Shown: piece by piece, positions 1 to 32,036 of the stretch | How positions within the stretch are numbered: the stretch's first letter is position 1 | How the letters are laid out: each line of letters begins with the position of its first letter | Virus record (IMG/VR): IMGVR_UViG_3300044952_001282 | Coordinates: 1-32,036 of that record | Strand: one strand, 5' to 3' | Origin: a virus | DNA: 32,036 nucleotides | Translations under genes and position numbers: made by a program | Notes under the pieces: model-generated | The model's database searches: none | What the model was told of the DNA's origin: nothing | Seen by the model: only the letters and a program-made list of their open reading frames with translations

Positions 1-130
1 TTAAGCATGGCTGACTCCTTAAAGCCGTGCATGATGCCCGCGAAAAGCACAGACGCAACCGGGCGCAGGGTGACGCTAAAAGAAAAACTGATTAATTCTG
101 ATTAAGATTGATTAAGAGTTAATCAAAGGT
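1..130. repeat. Left copy of direct terminal repeat
   Basis: Positions 1-126 are identical to 31907-32032. Position 127 is A here and T at 32033, and 128-130 agree again. The simplest reading is that the contig closes into a circle of about 31,906 bp and the overlap is an assembly or sampling overlap; a true packaged terminal redundancy is the alternative. The repeat holds the first codons of the portal gene (minus strand, ATG at 8-6) with its AAGGAG site at 15-20, and the heptad array of the early control region. Confidence 0.9.
89..125. promoter_or_regulatory. Four TGATTAA heptads phased at 10 bp
   Basis: TGATTAA starts at 89, 99 and 109, and its reverse complement TTAATCA starts at 119, giving exact 10-bp spacing on one face of the helix. 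Short phased repeats of this kind are typical binding arrays for ribbon-helix-helix repressors, and two such proteins are encoded just downstream. The array lies between the divergent portal gene and the early operon, so it could control both. The same heptad with the same period recurs before parB. Binding by the ribbon-helix-helix proteins is inferred. Confidence 0.75.
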
Positions 131-139
131 GTATACACC
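108..139 (+). promoter_or_regulatory. Candidate early promoter overlapped by 12-bp palindrome
   Basis: TTGATT (108-113) and TATACA (132-137) are separated by 18 bp and could serve as -35 and -10 elements for the early operon that begins at 184. The -10 lies inside the perfect palindrome GGTGTATACACC (128-139), copy 1 of a dispersed family, and the -35 lies inside the heptad array. A protein bound to either element would be expected to block this promoter. The promoter call rests on sequence similarity only. Confidence 0.5.
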
Positions 140-183
140 TACCTGCAGGGGGAAAAGGGAGGGCAGCACGGAAGGAACCACCA

Positions 184-402
184 ATGCCAAGAAAAAGAGC
201 CCAGCATAAACGCATTGTCGCCGCATGGATCACAGAAACCACAAAGGAGGAACTCAAGAAGATTGCAAAGCAGCAAGGCATCACCGTCTCGGACGTCATC
301 ATCAAAATGCTCGAACAAGGACTGAAGAATGGTACGCACAAAGCATCCTCGAACCAAGGGCCCCAGCGGAAATCGTCCGGCCCGAAAAAACATCAAGATT
401 AA
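184..402 (+). CDS. Ribbon-helix-helix DNA-binding protein (first of pair)
   Basis: This 72-residue basic protein has the pattern of a CopG/Arc-type ribbon-helix-helix domain: a beta strand around residues 9-16 (KRIVAAWI), a first helix (TKEELKKIAKQQG) and a second helix beginning TVSDVIIKML, ending near residue 48. The remaining tail is short, polar and basic. An AAGGAA ribosome-binding site precedes the ATG. It is the first gene after the heptad and palindrome control region, so an autoregulatory repressor, possibly the early or lysogeny regulator, is a reasonable inference. The tail overlaps the start of the next ribbon-helix-helix frame. Confidence 0.75.
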   Translation: MPRKRAQHKRIVAAWITETTKEELKKIAKQQGITVSDVIIKMLEQGLKNGTHKASSNQGPQRKSSGPKKHQD

Positions 403-568
403 GGTCCAGGCGATGGTCGAACAGGATTTGTTCGCCCGCCTGCTGGCCCAGGCAAAAGCCGAAGGCCGTAGCCTCTCGGCTTTTGTTTCACTCACACTGG
501 AGACGAGTGTTTCGTCGTTGAGCGGTGTTAACACCCAAACCAAGGAAACCGCCCATGCCGAAAGCTGA
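329..568 (+). CDS. Second ribbon-helix-helix protein, overlapping the first
   Basis: This 79-residue frame is shifted +1 relative to the preceding gene and overlaps it by 74 nt. The overlapped part is an unconserved basic segment. The domain proper follows directly: strand IKVQAMVEQ, then two helices (DLFARLLAQAKAEGRS and LSAFVSLTLE). The listed ATG at 329 is the only upstream ATG that keeps the whole strand, since the in-frame ATG at 413 would cut into it. The two domains may instead be joined by +1 frameshifting near the A-run at 385-390, giving a tandem ribbon-helix-helix protein. The C-terminal codons contain palindrome copy 2. Confidence 0.65.
   Translation: MVRTKHPRTKGPSGNRPARKNIKIKVQAMVEQDLFARLLAQAKAEGRSLSAFVSLTLETSVSSLSGVNTQTKETAHAES
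524..535. promoter_or_regulatory. Dispersed palindrome copy 2 (GGTGTTAACACC)
   Basis: Perfect copy of the GGTGT-WW-ACACC family. It overlaps the end of the second ribbon-helix-helix gene and ends 19 bp before the ATG of the nuclease gene. Confidence 0.7.
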
Positions 569-1628
569 ACCCGAGCGGATCACGTCGTCGAGCCTAAGCA
601 CCCTGACAACCTGCCACCGGAAATACTTCTACCAGGAGGAACTGGGGCTCCAGCCGATCCGCGATGAATCCTATTTCGCGTTCGGAAAAGCCTGGCACTC
701 CGCTATGGAAGCCCGATCCCAGGGGGAACCGCTCGACATCGCAGTCCAAATCGGAATCGACCAGTCCGTACACGAGTTACCCGAGGACATCGCCGCGACC
801 TTCGCGGGGCTGCTCCGGGCCTACTACGAAGTTTACGGCCCGGCCGATCCCTGGGCCACGGTTCACAGCGAACTACAATTCAACTACCGGATTCCTGGTA
901 CGTCCGGCTGGGCCACGGCCGGCAAGATCGACAACATCAGCGCGGACCAGTCCGCCGCATTCGTGAAGGAACACAAGACGACGGGGGAGTCCGTCGCCCC
1001 GGATTCGCAGTATTGGCTGCGCCTACGCTACAATCCCCAGTTGCTCAACTACGCCGACGCCACCACGCGCCTGCTTGAAACGCCGGTGACAAAGGCCCTG
1101 TACGACCTGGTTCGCAAACCACTCCTGAAGCGCAAGATGATCCCGAAGCTGGACGACAACGGTTTCAAGGTCGTCATGAACGAATCGGACGGATCCCGCG
1201 CCTATCTCAAAGACGGCGTGACGCCGCGCTCCACCGGCGGCGCCGGGTTCATCGTTCAGGAAACGCAGGAATCAGTCGAACAGTTCTCGGACCGGATCTT
1301 CGCGGACGTCATGAGCCGCCGCGATTACTACTTCGCCCGCAAAGAAGTGGCGATCCTGTCTGACACGCTGCAGGCGTTCCGAGAAGAACGCCTGCGCGCG
1401 ATCCGCCTGATCCGGTTTCTCCGGAAACAGGAAAAGACGAAACCGGACCTGCCCCGCGAAACGGCATGGATCCGGAGCTGCAACGGTATGACCTGCCGCG
1501 GATGTCCCTACACCGGTTTCTGCCTGGAAAACAGGACCGTGGACCCCGCCAACCCGCCCGAAGGATACACCATCGCCCATCACCAAGAACTCAATCCCGA
1601 ACCCGAACAGGAGCCCGCCGATGTCTGA
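555..1628 (+). CDS. PD-(D/E)XK exonuclease with Fe-S cluster cysteines (Cas4/AddB-like)
   Basis: This 357-residue protein is a RecB/Cas4-type nuclease, probably a DNA exonuclease that makes single strands for recombination. Visible motifs, counted from the ATG at 555: SSLSTLTTC (Cys20), GKAWHSAME (His48), GKID (Asp126), KEHK (Glu139, Lys141) and QLLNYA (Gln162-Tyr166). These form the PD-(D/E)XK active site. A C-terminal cluster, Cys309, Cys314, Cys317 and Cys323, together with Cys20 fits the 4Fe-4S clasp of AddB and Cas4. The ATG at 555 is preferred to an upstream in-frame GTG at 525 because AAGGAA lies at 542-547. The gene overlaps the Sak4-like gene by 8 nt. No CRISPR genes are nearby, so a phage recombination exonuclease is the likelier role. 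Confidence 0.85.
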   Translation: MPKAEPERITSSSLSTLTTCHRKYFYQEELGLQPIRDESYFAFGKAWHSAMEARSQGEPLDIAVQIGIDQSVHELPEDIAATFAGLLRAYYEVYGPADPWATVHSELQFNYRIPGTSGWATAGKIDNISADQSAAFVKEHKTTGESVAPDSQYWLRLRYNPQLLNYADATTRLLETPVTKALYDLVRKPLLKRKMIPKLDDNGFKVVMNESDGSRAYLKDGVTPRSTGGAGFIVQETQESVEQFSDRIFADVMSRRDYYFARKEVAILSDTLQAFREERLRAIRLIRFLRKQEKTKPDLPRETAWIRSCNGMTCRGCPYTGFCLENRTVDPANPPEGYTIAHHQELNPEPEQEPADV

Positions 1629-2544
1629 GCCCACTTCTCAAGCCTCCACAACCCCCGTACAGCCCGCCCAGCGCCCCGTCAGGCCCCCGGCGAGGCCAGC
1701 CCCCGCCAGAACACCCGTCCCGCCTCAGGCGGCCGTACAGCCCGCCCAGGGGCCCGCCACGAGCCCCGCCGTGTCGTTCGGGCCGATCGCCCGCACGTTC
1801 GGCAAGCGGATCCTCATTCACGGACCCGGCGGCATCGGCAAGTCAACCCTCGCCGCCGCTCTCCCGGGCCCCGTCGGGTTCATCGACCTGGACAACAGCC
1901 TGGGAAGCCTGTACGCCTCCCTGGACGAGGCCGGACTCGCCGGCTCGATCATGAACGTGCAGGGTGTTAACACCTGGGCCGAACTCCGCAAGGCCCTGGC
2001 CGCCCCGGGCTGGGACCAGATCAAGACCATCGTGATTGACTCCGTCACGCTGGCCGAGGAATTCGCCGTCCGCGAGGTGCTCCGCACCGTCCCGAAGGAC
2101 GACAAAGGCTCGCTTGCCCGCCGGATCGAGGACTACGGTTACGGAAAGGGCTACCAGCACGTCTATGACGTGTTCCTAGGACTCCTGGGCGATCTGGACC
2201 GGCACTTTCAGGCCGGCCGGAACGTCTGCCTGATCGCCCACGTCTGCACGGCAGAAGTCCCGAACTCGAACGGCGTGAACTACCTCCGCTACGAGCCGCG
2301 CCTCCAGGCGCCCGGCTCGGGGAAGGGGAGCATCCGACACCGCGTGGTCGAATGGTCCGACTTCACCCTGTACATCGGCTACGACATCAGCGTGGACGAC
2401 GACGGCAAGGCCAAGCGGTCCGGATCCCGCACCCTCTGGCCCTCGGAGGCCGGAGGCTGCATGGCCAAGTCCCGCACCTGCCTGGAGCCGCTCCAGGTCA
2501 CGAAGTCGAACGGCGCCGCCGTCTGGGCCCGTTACCTGATCTGA
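1621..2544 (+). CDS. Sak4-like RecA-fold ATPase
   Basis: This 307-residue protein begins with about 50 residues rich in Pro, Ala and Arg, then a P-loop ATPase domain. Walker A is GPGGIGKST (residues 68-76) and a Walker B strand IKTIVIDS ends near residue 141. The size, the compact single domain and the place directly after a PD-(D/E)XK exonuclease match phage Sak4 single-strand annealing/recombination ATPases of the AAA_24 type. It presumably pairs or anneals DNA exposed by the upstream nuclease. The start overlaps the stop of the nuclease gene (ATGTCTGA). Palindrome copy 3 lies inside the coding sequence, where it encodes Gly-Val-Asn-Thr. The exact subfamily is inferred. Confidence 0.8.
   Translation: MSEPTSQASTTPVQPAQRPVRPPARPAPARTPVPPQAAVQPAQGPATSPAVSFGPIARTFGKRILIHGPGGIGKSTLAAALPGPVGFIDLDNSLGSLYASLDEAGLAGSIMNVQGVNTWAELRKALAAPGWDQIKTIVIDSVTLAEEFAVREVLRTVPKDDKGSLARRIEDYGYGKGYQHVYDVFLGLLGDLDRHFQAGRNVCLIAHVCTAEVPNSNGVNYLRYEPRLQAPGSGKGSIRHRVVEWSDFTLYIGYDISVDDDGKAKRSGSRTLWPSEAGGCMAKSRTCLEPLQVTKSNGAAVWARYLI
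1963..1974. promoter_or_regulatory. Dispersed palindrome copy 3, inside the Sak4-like gene
   Basis: GGTGTTAACACC within coding sequence. No promoter is needed at this place, so a structural or partition role fits better than simple operator function. Confidence 0.6.
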
Positions 2545-2580
2545 CAACAACCCGCACCCGAAACCGAAAGGACCGAGACC

Positions 2581-2763
2581 ATGGACCAGACCGACCTCGA
2601 CATCATCAAGACCAACACGAGCGACACGAAAGACGTCGCCCAGCGGATCCTGGAAGGAAACCGCGACAACTATGACGGCTGCGACGGAGCCCGCGAAGTC
2701 GTTGACCTCTGCTCCACCATCGAGCGCCTCGTCACGGAACTCGAAAAGCACCTCGCCAAGTAA
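2581..2763 (+). CDS. Small acidic hypothetical protein
   Basis: This 60-residue protein has a good ribosome-binding site (AAAGGA upstream of the ATG) and sits between the ATPase and the SSB-like gene in the same direction. The sequence is helical in character, with charged residues and a C-terminal heptad-like stretch (STIERLVTELEKHL). No known family is recognised. Its position inside the recombination cluster suggests a small accessory factor, but this is guilt by association only. Confidence 0.65.
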   Translation: MDQTDLDIIKTNTSDTKDVAQRILEGNRDNYDGCDGAREVVDLCSTIERLVTELEKHLAK

Positions 2764-2795
2764 CCCAACCCCAGACCCAAGAAAGAGATCAGACC

Positions 2796-3578
2796 ATGCA
2801 AGTCGGAAGAATCGGAGCCATCGCCACCGCGGCCCAGGTCGGAACCACCGCCAGCAACGCCCTGTACATCGAATTCACCTGGCTCATGACCGGGCCGGCA
2901 GACCAACAGGAATCGCTCACCGCCAAGTTCTTCGTCACGAAGAAGGGCGGCGAGCCGATCGAATCAAAGATCAAGCAGCTCAAGGAGGCCTTCGCCTGGA
3001 ACGGGGATGACATCTACTGGTTCGAAGACAAGTCCGCCGACGGCTCGCTCTCGGACATCCAGGTCGTCGTCGTCATCGAAGACGCCTCCTGGACGAACCG
3101 CAAGGGCGAACTGATGCCGTCCTGGGGAGTCGCATTTATCAACCCGCCGAACGGGACCGGCTACACCCCGCAGAGCGGGCGCCTCTCCCGCGACGACTTC
3201 CGCGAGCGCTTCGCCTCGAAGTTCCGCGCCGTGACGGGGCCCGTGACCAGTCCCGCGCCGGTGGCCACCGTAGCACCCGCAGCGCCCGCCGCTTCGCCGT
3301 CGGGTGTTAACACCCCGCCGGCAGCGGCCAAACCCAAGGCCAAGCCCCGCGCCGCATCGAACAGGACCCCGACCGCCCCCGTGGACTTCACCCACGACCA
3401 GGTCTGGGAGAAGATGCTCGAACAGGCCGCCATCGTCGGGCTCACCGACGAAGACCGCGACGCGAAGTGGTACGAGCTGCTCGACGCCGTGGCACCGAAC
3501 AAGACCGAGGAGAATCTCACCACCGCCGAGTGCAACGCCCTCATGGCGAAGGTGCTGGAGATCAAACTCCCGTTCTAA
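2796..3578 (+). CDS. Putative single-stranded DNA-binding protein
   Basis: This 260-residue protein has three parts. An N-terminal domain (about 1-145) is rich in predicted strands and aromatic residues. A flexible Ala/Pro/Lys linker follows (about 148-195), and then a helical C-terminal region ending in Lys-Leu-Pro-Phe. Phage ssDNA-binding proteins placed after Sak4-type genes commonly have this plan, with a short terminal tail ending in Pro-Phe that recruits partners. No family can be named firmly from sequence alone, so the call rests on architecture and neighbours. Palindrome copy 4 falls in the linker. Confidence 0.5.
   Translation: MQVGRIGAIATAAQVGTTASNALYIEFTWLMTGPADQQESLTAKFFVTKKGGEPIESKIKQLKEAFAWNGDDIYWFEDKSADGSLSDIQVVVVIEDASWTNRKGELMPSWGVAFINPPNGTGYTPQSGRLSRDDFRERFASKFRAVTGPVTSPAPVATVAPAAPAASPSGVNTPPAAAKPKAKPRAASNRTPTAPVDFTHDQVWEKMLEQAAIVGLTDEDRDAKWYELLDAVAPNKTEENLTTAECNALMAKVLEIKLPF
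3303..3314. promoter_or_regulatory. Dispersed palindrome copy 4, inside the SSB-like gene
   Basis: GGTGTTAACACC in the linker-coding part of the gene, again read as Gly-Val-Asn-Thr. Confidence 0.6.
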
Positions 3579-3591
3579 CCCAATAAACCGC

Positions 3592-3623
3592 GCCGCCGAC
3601 CGCCCACGAGGGGCGGCGGCGGC
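3592..3623 (+). other. GC-rich intergenic hairpin
   Basis: GCCGCCG plus CCGCCC (3592-3605, with one bulged A) pairs with GGGCGG plus CGGCGGC (3611-3623) around a 5-nt loop. It lies in the 57-nt gap after the SSB-like gene and just before the ribosome-binding site of the next gene. There is no T-run, so it is more likely an RNA stability or attenuation element than an intrinsic terminator. Confidence 0.6.
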
Positions 3624-3635
3624 TGGAGGACGCCA

Positions 3636-3992
3636 ATGTCCGACCCGATCAAGCCCGAGCCCGGACCGCTCCCCGAGCCCACCGTCCGCTGCCCCTGGTG
3701 CAATAGCCGCATTATGACCAACCAGGGCGAATCCTGGTGCGAAGACCGAGACTGTTTACTCGCCTGCCCAATCCGCGATTTTGAGATGGACCAGCTGATC
3801 CGCGCCCTCGCCAGGGACAAACGGATCCTCGCCGGACACTCAATCGAAATCATGCCTATCCGCGGACAGTTCCCGGACGTCCACGAGTTCAAGGACCGCG
3901 TGGAGTTCAGAGGGACCGGAATCATGATCAAAGCCCCGACCGCCCAGCACGCATCGAAGCTCTGGAACAACCTCGCCAAGGACCGCCCGTGA
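3636..3992 (+). CDS. Zinc-ribbon protein, Lar (restriction alleviation)-like
   Basis: This 118-residue protein has an N-terminal zinc ribbon, CPWC at residues 19-22 and later WCEDRDC, laid out like the Lar restriction-alleviation family (CPxC, an aromatic, then a second Cys pair). Lar proteins modulate type I restriction of incoming phage DNA. The C-terminal two-thirds (about 45-118) is not part of that family's short form and is unrecognised. GGAGG precedes the ATG. The stop codon overlaps the GTG start of the next gene. The zinc site is well supported and the Lar role is tentative. Confidence 0.5.
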   Translation: MSDPIKPEPGPLPEPTVRCPWCNSRIMTNQGESWCEDRDCLLACPIRDFEMDQLIRALARDKRILAGHSIEIMPIRGQFPDVHEFKDRVEFRGTGIMIKAPTAQHASKLWNNLAKDRP

Positions 3993-4276
3993 AAGACTCC
4001 ACCCGTACCATCATCCAAAGCCTCATGACCGACGATGCCACCTTGACCGACCGCGAGCGAGACCTGCTCGCCGTCGCCGTTGCAGGCGGCGAACAGCAGC
4101 CCACCGACTCGATAATGACCCGCGCCGAGGCGGCGCAGTTGCTCCGCCGCGACGTTCACACGATCGACGCCTACGCCAGGCGCGGCATCCTCAAGCGGAT
4201 CAAGTACCCCGGCCAGACGCGAGCGCCCGGCTTCCGCGCGTCAGACGTGCGGGCCTTGATAGGGGAGGCCCCATGA
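3989..4276 (+). CDS. Small helix-turn-helix protein, excisionase-like
   Basis: This 95-residue protein starts at GTG, overlapping the previous stop by 4 nt. Its C-terminal half matches a MerR/excisionase-type winged helix: MTRAEAAQLLRRDVHTIDAY, then ARRGILKRI, a basic wing (KYPGQTRAPGFR) and SDVRALI. Proteins of this kind act as recombination directionality factors or small repressors. As the genome encodes a tyrosine integrase and no other obvious excisionase, this is the best candidate. The N-terminal 40 residues are unassigned. Confidence 0.65.
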   Translation: MKDSTRTIIQSLMTDDATLTDRERDLLAVAVAGGEQQPTDSIMTRAEAAQLLRRDVHTIDAYARRGILKRIKYPGQTRAPGFRASDVRALIGEAP

Positions 4277-4788
4277 CCCCGCTCCGCGCCTGGAGGCTAA
4301 ACTACCGCGCCGTGTTCGGCGCCTTGAGCGAAGAGACGGCCCGCGCCTGGGAAGACTTCGCCCGAGCCGCCATCAAGCCGCACCCGAGCACATCGGAATT
4401 CGACTGCGCCATGGTGAACCTCTGCGACTCCAAACACACCGAAGGCGGCAAGGCGACCGTGATCGCCTTCGTGAGCTGGATCCGCCGCAACCGGGCCAAC
4501 TCAGGCCGGCGCAATCAGGCCGAGGCCGAGCAGGCGAAAGCCTCGGCCATCCGAACAATTCGGTACGGCTCGCTCGGCCAGGTCTGGGCGGCCCTGTGCA
4601 ACCCGAAGCTCACCGACCTGGACCGCCCGAAACTCAAGCACCTGGCCGAGTCCACCAGACCCGACCTGTGCAACGCCAACGGGATGCTGGACCGTCAGGC
4701 CGAGTTCACAATCTCACTGGCGGAAATCCTCAAGGCGTCGGGCCTGGAGTTGCCCGCGTCCAACAGAAAGCGCCAGGTGGCGGCATGA
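4273..4788 (+). CDS. Hypothetical early protein
   Basis: This 171-residue protein is coupled by ATGA overlaps to both neighbours. It is largely alpha-helical and basic, with Trp-rich N-terminal helices and a central Arg/Asn/Gln-rich stretch (IRRNRANSGRRNQAEAEQA) that could contact nucleic acid. It lies between the HTH protein and the VRR-NUC nuclease, where phages often carry replication or recombination accessory genes. No family is recognised and no catalytic motif is evident. Confidence 0.6.
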   Translation: MTPLRAWRLNYRAVFGALSEETARAWEDFARAAIKPHPSTSEFDCAMVNLCDSKHTEGGKATVIAFVSWIRRNRANSGRRNQAEAEQAKASAIRTIRYGSLGQVWAALCNPKLTDLDRPKLKHLAESTRPDLCNANGMLDRQAEFTISLAEILKASGLELPASNRKRQVAA

Positions 4789-4964
4789 ACCGAACGGGCG
4801 TCAAGATCATGCAGCGCGATCTGGCTAAGATCAAACCGATCTGGAAAGCAGGCAAAACCATCCTCGCCAAGTCCATGATTCGCAAGGCCGCCGCCCAGGT
4901 CGGGGTCACGGTGAAAGGCCCGATCCACCTCGACCTGACCACGGGGGAGATCATCACGGAATGA
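4785..4964 (+). CDS. Small basic hypothetical protein
   Basis: This 59-residue basic protein starts at an ATG that overlaps the previous stop (ATGA), and its own stop overlaps the next start the same way. A longer reading of the frame from 4596 lies inside the previous gene and is not favoured. Lys/Arg-rich helices (KIKPIWKAGKTILAKSMIRK) precede a short strand-like C-terminus. It may bind nucleic acid. The family is unknown. Confidence 0.6.
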   Translation: MNRTGVKIMQRDLAKIKPIWKAGKTILAKSMIRKAAAQVGVTVKGPIHLDLTTGEIITE

Positions 4965-5392
4965 GCGACCTGTTTCCCCATGCATCCGAAGAGTTCAAGC
5001 GGCTCAACCCCAGCCTGTTCGGGCCGGCCGCCGCTCCGGTCGCCACCAAGATGGACGCCGCCGACCTGCAGGCCATCACCGACGTCTGCGACAAGGTCGA
5101 GGCTTCGCCGTTGGAGCGCACGCTCCAAGACCTATGCGAGAAAGAACTAAACCGGCGCGGCATCTGGTTCCTGCACCTGTCCCCGCGAGCCAGGGAAAAA
5201 GAGGGAGCGCCCGACCTGATGTTCACCCACCCGATCACGCACCGCTTTTGCGGTGTCGAACTCAAATCCAAAACAGGAGAGCCCTCACCCGAACAGATCA
5301 AGACGCTTGTACAGTTACACAGCAACGGAGCCATGACGGGGTTGTTCAGGAGCTTCCCCCAGTTTCTCTCGTTCCTCAACAGCGCGGAGTGA
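4961..5392 (+). CDS. VRR-NUC type nuclease
   Basis: This 143-residue protein has a C-terminal VRR-NUC fold of the PD-(D/E)XK superfamily. The signature is a Glu in the first helix (SPLERTLQDLCEKELNRRG), GAPDLMF (catalytic Asp) and GVELKSKTG (Glu-x-Lys), followed by the conserved helix EQIKTL. Stand-alone phage VRR-NUC proteins cleave branched or structured DNA and often replace RusA-type Holliday junction resolvases. It would process recombination intermediates made by the upstream nuclease and Sak4-like ATPase. The start overlaps the preceding stop by 4 nt. The N-terminal 45 residues are poorly conserved. Confidence 0.8.
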   Translation: MSDLFPHASEEFKRLNPSLFGPAAAPVATKMDAADLQAITDVCDKVEASPLERTLQDLCEKELNRRGIWFLHLSPRAREKEGAPDLMFTHPITHRFCGVELKSKTGEPSPEQIKTLVQLHSNGAMTGLFRSFPQFLSFLNSAE

Positions 5393-5393
5393 C

Positions 5394-5747
5394 ATGAAGC
5401 CATCCCGTCTTTGCCTTATGTGCGGAAGCCCTTACGTCCCGGCCAGGTCGAGCGCCTACTGTCCGAAGCTGGCTTGCCAGAAGAAAGCAGCAGCCGAGCG
5501 GACCCGCCTGTACAAGATCCGTAAAAAGATCAAAGCCAAAGCACGGCGGAAATGGAGACAGAACGAAACGGCCAGAGCGGAAACGTATCACCTTCCCCTG
5601 GCAGTGAAACTCAAAGTCATTCAAATCGAACTGATCGCCCTGGAAGTAGCGAAGCAGAAACACAGCCAGGTCCCCCTGGCCCAGGAGCAGGGGGCAGCGG
5701 ATTCGCTTGAAGCGATCCGCCGCCTCAGTGAATCAACGAACCGGTAA
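5394..5747 (+). CDS. Zinc-ribbon basic protein
   Basis: This 117-residue protein has an N-terminal zinc ribbon: Cys-x2-Cys (residues 7-10) and later YCPKLAC. A strongly basic helical region (KIRKKIKAKARRKWRQ) and a neutral helical tail follow. The layout suggests a nucleic-acid-binding protein. The ATG lies one base after the nuclease stop codon, so translation is probably coupled. The gene is followed by an AAAGGA site for the next one. Function is not recognised. Confidence 0.6.
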   Translation: MKPSRLCLMCGSPYVPARSSAYCPKLACQKKAAAERTRLYKIRKKIKAKARRKWRQNETARAETYHLPLAVKLKVIQIELIALEVAKQKHSQVPLAQEQGAADSLEAIRRLSESTNR

Positions 5748-5754
5748 AGGAACC

Positions 5755-6027
5755 ATGAACCCGCCCACCAGCAGAACTTCAATCCGACACGACGACACGG
5801 AGATCCCCGGCGCCGTGTCATGCTCAACCTGCATAGACGCAGCCACACGGCCCGGACCACTCTCCCCGTGCTGGCCGTGCATCACGACCTGGAGCCAGTC
5901 GTCGCGCCTCCCGAACTGGCGAGCCAAAGATCAAGACCTGGCCGAAAGCTGTTTCTCGGAACTGGACGCCGACCGGACGAGACACGACATGGAGCGAGAT
6001 TCCCAACACAGAAAGAGGATCGGATGA
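5755..6027 (+). CDS. Small Cys-containing hypothetical protein
   Basis: This 90-residue protein starts at the ATG at 5755, 8 nt after AAAGGA. The open frame extends upstream to 5707, but that part lies within the previous gene. Two Cys pairs, CSTC and CWPC, about 17 residues apart could bind one zinc ion. The rest is hydrophilic. The stop overlaps the next ATG (ATGA). Confidence 0.55.
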   Translation: MNPPTSRTSIRHDDTEIPGAVSCSTCIDAATRPGPLSPCWPCITTWSQSSRLPNWRAKDQDLAESCFSELDADRTRHDMERDSQHRKRIG

Positions 6028-6512
6028 GCAAGACGCCAAGGACAGATGCGGTATTTTTCGCGCTGGCTGCTGTTCACGGTTATGGGCTTGAGGACGTGCG
6101 GCGCGAAATGGAGACCCTGGAGCTTGAACTTTCCAAGGCCGAATCCGACCGCAATCACAACCGCGAGCAGTGGGAGAACGAGGAGCGGGAGAACGGACAT
6201 TTAAGGATTGAAAATCTCAAGCTCAAGGAGGAGTTGGAGAAGGTCAAAGGGGAGAGGGATGAGGCGCTCGCCGACTTTCAAGCCCTGAAAGGAAACCGAT
6301 ACGCCAAACAAGTCGCGTGTCTACAAGCAGCCCTCTCCGCCCTCCGCGCCCGTCTCTCCTACGGCGTCAAAGGCCGCATCATCGAGGCGGGCAACCTTGA
6401 ATCGACGGGCAAGCCGGGGCTGTTGATCGAGTCCACGGTTGACGAGCTGCGGGGCAAGGCGTGGATTGGGGAGTGTGTTGTGTTGAAGGAAACCGGAAAG
6501 GACGGCGTGTGA
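6024..6512 (+). CDS. Coiled-coil hypothetical protein
   Basis: This 162-residue protein begins at the ATG overlapping the preceding stop. A continuous, strongly charged coiled coil runs from about residue 25 to 95 (EMETLELELSKAESD through LKEELEKVKGERDEALADF), flanked by short globular ends. Such proteins often follow recombination genes in small phages, but no function can be assigned. The stop shares a base with the next start (TGATG). Confidence 0.6.
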   Translation: MSKTPRTDAVFFALAAVHGYGLEDVRREMETLELELSKAESDRNHNREQWENEERENGHLRIENLKLKEELEKVKGERDEALADFQALKGNRYAKQVACLQAALSALRARLSYGVKGRIIEAGNLESTGKPGLLIESTVDELRGKAWIGECVVLKETGKDGV

Positions 6513-6718
6513 TGGATCTGAACATGCTCGCAAGAATAGAGGCGCTGGTTGCCGAAAAAGATTACGTGAACGCGACCATCGAAGCCATGAAAGCGGCGAA
6601 TGAACGGCGCAGGAGAAACGGCGAGGCGGACGCTTACGGAGAGCAGTCTTTCGCCGACTGCGCGAATCAACTGAACGACGTGGCGACCGGACTGCGTACG
6701 CTTGCGGGTGTGTCATGA
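6512..6718 (+). CDS. Small helical hypothetical protein
   Basis: This 68-residue protein starts at the ATG of a TGATG junction. It is predicted all-helical with a basic centre (ANERRRRNGEAD). It is one of a chain of tiny genes each joined to the next by 1-4 nt overlaps, which points to a single translationally coupled mRNA. No family is recognised. Confidence 0.55.
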   Translation: MDLNMLARIEALVAEKDYVNATIEAMKAANERRRRNGEADAYGEQSFADCANQLNDVATGLRTLAGVS

Positions 6719-7062
6719 CCCCTACCGAACTACAGGCGCGGGTGGAGGAGTTGGAGCGGGGGATTGGGGAGGCGATTGAACGGGCTACGTGCGGTTACGG
6801 ACGTATAGATCGAGAGCCGATCCTCGCCGTCTTGCGCCCCCTGCTCGCGCCCGCCAAGGCTGCGGCCCCCAGAGTGGACTTGTTGGCCGTGGCAGCCGCC
6901 CTTGACAAGTACGAGGACCAAGCGAACCCCGCCAAGGAGCCCGCCAGGCCGCGCAGGATGCAGGGGAATCCGATGTGCGGTCACGAATACCACGCCGCCG
7001 AGCACGACGAAACGGAGCGCTGCAAAGATTATCCCGCCTGCATCCCCGTGGAGGGCGCATGA
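6715..7062 (+). CDS. Hypothetical protein with His/Cys-rich tail
   Basis: This 115-residue protein is coupled by ATGA at both ends. The N-terminal half is helical (TELQARVEELERGIGEAIER). The C-terminal third contains CGHEYHAAEHDETERCKDY, spaced like a zinc site, and a last Cys near residue 108. It may bind metal. No homologous family is recognised. Confidence 0.55.
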   Translation: MTPTELQARVEELERGIGEAIERATCGYGRIDREPILAVLRPLLAPAKAAAPRVDLLAVAAALDKYEDQANPAKEPARPRRMQGNPMCGHEYHAAEHDETERCKDYPACIPVEGA

Positions 7063-7235
7063 AAGAGACGTGCGGGAACTGCAAGCATGATGGGACCGAT
7101 GGTTCGACAAACCCGTATTGCATTGAGTGCATGAAAGGAGGCGACGGGTGGCAGTCTGATCGCGGAACCGAAGCGGACCAGGCGGCAGACGCGCACATGG
7201 CGCGGGCGAAGGCGAAGAAAGAGGATCGGGGATGA
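7059..7235 (+). CDS. Small zinc-finger-like protein
   Basis: This 58-residue protein has CGNC at residues 5-8 and CIEC near residue 21, a four-Cys knuckle typical of small phage zinc proteins. An acidic and basic tail follows. Start and stop overlap both neighbours by 4 nt. The function is unknown; binding to a host regulator or nucleic acid is possible but not shown. Confidence 0.55.
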   Translation: MKETCGNCKHDGTDGSTNPYCIECMKGGDGWQSDRGTEADQAADAHMARAKAKKEDRG

Positions 7236-7393
7236 AGCGGCTCAATCTGATAGGGCTGATCGGCGCACTTCCGTTCCTGTTCTTGTGGGCTTGCATCATG
7301 TATCGGCCGCGTATGGCCTTGCTGATGCTGGCCGAAACGGTAAGCGATTTGCGGAGTGAGTGGGTCGATGAAAAGAAAGGCAACTCAAAGTGA
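7232..7393 (+). CDS. Small single-pass membrane protein
   Basis: This 53-residue gene starts with ATG overlapping the preceding TGA and ends in TGA overlapping the next GTG. Residues 4-27 form one hydrophobic segment (LNLIGLIGALPFLFLWACIM), with the basic N-terminus MKR and a charged, soluble C-terminal tail. The coupling on both sides supports a real gene despite its size. Candidates include a superinfection-exclusion or holin-like peptide, but neither can be shown. Confidence 0.55.
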   Translation: MKRLNLIGLIGALPFLFLWACIMYRPRMALLMLAETVSDLRSEWVDEKKGNSK

Positions 7394-7602
7394 GCACCCT
7401 CCGCAAAAAGTACACCCGCCTGCGCAAGTGGGACGGCGGCTATGAGGCGTGTCTGACGGTAGGCTGTCAGACGTTTACGGTGCTGCCTGTAGCAACGCGC
7501 AAGAGTGCCGAGTGGACGCGGGATATGTTGGCATATGCGATAGGCGAAATTCTGAAGAGAGAGAAAGGAAGGGGGAGTCACCGTAACGCTTTAACCCGCT
7601 GA
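7390..7602 (+). CDS. Small hypothetical protein, last gene of early operon
   Basis: This 70-residue protein starts at GTG in a GTGA overlap. Its N-terminus STLRKKYT resembles that of the protein at 14238 (STLEKKYT), hinting at a shared short motif, although the rest differs. The body is basic with predicted strands (YEACLTVGCQTFTVLPV). A plus-strand terminator follows 50 nt after the stop, closing the operon. The family is unknown. Confidence 0.5.
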   Translation: MSTLRKKYTRLRKWDGGYEACLTVGCQTFTVLPVATRKSAEWTRDMLAYAIGEILKREKGRGSHRNALTR

Positions 7603-7802
7603 AGAGTGTTTGACCATCTGGCCAAGTCTCGATTGGCCACCGCTTCCCGCTCAAGAGCCTCGGCCCGCAAGGTCGAGGCTCTTTCCTTTTTCGCCTGGCG
7701 CCGTTCGCTCGCATCCTGACCGACCTGCCAGGCCGACCACCCGATCAGCCCCGACAAGATCAACCCGATCACCCACACCGCCGCTTTGCCTGTCATGCTC
7801 AT
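7578..7802 (-). CDS. Small membrane-anchored coiled-coil protein (inner spanin-like)
   Basis: This 74-residue minus-strand frame starts at an ATG 6 nt after GGGAG (the frame could begin at 7829, where spacing is poor). It has one N-terminal membrane helix (AVWVIGLILSGLIGWSAW) followed by a charged helical region (ASERRQAKKERASTLRAEAL), the plan of an Rz-type inner spanin. It overlaps the end of the early operon by 25 nt and contains the plus-strand terminator within its frame, so it may be a chance frame. No lipoprotein partner or endolysin is adjacent. Confidence 0.4.
   Translation of the reverse strand: MSMTGKAAVWVIGLILSGLIGWSAWQVGQDASERRQAKKERASTLRAEALEREAVANRDLARWSNTLQRVKALR
7653..7691 (+). 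terminator. Intrinsic terminator of the early operon
   Basis: A perfect 10-bp stem AAGAGCCTCG / CGAGGCTCTT (7653-7662, 7674-7683) with an 11-nt loop is followed by TCC and five T. It lies 50 nt after the last early stop codon. Confidence 0.75.
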
Positions 7803-8431
7803 GGCTCGCTCCCTGGTTGTCCGGATCATCCTCCAGGCGAAGATCCCGAGTCAAGGCGGGATACAACCCATCCGCACCAGTTGGACCGCTCGCCCGAAGC
7901 GGGCTCGCATACAACCACGATGCCGCCCGCGGGCTTGCTTCGCGCGCCCACGGTCTTTCTGAACACCGGCTCACCCCCTTCGGGGGCCTCGGTCCACCCC
8001 AGGGACCGCCACGCTCCAACGGTCAAAGCACCGCGGAGCGAGTCCCCTGGGGCGGACTGGACACTTCATGTCCCCCGCTCCCCCCGAGAGGACTACGTCC
8101 AGTCCAGATCCTGAGCAAGTCCGGCCCTCGCAAGACTGCGGGCCTCCTCGCTCGATACAGACCCGAGCGACGACACCGGTTCACTCGAATACGGCCGAAC
8201 CGGCCTCGACGCTACCAACAGCCCAGAAGACTACAGGCCCGGAATGCTACAGGCGAAACCCAGGACGGCCGAGATCGGCGAACGGAAGCCTAACCGCCTC
8301 CTCGACCGAAAAACAATCCGAAGAGGACTACAGGCGAAGATTGGATCCTGAGAGGGTCCGGAGCCCGCAAGGCTTCGCTCCTCCCCTCTCGACACAGAAG
8401 CAGCCAAGATGACATTGAACCGCCAAGGCAC

Positions 8432-8608
8432 GGCGCGGGGGCCCTACCCCGCGCCTCAGACGGACGGGGGGCCCTACCCCCGTCCGAAGAGAGCCGGGTG
8501 CCCCACCCCGGCCGAAGACGAAGCGGGGGCCCTACCCCGCTTCGCCGGATCGGACCGGCGGGGGCCCTACCCCGCCTGAATCACCCTCCACGGGGGCCCC
8601 TACCCCGT
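8432..8608. repeat. Array of six hairpins sharing one loop
   Basis: Six hairpins in 177 bp are built on GGGG-GCCCTA-CCCC. Stems and coordinates: GGCGCGGGG (8432-8455), CGGACGGGGG (8461-8486), a variant GCCGGG with loop TGCCCCAC (8493-8512), CGAAGCGGGG (8519-8544), GGCGGGG (8557-8576) and ACGGGG (8590-8608, loop GCCCCTA). Each stem is perfectly matched by its complement. The loop and upper stem stay constant while the lower stems differ yet always pair, which indicates that structure is maintained. There is no T-run, so these are not ordinary terminators. Confidence 0.85.
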
Positions 8609-9237
8609 TCCGAGTGATTCCCGATCCGGAGCCGAGGCGGACACCCTCAGCCTCACTCCGGACCCGCGAGTGCCGAATACGGCCACTCCGGGACCGTCGC
8701 TCGGAATACAGACCGCGCCCCCTCGATGCTCGGACGCGCCCGCGATGCCCCTCGGCCCGCGGCGGGCCTCGGTAGGGCAGGGGAGCCTTGCTCCCCCGTA
8801 CCCCCAGCGCCAAGGAGCCTTGCTCCTCGGCACTCCAGCCTGGCAGGGGCTTACGATGCCCCCGCCAGACCACCCCTCGTATGGCGCGGCCCGAGGACGG
8901 GACCGCAAGAGCGCTCCCACCAAGAGGCAACCGGGCAATAGCCTCCCCCGCCTTGGTTTCCCCCTTAAAAATCCCTCTTCCGAGGCGACCCCCACCACAC
9001 CCGAACCCATTCAAGGGGGAAACCCATCGGAGTCCGTTCAGTCGAAGCGACTTCCGGACGGGGGAGGTCCACGGGCGCGGACCCTCAGGACTCGGGTCCC
9101 CAATGGGCGCCCGCCCGAATACGGGTTACCCCGGTTGCCGAAGAGTGGGAGCTCAAGGCCGGCTCACGCCGGACCCCCTTCCGGCGCCCCGAGGACGGGT
9201 CAACGCCCCCATAGTGGGGGCTGCCGGTCCGGAACGG

Positions 9238-9286
9238 TCGGCGGGAGTGGAGGAATGGGGGCCCCCGCCCCATTCCTACCCGCCGA
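9238..9286. other. Long two-part hairpin
   Basis: The outer stem TCGGCGGG / CCCGCCGA encloses an inner stem AGGAATGGGG / CCCCATTCCT (9251-9260, 9268-9277) with loop GCCCCCG. Together these give 18 base pairs interrupted by a small asymmetric internal loop. It belongs to the hairpin-dense region and would fold stably as RNA or single-stranded DNA. Confidence 0.75.
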
Positions 9287-9540
9287 ACGCCCAACCAGGG
9301 GAGGGGTTGCCGGGAGCGGGGGGGCGACCCCGCTCGCCGGCAAGTTGATACCCCCCCCTGGGGGCTCCGTTCCGGACGAAACCCGGCCCCACCGACCCCA
9401 ACCCCGACCCTCAACCGGCCCCCTTGGACCCCCTCCATCCATCCGGGCGCGTCTCGGTTATGCCCTCCACCCGTCAAGAGCGGCCCCTTTCAGGGAGACC
9501 GGCGACGAACCTGGCGGCCTCGCCACGGCAGTCTGAGCCC

Positions 9541-9572
9541 CTGACCCGCGGTGTTTACACCGGCGAGGGTCA
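9541..9572. promoter_or_regulatory. Palindrome copy 5 within a longer inverted repeat
   Basis: GGTGTTTACACC (9550-9561) is flanked by the inverted arms CTGACCC (9541-9547) and GGGTCAG (9566-9572). No gene starts nearby, so it is unlikely to be a simple promoter operator. Confidence 0.65.
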
Positions 9573-9654
9573 GAACGCCTCCTAGAGCCTCCCAGGGGCC
9601 TTTACGGGCATCGGTCTCTTTCGGGTATGGGGTTCACCCTTGTACAGGGTGTAC

Positions 9655-9700
9655 GTGAGGGGTTATCGGAAAGACCTGAAGGTCTTTCCTCACCCCTCAC
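9655..9700. other. Nested inverted repeat
   Basis: The outer arms GTGAGGGG (9655-9662) and CCCCTCAC (9693-9700) enclose the inner stem AAAGACCT / AGGTCTTT (9670-9677, 9680-9687). It lies between the hairpin region and the CTGTACGG repeats. Confidence 0.7.
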
Positions 9701-9703
9701 TCC

Positions 9704-9820
9704 CTGTACGGGCCTTACAGATCTGTACGGTCTGTTACTCCCTTACTCCCTTACAGACCTGTACGGTCTTACAGATCTGAACAACTTGTACAATCTGTAC
9801 GGTCTGTACGGTCCGTACGG
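9704..9820. repeat. CTGTACGG repeat cluster
   Basis: CTGTACGG occurs at 9704, 9723, 9749, 9795 and 9804, and as CCGTACGG at 9813. The last three form a 9-bp tandem array. Two near-identical 20-mers, CTTACAGA-Y-CTGTACGGTCT, start at about 9714 and 9740, and a partial third copy follows. The cluster ends about 40 bp beyond the integrase stop codon. It resembles an iteron array or protein-binding array. The irregular spacing and lack of unique spacers rule out CRISPR. Confidence 0.75.
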
Positions 9821-9858
9821 GCTTGAGAGGCCCGATTATACCGGCGGAGTGCGGTCTG

Positions 9859-11175
9859 TCAAGTTTTCAGGTTTTCCAGGAGCACGGTGCGGACCTTGCG
9901 CCAGTTCCGGGCGGTCATGCGCTGGACGAGCGCCCGCAGGTTCACCGGGGCCCGGGCCGGCTCGGCGGTGAGCCCTGGCAAGAGCGCCACCGCGGCCGAC
10001 GCGGCGGTGTCGGACGTGTGGGTGTAGTGCTGGGTCATGGCGGGGGAGGAGTGGCCCACGATCGCCTCCACGATCGAGAGCGGAGCGTGAGCCGCCCGGC
10101 AGAGCGAGACGAACGAGTGCCGGAGGGAGTGGAACCCGACGTCCACGACCGCCCGGACCCGCTTCGCGCCGGGAACCGTGGCGCGGGTGGTGGTGATCCC
10201 GCAGGCTTGGAAGTGGGCCTGGACCGGGCGGGAGACGAACGCCGGACCCCGGGCGTAGTCGCGGGCCAGATCCGGTGTGACGTGCTCCCCGTGGCGGGGG
10301 AGAGTGGCCATGACGCCAGCGAGCGCCGGATGAATCGGGATCCGCACCGGCTCAGATTTTCGCCGGGCCGTCTTGTTCGGGATCCGCCGGATGATCCCGG
10401 CGGTGAGATCGACCTCCGCCCAACGGAGCGTCGAGGCGTCGCCCAGGCGCAGCCCCGTGTACATCCCGATTGCGAGAAGCGTCCGGATCGAGCCCGCCGC
10501 GGACCCGCAGACGAGCCGGAGTTCGTCGATCGTCAGTTCCCGCCTGGAGGCGGTCTCATGCCGACGCCGCCGGATCCGCAGCCACGGGTTGAACTCGAGC
10601 TCGAGCGTCCGAAACACCAGAGCGAGGGTCCGAACGTTTTTGTTGAACGTGTTCGGAGAGATGCCGCGCGCGCCCAGCGCGACGGCATAACTCTCCGCCA
10701 TCGGGCCCGTGACATCCCGCAGCGCGAGCGCCGCCGGGTACTTCCCGGAATGCCAGGCCTCCCACTGGGCGAAGTGAGTCCGGTACTCGTTCAGGGTGCC
10801 TGGCCCGCAGTCCGGCCGAGCTGGGGACCGGGCGAAGGATTCCCAAGCAGACCCGACCTGCAGCCCGGGCGCCGCAGCCACCGCGCCGGCCCTCGAGACT
10901 GAGACCCGTGCCGCCAGCAGCGCGAGAGTATCGGCCTCATGTTCCAGGGAAAACGGCGCCATGAGCGCCGCTCGAGCGTGTTCGGCCTGCTCCGCCGACT
11001 CGCAGGGCGAGCCGTCGGGATTGGCGAGGACCTTGGAGAAGCAGCGCCGATGGCGCTTCCACCGGCAAACGAACCGGCCGGACCGGGTTTGAATCACGCT
11101 CCCGCTGACTGGTTTCATAAAACCCCGCTTTGTTGGTTCCTTCCGTTCCTTACCATTCCCATCCGATGAACTCAA
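9859..11175 (-). CDS. int: Tyrosine recombinase (phage integrase)
   Basis: This 438-residue protein would integrate and excise the phage DNA at a tRNA gene. An N-terminal basic region and a SAM-like core-binding domain (about 105-195) precede the catalytic domain. The catalytic residues are visible: Arg243 (YTGLRLGD), Lys268 (PNKTARRKSE), His349 and Arg352 (HSLRH), His375 (GHSSP) and Tyr384 (QHYTH). The gene is convergent with the early operon, beyond the hairpin-dense region. Its 5' end faces the attP site at 11240, 65 bp away, the usual arrangement for a tRNA-targeting integrase. An internal Met at residue 20 is an alternative start. Confidence 0.93.
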   Translation of the reverse strand: MSSSDGNGKERKEPTKRGFMKPVSGSVIQTRSGRFVCRWKRHRRCFSKVLANPDGSPCESAEQAEHARAALMAPFSLEHEADTLALLAARVSVSRAGAVAAAPGLQVGSAWESFARSPARPDCGPGTLNEYRTHFAQWEAWHSGKYPAALALRDVTGPMAESYAVALGARGISPNTFNKNVRTLALVFRTLELEFNPWLRIRRRRHETASRRELTIDELRLVCGSAAGSIRTLLAIGMYTGLRLGDASTLRWAEVDLTAGIIRRIPNKTARRKSEPVRIPIHPALAGVMATLPRHGEHVTPDLARDYARGPAFVSRPVQAHFQACGITTTRATVPGAKRVRAVVDVGFHSLRHSFVSLCRAAHAPLSIVEAIVGHSSPAMTQHYTHTSDTAASAAVALLPGLTAEPARAPVNLRALVQRMTARNWRKVRTVLLENLKT

Positions 11176-11201
11176 GGCCGAAAGGGGGAGCGAAAGGGGA
11201 G
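11141..11201. repeat. Left arm repeats of attP
   Basis: TTCCGTTCCTTACC (11141-11154) and the tandem AAAGGGGGAG / AAAGGGGAG (11181-11190, 11193-11201) recur in the same order and orientation on the other side of the tRNA core, 231-233 bp away. They are candidate arm-type binding sites for the integrase or its partners. The first repeat overlaps the integrase start region. Confidence 0.65.
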
Positions 11202-11239
11202 GCCTGTTTCACGGAACCGGCTGGAATTGTCGTTTATAT

Positions 11240-11286
11240 TGGGGTGCGTGACGGGATTCGAACCCGCGACATTCAGATCCACAATG
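11240..11286 (-). other. attP core: 3' half of a tRNA-His gene
   Basis: Read on the minus strand, this holds the anticodon loop TTGTGGA (anticodon GTG), the 3' anticodon arm, the T arm GCGGG-TTCGAAT-CCCGT, the acceptor strand CACGCAC and the terminal CCCA. The 5' side of the anticodon stem does not pair (TCGCA against TCTGA), so homology to the tRNA stops there and no complete tRNA is encoded. This is the pattern of an attP core that restores the 3' end of the host tRNA-His gene on integration. It lies next to the integrase gene. Confidence 0.85.
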
Positions 11287-11373
11287 CGAATTCGCGAGCC
11301 GAACCCGCGCCTGGATGACCCGGCGCGGAAGGTTTTGACCAATACAGACGGGTATAGCCCTGTTTTTGCGCCT

Positions 11374-11432
11374 TTCCGTTCCTTGCCGTCCTTTCCGGTG
11401 TTTACACCGTGAAAGGGGGAGTAAAGGGGGAG
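11374..11432. repeat. Right arm repeats of attP
   Basis: TTCCGTTCCTTGCC (11374-11387) and the tandem AAAGGGGGAG copies (11412-11421, 11423-11432) mirror the left arm as direct repeats, with one mismatch in the first element. Palindrome copy 6 sits between them, so a palindrome-binding protein could influence integration as well as terminase expression. Confidence 0.65.
11397..11408. promoter_or_regulatory. Dispersed palindrome copy 6 (GGTGTTTACACC)
   Basis: Perfect copy in the right attP arm, about 90 bp upstream of the small terminase start. Confidence 0.7.
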
Positions 11433-11498
11433 TGCCGGCCGTATCGTAACCACGCGCCGGATTGACGGAACGGGAGCGCGAGCGGTATATCCGCGCGC

Positions 11499-11957
11499 AT
11501 GAGCCACGCCCCCTCGCCAGTTCCGAGAAATTTAGACCATCTCAAGCAGTACCAGGTCAAACCCGGGCAGGTCCTGAACCCCAAAGGCATCCGAGGAAAC
11601 GGACGCGCCCTGGCCCTAGCCACCCTCGACGGGATACTTGCCACGGCCGACAACAAGCGCAAGCTGAAGAAGTCGTTCCAGGAGCGCTTCGACAAGAATC
11701 CGGCCTTGTTCTTCCTCACCTTCATCGTTCCCTTGCTCCCGAAGGAAGCGAAATTGACGCTCGAACCCGGATCCGGAGGTATGCAGTGGGCTTCACTCTT
11801 GACTACGTTCCCCACGAATCCCAAAGACGTGTCCACCACGCTAGAGGCTACCGCTTCCGAAGCGTCTGCTGCGGGCGACGCTTCGGGAAAACCCTACTCG
11901 GAGCCGCCGAGCTTATCGATTGCGCCGCGCAACGTCCCGGCGAATATGGCTGGATAG
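11499..11957 (+). CDS. Small terminase-like protein (DUF5681-like)
   Basis: This 152-residue protein lies immediately before the large terminase. The N-terminus has a KPGQVLNPKGIRGNG motif like DUF5681 proteins, then helices and FDKNPALFFLTFIVPLLPKEA, which resembles the conserved core found upstream of many large terminases. It is probably the DNA-recognition subunit that directs packaging. The final 57 codons overlap the large terminase frame by 172 nt and read as low-complexity Ser/Ala/Pro sequence, so the functional part probably ends near residue 95. No strong ribosome-binding site is visible. Confidence 0.65.
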   Translation: MSHAPSPVPRNLDHLKQYQVKPGQVLNPKGIRGNGRALALATLDGILATADNKRKLKKSFQERFDKNPALFFLTFIVPLLPKEAKLTLEPGSGGMQWASLLTTFPTNPKDVSTTLEATASEASAAGDASGKPYSEPPSLSIAPRNVPANMAG

Positions 11958-13072
11958 CGCCGCGCTACCTGACGGCCTCCCGCGGAGCCGAGGCGCTCAA
12001 GACCATCGCCGGCGACCTGGTGAAACTCAAAGGCGACTCCCCCCAGGTCGCAGACTTCAACGGGCCGAACGGTCCGGCCCGGATCTGGTTTCTCTCGGCC
12101 GATCATCCCGACTCAATTCCCTCGTTCGGTTTCCTCGGCCTGGTCCTGGACGAGGCAGCCCAGATCCCGGGAAAAGTCTGGAATCAGCAGATCCGCCCGA
12201 CCCTGATAACCGGCGGCAATATGGGATGGTCGATCCATATTTCAACTCCGAGGTCGAAGAACTGGTTTTATGACAACTGGACCCGAGGTGTAAAGAACCC
12301 GGATCCCGGAACGTCAGGCGAATACGCCTCATTCCAATACCGGTCGATCGACAACCCGTATTTCCCGAAGGAGGAATGGGAATCGGCTCGGCAAAATATG
12401 CCGGCCGACATCTTCCGTCAGGAGTACGAAGCCGACTTCCTGGACGACGGCGCCGGAGTGTTCAGCGGCGTCGATCAGATTTTAACAGCCGACACGAAAG
12501 CGCCCTCCGGGCGCATCCTTGTTGGTTTAGACCTGGCGAAACATACCGACTTCACGCGCCTGATCGCGCTCGACGCGCGATCGGGCGCTTGTGTCGATCG
12601 CGCCGGCTGGAATCAGTTGAACTGGCCTATCCAGATCGAACGAATTGTCCGCTTCGTTCGCAAGCATAAAGCCGTTCTCGTAATGGACTCGACGGGTATC
12701 GGTGACGTCGTTTATGACTCTCTCGTTTCTCAGCTCTCCGAGATCGTTCCGATTCACCTTACATCGGCGTCCAAGACTGACTTGATTCAGCGTCTTCAGG
12801 TTTCGATTGAGCAGCGCGATATTTCAATGCCGCGTGACTGGTCCGACGTCGTTGACGAGTTGAACCGCTTCGAATGGTCGATTACTGAAAAGGGAACGCT
12901 CACCTACTCCGCGCCGGACGGTTTCCACGATGACTGGGTAATTGCCCTCGCGCTGGCTTCGTATAAGCGCCGTGACTTTTCCCAGCCACCGACCAGGCCT
13001 CTCTGGGTTCCGTTCTCGGGTGTTCGTCAGTCCGGTTTTGCGGTGCCCCGTTTGGGCCGTTCGCTTCGATGA
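11786..13072 (+). CDS. terL: Terminase large subunit
   Basis: This is the packaging motor and headful or end-cutting nuclease, 428 residues from GTG at 11786. GGAGG at 11775-11779 gives correct spacing. The open frame runs back to 11462, but that part is antisense-like and overlaps the small terminase. Motifs: Walker A CGRRFGKT (29-36), Walker B LVLDEA (119-124) and coupling motif ISTP (152-155). A RuvC-like nuclease follows with Asp249 (GLDLAKHTD), Asp301 (VMDSTG) and Asp382/Asp383 (FHDDW). Both active sites look complete. The family is the Terminase_6/Gp17 type. It acts with the portal encoded at the far end of the minus-strand late operon. Confidence 0.92.
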   Translation: MGFTLDYVPHESQRRVHHARGYRFRSVCCGRRFGKTLLGAAELIDCAAQRPGEYGWIAPRYLTASRGAEALKTIAGDLVKLKGDSPQVADFNGPNGPARIWFLSADHPDSIPSFGFLGLVLDEAAQIPGKVWNQQIRPTLITGGNMGWSIHISTPRSKNWFYDNWTRGVKNPDPGTSGEYASFQYRSIDNPYFPKEEWESARQNMPADIFRQEYEADFLDDGAGVFSGVDQILTADTKAPSGRILVGLDLAKHTDFTRLIALDARSGACVDRAGWNQLNWPIQIERIVRFVRKHKAVLVMDSTGIGDVVYDSLVSQLSEIVPIHLTSASKTDLIQRLQVSIEQRDISMPRDWSDVVDELNRFEWSITEKGTLTYSAPDGFHDDWVIALALASYKRRDFSQPPTRPLWVPFSGVRQSGFAVPRLGRSLR

Positions 13073-13102
13073 CCGCGGGGGAGGGGAAGCCCCTCCCCGG
13101 TC
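13071..13102 (+). terminator. Strong hairpin at the terL stop codon
   Basis: GGGGAGGGG / CCCCTCCCC (13078-13086, 13090-13098) with loop AAG is extended by GACC / GGTC across a 3-nt bulge. It begins within the terL stop codon. There is no T-run, so it may stabilise the 3' end of the message or start the structured region that follows. Confidence 0.6.
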
Positions 13103-13649
13103 CGAGCTTCCCTGGTCCGGTCCGGACGGAAGCCGACCGGCCTCGGACCGGCGCCTGCCGGACTCTCTGAAACCTTCGAGACCGGCGCCCGGCGCCTCCA
13201 GGGCGATCTCGGCCACTCCCTCCCCCGGGCGAGGACACCTCGCCCCGACCGACCAATACCCCGCCGATCGAGACTGCTCCCTCTTCGCACTCGGCCTTTC
13301 GGGCGAGTCGCGCGCGTCAGGGCCCGCGCTGCTCCGCGCCCGAGGCCTCATCGCTCATCCGTCACAGACTCTCCCGGCCCCGCTTCCTTCCGCGGACCGT
13401 TGCCGGAATCCAATCGCGGCCGTCGCGGGCCTCTCAGGTTCGGTCCCGCTTGGGGCCGCGATCGGATGCCGGCGCCGGACCGCCCAGCTTCCGGTCCCTC
13501 GGATCCAGAGTTCAGCCTGTTCTCACGGACCGGCCGGTCTATCGGCCTGGAAAACCGAAACGACGGACGGCTGGTTTTCCGGTGGACCCGATTGGCGGGG
13601 GCCGTCAGGATCTTCCGACGCGGGTTCGGACATAGCCTCACCGGTCTTT

Positions 13650-13693
13650 GAGTCAAGGAACTACGGTCCGGTAGGTCCGTTCCTCCTTGACTC
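13650..13693. other. Nested hairpin in the terL downstream region
   Basis: The outer stem GAGTCAAGG / CCTTGACTC and inner stem AAC / GTT are followed by ACGG-T-CC paired with GG-T-CCGT around a GGTA loop. About 18 base pairs form over 44 nt. Confidence 0.7.
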
Positions 13694-13997
13694 ATCAGAC
13701 CGGCTCGTCTGACTCACCCGCTTGGAATTCACCATCCGGCCTGGTCCCGCCAACCCCTGAGCGGGGGTCAGACATAGGCGGGCTCGTTTCAGCGTCAAGG
13801 TAGTGCCTTCGGCCTCCACCTTGACCCCGAAACTGAATACGCCCGCCGACTCCCCCCGCTCAGGTTCGGGCCCAGCGGAAAGAAACGCCGTCCGTCTGTC
13901 GGTTTTCGGCGGCCGGCCCGTCCGGATCCGCTCGCCCAGGGCGCCGCCTTGCCGATACGCTGGCGCGATCGTCCGGCGGCTGGGGGAATTGGTTTGC

Positions 13998-14024
13998 GCC
14001 AGCGAAGCTGGCTCTGCCCTTTTT
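13998..14024 (+). terminator. Possible intrinsic terminator
   Basis: GCCAGC-GAA-GCTGGC (13998-14012) is followed by TCTGCCC and five T (14020-14024). The short stem and the gap before the T-run make this a weak candidate. It would end transcription of the structured region before the next operon. Confidence 0.45.
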
Positions 14025-14121
14025 CTTCGTTGTGGGGCGCTCTATGTTGTTTCTATGGCCCTTTGTTCTGGTTGAGGCCCGCGTGCCTTTTATCATTTTT
14101 TGAAGACGCCCCTTTCTCCTC

Positions 14122-14178
14122 AGCCGCACGGAACCGGGTGTTGTTATTCGAAACTCATACACCCGGCTCCATACGGCT
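14122..14178 (+). promoter_or_regulatory. Leader hairpin before the 14199/14238 gene
   Basis: AGCCG / CGGCT (14122-14126, 14174-14178) encloses CCGGGTGT / ACACCCGG (14134-14141, 14159-14166) with a 17-nt loop. It ends 20 bp before the first possible start codon of the operon, a place suited to control of translation or mRNA stability. Confidence 0.55.
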
Positions 14179-14237
14179 AAGGCGAAAGGTTCGAAAAAAT
14201 GAAAAAGTCACTCACCACAACAAAGGACCAGAAAAAC

Positions 14238-14594
14238 ATGAGCGCCTCCACCCTCGAAAAAAAGTACACCCCCACCACCGACACAGCAAAGGGTTCTTAC
14301 AGCGTGATCTGGAGTCGCGGGGGGCGTGATTATGTCGGGCGTGTGGGACGTGTGAATCGTTTCGAGATCGTTGAAAGCAAATACGGTTTCAGCCTCTACG
14401 ACACCAGCCGCGCCGCTGGCCAGCAGTTTGTGGACAATTACCAGTATTTCACCGATGCAACCGAGCAGTCGGTTTGGATCCTCGTTGACGAAGACGCCGA
14501 GCAGGTCCGCGAATCCAACCGCACCGCAGCAATCGCCGCCCTTGTCAATTTGGGCCTCACGTCCCGCCCCTCGTCCCTGTTTTCCGCCAACTAA
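14238..14594 (+). CDS. Hypothetical protein, first gene of the parB operon
   Basis: This 118-residue protein starts at the ATG at 14238 (AAAGGA at 14222). An in-frame ATG at 14199 with its own AAAGG would add 13 residues. The start SASTLEKKYT resembles the last early protein (STLRKKYT). The body is mixed alpha/beta with Tyr- and Arg-rich strands (SYSVIWSRGGRDYVGRVGRV). The third codon base is mostly C or G, as in neighbouring genes. No family is recognised. It opens a plus-strand operon that continues to parB. Confidence 0.6.
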   Translation: MSASTLEKKYTPTTDTAKGSYSVIWSRGGRDYVGRVGRVNRFEIVESKYGFSLYDTSRAAGQQFVDNYQYFTDATEQSVWILVDEDAEQVRESNRTAAIAALVNLGLTSRPSSLFSAN

Positions 14595-14621
14595 CCAACC
14601 ACAACCCAAGGAACCCAGACC

Positions 14622-15017
14622 ATGAACGACCAGACCACCACCACGACCGAAACCAAAAAGACCCGCAAGCCCCGCACCAAGAAAGCCACGCCGACCATGC
14701 CCGAAACGACCGCCACCCCCACCGCCGCGCCCGTGGACATCCGCACACCGGCAGCCGAGACCACCGCCACCGCCCAGGCCGAAGGATTCGAGCTTGTTCG
14801 CGGGAATACCTACCCTTGCCGCCTGGAACTGCGCCGCATGGGGGGCGAATGGGACAAGGCCGCTTATGCCTGGAGAATCCCCGCCGCCCAGGTGGAACGA
14901 GCCCGCGCCCTGGTCGCGAGCATGGGCCCGAAGGTGCCCTTTGTCGGACCTATTCAACCGCGCCGCCCCGCCATCGTGAAACCCGCCGAAGTCAACGCCG
15001 ATTCGATCCCGTTCTAA
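14622..15017 (+). CDS. Small protein with SSB-type C-terminal tail
   Basis: This 131-residue protein begins with about 45 residues rich in Thr, Lys and Pro. A compact domain follows (GFELVRGNTYPCRLELRRMG, then GEWDKAAYAWRIPAAQVERA), which recalls a small motif common in plasmid and phage proteins (TYPVKxxLKxxGGxWDxxxKAW). The C-terminus Asp-Ser-Ile-Pro-Phe closely matches the Asp-Ile-Pro-Phe tip through which bacterial SSB recruits partners. It may bind single-stranded DNA or compete for SSB partners. That role is inferred. Confidence 0.6.
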   Translation: MNDQTTTTTETKKTRKPRTKKATPTMPETTATPTAAPVDIRTPAAETTATAQAEGFELVRGNTYPCRLELRRMGGEWDKAAYAWRIPAAQVERARALVASMGPKVPFVGPIQPRRPAIVKPAEVNADSIPF

Positions 15018-15028
15018 ACCCGCAACAA

Positions 15029-15058
15029 GGGGCGAGGTCGCACCACGCGACCCGCCCC
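15029..15058 (+). promoter_or_regulatory. Hairpin just before a ribosome-binding site
   Basis: GGGGCG-A-GGTCGC pairs with GCGACC-CGCCCC (15047-15058) around the loop ACCAC. It ends 2 bp before GGAGAA, the ribosome-binding site of the 15073 gene, so it could tune translation. It resembles the hairpin before the 3636 gene in position. Confidence 0.6.
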
Positions 15059-15072
15059 CAGGAGAACAGACC

Positions 15073-15768
15073 GTGACCACCGAAACAAAGCCCATGATCC
15101 CGAACGCCGAAGGGCAAGCCGTCGTGAACGACGACACCGCCACCATTTACAGCCAAACCGAGGGCCGAATCTACTCCTTCGCCCTGGCCAATGGCCGAAC
15201 GTGCTGGGGGAATGAGTCGCTGGAGGAACTGAACGCCGCCCATCCTGGGAAAGATTACATCGTGATCCCCTTTGCCGAAGCCCTGGAACGATCCCGCGCG
15301 CGCGAAGTCGCGGACTACTGCCACCCGCTGGAAGCCATCACCCGCGCCCGATTCGATGAAATGTTGAACGTGCTCCCGCCGCAATGCTGGAAGCGTAAAA
15401 AAGGCTGGGAAGCCTTCCGAATGATGGAATACACAACGGGCAGCATCACCGCCCATTATATCCGGATCGGAGATAGGCACTTTACCGCCCAGCGCGAAAT
15501 AGGGCCGAAGGTGTACGAAACCTTGAAGGCCGAAGCCGAGGCCCTGATTGCCTCCGAGCCGAAGAAACTGGAACGCCCCCGCTCGCTCCAATGTGCATGT
15601 TGTGGAGAGACCACAAAGGGCCGCCAATGGTGGAACCGTGATACCGGATGGGGCGTATGCCCAAAATGCTTCCAGTGGATCGCATCAAAGGAAGGCCAGG
15701 AAGAAGCCGAGCGCAGTTATGGCAAGCCTGGAGTCCACCACTCTTTGCCCGAAACCGTTGAAGCCTGA
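15073..15768 (+). CDS. DUF1419-like protein with C-terminal zinc ribbon
   Basis: This 231-residue protein starts at GTG 6 nt after GGAGAA. The middle section (FDEMLNVLPPQCWKRKKG, then EAFRMMEYTTGSITAHYIRI) recalls DUF1419, a family seen on plasmids and mobile elements of unknown function. The C-terminal part has Cys-x2-Cys (CACC), then CPKC about 22 residues on, forming a zinc ribbon. Such proteins commonly travel with plasmid maintenance genes, which fits the parB gene downstream. The family assignment is from memory of its conserved pattern and is uncertain. Confidence 0.55.
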   Translation: MTTETKPMIPNAEGQAVVNDDTATIYSQTEGRIYSFALANGRTCWGNESLEELNAAHPGKDYIVIPFAEALERSRAREVADYCHPLEAITRARFDEMLNVLPPQCWKRKKGWEAFRMMEYTTGSITAHYIRIGDRHFTAQREIGPKVYETLKAEAEALIASEPKKLERPRSLQCACCGETTKGRQWWNRDTGWGVCPKCFQWIASKEGQEEAERSYGKPGVHHSLPETVEA

Positions 15769-15784
15769 ACAAGGAGCCCCACCA

Positions 15785-16060
15785 ATGACCGCCGCACAGA
15801 TACTCCCCTATGTCGCATCAATCCTCATGACCGCCGCCGAGACCGAGCCCGACATCTTCCCCGAGTCGATGGCCTACCTTGCCGCCGGAGGCATGGAAGA
15901 ATGGAACATGATTAAACGTGTCATGCTGCATATCCAGGTTATCACGATTGAAGGAAACCTGATCCGGTTGACCCCGAAAGGGAGAGACTACGCCCACCGC
16001 ATGAATGCCAGTGTGAAAGCCGGAACCGCCCCCGCCTCAGTTGTCGCGAAAGTCGGATAG
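15785..16060 (+). CDS. Small hypothetical protein
   Basis: This 91-residue protein starts at the ATG 9 nt after AAGGAG. The open frame reaches back to 15548 but lies inside the previous gene there. It is helical with a winged-helix-like C-terminal half (VITIEGNLIRLTPKGRDYAH). That suggests a possible DNA-binding fold, but evidence is thin. A terminator-like hairpin follows directly. Confidence 0.55.
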   Translation: MTAAQILPYVASILMTAAETEPDIFPESMAYLAAGGMEEWNMIKRVMLHIQVITIEGNLIRLTPKGRDYAHRMNASVKAGTAPASVVAKVG

Positions 16061-16068
16061 AAAAACCG

Positions 16069-16097
16069 GACGAACCCTGAAAACAGGGTTCGTCTTT
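16069..16097 (+). terminator. Intrinsic terminator-like hairpin
   Basis: A perfect 11-bp stem GACGAACCCTG / CAGGGTTCGTC (16069-16079, 16084-16094) with loop AAAA is followed by TTT. The short T-run may allow partial read-through into the 16115 gene. Confidence 0.7.
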
Positions 16098-16114
16098 CCA
16101 GAAAGGCCCTCATC

Positions 16115-16357
16115 ATGAACGCAACCGAACAGACCGCCCAGCAAGCCCGCGCCCAGCTCGACAGAGCGATTGACGCCCACCGCGCCGCACTGAGAGATAA
16201 CCGCCCTGGAGACGACCCGCAGCAGAGGCACGAAGCCCGCCGCGCCGCCGAACGCGCCCTTCAAACCGCGAAGCGAGCCCGCGCCCTGGTGAACCAGCGC
16301 GAGCGCCGCCTCTACGCCGAGCAGAACCCCGGTTTCATCCTTCTCTTCAATTCTTAA
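16115..16357 (+). CDS. Small Arg/Ala-rich helical protein
   Basis: This 80-residue protein has AAAGG upstream of its ATG. Its sequence is a nearly continuous charged helix (QARAQLDRAIDAHRAALRDN, later ARRAAERALQTAKRARALVN) with a short hydrophobic C-terminus. It may be a coiled-coil dimer. It lies between a terminator-like hairpin and the parB control region. No function can be assigned. Confidence 0.5.
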   Translation: MNATEQTAQQARAQLDRAIDAHRAALRDNRPGDDPQQRHEARRAAERALQTAKRARALVNQRERRLYAEQNPGFILLFNS

Positions 16358-16429
16358 TCAAAGTTAATCAGATTGACTCAGACTCAGACAATGGTGTAAA
16401 CACCCGAACAACCGAAGGTGTTAAACACC
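16354..16429 (+). promoter_or_regulatory. parB control region: phased heptads and two palindromes
   Basis: TTAATCA begins at 16354 and 16364, and a degenerate copy TGACTCA begins at 16374, again at 10-bp steps. Next come GGTGTAAACACC (16393-16404, copy 7) and the 13-bp variant GGTGTTAAACACC (16417-16429, copy 8). A possible -35 TTGACT (16373-16378) lies in the heptads and a weak -10 (TGTAAA, 16395-16400) lies in the palindrome, repeating the design of the early promoter at 89-139. Autoregulation by the ParB-like protein or control by the ribbon-helix-helix proteins is inferred. Confidence 0.7.
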
Positions 16430-16447
16430 GAACCAAGGAAGCAGACC

Positions 16448-18136
16448 ATGAAGAAGCAGACCCGCAAGGCCAAGACCCCGAAGACCGAGACCGCCCCCCA
16501 GGACGCCGCCGACATGGTGGACGTGAAAGTGGAGGCTCGCCAGATCCCCTTGCACCAGATCGACACGAACCCCGACAACCCCCGCCAGATGGACCCGAAC
16601 GACCCCGCCCTGGCCGAGCTGGCCGAATCCATCGCCAAGACCGGCCTACTTCAGCCCATCCTCGTCAGGCCCATGCCGGACGGCCGCTATCAGGTCCGCG
16701 CCGGTGCGCGTCGCTTCGCCGCTCACCAGCGCCTGGGAGCCGAATCCATCTTGTGCATAGTCCGCGACATGACGGACGCCGAAGCCATGCAAGCGACCGT
16801 CCTGGAGAACCTCCAGCGTAAAGACCTGACCTTGTTCGAGGAAGCCGACGGCGTGGACCGGCTGGTCCGCCTCGGGCGCCCGATCGGCCAGATCGCCGCC
16901 GAACTCGGCAAAAGCCCGAGTTGGACCGACCGCCGCGCCAGCCTTGCCAACCTGGCCGCTGGCATGAAAACCAGGATTGAGGACAACGAGCTTTCCCTGG
17001 AGACCGCCCTGGCCCTCGCCACCATGAGCCCCGAGGACCAGGCCGAAGCGCTCAAGGAATGGCCCTCCTGGACGTGGAACGGCAACCGCTCGAACGAGAT
17101 CATCCAGAAGGTCGAGGAAACCCGTCACCTGCTCGCGAAGGCCATCTTCAACAAGGCCGATTGCGCGGGCTGCCAGAAGCGAAGCGACCGGATCAACTTG
17201 CTTTTTGAGGACACCGAGACGGCCAACCCGAAAAAGATCAAGTGCCTCGACGGCAAGTGCTGGAAGCAGAAGCACGAAATCGAACTCGGAGCCCGCCGCA
17301 TCCGCGCCATGCAGGACCACCCGAACCTGGTTGAAGTCCGGACGGAATACAACTCGGGCATGGACTCAGTCCCCGAGTTCCGGAAAGACGCCGTGAGCCC
17401 TTACCAGGCGAAATACCGCGCCCTCAAGAAAGACGACCCGCCCGAGGCTTGCGTTTATGGCCTGATCGTTTACGGGCCGGGGGAGGGGAAGCTGGTCGAA
17501 ATGGTCTCCCTGGAGACGAAGAAGCCGGAAGCCGTGGAAGCCGGACCCAAGCCGGAAAAGACCGACCTGGACCGGATCGCCGACCTGGTGAACAAGCGGA
17601 AAGCATGGATGGTTGACGCCTTCCGCCCCCTGCTGCGAGGTGAAAGCCCGATCCCCGCCGAGAACTTCGCCACCTGGGCACCCAAGAAAATCCTGTCCGT
17701 GGTTATGGCCTTTGGAACGTGCTCCCGCCAGAACTCCCGCGAGCCCAGGAGCTGGAGGCAGTACCAGGAGGACACCGCGACCAGCGCCCGCGAACGCTGG
17801 TTGTCCGAAATCATACCCGTCCTGCACTCGGGGTTGCACGTCCGGACGCTGGCCGACGCCGCCGAAGCATGGAGCGAGGTCCTCCGGATCGCCGCCTTGT
17901 TCGACTGGGACATCTTCGCGGAACTCCGCGAGAAGGCCATCGAAGCCGTGCCGATGTCAAAGCGCCTCCAGGCGGCCCACTACATCGACCCGTTCAGCCT
18001 CACCCTGGCCGACGGATCCAACCGCGATATGACCGCCTACACGACCCCGGGCCCCCTGGGAGAAAACGGATTCAAGTACTCGGAACACCACCAGGACGAG
18101 GACGAATCCCCGGAAGAGGAGGACGGCGAGGAATAG
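16448..18136 (+). CDS. parB: ParB/Spo0J-family protein
   Basis: This 562-residue protein starts at the ATG 8 nt after AAGGAA. An in-frame GTG at 16418 lies inside a palindrome and is less likely. The N-terminal ParB domain shows NPRQ (44-47), LAESI, GLLQPILVRP (66-75), box II GARRFAAH (86-93) and ENLQR (120-124). A helix-turn-helix follows (about 146-165, IGQIAAELGKSPSWTDRRAS). A Cys cluster (DCAGCQKR, then CLDGKCWKQK) and a long alpha/beta region come next, and the tail is acidic. ParB proteins bind palindromic sites and spread or slide using CTP. Palindromes lie directly upstream. No ParA ATPase is encoded, so it may be a KorB-like regulator and organiser. A strong terminator follows. Confidence 0.87.
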   Translation: MKKQTRKAKTPKTETAPQDAADMVDVKVEARQIPLHQIDTNPDNPRQMDPNDPALAELAESIAKTGLLQPILVRPMPDGRYQVRAGARRFAAHQRLGAESILCIVRDMTDAEAMQATVLENLQRKDLTLFEEADGVDRLVRLGRPIGQIAAELGKSPSWTDRRASLANLAAGMKTRIEDNELSLETALALATMSPEDQAEALKEWPSWTWNGNRSNEIIQKVEETRHLLAKAIFNKADCAGCQKRSDRINLLFEDTETANPKKIKCLDGKCWKQKHEIELGARRIRAMQDHPNLVEVRTEYNSGMDSVPEFRKDAVSPYQAKYRALKKDDPPEACVYGLIVYGPGEGKLVEMVSLETKKPEAVEAGPKPEKTDLDRIADLVNKRKAWMVDAFRPLLRGESPIPAENFATWAPKKILSVVMAFGTCSRQNSREPRSWRQYQEDTATSARERWLSEIIPVLHSGLHVRTLADAAEAWSEVLRIAALFDWDIFAELREKAIEAVPMSKRLQAAHYIDPFSLTLADGSNRDMTAYTTPGPLGENGFKYSEHHQDEDESPEEEDGEE

Positions 18137-18151
18137 CCAACCCGAACCCCC

Positions 18152-18183
18152 AGCCCCCGCGCCCCAGGCGGGGGCTTTTTTTT
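18152..18183 (+). terminator. Intrinsic terminator after parB
   Basis: AGCCCCCGC / GCGGGGGCT with a 7-nt loop (stem 18152-18160 and 18168-18176) runs into a stretch of eight T (18176-18183). It begins 15 bp after the parB stop codon. Confidence 0.9.
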
Positions 18184-18211
18184 CCCGCAACCCCCGACAG
18201 GAGCCCGCCCC

Positions 18212-18436
18212 ATGAACCAACCCACCACCCGAGCCGCCCGCGCCCTCCTGGACTCGATCCGGACCGGCCAGAGCAGCACCCAGACCCGCCCCACGACCCC
18301 GAGCGCCCGCCGCAAGCCCCGCACGGTCCGAATGACCCCCGCCGCCCTCGCGGCCCTCCTGTCCCCCCTGGCTGGCCAAAAAAAATCGCCGGACAGCCCC
18401 GGTGCGGGCTGTCCGGTGTCATCCAAGACCCTCTGA
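18212..18436 (+). CDS. Small basic hypothetical protein
   Basis: This 74-residue frame has GGAG 9 nt before its ATG and C-rich third positions like its neighbours. The first 55 residues are basic and Thr/Ala/Arg-rich (TRAARALLDSIRTGQSS, then RRKPRTVRMTPAALAALL). The last part is encoded by a minus-strand terminator hairpin, so the natural protein may tolerate an arbitrary tail. It lies after the parB terminator and before convergent late transcription. It is a plausible but unproven gene. Confidence 0.4.
   Translation: MNQPTTRAARALLDSIRTGQSSTQTRPTTPSARRKPRTVRMTPAALAALLSPLAGQKKSPDSPGAGCPVSSKTL
18378..18416 (-). terminator. Second terminator of the late operon
   Basis: CCGGACAGCCC / GGGCTGTCCGG (18389-18399, 18406-18416) has eight A on its left (18378-18385), so on the minus strand the stem is followed (after CGA) by eight T. 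It backs up the terminator at 18585-18620. Confidence 0.85.
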
Positions 18437-18498
18437 CCCACATTTCAACCCCGCCACAAGCCCCAGCAAGGCCCCTGGCTGCCCGTCTGAGGCGTTCC

Positions 18499-18510
18499 GG
18501 TGTTTACACC
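18499..18510. promoter_or_regulatory. Dispersed palindrome copy 9 (GGTGTTTACACC)
   Basis: Perfect copy lying between the two late-operon terminators, where no gene starts. It is the last copy: none is found in the following 13 kb of late genes. Confidence 0.65.
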
Positions 18511-18584
18511 CTCCCGTGACAGGGGAACCGGGCCGGAGCCACCCCAGCCGCCCAGCCAGACCCCGCCAGCCCCGCCTGAAAAGC

Positions 18585-18620
18585 AAAAGGACCGCCGGAA
18601 TTCCTTCCAGCGGTCCTTTT
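18585..18620 (-). terminator. Bidirectional terminator at the end of the late operon
   Basis: AAAAGGACCGC / GCGGTCCTTTT (18585-18595, 18610-18620) encloses a 14-nt loop. The A and T runs form part of the stem and serve both strands. It lies 18 bp after the DUF1353 gene stop. Confidence 0.85.
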
Positions 18621-18637
18621 CAGTTACCCGCCAAGCC

Positions 18638-19324
18638 CTACTTGACCGCCACCTTGGGCTGGCCGCCGCCCTCGACATGGTTCGAGATGTTCGTCGCCCC
18701 CTCGGCCACCACTGACCGCCAGGGCAAGACCGACTGGTGAACCGTGACCGAGGAGCCCGGGGGAACGTCCCGGACCACCACGCACCCGACCGGAAACCCC
18801 GCCAGGACCGCCGCCAAGGCGCCGGCCACGGCCGCCTTGACGGCGACGGAACCCTTGCGGCGCCAGGCCCACCAGCCGCCCAGGATCAGCCCGAGCCGGA
18901 CAGAGCCCGCCTTGAACCGCCCGCAGGGCCGGATCGGGTCAACCCTGGCCATCGTCCGCAAAAGCCGGTCCAGGTCCCAGCGGGACATCGGAACGAACCG
19001 GAAATACTTCTCCCCGGCCGGGCGGATCCGCAACCCGCGATCCCGATAGCCCCCGTCATGAAAAAAGGCACCCAGGAACCGGAAGGGACTCAGCCACCGG
19101 TGAGAGAAGATAGGGGAGGACATCCCATCCGTCAGCATCATGGCCGGAGGCCGGATAACAGTCCCGTCCTCCTGGACGAACTGCAGCGGATGAGACTCGA
19201 TCAACCCGAACAGCCAAACCTCCTGCGTCCCGCCCCACCACCGCGGCTTGTGATCCTGGAGCGTGAGCCGATAGCCGTCGTTCTCCCGCCAATTCTCGAA
19301 CCGTCCCGTGAGATCCGGATTCAT
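18638..19324 (-). CDS. DUF1353-family protein with C-terminal membrane/lipobox-like segment
   Basis: This 228-residue protein is the last of the late operon. The DUF1353 core is recognisable: MLTDGMSSPIFS (about 63-74), then FRFLGAFFHDGGY with a His-Asp pair at 89-90, then helices DLDRLLRTM. DUF1353 proteins are common in phage tail and lysis regions and may be hydrolases, but no activity is established. After the core, residues about 155-190 form a hydrophobic stretch ending VLAGFPVGC, similar to a lipobox, with a soluble tail rich in Ser/Val. The start overlaps the previous stop by 4 nt. Confidence 0.75.
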   Translation of the reverse strand: MNPDLTGRFENWRENDGYRLTLQDHKPRWWGGTQEVWLFGLIESHPLQFVQEDGTVIRPPAMMLTDGMSSPIFSHRWLSPFRFLGAFFHDGGYRDRGLRIRPAGEKYFRFVPMSRWDLDRLLRTMARVDPIRPCGRFKAGSVRLGLILGGWWAWRRKGSVAVKAAVAGALAAVLAGFPVGCVVVRDVPPGSSVTVHQSVLPWRSVVAEGATNISNHVEGGGQPKVAVK

Positions 19325-19653
19325 TCGCCACCCCGCAGCCTGGCCGTGACCGCCCCGAGCAGCTCCGCGGCCGGCTCATCCCCGCGCGCCGTGAGAACCG
19401 ACCGAATCACCTCGATCACCGTGACCACCACGGCCGTCGTTCCGGCGTTCATGATCGCCTGGCGCCGCGGGCTCTGCGACTCCGCCAGGAGGCAGACCAG
19501 CAGCCGGAGCGACAGCTTGACGCCCTTCCGGATCCACGCATGGTCCGCACAGGTCCCGAGCGGGGATTCAGTGTCCAGGTGATCGGCCGTCTCCTGGGCC
19601 TCGGACGCCCACCGCTTTACAGCCTCGTTCTCGATCGTTTCCCTCAAGCCCAT
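19321..19653 (-). CDS. Small membrane-associated hypothetical protein
   Basis: This 110-residue protein begins at the ATG at 19653, with GGGAGGG upstream. The open frame extends to 19893 but that lies in the next gene. It has a soluble acidic N-terminus, an amphipathic helix (GVKLSLRLLVCLLAESQS) and one hydrophobic segment (AGTTAVVVTVIEVIRSVL). A holin-like role is conceivable from position near the end of the late operon, but one weak membrane segment is not enough to call it. It overlaps the DUF1353 gene by 4 nt. Confidence 0.55.
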   Translation of the reverse strand: MGLRETIENEAVKRWASEAQETADHLDTESPLGTCADHAWIRKGVKLSLRLLVCLLAESQSPRRQAIMNAGTTAVVVTVIEVIRSVLTARGDEPAAELLGAVTARLRGGE

Positions 19654-19667
19654 AGCCCCGCCCTCCC

Positions 19668-20744
19668 TTATGGCGCCGCGATCGCGGCATAGTACAGCCC
19701 ATCCCTCCGGACAGTCACCAACCCTATCCGGCCGTCTGCCAGGAGGCACACCGCCGGAAAGGCCCCCACAGCCACCTGGACCGGCTTCGCCCGTCCCGCC
19801 AGACAATCCTTGACCCGGACCGCCAGAACGGCCCCACCGAACGCCCAGACGGCCACAGGCCCGCCTGGGACCTTGAGCAGCCGAGGAGGACAACGATCCT
19901 CAAGCGTCCCGGGCCCCAGGTCCCCGAGATTCGTAATCGGATACCGGCAGACCCCATTCTTAACCACCTGCAGCCGGACCCGGCCGCCCATCGTCGCCGC
20001 GACGTACCCGACCTGACCGACCACGCAGAGGGAGACATAGCAGAGGTCCGAGCCGTACCACCGGCCATAAACCCCGTAATCAGCCCACACGATCCGGCGC
20101 CCACCGATCGACACCGAGGACGGATCCACCCGACAGCCGTTGATCGCGGTCCACCAGGTGGACCCGGACACCTGAAAAGCATACTTTTCCCCAGTCCCCC
20201 CCGAGTTGAACCAGCCCGAGGCCGCCGTGCCGGCGGCCCTGGTCAGCTCCCACCAGTTCCCATCCTTCGAAAGCAGCACCGGACCGGCCCGCGCCGGATC
20301 CCGCGCCAAGCGCGCGGCGCCAGGGTAAGCCTTGCTCCCAAGAAACCGAGTCGACACGACCCCGCTCGGGCTCCTGACGGCCACCACCGGCCCGTGCATC
20401 GTTCCCCACTCTTTCGGACCGGCCCGAGCCGACACGAACGCCCATCCGTCCGGATCCACCACCAGGTCGGGAACGTAAACCCGGCCGGCGTCGACAAAGC
20501 CGCCCCGCTTCGACGCCAGGACAACCCCACCGGACCACGCCGCGCCGGCGCCGGACTTGAACAGGTGAACGGATCCCATCCGATCCCCCTCGGCAGCCAC
20601 GAACACCGAACCGTCAGGGCCCTGCGCGATCGCCGGGCGCGCGAATGCGCCGCCGGCGATCATCCCAGCAGCCGGGACCTGGGCGCCCACCAAGCGGGCC
20701 CCGACCAACAACACGAACACCAGCAACCTGAAAACCATCTTCAT
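19668..20744 (-). CDS. Secreted beta-propeller-like protein
   Basis: This 358-residue protein starts at the ATG at 20744, 4 nt after GGAGG. The upstream extension of the frame to 20918 has no ribosome-binding site. Residues 1-21 form a Sec signal (MKMVFRLLVFVLLVGARLVGA, cleaved before Gln). The mature part has recurring strand motifs of the BNR/sialidase kind (PDGSVFVAAE, PDGWAFVSAR, SKDGNWWELT, ADGRIGLVTV). This suggests a beta-propeller that binds or modifies surface glycans. It could be a virion spike or an exported lysogenic protein. No catalytic residues can be assigned. Confidence 0.6.
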   Translation of the reverse strand: MKMVFRLLVFVLLVGARLVGAQVPAAGMIAGGAFARPAIAQGPDGSVFVAAEGDRMGSVHLFKSGAGAAWSGGVVLASKRGGFVDAGRVYVPDLVVDPDGWAFVSARAGPKEWGTMHGPVVAVRSPSGVVSTRFLGSKAYPGAARLARDPARAGPVLLSKDGNWWELTRAAGTAASGWFNSGGTGEKYAFQVSGSTWWTAINGCRVDPSSVSIGGRRIVWADYGVYGRWYGSDLCYVSLCVVGQVGYVAATMGGRVRLQVVKNGVCRYPITNLGDLGPGTLEDRCPPRLLKVPGGPVAVWAFGGAVLAVRVKDCLAGRAKPVQVAVGAFPAVCLLADGRIGLVTVRRDGLYYAAIAAP

Positions 20745-20819
20745 ACCGCCTCCTTTAAAACAGGAGCTACCGCAATTAAGACCGGACGCCGTAGGTACAG
20801 CGGCGCCAGGGCCCACGAC

Positions 20820-20850
20820 AAAACCGACCGACGCACCCACGCCGGTCGGT
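20820..20850 (-). terminator. Terminator after the LamG-like gene
   Basis: ACCGACCG / CGGTCGGT (20823-20830, 20843-20850), with A's to the left, gives TTTT after the stem on the minus strand. It lies 28 bp beyond the stop of the 20879 gene and upstream of the beta-propeller gene, so the latter may have its own promoter or depend on read-through. Confidence 0.7.
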
Positions 20851-20878
20851 CCAACCGCTATCTGTTTCGCTCCACACA

Positions 20879-21601
20879 TCACGGGTAGTAAATCCTTCGG
20901 GCCTGCCACTCGGCCCACATGCGATACACGTCATCGGGCTGAATTTCGCGGATGGCGATAAAAGGCTTGAAGTATGCAACCTGGGCTTTTGAATTAACCG
21001 TAAACCCGTTGCAGAAACTGAACCGACAGACGCCGTCCGGACTCCATACGCGAGCCGTGTTTTTTGTTGACGATTTCTGAGCTATTAAAACCCCGTTCCG
21101 CCACATCTTCCATTGTCCATTCGTGACCCCAGCGTCATAAGCGAAGACGAAATGCGTCCACTGATTTGAGAAGGAGTTGCTATGAAGAATACTCGCGCCT
21201 TCTGAGTAATCTGAAACTCCCTCCGTAACCAAAAAAGCAGGCGACATCTCCTCAAACCAGTTTGTCGTTGATGCCGTGCGATAGTTCGAGGTGGTAATCG
21301 AATAATCGGGATTTGGAATCGCCAGTCCATACGGAACCTTGACCGATCCGACCACGTCAGTTCGCAACACAACCTCAAACCCCGCCACACGGCAGGCGAT
21401 CCCCGGCCTGAACGACAACTCGGCCCACTGGCCGGTCGAACAGATCATCCCGCCGACCGCCTTCCAGTCAGACGAGCCCGCGAGCCGCCCGTCGATGGTG
21501 TTGACGACCTTGCCGACGCGGCCGCTCACTTCCATCTTGGGAGTAGGAGCAGAAGCGAACGCCGCCGAGGCCGCCAGGATCAGAACAAGTTTCAGCGCCA
21601 T
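20879..21601 (-). CDS. Secreted LamG/concanavalin-like domain protein
   Basis: This 240-residue protein starts at the ATG at 21601 with GGAGG 4-5 nt upstream, overlapping the end of the fibre gene by 10 nt. The signal peptide MALKLVLILAASAAFASA is followed by a jelly-roll domain. The stretch NQWTHFVFAYDAGVTNGQWK and then WRNGVLIAQKSS is characteristic of LamG domains (a Trp-His-x-Ala strand, then a modelled ligand strand). Such domains bind carbohydrate, so a host-surface adhesin role is likely. The coding sequence is visibly more AT-rich than its neighbours, suggesting more recent acquisition. Confidence 0.65.
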   Translation of the reverse strand: MALKLVLILAASAAFASAPTPKMEVSGRVGKVVNTIDGRLAGSSDWKAVGGMICSTGQWAELSFRPGIACRVAGFEVVLRTDVVGSVKVPYGLAIPNPDYSITTSNYRTASTTNWFEEMSPAFLVTEGVSDYSEGASILHSNSFSNQWTHFVFAYDAGVTNGQWKMWRNGVLIAQKSSTKNTARVWSPDGVCRFSFCNGFTVNSKAQVAYFKPFIAIREIQPDDVYRMWAEWQARRIYYP

Positions 21602-23925
21602 ACGACCTCCAGTTTCGGGAGAGCCGTGAACCCGCTCGTTCCGTCGCCGGTGACCGGCACATCCGCAAACCACGAGCCGGATCCAGCCGTGTTCGTCCAC
21701 ACGACAGTCTGGACGGTCCCGGTCGCCGCCGCCGTGAGGGTATTCGTCTGTCCAGCCTGCCAAGAGGGCCACACGCTCACGGAGTTCGCCGTATTGCCGA
21801 CCCACCAGCTGGCCCGGACAATCGCCTCCGTGGCGGCCAGCGCCGCACCAGGAGCCGCCACGGTCATTCTAACCCGCTGCTGGACATTCGACGGGCCGAA
21901 CACCACACCCCACGGGGAGCCCGCCAGCATCACGGGAGCCGAGAGCGGGAGGCACGCGGCGCCGGACGTGTAGACGCCGGACACCTCGCACCAGTCGGGC
22001 GAGGCCGCCCACAACCCGAAGTTCGTAGAAGCAGCGGCCCCGCCGACTGAACCCAAGTTGATAAACCCGTACTGATCGACGTGATTCGACACGTTGTTCA
22101 GTATAACGACCAGGTTCGAATGGTTATTAATCGCCGTGATCGAATTCGACAAAGCCGAGGCCGCAACCCCCTGGGCCAGGGCCAGCGCAGTTTCCAGCGC
22201 CCCGACTTCGACCGTGAGGTCCGCGGGCCACTCGAACCGCGTATCGTTGTTGAAATTGATCCCGCCGACCACCTGCAGCCCGACGGCGGTAGGCGTCGCG
22301 GGATAGGTCAGCGCTTCGCAGTACAAGGCATTATCCTGGGCCGTGAAGTGACCGCCATAGAAAAACGCCGAGCCCTTGACCCCATAGGTGTCAGTGGCCA
22401 CGCCGCGGACACCGATCGAGTAGGCCGTGCCGAGCACGCCCTGGGATTCATCGGCCATGCCCCAGACCCCAGTATCCACCGTGGCGTGGCCCTTGATCGC
22501 AACCCGAGACTCGGCCTTAGCCACGATCACCGTTCCGTACTCGGACACGCCAAGCGTGCCGCCCTCAGTCGGTTCCCGCCCGATCGACACGACCAGGTTC
22601 GTTCCAATATAAGTCGAACCGCGTTCGCAAGTTTCTTGAAGGTTAGTCGGGTAGCGGCCAAGAATCGAACTCATTGACTCTTCCCCGACCCATAACCCGC
22701 CGAGCCCACCTGCCGGATTGATATTGAACGATCCGGGACCGTGACTGCCGTACTGGCCTTCGGGATGCATCCCGCCAGGATCACTGCCACCCTGCCAGGC
22801 GAATGCTGAAGCGTTGGAGGCTGTAGCACCATATCCAGCCGTAAAACTGCTATCACCGGCAGCCAAAGTCCCAAATCCAGAGGCGAACGAATAGTCGCCG
22901 GCAGCAGTCACCACATAGCCAAAAGCGTAACTATGCTGGCCTGAAGCATCCGAGCCCTCACCGGCCTGAACGCGAGGGCCAAGAAGAACCAAAGAACCAC
23001 CATACACATTGGTCCGGAAGTGGTTCACATCAACAGCAACACCACCAAGAGACACAGAAGACTCTGTCTCGCTACCACGCTGAACAACATCATTCAGGGT
23101 GTCATTCTCAGCCTGGAGCGCCGAAGCAATCAATCCGCCATGAGCGACCGCATCAGCATCATGAGCCCCCACAACTTCGCCAGCAACAACGGTCGCAAGC
23201 GAGGTCGAATCCGAAGCCGAAATCAACCCGAGGTCATTCGAGAACCCCGACACATACCGCAGCGCCGGAGCCAGCGACCGCGCCGACACGGCGCCGGTCG
23301 CCAAGTGATTCGAGCCGACCGACGAGGACACGTTCCGCACGAAGCCGGTTGCACCGATCCCCTGAAGCGAGACCGCGTCAATGTTCGTGATCGTCGTTCC
23401 GTCAGGCAGAACCACGTTGCCGCCACCACCGAGCCAGCCGGACTTGACCCACCCGGCCGAAGCCGTGCCAGCCCAGAACAGCACCAGCAGCCCCAGGACG
23501 GCCGGCAGGGCCCGTCCGCCGGCCACGGGCACCGGAACCTGGTACGTCGGCTTGACGGCCTCAGCGGCCCCGCTCTCGGTCCTGTAGTGGCCGTAAGCGA
23601 TTTGACGGACAAACAGATCCGCGCGCGTCATCATCTGATTGGCCTCCGAGGTGACATCAATTCCCATCTCCATAGCGAGCCCACCGTAAACCAGGGTCTC
23701 AGCCGCCTGGACGGCGGAAACCGGAATCGCATCGGGATCCGGGTCCAACACATTCACGGGACGCGAGGAAATCGCATCGCGGACCCTGGCCACCGTCTCA
23801 GCCGTTACCTGGGCGAGCCGCCCGGCCTTGTCGGGGTGGTCGATGATCCAGGTATTGTACAGCGCCAGCAAGTCGGTCGGAAAATCGAGCAGCAGTCGCT
23901 CGGCGTTGAGAGTGGTCCATTCCAT
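21592..23925 (-). CDS. Connector-like domain fused to YadA-like fibre
   Basis: This 777-residue protein starts at the ATG at 23925, 6 nt after AAGGAG (another ATG at 23931 abuts that site). Residues 1-125 are helical and resemble a head-completion/connector protein (NAERLLLDFPTDLLALY, RLAQVTAETVARVRDA). Residues 139-157 (ALPAVLGLLVLFWAGTASA) look exactly like a signal peptide, but lie inside the chain. Beyond this is a fibre: YadA-head-type repeats (QHSYAFGYVVTAAGDYSFAS, GDSSFTAGYGATA), then GVWG/GVRG/GVKG repeats near 480-530, and a beta-rich C-terminus. GTG134 (23526) could start a separate exported fibre, but without a clear ribosome-binding site. Confidence 0.7.
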   Translation of the reverse strand: MEWTTLNAERLLLDFPTDLLALYNTWIIDHPDKAGRLAQVTAETVARVRDAISSRPVNVLDPDPDAIPVSAVQAAETLVYGGLAMEMGIDVTSEANQMMTRADLFVRQIAYGHYRTESGAAEAVKPTYQVPVPVAGGRALPAVLGLLVLFWAGTASAGWVKSGWLGGGGNVVLPDGTTITNIDAVSLQGIGATGFVRNVSSSVGSNHLATGAVSARSLAPALRYVSGFSNDLGLISASDSTSLATVVAGEVVGAHDADAVAHGGLIASALQAENDTLNDVVQRGSETESSVSLGGVAVDVNHFRTNVYGGSLVLLGPRVQAGEGSDASGQHSYAFGYVVTAAGDYSFASGFGTLAAGDSSFTAGYGATASNASAFAWQGGSDPGGMHPEGQYGSHGPGSFNINPAGGLGGLWVGEESMSSILGRYPTNLQETCERGSTYIGTNLVVSIGREPTEGGTLGVSEYGTVIVAKAESRVAIKGHATVDTGVWGMADESQGVLGTAYSIGVRGVATDTYGVKGSAFFYGGHFTAQDNALYCEALTYPATPTAVGLQVVGGINFNNDTRFEWPADLTVEVGALETALALAQGVAASALSNSITAINNHSNLVVILNNVSNHVDQYGFINLGSVGGAAASTNFGLWAASPDWCEVSGVYTSGAACLPLSAPVMLAGSPWGVVFGPSNVQQRVRMTVAAPGAALAATEAIVRASWWVGNTANSVSVWPSWQAGQTNTLTAAATGTVQTVVWTNTAGSGSWFADVPVTGDGTSGFTALPKLEVVWR

Positions 23926-23944
23926 TTTCATCTCCTTGGAAAAC

Positions 23945-23968
23945 AAAAAGGCCCGACCCTCGCGGGCC
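23945..23968 (-). terminator. Terminator-like hairpin between two late genes
   Basis: GGCCCG / CGGGCC (23950-23955, 23963-23968) with a run of A at 23945-23949 reads on the minus strand as a 6-bp stem followed by five T. It would attenuate transcription from the 23992 gene into the fibre gene. Confidence 0.6.
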
Positions 23969-23991
23969 GGGCCTAGCCGGGAGTTGTCGCT

Positions 23992-24390
23992 TTATCGCTG
24001 CACTTCGGATTCGACGCGGAAGGTGTAACCGGTACTGAGAGACGAAGAGAACACCAGCCAGTCCCCAGGATACAGATAGCCCGCCGTGAACGTCGCGGTG
24101 TTACCAGTCAACAGGGTGCCGGTCGCAACCGAGCCGACAGACTGGGTGATCGCGCCGCCGGCATCAACCCGCGTAACCGTGACCACGTTGTTCGTCGCGG
24201 CCGAGCCATAGACCCAGATCCGCTTCAGCTCCAGCGGCTCATAGGTCCGCGAGTTCGTGTAAACCCCGGAGCCGGAATTCAGGACCGCGGTGCCATCGGC
24301 CCGCGTATAAATGCCCTGCGCCTGCACCGTGGGAACCAGCACCGCGAGGACGGCGAGAATCGCCGCGACCGTCAGAATCTTCTTGAACAT
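23992..24390 (-). CDS. Small secreted beta-rich protein
   Basis: This 132-residue protein has a textbook Sec signal: MFKK, a hydrophobic core and VPTVQA before Gln25. GGAGG lies 7 nt before the ATG. The mature part is rich in Thr, Val and Gly with alternating strand patterns (NNVVTVTRVDAGGAITQSVG). It follows the major capsid gene directly, where a head-completion or tail gene would normally lie. It may coat the particle from the periplasmic side or act as a surface spike. No family is recognised. Confidence 0.65.
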   Translation of the reverse strand: MFKKILTVAAILAVLAVLVPTVQAQGIYTRADGTAVLNSGSGVYTNSRTYEPLELKRIWVYGSAATNNVVTVTRVDAGGAITQSVGSVATGTLLTGNTATFTAGYLYPGDWLVFSSSLSTGYTFRVESEVQR

Positions 24391-24408
24391 GACCCATCCT
24401 CCGTCAAA

Positions 24409-24438
24409 GCCCGCCCCGCCTTTAACAGGCGGGCGGGC
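24409..24438 (-). terminator. Hairpin after the major capsid gene
   Basis: GCCCGCCCCGCCT pairs with AGGCGGGCGGGC (24427-24438), 12 bp with one bulge and loop TTAAC. On the minus strand it is followed by TTTG. It probably lowers expression of the downstream genes relative to the capsid protein. Confidence 0.6.
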
Positions 24439-24448
24439 GTTTTGTAAC

Positions 24449-25396
24449 TTAGGCGATCGCCGTCGCGTTGGTGACGGTGAACAGCTTCGCCGCCGCGCTA
24501 TTCGCGATCTGGACGTCCTCGGACCAATCCATCTTCGCCACTTCCTGGCGAGCGTCCGGGGACTGATACATCCCGGGAACCATCCACCGGCCGCGCAGGC
24601 GAAAGGTCTTCATGAACGAGGGGTCCCGCCGCGTGGGCCGGTCGGACGCCAGAAACACCAGGACCTGCTTGTCGAGCAGGAACGCGTAATTCGCCGTCAC
24701 GCCCTGGGGCGTGGAATCGTGCGCCGTCATGCAGGTCTTGATCTCGGGCCGGGCGAACAGCATATCCGAGGTGAGCTGCTCGGTCGGAAGGGCCAGCCCG
24801 ACCGCCGCACCGCGCCCGCCGGAAACGATGATGTTCTTGCGGATGTTCGGGTGGTTGATCCAGGTCAGCCAGGCACCGGCGCCGAACACGACGCGGACCG
24901 ACAGATTCCCGCCGAACCCGCTCGCCTTGATGAGCGCGGCGATCTTCGCGTCCAGGAAAGCCTTGGGATCGAAGTCGCCAGCCCACGCGATGTCGGTGTT
25001 CGTCAGCCCGGAAAGGGCCAGGTCGATCACCTTTTTCTCATGGGACAGGGCGGCCACCGCCGAAATCTCATCGGCGGCATCCTTCAGTTCCGCCTGGGCG
25101 TCCTCGGCCGACCCGGCCGAGACGTCCACCGGGGCGTCCAGGGCGTTCGGCGTGCAGTTGAACGTGCCGTCCTCGCGGGTGAACACGAGCTGCACCGCGG
25201 CGCCGCCGACGGCCCGCTCGGTGTTCGGGATCGAGAAGCGGTGCTTCTCGGTGAACTTCTTGAACCGCCCGGTCGCGGCGCTGACCTCGACCGAGGGGCT
25301 GATGAACTGAGCGAGCTTGCTCACGGAATCGCGGGCGCGGCCCTGGGCGTATTCCTTGAGCAGGGGATTCGAACTTGCCTGGGAGAGAAACGACAT
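24449..25396 (-). CDS. Major capsid protein
   Basis: This 315-residue protein has AAAGGA 7 nt before its ATG. It forms the icosahedral head shell. It lies after the decoration-type gene and before the putative connector, as in Mu-related head modules. The N-terminal arm (SFLSQASSNPLLKEYAQGRA), a strand-rich section, and a central P-domain-like part with a long helix (AEDAQAELKDAADEISAVAA) fit an HK97-fold capsid protein of the Mu gpT or related type. The C-terminal half holds the motifs NIIVSGG and FLLDKQVLVFLASD. Identification rests mainly on length, position and fold-like features. Confidence 0.75.
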   Translation of the reverse strand: MSFLSQASSNPLLKEYAQGRARDSVSKLAQFISPSVEVSAATGRFKKFTEKHRFSIPNTERAVGGAAVQLVFTREDGTFNCTPNALDAPVDVSAGSAEDAQAELKDAADEISAVAALSHEKKVIDLALSGLTNTDIAWAGDFDPKAFLDAKIAALIKASGFGGNLSVRVVFGAGAWLTWINHPNIRKNIIVSGGRGAAVGLALPTEQLTSDMLFARPEIKTCMTAHDSTPQGVTANYAFLLDKQVLVFLASDRPTRRDPSFMKTFRLRGRWMVPGMYQSPDARQEVAKMDWSEDVQIANSAAAKLFTVTNATAIA

Positions 25397-25420
25397 GACC
25401 TGATCCTTTCCGAAACGAGA

Positions 25421-25837
25421 TTACGCCACGATCCGGGTGAACTGGCAGGGACGGACGCGGGCCACCTGGCCCGACACGAAGTTTTCAAGGGCCACGGCCT
25501 TGACGTGATAGGTCGCGTTCGCGGTCGCCCGCGAGGCGAGGCGCCCGTAGGCGGACGCCGTGAGGACCAGCTCGTCGCCGGCGGAGCCCGTGCCGTACAT
25601 CGTAACGCGGACTTCGCGATCGGGATTCATCGGAATCACCGAGCAGCGGGTGGTGGAGAGAACGTCGTCGCAGACGCCCTCGACGTTGTCCGTCAAGGCA
25701 CCCGGAAGACTCACGGCCGTCAGGGGCCCGTCCACGCCGGAAACCTTCACCAGGAGATTGGCCGCGACATTCGAGTTCGCGGCGGTTGCGCGGACCGCCG
25801 GCCCGCTCACGCATCCGACATTACTTTTCGTGGACAT
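25421..25837 (-). CDS. Head decoration protein (DUF2190-like)
   Basis: This 138-residue protein is placed directly before the major capsid gene, with AAAGGG before the ATG. It is beta-rich, with few helices and repeated small-residue strands (AANLLVKVSGVDGPLTAVSL, ELVLTASAYGRLASRATANA), as in DUF2190 and other capsid-cement proteins that stabilise the shell from outside. Length and position match. The sequence pattern alone does not prove the family. Confidence 0.6.
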   Translation of the reverse strand: MSTKSNVGCVSGPAVRATAANSNVAANLLVKVSGVDGPLTAVSLPGALTDNVEGVCDDVLSTTRCSVIPMNPDREVRVTMYGTGSAGDELVLTASAYGRLASRATANATYHVKAVALENFVSGQVARVRPCQFTRIVA

Positions 25838-25864
25838 GATGACCCTTTCTTTGAGACTTGAGAT

Positions 25865-26440
25865 TTACGCCAGTTCGCGTTCGGCGCTCTCGAACGCTTC
25901 GCGCCAGGGAGCACCCTTCGCGGCGAGTTCGTTCGCCCGGTTGCGGATCTTCGCGATCTTCGGATCGCTGGCCCCGACCATCACCGCGGGCGGAACGGCC
26001 ATCGCCCGGTTGAGAAGGGGAGTTGCTCCCGGCGCCGGGGGAACCAGACCCGACCCGGGAGCGCGGTCCGCGCCGGAAGCAGGAGCCGGCTTGAACATGT
26101 TTTCCAGGATCCCGACGGCGGCGGCGCGGTTGCGCACGAGCGCCTCGGTCCAGAACGGAAGATCGGCTTCGGGAATCCGGTCCTTGAACCGGTCCAGCTC
26201 GCGGTTGACAACGGCCTCCTCGGCCTTGACCGTTTCATCGAGCACGGTTTCGAGCTTCGCCTGCAAATTGGCGACGACGCCAGCCAGGGCGTTGATGACG
26301 TCCTGGTCGGTGGCCGTCTCGGGGAGACCCAGGATCTTGCGAAGTTCGGCGGGGGCGGGAATCTCGCTGGCGGAAGAAGCGGCGCCAGGCGCGGGAGGCG
26401 CGGCGGTCTCAGTCGGAGGCTTTACGGTTTCATCGGCCAT
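25865..26440 (-). CDS. Scaffold-like protein
   Basis: This 191-residue protein starts at the ATG at 26440. It begins with a Pro/Ala/Thr-rich stretch. A helical region follows (LRKILGLPETATDQDVINAL, then LQAKLETVLDETVKAEEAVV) that resembles the C-terminal scaffold part of Mu gpI-type proteins and separate scaffold genes. It is followed by a second Pro-rich linker and a C-terminal helical segment. It would guide capsid assembly and be removed by the upstream-encoded protease. It lies between the SNase-domain protein and the decoration gene. Confidence 0.65.
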   Translation of the reverse strand: MADETVKPPTETAAPPAPGAASSASEIPAPAELRKILGLPETATDQDVINALAGVVANLQAKLETVLDETVKAEEAVVNRELDRFKDRIPEADLPFWTEALVRNRAAAVGILENMFKPAPASGADRAPGSGLVPPAPGATPLLNRAMAVPPAVMVGASDPKIAKIRNRANELAAKGAPWREAFESAERELA

Positions 26441-26535
26441 TGTCTGTCCCTTTTTGCTGGCTTGTGGGCTAGTCCCGTTCGATGAGCGGGCTTGTAACAC
26501 GGCAAAAAAGAAAGTCAAAGCGCCCGCAGGTGACG

Positions 26536-28668
26536 TTACCGCCGAAGCGCTTTCAGACTCGCTCCGAAGCCCGCGAGCGCCGCAGGCGGCTCGCCGGCTT
26601 CGCGAGTATCAGCCACAGAACCGGAGCCCGTTCCGCTTTTCTTCACGGCGCGAGGCATCTTGAACTCGATCGAATCAGAATACCGAACGCCGCCCTCGGC
26701 GTGCTGCGCGGCGCCGAGCGCGGCCAGCGCGGCGTTCCAGGTGACGGCCGCGCCTCCAGGCAAAAGCCCGGTCCGACCCGTGTACATGAGCGAGGAACCG
26801 GCCGCCGTGGAGATCCGCTCAAGTGCGGTCTTTTCCTTTTTCGCGTACTCGGGAACTTTGAACGGCTTCACCTTGGTCAAATCGGTTGTCTCCCGTTCCG
26901 GTCCGAACATCCCGACGCCGGACGCCTGGGCCCGCCCCGCAGCCTGGTCATAGTCGAACTTGCGGAACGGATCATTCTCGGCGAGCATCCGGTACTGGCC
27001 CGGCTGGGTGGCGCCCTGCTCGATCATCACCTGTCCAACGTCACGCCCCTTGAACGGATCCAGAGCTGGAGAAACCGACCAGATCGCCCGCTGGATAAAG
27101 TTCGCGGGGATCTCGACGTTGCCGAGGTCCCGCCCATACTTCTCGGTGAGCTGCTCTGGATCCCGCAGAACCTTGATCGGCGTCCCGGCTGGAACCAGTT
27201 TCGCAAGCGCCGCCTTCGACTCCGCGCCCCAGAACTCAGCCGCGGCCTTGCCGTGTTCAGGGTGCGCGATCTCAGGAGCATTCGAATCTGAAAACCGAAC
27301 CGACTTCTCGCCCCCCTTGCCATCCGGAACCGTCAGAGTGTCACCGTCCAGGACCGACCCGACCCGCGCCGTGTAATCGTCCATCTGGATCCGCTCGCGG
27401 GCCTCGCTGGCCTTCCACCGCGTGAACGACGCACCGGCCGCCGTAATCAAGTCGATCGACCGGCCCGCCATGTTCCGAGGGAGCCGGTCTGAAACCTCCG
27501 CCTGGGCCTCGGTCGCATCAGCGGGCGACATCTCACCGGCAGCCAGTTTCTCAGCAACAACCCGCTCCATGGCCCGGACCGCCCCGCGCGCGGCCAGCGG
27601 CATTGTCCAGGAGCCGTCATTGTAATACCGGGTCAACTTCTCGATCGGATTGCCGAGCGTGCCGACCGCTCCCATGCCGAGCAACTTCCCAGGCGAATCA
27701 AACACGTCCTCAGTCCCGGGAATCACATACGACTCACCCCGCGAGAACGCCTCATAGGCGTCCTGCTCGTGGCGGGCGACCTCGGCCTGCTCGGTCTTAT
27801 GGACGCCGGCGGCCAGGGACGCCGAAAGGCGCCCGGCCGACGTCGCGAGGCCCGCGGAAATATCCGCGCCCGTGTAGCCCGCGAGCTGGGTGTATTCATC
27901 GTAGGCCGGTCCCAAATAAGTCTTAGCGCCGGATTTCACAGAGCCGAGCAATTTCTTTAGCGGCTCCCATCTTTCAATCGAATCCAACTCGGCTTGAATC
28001 ATGTCCCGCGAAGCAGAAGACGAAGCGGCTTGCAGTTCAGCCCCTTCCAACGCAATCTTTTTGTACTTCGCCATTCGAAGCGCTTTTTTGATCGCGGTAA
28101 CAGCGTCTCCTGCGAGCGATTGCCCAGCCCTCAGAACACCATACGACCCAAGCACCTCAAGAGCCCGCTGGAGTAACGCCAGGTCATGATCGTTCCGCTC
28201 GGAAAAGTCATTCGCATCCCGAACCGAATCCACCACAGCAGCCCCGCCGAAACCTGCGACGGCCTTCGCCAGCGCGGCGGCCAGGACCTTGCGAGCTGAT
28301 TCCTTGGCGGCGGCAGCCGCGGGAGCGGCCGCGCCGCCGGTCAACAACAAAGGCGCCGCCAGCAGCGCATCCTCAAGCCCATTCATGGCCCCCTGGAGAA
28401 GCAACCGGCCAGGCGAATCCCCGGACCGGGTGTTTCGCCCCACAAGCCGAGAGGGACCGGACAGAAACTGGTCGAACACTTCGCCAGGTGACAACCGCGA
28501 ACCGTCAGCCCGAGTGCCGACAATCTTGTCCCCGAGCCGCTCAAGGGAAGACTTCTCGGTCCAGGAGCCGGAAGCCCCAGCGCCGCGGAACCGGCCGCCA
28601 GAGGCGCCGGATCCGCCGCGCAGCTTCGCCATCACGGCCTTGCGCTGTGCATCAGATCGAAAAGGCAT
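26536..28668 (-). CDS. Large virion-associated protein with SNase-like nuclease domain
   Basis: This 710-residue protein starts at an ATG after AAGGGGG. The N-terminus carries the motif SDAQRKAVMAKLRGG, also seen in the neighbouring protease fusion. A long Ala-rich helical region (about 60-420) with hydrophobic stretches follows, and then a staphylococcal-nuclease domain (about 430-530). In that domain, VLDGDT (441-444) is the metal loop, Arg458 and Glu466 lie in VRFSDSNAPE, and Arg513 in KYGR. The residue equivalent to SNase Asp40 is Asn. The C-terminal 180 residues are unassigned. It may be an internal or ejection protein that trims DNA on entry. That role is inferred. Confidence 0.7.
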   Translation of the reverse strand: MPFRSDAQRKAVMAKLRGGSGASGGRFRGAGASGSWTEKSSLERLGDKIVGTRADGSRLSPGEVFDQFLSGPSRLVGRNTRSGDSPGRLLLQGAMNGLEDALLAAPLLLTGGAAAPAAAAAKESARKVLAAALAKAVAGFGGAAVVDSVRDANDFSERNDHDLALLQRALEVLGSYGVLRAGQSLAGDAVTAIKKALRMAKYKKIALEGAELQAASSSASRDMIQAELDSIERWEPLKKLLGSVKSGAKTYLGPAYDEYTQLAGYTGADISAGLATSAGRLSASLAAGVHKTEQAEVARHEQDAYEAFSRGESYVIPGTEDVFDSPGKLLGMGAVGTLGNPIEKLTRYYNDGSWTMPLAARGAVRAMERVVAEKLAAGEMSPADATEAQAEVSDRLPRNMAGRSIDLITAAGASFTRWKASEARERIQMDDYTARVGSVLDGDTLTVPDGKGGEKSVRFSDSNAPEIAHPEHGKAAAEFWGAESKAALAKLVPAGTPIKVLRDPEQLTEKYGRDLGNVEIPANFIQRAIWSVSPALDPFKGRDVGQVMIEQGATQPGQYRMLAENDPFRKFDYDQAAGRAQASGVGMFGPERETTDLTKVKPFKVPEYAKKEKTALERISTAAGSSLMYTGRTGLLPGGAAVTWNAALAALGAAQHAEGGVRYSDSIEFKMPRAVKKSGTGSGSVADTREAGEPPAALAGFGASLKALRR

Positions 28669-28677
28669 AGCGCCCCC

Positions 28678-30747
28678 TTATTTCGGGCTCATGGTTTTAA
28701 GAGACTTCACGGCAGACGCCAGCTTTTTCGGATCCTTAGGAAGCGCCTCGATCGCGGCGGCCACGACCTCGGGATCCATCGTCGGATAAATCGCCCGAGC
28801 CGCATCCAGATCACCGTTTTGAATCGCGGTCCAGAACCGATCCCGGATCTTCAGTTCGTCCGCGTAAGCCTTCGCCTGGCCAGCCGAACTCTCGGACGCC
28901 TTACGCGTGGCCGTCGCCTTCTCGGCGGCGATCCGGGTCTTTTCAGCCGCCGCGCGATCGCGGGCGGCCTGCTTATCGACTTCGAGCTGAGCCTTGATGT
29001 CCGCTTTCCGCTTCGCTTCCGCCGTTTTTTCCTCGGCGGTCTTGGCTTTGGCGTCTCCCTTAGCGGTTTCCTCGTTCGACTTCGCCGCAATCTCAAGGAT
29101 ATCGCCCTCCAAGCCGGCGATCTTCTTCAGGTCCCGAGCGTTCTGGCGCTGCCAGAGCCCCGTTTCCTCGGAAAACTTCTTCTTCGCGTCAAAGATCTGG
29201 TCCTGGACCAGCATTTCCGCCTTGAGCCTGTTCCCTCCGGTCGCCTTGAGAGCCGATTTGTACATATCGGCCATCTGGCGCTTGGCAACGTCATTCGCCT
29301 GGCGAGCAGCATCCAGAGCCTTTTGACGCTGCATGGGGGGCATACGCTCCCCGACCAGCTTCGCCTCCAGCGCCTTGAGATTCTGGATTACGGGCGTGTC
29401 CAAGACCGGAGCGGCCGGCATGGCACCCCGAATCCCGTCAATTTCCGCCTGCTTCGCCTTCGTCCGGGTCTCAGCGTCGAACGTGAGAGGGCGCGGAGCC
29501 GCCTGGAAAGGCCCCTGCGCGGCCTCAGGAGCCGCCGGAGCGGCCGGAGCCACCGTGATAGGGCCGGAAGCCGCCACGGCCTCAGGCGAAGCCGCCGGGG
29601 GCGCGCTGGGCGGCCCAGAAGGACCGCCAGCGGCGCCTGAAGCGAGCGGCGCCCCCGAGGGAGCGCCGCCGCCGGAGCCAAGACGGGCAAACATGGCGCG
29701 GCGCTGCTCCTCGGACATGGCCCGATTGAGCAGCCGCTGGAAAATCCGGTTCCCGATCAGCTTCTTGATCGAGGGCGACGTGAACCGCTTCTCACTCCAC
29801 CCCGCGGGCCCCACGGGCACCGCGGCCCCGATAGGGAGCACAGCCCGCTGGCCAGCCGGGGCCCCGGCAGGCCCCACAGGAACCGCCGGACCGATCGGCA
29901 AGACCGCCCGCTGACCGGCGGGCGCCCCGGCCGGACCCACCGGCTGAATCGGCCCGATCGGCGAAAGGGCCCGGGAGATACCGTCCTGCAGGCGCCGAAT
30001 AAAGTTCTCAGACGGAGGAACCAGGTCCGACGCCGAAACCGGCTGAATCGGCGCGGCCTGACCGGCGCGCCGAGGCTGATTCTCGCTGGGCTTGGTGATC
30101 CGGCCAGGTACGGCAGGCTCGCGGAACGGAAGATCAGCGACCGCGACATCCGGCCTCGCGGTATCACCGCCAGGACCACCAACGGGCCCGCCTCCAGGTC
30201 CCGCAGCCCGCTTCGCGAACATCGCTTTGCGCTGAGAATCCGACATCGGCCCGCGATTGCAGATCGGCTTCATGGCCGAAATGTTCGGCTTGTTCGTCAG
30301 TCCGCCACCAGACAGCCGCAGCGGCCGGATCCGATCCGGACCAAGGCTCTCACAATCAGCCGGAAGCCAGGTCGGGGAGAGGAACCGGAACTCACCGCCC
30401 TGAATAGCAGCAAGCCCTTTGTCGGTCCACCGGATCAACCCGAGCACGTCGTCACCCTCGCGCCGGAGCTGCTGAAGCCACCCAGCCGCAGTCGACGGCT
30501 TATCCGTGTCCTCGCTGAAATGATCGAAGTCAATCAACAGCCCAGGAAACGAGTCGCCGGCGGCGCTGGCGGCCGCAGCGAACTCGTTGACGAGGGAATC
30601 CAAAGCCTGATCGTCCAGGACCTGCACCAGGCGCCGAACGGTCGAAACCCCGCCAGGCCCCATGCAGGGATGATTTACCGGGAACTCGCCCTTCGGGCAA
30701 ATGTGAACCCAGCCGGACGGATCAATTTCAAACAGGGAAGCATTCAT
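28678..30747 (-). CDS. Mu I-like capsid maturation protease fused to long internal region
   Basis: This 689-residue protein starts at the ATG at 30747, 7 nt after GAGGT (a GTG at 30756 is possible). Residues 1-165 match Mu I-like proteases: GWVHICPKGEFPV, LLIDFDHFSEDTDKPSTAAG and GGEFRFLSPTWLP. The rest is not typical of the family: SDSQRKAMFAKR (from 168), Pro/Gly-rich linkers with a 21-residue tandem repeat, SEEQRRAMFARLGSGGG (from 344), and a long charged coiled coil (about 500-640). It probably matures the head and supplies an internal or scaffold component. The separate scaffold gene downstream makes the extra coiled coil unusual. Confidence 0.78.
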   Translation of the reverse strand: MNASLFEIDPSGWVHICPKGEFPVNHPCMGPGGVSTVRRLVQVLDDQALDSLVNEFAAAASAAGDSFPGLLIDFDHFSEDTDKPSTAAGWLQQLRREGDDVLGLIRWTDKGLAAIQGGEFRFLSPTWLPADCESLGPDRIRPLRLSGGGLTNKPNISAMKPICNRGPMSDSQRKAMFAKRAAGPGGGPVGGPGGDTARPDVAVADLPFREPAVPGRITKPSENQPRRAGQAAPIQPVSASDLVPPSENFIRRLQDGISRALSPIGPIQPVGPAGAPAGQRAVLPIGPAVPVGPAGAPAGQRAVLPIGAAVPVGPAGWSEKRFTSPSIKKLIGNRIFQRLLNRAMSEEQRRAMFARLGSGGGAPSGAPLASGAAGGPSGPPSAPPAASPEAVAASGPITVAPAAPAAPEAAQGPFQAAPRPLTFDAETRTKAKQAEIDGIRGAMPAAPVLDTPVIQNLKALEAKLVGERMPPMQRQKALDAARQANDVAKRQMADMYKSALKATGGNRLKAEMLVQDQIFDAKKKFSEETGLWQRQNARDLKKIAGLEGDILEIAAKSNEETAKGDAKAKTAEEKTAEAKRKADIKAQLEVDKQAARDRAAAEKTRIAAEKATATRKASESSAGQAKAYADELKIRDRFWTAIQNGDLDAARAIYPTMDPEVVAAAIEALPKDPKKLASAVKSLKTMSPK
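29812..29937 (-). repeat. Two tandem 63-bp repeats in the protease fusion gene
   Basis: Two 21-residue units (GPAGAPAGQRAVLPIG followed by P/A-AVPV) encode a flexible linker. They differ by one residue while synonymous positions vary, so they are not a very recent duplication. Confidence 0.8.
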
Positions 30748-30762
30748 GCGCGTCACCTCGGG

Positions 30763-31914
30763 TTAAGCGGGCGGATTGAGAGGATTCAACTTCATGCCGG
30801 TCTGTTCTTCGAGCCAAGCCTGATCCGGAGCGAAGCCGGCCCAGCTCAGATTCGCGACCTGCTCAAGAAGCGCCCCGACATCGGTAGGCTTGGGTATCTC
30901 GAACTCGAAATAGGCGTAGTGCGGCTGGCCAGGAAAAAACCGATCCAGCGCGACCTTGTCCACGTCGCGCTGAAGGCACTCGGAAAGCAGCGCCGCATCG
31001 CCCGCCGCCAAACGAAGGAGCGTATCGGCATGAGCGCCGCCCGCGAGCGTGCCGGATCCGGACTGGGACAACATCGTGAGCAGCCCACCGGTGGCGGCCA
31101 TCACAATTTGCTGGTCACAATAATCAGTCCGCTCCTTGAACGGCATCCGCCCGCGCTGGCCTGTCGGATCAACCGTGGAAACCACCGTGCCATGCGGAAG
31201 CACGCCGCGCCCGTTCGAAGCGATCCCGTTCGCGATCGCCTGAAGGTCGGTTTTCTCCTCGGCGGTAGCTCCGTCGCGAGCCGTGAAGAAAATACTGGGA
31301 TTGGCCGACACGGCGAGAGCCGCGTCCCAATCCGCGCCGCAGAGAAGTTTCCAGTACACTTGCCGACCGATCGAAAGAAACAGCGGGGGCTCACTCTTGA
31401 AAATCACAAGCCGCTCGCGCGGGACTTTCTCGGGCATCCCGCAGTGGGAGAGGGCCCGCTCGTTGAACATCAGTTCGCGGGTTACGGGATCCCGAGTCCA
31501 AAACCAGGGCTCGATATAATCGAGTGTCCAAACATCCTGAAGCCCAGGCGTCGCGTTTTTCTCGCAAACCGCGAATCCGTAAAACAGTCCCATCGCCAAA
31601 TCCTTAACGGCAGATTTAAAATTGGAACAAGCCTCATAGACCGACCGAAGCACCTGGGCCTGCTCGGCGGCAAGCGGATCCTGAGCCTTGTCCTCGCGGA
31701 GCTTGATCTGATACTGAAGCCCGTTCAGCGTCGAAAGCCGGTTGAAGATCGCCGAGCCGACCGTAACATCCACCCGCGCCGCGTGACGCCAAAACCAGGT
31801 GAGTTCTGCAAAGTCGCCGCGGTCCGCCATCGCCTCCCATTCGACGATCGTTCCAATCGTGAGGCCCGGCAGCGGATTATAATATTCCCGGAACGCGATA
31901 TCGGTTTTAAGCAT
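30763..31914 (-). CDS. Portal protein, Mu gp29/DUF935-like
   Basis: This 383-residue protein is the first gene of the minus-strand late operon. It starts at the ATG at 31914, 6 nt after AAGGAG. An in-frame upstream ATG at 31956 lacks a ribosome-binding site. Features shared with DUF935 portals are the N-terminal DVTVGSAIFNRLSTLNGLQY, FKSAVKDLAMGLFYGFAVCE, GLQDVWTLDYIEPWFW, and the C-terminal SGSGTLAGGAHADTLLRLAA. It forms the DNA-entry ring and would dock the terminase. The family usually exceeds 450 residues, so this is a short version. Its first codons are duplicated in the left terminal repeat (positions 8-1). Confidence 0.85.
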   Translation of the reverse strand: MLKTDIAFREYYNPLPGLTIGTIVEWEAMADRGDFAELTWFWRHAARVDVTVGSAIFNRLSTLNGLQYQIKLREDKAQDPLAAEQAQVLRSVYEACSNFKSAVKDLAMGLFYGFAVCEKNATPGLQDVWTLDYIEPWFWTRDPVTRELMFNERALSHCGMPEKVPRERLVIFKSEPPLFLSIGRQVYWKLLCGADWDAALAVSANPSIFFTARDGATAEEKTDLQAIANGIASNGRGVLPHGTVVSTVDPTGQRGRMPFKERTDYCDQQIVMAATGGLLTMLSQSGSGTLAGGAHADTLLRLAAGDAALLSECLQRDVDKVALDRFFPGQPHYAYFEFEIPKPTDVGALLEQVANLSWAGFAPDQAWLEEQTGMKLNPLNPPA

Positions 31915-32036
31915 GGCTGACTCCTTAAAGCCGTGCATGATGCCCGCGAAAAGCACAGACGCAACCGGGCGCAGGGTGACGCTAAAAGAAAAACTGATTA
32001 ATTCTGATTAAGATTGATTAAGAGTTAATCAATGGT
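31907..32036. repeat. Right copy of direct terminal repeat
   Basis: This is the second copy of bases 1-130, with one mismatch (T at 32033 against A at 127). It contains the portal start codon (31914-31912), the portal Shine-Dalgarno sequence (CTCCTT at 31921-31926 on the plus strand) and the four TGATTAA/TTAATCA heptads. The last bases, AATGGT, break off at the point where the left copy continues into the palindrome GGTGTATACACC. Confidence 0.9.

Follow-up and report, generated by a model that had tools for sequence, protein, structure and literature searches.

We propose that the eight perfect copies of the palindrome GGTGT-WW-ACACC dispersed in this virus genome are operators of a repressor operon and that they are read by a ribbon-helix-helix (RHH) protein encoded in that operon, a reading to which sequence comparison leads us to assign a probability of about 0.85. 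An RHH reader is favoured because counterparts of the gene elsewhere in the phylum come, with few exceptions, with their own variant of the site at the promoter, and because the next gene often repeats it in its tail.

The window, i.e., the whole stretch of 32,036 nucleotides that was analysed, is an IMG/VR virus contig in which positions 1-130 and 31907-32036 form a 130-bp terminal overlap of 99% identity. As its ends overlap, the genome is circular, of about 31,906 bp, and consequently the site at 128 lies between a leftward late operon and a rightward early operon. The phage encodes a Mu-type portal and protease, a terminase, a tyrosine integrase (9859-11175, minus strand), Sak4, an exonuclease and a ParB-like protein, and a stretch resembling a tRNA 3' end, recognised by eye at about 11240-11270, is the putative attP core. 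Among named phages, the portal is closest to that of Akkermansia phage DTMo-2021a (24% identity), which suggests a host in the Verrucomicrobiota. Searching IMG/VR with the ParB, RHH-A (RHH1), portal and capsid proteins yielded no close relatives, and the terminase search yielded distant relatives only, all of which lack the motif.

Copies of the palindrome and their positions

The perfect copies start at 128, 524, 1963, 3303, 9550, 11397, 16393 and 18499, exactly as listed in the preliminary description, which was also right that the two central bases are always A or T (8/8), that a 13-bp variant, GGTGTTAAACACC, starts at 16417 and that the 13-kb late region carries no copy. Where it placed two copies inside genes, there are three. 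Sites exactly one mismatch away from GGTGT-WW-ACACC occur nowhere in the window. The check that it had proposed, comparison with shuffled and codon-preserving controls, shows the motif in excess of both: dinucleotide shuffles gave a mean of 0.00 perfect copies compared to the 8 observed, and synonymous-codon shuffles that preserve the proteins gave at most 2 copies in 1000 trials, with maxima for any 5+2+5 palindrome class of 6 and 5 copies in the two runs (one or two genes per run were mis-framed, with small effect). When all 5+5 palindrome classes of the window were ranked, GGTGT/ACACC came first with 8 copies and the runner-up had 4. All eight lie to the left of 18510, for which p is about 0.013 if placement is uniform.

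The three intragenic copies have the same sequence, GGTGTTAACACC, and are read in frame as Gly-Val-Asn-Thr (GVNT), a spelling expected from codon usage in <1% of GVNT occurrences, and the centres of the remaining five perfect sites differ from it. The first of the three predicted operators (524..535) is located in the 3' tail of RHH-B, 20 bp upstream of the exonuclease ATG; the second (1963..1974) falls within the Sak4 gene, in a loop that Sak4 homologues do not share; and the third (3303..3314) lies within gene 2796-3578, in an Ala/Pro-rich stretch of its unassigned 260-aa product. Among the other predicted operators, GGTGTATACACC (128..139) is found where the late and early operons diverge, 56 bp upstream of RHH-A, and GGTGTAAACACC (16393..16404) is in the parB promoter region, followed by the 13-bp variant (16417..16429) 19 bp upstream of the parB ATG at 16448. 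The sequence GGTGTTTACACC occurs three times: at 11397..11408, upstream of the integrase and beside the putative attP core; at 18499..18510, in the gap where the ends of the rightward parB region and the leftward late operon face each other; and at 9550..9561, downstream of a leftward promoter of consensus sequence (9862-9835) and the structured transcript candidate that follows it. This promoter, a perfect TTGACA-16-TATAAT just beyond the integrase end, would produce from the minus strand (9862-9560) a repeat-rich transcript with a folding z of -5.4 relative to shuffles, ending near site 9550. The stretch is a candidate structured non-coding RNA, and it has no Rfam match.

Judged by eye, site 128 could cover the -10 element of a TTGATT-18-TATACA promoter, and site 16393 that of a TTGACT-18-TAAACA promoter; a consensus promoter scan of the window flagged neither. 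Just upstream of the same two sites, at 89-125 and 16354-16370 and almost nowhere else, there are TGATTAA/TTAATCA heptads with 10-bp spacing, which resemble a second, helically phased operator-like element at the RHH and parB promoters.

The RHH operon and its relatives

The proposed reader, RHH-A (72 aa; 184..402, plus strand), is put forward on its Pfam and PHROGs matches, its AF2 fold and its association with operators. It matches, weakly but consistently, Pfam RepB-RCR_reg (3e-4) and Arc-like repressor PHROGs. Its AF2 monomer model has helices at residues 18-31 and 35-49 and no beta-strand, and the best folds in the PDB are CopG, ParG, AmrZ and ORF56, but with E above 0.1. The overlapping RHH-B (329..568, plus strand; 79 aa if the start is at 329) matches RHH_5 (0.003), and its C-terminal tail holds the operator at 524. 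Taken together, the profile matches and the model point to an RHH fold for the encoded regulator.

In IMG/VR, six contigs were found to carry the motif in closely spaced pairs. Two of these, the virus contigs L073 and L074, reproduce the layout of the window: a site, RHH-A, an overlapping RHH-B, and sites in the RHH-B tail. In both, GGTGTTAACACC is located 30 bp upstream of the RHH-A relative (MPRKRA..), two further copies in the RHH-B tail encode GVNT, a Sak4 homologue follows about 2 kb further on, and no ParB homologue is detectable. The RHH-B of the window aligns with that of L073, and GVNT is common to both. In a third contig, L069, an Arc-like RHH gene that lacks the N-terminal signature of RHH-A has two sites at its -35/-10 promoter. 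Contigs L070, L071 and L072 were set aside, as they look like local tandem repeats and have no RHH gene close by. In addition, four dispersed perfect sites are present in a prophage (G199:C87), together with two sites matching at 11/12 positions, one of which lies in the tail (GVNT) of a short RHH-like frame, and none of the window proteins has a convincing homologue in this prophage. Akkermansia phage DTMo-2021a (L013), which is unannotated in GenBank, has the same operon, with an RHH-A gene starting at 1978 and GGTGG-N4-CCACC operators at 1949, 2282 and 2339.

RHH-A profiles were searched against 388 genomes of the phylum Verrucomicrobiota and then against 346 genomes of the class, and the proteins with an N-terminal signature of the M[PAT]x[QKS]R type were counted as RHH-A relatives (n=16). 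A GGTG-N4..6-CACC site within 130 bp upstream was found in 13 of these 16 and in none of 18 weaker RHH hits (Fisher 6e-7, an optimistic value because some family loci, L096-L098, are near-duplicates), while the background rate of the pattern is 1.0% of 143-bp windows. The later class scan, with eight relatives, gave an upstream site in six and in one more a site only at +304/+361. Neither L082 nor L138 has a site and L140 has none upstream. The gene at L082 (G199:C23; 571-1602, minus strand), which likewise has no GGTG..CACC site upstream, fuses an RHH-A-type N-terminus to a repressor-like protein with an S24 peptidase domain.

Ten of the 16 relatives have one or two copies at +263 to +402, in addition to or instead of the upstream site; the downstream genes that were read overlap RHH-A, resemble a second RHH and have the operator copies in the codons of their C-termini. 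Many relatives have the site immediately 3' of TTGAC and 5' of a -10-like sequence, where it fills the -35/-10 spacer. By this comparison, a palindromic operator at the promoter of the RHH operon is a conserved feature of the family. Spacings of 12 to 14 bp all occur among the family operators. Over about 20 kb on each side of the RHH-A relatives (less at contig ends) there is no clear dispersal, and what is found are operon sites and occasional matches resembling background.

The relatives are only 20-37% identical to the RHH-A of the window. The operator is mostly uniform inside one locus, and between loci its fifth base and its spacing vary. All four GGTGA loci (L083, L144, L145, L099) have GxY/F in the RHH-A strand and none of the GGTGT or GGTGG loci do; as several of the sequences are related, this covariation of the operator with the RHH-A beta-strand is suggestive and not a clean statistic.

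The comparison thus strongly supports the RHH pair, one of the two readers first considered, both in the association of sites with RHH-A relatives and in the layout of L073 and L074. RHH-A is most likely the specificity subunit of an RHH complex, but as the same palindrome in L069 lies at an Arc-like RHH gene without the RHH-A signature, RHH-B may be the binding chain instead.

Alternative readers

The idea of a dispersed operator or centromere system stood in part: the sites are read as a dispersed operator system, whereas the ParB-like protein as their reader and the analogy with KorB and with the N15 centromere found no support. Under that alternative, the ParB-like protein (16448..18136, plus strand), which does contain ParB_N (4e-24) and HTH_ParB (3e-6) domains and has two sites directly upstream of its gene, would read the palindromes in the manner of KorB of RK2 or SopB of N15 and spread from them for silencing or partition. 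KorB is a ParB protein with 13-bp palindromic operators, and the 12- to 13-bp palindromes of KorB and KorA are dispersed on a replicon with a gene for a ParB family member (PMC11790492), as are those of the window phage. The window-phage sites, however, track the RHH gene and not the ParB gene: no ParB homologue is detectable in three sequences that have the operators (Akkermansia phage L013, virus contig G406 and prophage G199:C87), whereas the contig of the best ParB homologue (G175:C178) and nine other ParB contigs that were checked lack a dispersed motif. A separate ParB search of the genome contigs gave no match. We therefore regard ParB as an improbable reader, and parB, whose start follows site 16417 by 19 bp, is more plausibly one of the regulated genes.

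An alternative that keeps the RHH proteins is that RHH-A and RHH-B form a centromere-binding pair of a type Ib-like partition system, related to ParG or omega, with the palindromes being centromere-like. ParG is among the top fold matches of the RHH-A model, and ParG and omega autoregulate too. Nevertheless, a ParA ATPase was not recognised among the proteins scanned (part of the ORFs), the phage has an integrase and a putative attP, and most relatives hold the sites at the RHH operon only, which makes partition as unlikely an explanation as ParB. That a host regulator reads the sites, with the phage mimicking a host operator, would account for the same 12-mer in the unrelated prophage G199:C87 of the same phylum, but GGTGTWWACACC is present in only 110 of 388 Verrucomicrobiota genomes, at counts near those of a reversed-pattern control, and every RHH-A locus comes with an operator variant of its own, hence we consider this highly improbable.

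A putative repressor circuit

For the RHH repressor we propose the following scheme. An RHH complex, either a dimer or a mixed dimer, would bind the two GGTGT half-sites, and its binding at its own promoter (128) and at the RHH-B 3' tail (524) would autoregulate the early operon; from site 128, between the divergent operons, the late promoter may also be within reach. Further operators would have spread to the parB promoter (16393/16417), the integrase and attP (11397, 9550), Sak4 and its neighbour (1963, 3303) and position 18499. Repression could take place by blocking initiation, by a roadblock within genes or through loops that join sites, with the intragenic copies serving as roadblocks or looping partners. 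As copies are found at early, integration and parB loci, one repressor could shut off or time those functions together, and the locations of the extra copies, at early genes, integrase/attP and parB with the body of the late operon free, suggest a repressor of early and integration functions that may have a role in lysogeny. The dispersed role is drawn from the window phage and one prophage, since most relatives confine the sites to the RHH operon, and we see about an even chance that the repressor acts prophage-wide.

Like RHH repressors of the Arc/CopG/MetJ type, the proposed reader would have a small beta-alpha-alpha DNA-binding fold and autoregulate through a short palindromic operator in its own promoter. 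Unlike the usual RHH repressors, there are two overlapping RHH genes here, with extra operators in the C-terminal codons of the second, and operators spread over 18 kb. The lac operon has in O2 an auxiliary operator that lies within coding sequence, 300-400 bp downstream of the one at its promoter; the likeness is in this second operator, whereas the fold of the repressor differs and looping is putative here. The spread over the genome recalls the stoperators of mycobacteriophage L5 and its kind, where one repressor acts at many near-identical sites genome-wide, at promoters and elsewhere (PMC9283540). Both are temperate phages with many such sites (here 8 + 1), but those of L5 number >20, are asymmetric and oriented with transcription and are read by a protein with an HTH plus a stoperator domain, whereas the 9 sites here are palindromic, lie in some cases inside genes and would be read by an RHH protein. 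In the literature searched, no paper matched a phage repressor of the RHH type acting at dispersed operators, and we found no account of phage regulation in the Verrucomicrobiota.

More tentatively, and with odds that we put somewhat below even, a self-limiting RHH autorepressor circuit, with one operator at the promoter and others in the C-terminal codons of the partner gene, may have been turned in one phage lineage into a genome-wide, palindromic stoperator-like network that governs early, integration and ParB genes and in which the operator drifts with the RHH strand, leaving related phages mutually blind, as in immunity groups.

Our results give an otherwise unexplained dispersed motif a proposed reader, and they delineate, in Verrucomicrobiota and the phages of this phylum (those of Akkermansia among them), a family of RHH operons with two genes, in which each repressor has its own operator variant and extra operators reside in the coding tail of RHH-B. 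As natural matched pairs of RHH protein and operator, these loci make the rules of recognition, the drift of operators and the immunity grouping of prophages directly testable.

Follow-up and report, generated by a model that had tools for sequence, protein, structure and literature searches.

The noncoding stretch and its genomic setting

The DNA analysed here, an IMG/VR virus record of 32,036 bases (the window), encodes an integrase, a terminase large subunit (TerL), Mu-type portal and protease-like proteins, a ParB-like protein and early DNA-metabolism genes. A stretch of ~2 kb (7830-9830) without recognisable genes lies between the integrase gene and an open reading frame (ORF) of 83 residues, both on the minus strand (Table 1). 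Pfam searches gave no match for this small ORF, or for a long plus-strand ORF (7610-8293) that overlaps the predicted transcript described below. Binned fold z-scores, calculated against shuffled sequences, reveal excess structure from ~7.9 to 9.4 kb and again from 9.6 to 9.84 kb; the integrase bins have no such excess, and most sampled coding bins show a modest excess only.

Table 1. Features of the window that bear on the structured stretch (RNA letters refer to the minus-strand reading)
Feature	Start	End	Strand	Description
Small ORF	7578	7829	-	83 aa; directly downstream of the predicted RNA
Terminator-like hairpin	7653	7683	+	T-rich tail; separates the rightward left-hand genes from the structured region
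Putative large noncoding transcript or leader	7830	9828	-	From structure z-scores and promoter; no Rfam match
Structured repeat, copy A	8107	8161	-	76% identical direct repeat D3; paralogue of 8344-8398
Structured repeat, copy B	8344	8398	-	Paralogue of copy A, direct repeat D3
Array domain	8420	8640	-	Six hairpins inside helices CCGCC/GGCGG and GGC/GCC; MFE fold and centroid
Hairpin 1	8432	8455	-	9-bp stem GGCGCGGGG/CCCCGCGCC, loop UAGGGC
Hairpin 2	8461	8486	-	10-bp stem CGGACGGGGG/CCCCCGUCCG, loop UAGGGC
Hairpin 3 (variant)	8492	8513	-	Stem GGCCGGG/CCCGGCU, loop region GUGGGGCA
Hairpin 4	8517	8546	-	12-bp stem including one G.U, loop UAGGGC
Outer helix	8546	8629	-	9 bp, CCGGAUCGG/CCGAUCCGG (DNA: CCGGATCGG/CCGATCCGG); encloses hairpins 5 and 6
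Hairpin 5	8557	8576	-	7-bp stem GGCGGGG/CCCCGCC, loop UAGGGC
Hairpin 6 (variant)	8578	8620	-	ACGGGG/CCCCGU, 7-nt loop UAGGGGC
Conserved core	8936	9070	-	P1 (CCUCCCCCG/CGGGGGAGG) around a variable arm, P2 (GGUUUCCCCCUUGAA/UUUAAGGGGGAAACC), 3' motif AAGGGGGAAACCAAGGCGGGGGA
Short repeats	9703	9820	.	With CTGTACGG/CCGTACAG; 5' end of the putative transcript; strand unassigned
Sigma-70 promoter	9835	9862	-	TTGACA-N16-TATAAT, 12/12 match; overlaps the integrase stop codon
Tyrosine integrase	9859	11175	-	PF00589, E 2.8e-14; phrog_1, 1.5e-38
Terminase large subunit (terL)	11462	13072	+	PF03237, phrog_2

Within this stretch the two copies of direct repeat D3 differ in stem sequence and, as judged by sequence, keep their pairing. 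The bin holding the short repeats at 9703-9820 has a z-score of about -8 on both strands; a comparable CTGCA-rich repeat is present near the 5' end of the homologous region L085 (2040-2098). A 12-bp palindrome, GGTGTWWACACC, occurs eight times in the window (0.01 expected), at 128, 524, 1963, 3303, 9550, 11397, 16393 and 18499, with one copy 14 bp before the ParB-like gene (16418-18136) and the copy at 9550 falling within the putative RNA; it is a candidate ParB-type or dispersed repressor site. Sequence resembling a tRNA 3' end (GACGGGATTCGAACCCGCGAC) near the integrase gene, at 11243-11330, is probably the attP core. ARAGORN found no complete tRNA in the window and the array is not beside a tRNA array; tRNA, tmRNA and Rfam searches of the window gave nothing credible, the Rfam matches to MIR2933, MIR4380, narK and Afu_190 in the window and its homologues being judged to be chance.

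The six-hairpin array

Four exact copies of GGGGGCCCTACCCC (at 8437, 8467, 8525 and 8560) and two variant copies, GGGTGCCCCACCCC at 8496 and GGGGCCCCTACCCC at 8593, lie between 8437 and 8606. Six matches with at most two mismatches compare with 0.67 expected, and none of 100 shuffles reached six. When flanks were swapped between copies, the own 3' flank was the best partner of the 5' flank in five of the six; the numbers of contiguous pairs formed with the own flank are 2, 3, 8, 4, 6 and 5 for hairpins 6 to 1, respectively, and foreign 3' flanks mostly give 0-2, with a maximum of 4. Hairpins 6 (2 pairs) and 5 (3 pairs) are each equalled or exceeded by one foreign flank, the other four being clear. 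When the entire 2-kb region was shuffled and scored by a simple 4-bp criterion, this number of same-loop hairpins was reached in 4 of 300 shuffles.

The original prediction of six hairpins, with one loop and changing but matched stems, is confirmed by these counts and by the flank-swap pairing. Two copies are imperfect: hairpin 3 has lost the top closing pair (T opposite C on the plus strand), its lower stem still pairing, and hairpin 6 has a 7-nt loop and a lower stem of 2 bp, around which an additional 7-bp helix, GAATCAC/GTGATTC (RNA: GAAUCAC/GUGAUUC), is formed. The array stems are almost purely Watson-Crick. No T-runs follow the array hairpins, and a terminator scan found no terminator in the array, bearing out the earlier view that this is not a terminator series. 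Rfam gave no credible match.

Folding of the 221-nt array domain as the minus strand gave -152.1 kcal/mol (z -4.56), with none of 200 shuffles as good. The array forms one closed, branched domain, but is only one domain of a much longer, ~2-kb, folded stretch.

Strand and putative transcript

The probable identification of the RNA with the minus strand, such that the loop reads UAGGGC rather than the plus-strand GCCCTA of the original prediction, is based on the position of the promoter, the plus-strand terminator upstream of the region, and the counts of G.U and A.C pairs. The promoter (9862-9835) is the sole 12/12 site within positions 1-20000 of the window; the homologous regions have no comparable promoter, the best match being 9/12. 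Across all stable stems, the minus-strand reading gives 14 G.U and 4 A.C pairs, a weak excess that is not corrected for base composition, and the array hairpins from four phages have 6 G.U and 0 A.C pairs when taken in the orientation antisense to terL. The fold of the 240-nt bin over the array has a more extreme z-score on the plus strand (-9.0) than on the minus strand (-4.3). The ~2-kb folded stretch is probably a large RNA.

The complementary sequence GCCCUA occurs once in the minus-strand region, at about 8773-8778. A kissing-loop model employing this site was not adopted; the related prophages L184 and L186 have no counterpart.

A conserved core and its homologues

A terminase search led to a bacterial metagenome-assembled genome (loci L015 and L016; 48-52% identity) and then to 387 genomes of its phylum. 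Searching these with the noncoding DNA identified L085 and L086, both of which share a core composed of P1, variable arm(s), P2 and AAGGGGGAAACCAAGGCGGGGGA. A search with the core motif gave 11 matches, compared with one for the reversed control; its true copies extend the set of L085, L115 and L117 by L135, L136 and L138, such that the core homologues are these six and L086. Four further pattern matches (L127, L128, L131 and L132), which look like coding or unrelated sequence, were dropped.

Because MAFFT misaligned L086 in the whole core, the P1 and P2 strands were paired by hand and concatenated. Over six sequences, 88.7% of the P1/P2 cells are paired and 11 pairs are changed on both sides, a count that leans on the hand choice of the helices and of the six sequences. 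The covariation score is 0.345, compared with 0.136 for shuffled sequences (0/500) and at most 0.143 when the partners were slid.

The settings of the copies vary. In L086 the core adjoins a divergent terL and a portal gene; the L115 copy has a Mu-type transposase and an AAA ATPase nearby, that in L138 is between ordinary chromosomal genes, and those in L135 and L117 are away from any recognised phage gene. The settings in L115, L138, L135 and L117 suggest that the core is a structured element of a mobile or dispersed kind, occurring also beyond phages, which may be separate from the RNA proposed here.

Other repeats were observed at these loci. L085 has two further hairpin repeats (2753-2789 and 3207-3239) with many copies across genomes of the same order, which are dispersed palindromic repeats; tandem TTTCCAACCATTGGAAA hairpins with a 31-bp period lie beside the core copy in L138 (5725-5818); and L115 has a tandem duplication of the 3' core motif, at a spacing of 15 bp (2499-2534).

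Arrays in related prophages

The array of L086 combines the constant loop GGGGA with differing stems, the own-partner pairs numbering 5, 7, 8, 8 and 4; these five hairpins compare with none of the kind in 300 shuffles. A weak GGGGA copy and one (6920) which folds otherwise are also present. The L086 array is located just 3' of its core, except for hairpin 6330, which is 5' of it.

Prophages fetched by means of terminases 46-55% identical gave a third array type, with the loop AGGAUA: eight hairpins in L184 and five in L186, a second prophage in the same genome. Both arrays are just past a small gene upstream of terL, in L184 within a noncoding stretch of about 3.6 kb (by inspection). The core motif was not found in L184 or L186, so these are linked to the window by the array, its position and the related terminase. 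In the MFE fold of L184, several of the hairpins have a second, outer paired stem past an asymmetric internal loop.

Arrays of this type thus span three phage lineages, and the loop differs from one to the next (UAGGGC, GGGGA and AGGAUA). Among 2.3 Mb of fetched loci, GC-rich constant-loop arrays are present only in the window, L086 and L184/L186 (and in duplicate records), the other matches to the array scan being AT-rich, weak or coding repeats. Most related prophages have no array, i.e. the feature is recurrent, not universal. Since relatives have a corresponding array at this position, but built on another loop, the array would seem to represent a class of viral RNA not described before, and not an isolated repeat.

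L188 presents the opposite arrangement: its hairpins, 1669 to 2819 bases upstream of terL, share the stem GCGCCGG/CCGGCGC but vary in loop (ACAA, GGA, ATTA and ACA), and are REP-like. Scans of viral contigs with the integrase, the portal and the core pattern gave no relatives, and matches there to the two-copy loop pattern were collagen-like coding repeats and one unrelated match; BLASTN of the region against phage records gave none.

Comparison of the sister prophages L184 and L186

L184 and L186 are 83% identical over ungapped columns, and their loops are mostly kept while the stems change. Among the clean AGGAUA hairpins, some stems are retained and others are changed on both sides, at 3122 (one pair) and 3849 (two pairs); hairpins 3377 and 3631 show an apparent, alignment-dependent, symmetric shortening of both arms; hairpin 3588 is destroyed and 3252 is deleted in L186. 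In total there are five double changes, no tolerated single change and 11 broken cells, in sequences whose base composition disfavours A/T anyway.

The pair flips and symmetric losses fit both selection on pairing and template-switch correction, and the data do not separate these. For RNA genes, there is documented evidence that hairpins arise and are maintained by template switching (PMC8794818). The retention of the loops, the shared position and the outer paired stems modelled for L184 are in favour of a selected structure.

Discussion

The organisation of the array, i.e. one short loop on many different stems within one noncoding stretch, resembles that of CsrB/CsrC and RsmY/RsmZ, which titrate a protein. 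CsrB sequesters CsrA by means of loops in which the element CAGGA(U/A/C)G is repeated (PMC7652899), and the L184/L186 loops (CAGGAUAG) are strikingly near to that element. The L184/L186 loop AGGAUA and the L086 loop GGGGA contain GGA, whereas the window loops (UAGGGC, UAGGGGC and GUGGGGCA) do not. The stems here are of 6-12 bp; in selected CsrA sites, stems rarely exceed 4 bp. CsrA (PF02599) is absent from the window record (G000), from G111 and G105 (the genomes with L184/L186 and L086) and from six more, and was found only in G172, with positive controls; cmscan of the window and homologues at E values up to 1 gave no match to the CsrB/RsmZ group, GOLLD, ROOL or OLE. Membership of the CsrA sponges was rejected on the basis of the lack of CsrA, the lack of GGA in the window loop and the lack of an Rfam match. 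It is proposed, by analogy, that the array works like a CsrB-type platform, yet it is not filed as a member.

By size and carrier, the nearest known large phage RNAs are GOLLD and ROOL, large folded noncoding RNAs of unknown function that occur in phages and prophages; the accessible text of PMC12286853 describes no constant-loop hairpin arrays for these or for OLE, and the window region differs in lacking an Rfam match and in not being located by a tRNA array. OLE, like the putative RNA, is large, noncoding and elaborately folded. The lambda-type boxB is a small hairpin with a lineage-specific loop that is recognised by the phage's own N protein, and is known as a single site beside boxA rather than in an array of six to eight. 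No N-like protein was identified here. Mitochondrial genomes have repetitive or double-hairpin elements in intergenic DNA, as reported in the accessible text of PMC2800124; the phage arrays differ in being at one genomic position, with a loop that differs by lineage.

The reading that we prefer, with a probability of a little under one half (about 0.47), is that the six hairpins are a domain of a large phage RNA that acts as a multivalent platform binding a lineage-specific partner. We infer that the RNA of this temperate phage would be a minus-strand transcript initiated at 9862-9835, beyond where the integrase gene ends and leading away from terL. Its array domain would display the loop UAGGGC many times, with stem sequence being free provided that pairing holds; multiple molecules of a single factor (probably a protein) may bind the loops and so be concentrated or sequestered, with the action of CsrB/RsmZ RNAs on CsrA as the model for the proposed sequestration. 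Each lineage would have a loop suited to its own partner, i.e. UAGGGC here, GGGGA in L086 and AGGAUA in L184/L186. No binding partner for the array loops was found in this analysis. An unlikely, more far-reaching form of the proposal is that the array, within a new class of large phage RNA, is an evolvable multivalent decoy, in which the stems drift and each lineage keeps the loop that its partner requires, replacing it wholesale when the partner changes; in a variant of it, purine-rich loops might decoy the anti-Shine-Dalgarno sequence or a translation factor, so switching host translation in lysis.

The original prediction took covariation within the array as evidence of selection on structure with a recognised loop. 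The recurrence of constant loops on paired stems in related prophages supports it, but covariation of pairing alone is insufficient, as an identical pattern results when palindromes are repaired by template switching (PMC8794818). Indeed, it may be, although we consider it rather unlikely, that the array is a DNA-level element, the hairpins of which are spread or renewed, with template switching (quasipalindrome correction) keeping the stems perfect and the loop being the mobile or templated part, by analogy with the repetitive hairpin elements of mitochondria. The nearly complete Watson-Crick pairing of the array stems, the whole pair flips and (alignment-dependent) two-arm shortenings at 3377 and 3631 between L184 and L186, the established ability of this process to make and maintain RNA hairpins (PMC8794818), and the other dispersed hairpin repeats in the same type of region in L085, are all as would be anticipated. 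Such a process, however, does not readily account for the recurrence of arrays upstream of terL in three lineages with no other GC-rich array in 2.3 Mb, or for the absence of the two-copy array pattern of the window from the 387 genomes of the terminase-related bacterial phylum; a pure mutation process leaves loop conservation and the perfect promoter unexplained.

It is distinctly improbable that the folded hairpins are recognised as DNA, at a site for packaging start, replication origin function or single-stranded recombination. A constant loop with paired arms is expected of a folded single-strand site, and the L184 and L086 arrays are upstream of terminase genes, but in the window the integrase gene intervenes and the distance of the array to terL is 2.8 kb, a packaging site would be expected to be smaller than these regions (1 to 3.6 kb), and the occurrence of G.U without A.C pairs favours one RNA-like strand. 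Less probable still is a very long structured 5' leader of the 83-residue ORF, in which the hairpins would tune expression or stability: the ORF begins right after the structured region on the same strand, but has no Pfam match and a terminator-like hairpin on its opposite strand, 2 kb is long for a leader, and the homologous loci have other neighbours. Chance or an ordinary terminator series, though GC-rich sequence folds easily, is excluded by the shuffle tests, the absence of T-runs and the recurrence in relatives.

A reading at the RNA level, for which the function is proposed from sequence, is favoured over a DNA-level one. If the array is a DNA-level element, it would be a natural case of compensatory stem changes arising without RNA selection, and a caution for covariation-based RNA discovery. 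If the region is transcribed, as in the preferred reading of a multivalent platform, it would represent an undescribed family of large phage RNAs with a built-in readout of partner specificity; since the loop varies by lineage on a constant architecture, comparison of phages would point to the partner. It would then join the very few large structured phage RNAs, i.e. GOLLD and ROOL, and give a tractable binding module.

Follow-up and report, generated by a model that had tools for sequence, protein, structure and literature searches.

The window, that is, the whole stretch of DNA that was analysed, is the 32,036-base virus record IMGVR_UViG_3300044952_001282, and its features are collected in Table 1. 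The 126 bp at its left end are exactly repeated near its right end, where after a single mismatch the match continues for three more bases, and the repeat is intergenic, between the start codon of the portal gene and the first plus-strand gene, as expected for a circular molecule. This end repeat supports the closure of the genome asserted in an earlier note on this DNA, and with a closed genome the absence of a gene becomes readable. The Mu-type portal, the protease and the capsid protein named in that note are all present, each matched by a PHROG head family (phrog_113, phrog_328 and phrog_1005 respectively), the capsid being of the HK97-fold type, and the minus-strand late genes of 18638-24390 were located where it had put them. 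The 710 aa protein with an SNase-like domain belongs to a family found in eight records, hence in some relatives only, and is possibly an internal virion protein.

Table 1. Features of the 32,036-base window, with their coordinates, strand and basis of assignment.
Feature	Coordinates	Strand	Basis or remark
Terminal direct repeat	1..126	.	other copy 31907-32032
Tyrosine integrase	9859..11118	-	PF00589 2.5e-14
Terminase large subunit (TerL)	11786..13072	+	PF03237 8e-11, PF17289 5e-6; phrog_2 2.9e-42
228 aa protein	18638..19324	-	hydrophobic stretch in C-terminal third; translation only
110 aa protein, partly hydrophobic	19321..19653	-	translation only
Exported 358 aa protein	19668..20744	-	signal peptide; no family match
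Exported LamG-like protein	20879..21601	-	signal peptide; Laminin_G_3 E 0.0034, below cut-off
Adaptor-fibre fusion, 777 aa	21592..23925	-	longer TTG call = 784 aa
Fibre part of fusion	21592..23451	-	repetitive sequence, no family match
Internal hydrophobic segment of fusion	23452..23511	-	signal-peptidase-like site between ASA and GW; KD 1.81 over 19 residues
N-terminal domain of fusion, Mu gp36-type head-tail adaptor	23506..23925	-	family profiles and predicted fold
Strong terminator-like hairpin	23949..23974	-	11-bp stem, 9 GC pairs, TTTTGTTTT
132 aa exported jelly-roll protein, possibly decoration/turret-like	23992..24390	-	signal peptide MFKKILTVAAILAVLAVLVPTVQA
Major capsid protein	24449..25396	-	phrog_1005 E 4.8e-20; 47% identical to L002 copy
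Small head decoration-like protein	25421..25837	-	adjoins capsid gene; family in nearly all relatives
Scaffold-like protein	25865..26440	-	head protease families matched weakly, in their C-terminal part; syntenic in relatives
710 aa protein, SNase-like domain	26536..28668	-	phrog_452 E 2e-6 at 418-521
Head maturation protease	28678..30747	-	phrog_328 E 5.8e-16; long low-complexity C-terminal part
Portal, 383 aa, Mu-type	30763..31914	-	phrog_113 E 1.6e-25

Single-sequence scans of IMG/VR with the capsid and with the portal, and tblastn of the capsid and fusion proteins against phage records, returned no relative. With two- and four-row capsid and portal alignments, ten IMG/VR records were recovered; a portal scan yielded three loci in one Lentisphaerae genome and one in a Verrucomicrobia genome, and capsid relatives were found in 36 of the 387 genomes searched of the Verrucomicrobiota/Lentisphaerae phylum, many of the relatives' genomes being annotated with our own gene caller. 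The relatives are of two kinds. Nine are tailed (the Mu-like phage of G003, and G012, G015, G050b, G079, G180, G197, G221 and G318), with tube-like and additional neck genes and, in most cases, a tape-measure gene. Tail-less records number 26, the window counted, while three loci with a capsid gene followed by cargo (G096, G151 and G271) were left out of both classes. Common to the 26 records, whose sources are IMG/VR and genomes of Verrucomicrobiota/Lentisphaerae, are TerL, portal, protease, decoration protein, capsid and adaptor; directly after the adaptor come genes that are small or fibre-like, or that encode XhlA-like membrane proteins, C92 peptidase or lipoproteins, and an integrase is present where the record reaches it, several being cut by contig ends. 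The comparison for conserved order proposed with the original claim gave TerL-portal-protease-decoration-capsid-adaptor, then small, fibre or lysis-like genes and an integrase, in G005, G006, G009 and G092a/c/d. The only genes after the adaptor in G009-G011 encode an 83 aa membrane protein and 122 aa and 198 aa lipoprotein-like products, with neither a fibre gene nor a member of the 132 aa family. The relatives are about 20 kb in size and the window 32 kb; besides the lysis-like genes (XhlA-like membrane protein, C92 peptidase, lipoprotein), relatives hold replication genes and, between their structural genes, toxin-antitoxin-like, HipA-like and methylase-like cargo.

Four tail-less elements lie in cellular surroundings in one nearly complete chromosome (G092, a 3.88 Mb contig); in three of them the integrase adjoins a tRNA gene, and none of the four has a tail gene. 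A search for attachment-site repeats beside the tRNA genes in G092, G284 and G150 detected none, and the left borders of the elements are therefore not fixed. Tailed relatives co-reside with tail-less elements in G050 and G150, and in G003 the Mu-like tailed phage is inserted within a tail-less element. In the portal tree all 24 tail-less rows fall on one side of a branch with an SH-aLRT of 99 and a bootstrap of 35, which makes a single origin of the tail-less clade plausible, though not secure.

Comparison of the late proteins of the window with family profiles, including PHROGs, matched no tail family. Profiles were also derived from the neck and tail genes of the nine tailed relatives (two stopper, two tube, five tape measure, gpF, gpG, two distal and a hub), where "stopper" and "tube" are labels given by position and size, five such proteins tried in Pfam having no match. 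These profiles do match the tailed relatives and gave 0 matches in the 26 tail-less records, window included, although a strongly diverged stopper could escape them. When 116 proteins of tail-less elements were compared with PHROGs, the best 25 of 73 families comprised no tube, tape measure, baseplate or HNH family; fibre-type tail families were present among them, the tail-type matches being traced to proteins of 162 aa (G092) and 508 aa (G008), and excisionase-type regulators were matched by two proteins. Two tailed relatives put through the same comparison, with 27 proteins, yielded four tape-measure families along with several tail families. No nozzle was recognised among the matches to tail-less elements, adaptor and fibre being present. 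By these profile comparisons tail genes are truly absent, clade-wide, and the absence is meaningful because the relatives share it: the window does lack tape measure, tube, sheath and baseplate genes, as had been claimed, it lacks a recognisable stopper as well, and the absence runs through all 26 records.

The head end of the connection is altered too. Portals measure 350-401 aa in the tail-less elements versus 509-553 aa in six tailed relatives, those of the window and the other tail-less records being without the roughly 130 C-terminal residues of the tailed portals, and the C-terminal extension and motif of the tailed relatives' adaptors is missing across the tail-less clade. In phage JBD30 the adaptor C-terminus lies along the portal, wedged between its subunits, while the tail-binding surface is the stopper (PMC11445458). 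The contact seen in JBD30 implies that portal and adaptor changed together, so the tail-less clade would, by analogy, have remodelled its portal-adaptor contact, with no recognisable stopper beyond it. A reading of the C-terminal motif of tailed adaptors as a tail-docking site was dropped, since the JBD30 structure puts this C-terminus along the portal.

The fusion of connector, signal and fibre described earlier proved to be real. Members of the adaptor family match PF07030 and phrog_195, and the AlphaFold model of residues 1-140 of the 777 aa protein (pLDDT 90) is closest to the Mu neck (Z 10.0), the JBD30 connector (Z 8.7) and P74-26 (8.0), followed by Sf6 gp7, HK97 gp6 and P22 gp4. By profile and predicted fold, the N-terminal domain is thus a gp36-type head-tail adaptor. 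Structure-based searching, by which tail proteins might have come to light, recovered this adaptor fold and no tail fold in the two proteins modelled. The hydrophobic stretch follows the 140-residue domain and is internal (residues 139-158, ending in ...RALPAVLGLLVLFWAGTASA before GW), with a candidate signal-peptidase-like cleavage site between ASA and GW. Adaptor, hydrophobic segment and fibre are united in a single gene in the window, G050a and G106, three elements in which the protein runs from ...RALP through the hydrophobic stretch and GW(V/I) into the fibre. In G001a and G024 the adaptor and the fibre have a gene each; the G001a adaptor ends in ...ERALS-stop and the fibre gene, with its own signal peptide, overlaps it by four bases, and in L002 the fibre counterpart is encoded separately, after the adaptor, as an exported protein with a signal peptide of its own. 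In the portal tree G106 and G050a pair, and the unfused G024 is closer to them than the window is, by a moderately supported fork (86/79); as the unfused G024 groups with the two fused elements, more than one fusion event is likely. Such repeated fusion suggests that adaptor and fibre function together, although neighbouring genes could also become fused through loss of a stop codon, with no functional significance. Union in one polypeptide would put the fibre at the portal vertex. Three options had been offered for the particle, namely completion at or beyond the inner membrane, a very short tail with exported spikes, and a capsid-bearing element spread by another route; considering these, a fibre coupled to the adaptor is, from the fusion, the most likely here.

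Signal peptides, called by a home-made rule and not by SignalP, are good and N-terminal in the 132 aa, LamG-like and 358 aa proteins, the corresponding segment of the 777 aa protein being internal. Secretion of the 132-residue protein is accordingly predicted, as the earlier note had it. Its secreted LamG protein and secreted beta-propeller keep their signal peptides, but the LamG identity is not sustained by so weak a match, nor the propeller, the 358 aa protein having no family match; the membrane protein placed at the end of the operon was not recovered as such, the last two proteins being hydrophobic only in part.

The 132 aa protein is modelled as a jelly roll (AlphaFold pLDDT 83), with the HFTV1 turret (Foldseek 1.9e-4; VIA Z 9.3) and a Helicobacter phage cement protein (Z 8.7) among its matches. 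Nucleoplasmin-type folds match the model better (Z 9.5-11), so the jelly-roll matches are unspecific and a decoration or turret-like role is a suggestion only. A strong terminator hairpin separates the capsid cluster from the adaptor-fibre gene, which would place the 132 aa gene in the capsid expression unit, and such a placement fits a high-copy decoration protein; hairpins also lie just 5' of the adaptor gene in G005, G092b, G092d, G236, G106 and G284 and in the tailed G012 and G180. An exported homologue of the 132 aa protein directly follows the capsid gene in the tailed G015, G079, G050b and G003, and the family occurs in the tail-less G004-G007, G041, G150, G236 and G284. This small protein or fibre-like proteins are exported by the tailed G012, G015, G050b, G079 and G180 and by the Mu-like phage of G003, while in the tail-less G092a-d the small protein and fibre-like homologues are without signal peptides, no in-frame extension of the small protein being able to add one. 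Since tailed relatives export too, and G092a-d lack the signals and G009-G011 the genes, export and taillessness are separate traits. Export would hence be a trait of the phages of these hosts and no substitute for a tail, which leaves without support, in the form given, the earlier suggestion that export of the distal products explains the missing tail.

The reading that we prefer, with a probability of about 0.45, is that of a temperate element akin to the Mu-headed phages, which has no tail, or at most a minimal neck, and whose exported fibre is coupled to the adaptor ring. The element would belong to a temperate, tail-less clade related to the Mu-headed siphophages of Verrucomicrobia-related bacteria; its own terminase would package its own DNA into its own Mu-type head, which a gp36-type adaptor ring would cap with nothing recognisable beyond, and the adaptor-hydrophobic segment-fibre polypeptide would place at the portal vertex a fibre that may stand in for the tail in attachment. 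The jelly-roll, LamG-like and other exported proteins would decorate the particle or the cell surface, the particles would be infectious without a helper, and the hydrophobic segment suggests that assembly may be completed at the inner membrane. The closed genome, the tail families absent from 26 records, the conserved head-adaptor order, the adaptor identity, the recurrent fusion and the joint shortening of portal and adaptor all speak for such self-containment, and the lysis-like and replication genes of the relatives argue for autonomy. Against it, no entry or DNA-ejection apparatus was recognised, attachment is left unexplained in G009-G011, and a highly diverged tail component could evade the profiles, the fibre and several distal proteins having no recognised fold. 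An extension of the preferred reading, which we consider doubtful, would make the adaptor ring itself a membrane protein: twelve fused subunits with Sec-threaded fibres, whose cytoplasmic adaptors cap the portal, would finish the particle across the inner membrane with its spikes outside, and the hydrophobic segments would aid genome entry. If true, this would be a tail-less HK97-fold virus with a membrane-built vertex.

Described tail-free elements with capsid and adaptor are, however, satellites, which use borrowed tails or travel on a helper, and a capsid-forming satellite that fills its own heads and takes tails from a helper phage like cf-PICIs, with the exported proteins as accessories, is a serious but less probable explanation. 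The gene set is that given for cf-PICIs (capsid, protease, portal, connector and terminases, no tail; quoted in PMC10690885), and MiniFlayer is a precedent for a satellite with its own fibre. The size of the relatives, their four copies in one genome, the cargo amid structural genes, the lack of an attachment gene in G009-G011 and the tailed phages residing in G050, G150 and inside the G003 element would suit a satellite. Unlike a described cf-PICI-type element, which carries a closure (stopper) gene (PMC13230959), the present ones yielded no stopper or closure gene, and they have lysis-like genes that a satellite does not need; the hydrophobic segment and fibre would also make the window adaptor an awkward surface for a borrowed tail. 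Moreover, the G092 chromosome gave no match to a related helper in the four families searched (Mu gp36, HK97 portal, HK97 capsid and minor-tail family), the minor-tail search (PF10145) being insensitive, as it gave no match even in G050, a genome with a tailed relative.

That the particle does not infect by itself, whether as lysis-released heads with DNA spread otherwise (gene-transfer-like, by vesicles or by competence) or as a decaying lineage, would accord with the lack of a recognised entry apparatus, the broken capsid gene of G001b and the truncated portal of L005. We regard it as unlikely, because reading frames intact over wide divergence and four copies in one genome argue for selection on the whole module and because TerL and integrase are retained. 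Several distal proteins without a family match, and an adaptor fold that also resembles those of the podovirus adaptors P22 gp4 and Sf6 gp7, could point to a short-tailed phage of the ordinary kind, with a nozzle and other tail proteins diverged beyond recognition; with so few genes after the adaptor in G009-G011, and a small protein that has a jelly roll and neither a tube nor a nozzle fold, this is quite improbable.

To our knowledge, bacterial HK97-fold viruses are taken to need tails for entry, the known exceptions borrowing those of a helper. Here, a whole clade, found in a few percent of the genomes sampled from a single phylum, has head, packaging and adaptor genes and no tail, many of its members also having lysis-like genes, so that either tail-less entry exists in the HK97-fold realm or the phylum harbours a large unrecognised family of tail-stealing satellites; the adaptor-fibre fusion is a defined molecule for testing DNA delivery by tail-less particles. 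Tail-less capsid-bearing elements as a kind are already known, and what is new is the Mu-type head, the clade-wide spread, the lost portal and adaptor ends and the adaptor-fibre fusion. In a literature search that was not exhaustive, no description of such elements in the Verrucomicrobia-related phylum was found, and the family seems undescribed in the literature searched.

With Mu-type siphophages (Pseudomonas phage JBD30, Casadabanvirus; Rhodobacter RcapMu) the window shares the types and order of portal, protease, capsid and adaptor. It differs in lacking stopper, tail and baseplate and, by comparison with the tailed relatives, the portal C-terminus and adaptor extension, in the fusion of its adaptor to an exported fibre and in having a tyrosine integrase. 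The cf-PICIs likewise have complete head and packaging genes with a connector and no tail, and the integrase of the window's relatives adjoins tRNA genes; the capsid of the window is nevertheless of a different type, without a match to PF05065, the type used for the cf-PICI capsid phylogeny, and PF05065 capsids sought in ten host genomes gave no match. No closure gene was found, and the lysis-like genes of relatives, the exported surface proteins and a size of up to 32 kb are further differences. The MiniFlayer and MulchRoom satellites of Streptomyces phages also combine TerL, portal, scaffold, capsid and head-tail adaptor with no tail, and MiniFlayer has its own tail fibre; their hosts differ, their helper is known, and the accessible portion of their description mentions no adaptor-fibre fusion or export. 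A gene transfer agent would package random host DNA and have no self-mobility genes; the window has integrase and TerL. The tail-less marine Charybdis elements were set aside as a match, being without portal, terminase and HK97 capsid. By portal, the closest isolated phage is Akkermansia phage DTMo-2021a (24% identity), which, unlike the window, has more neck- and tail-type genes after the capsid and, by eye, a tape-measure-like protein.

The 51 kb IMG/VR contig of G003 (L021-L023) carries a Mu-like tailed phage at 1142-35416. On either side of it lie the two parts of a tail-less element's scaffold gene, at 35472-35750 and 627-947; the phage appears to have integrated into this gene.

Four tail-less elements were found in G092 contig 1 (L074-L081), a nearly complete chromosome, and in three of the four the integrase adjoins a tRNA gene (Val, Pro and Val respectively). 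The copy at locus L004 appears to be in decay, since its capsid gene is broken across two frames (17497-18435) and its adaptor gene is truncated; the genome carrying it holds a second, intact copy of the element elsewhere.

Cargo was observed in the gaps among the TerL, portal, protease and scaffold genes at five loci (L003, L004, L011, L012 and L015), where types resembling toxin-antitoxin pairs, a HipA-like protein, methylases and an ATPase were identified by eye. The gaps between the structural genes behave as if they were cargo hot spots. L064, L065 and L066 (from G096, G151 and G271) form a third capsid group, whose members encode a portal and a protease; no adaptor was found in these three loci, and large cargo lies downstream of their capsid gene.

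Features of the window and cargo regions at two related loci
Feature	Location	Remark
GC-rich stretch	window 7803-9858	no convincing gene
29-bp tandem repeat	window 8436-8540	within GC-rich stretch 7803-9858
GC-rich stretch	window 13073-14237	no convincing gene
ParB-type protein	window 16448-18133	ParB_N 4e-24
Cargo region	L003 15655-18349	identified by eye
Cargo region	L004 15729-16345	identified by eye

Directly upstream of the adaptor gene, a terminator-like hairpin (window 23949-23974) recurs in both tailed and tail-less relatives and perhaps sets the ratio of capsid to neck protein. The window genome also combines its ParB-type protein with an integrase.
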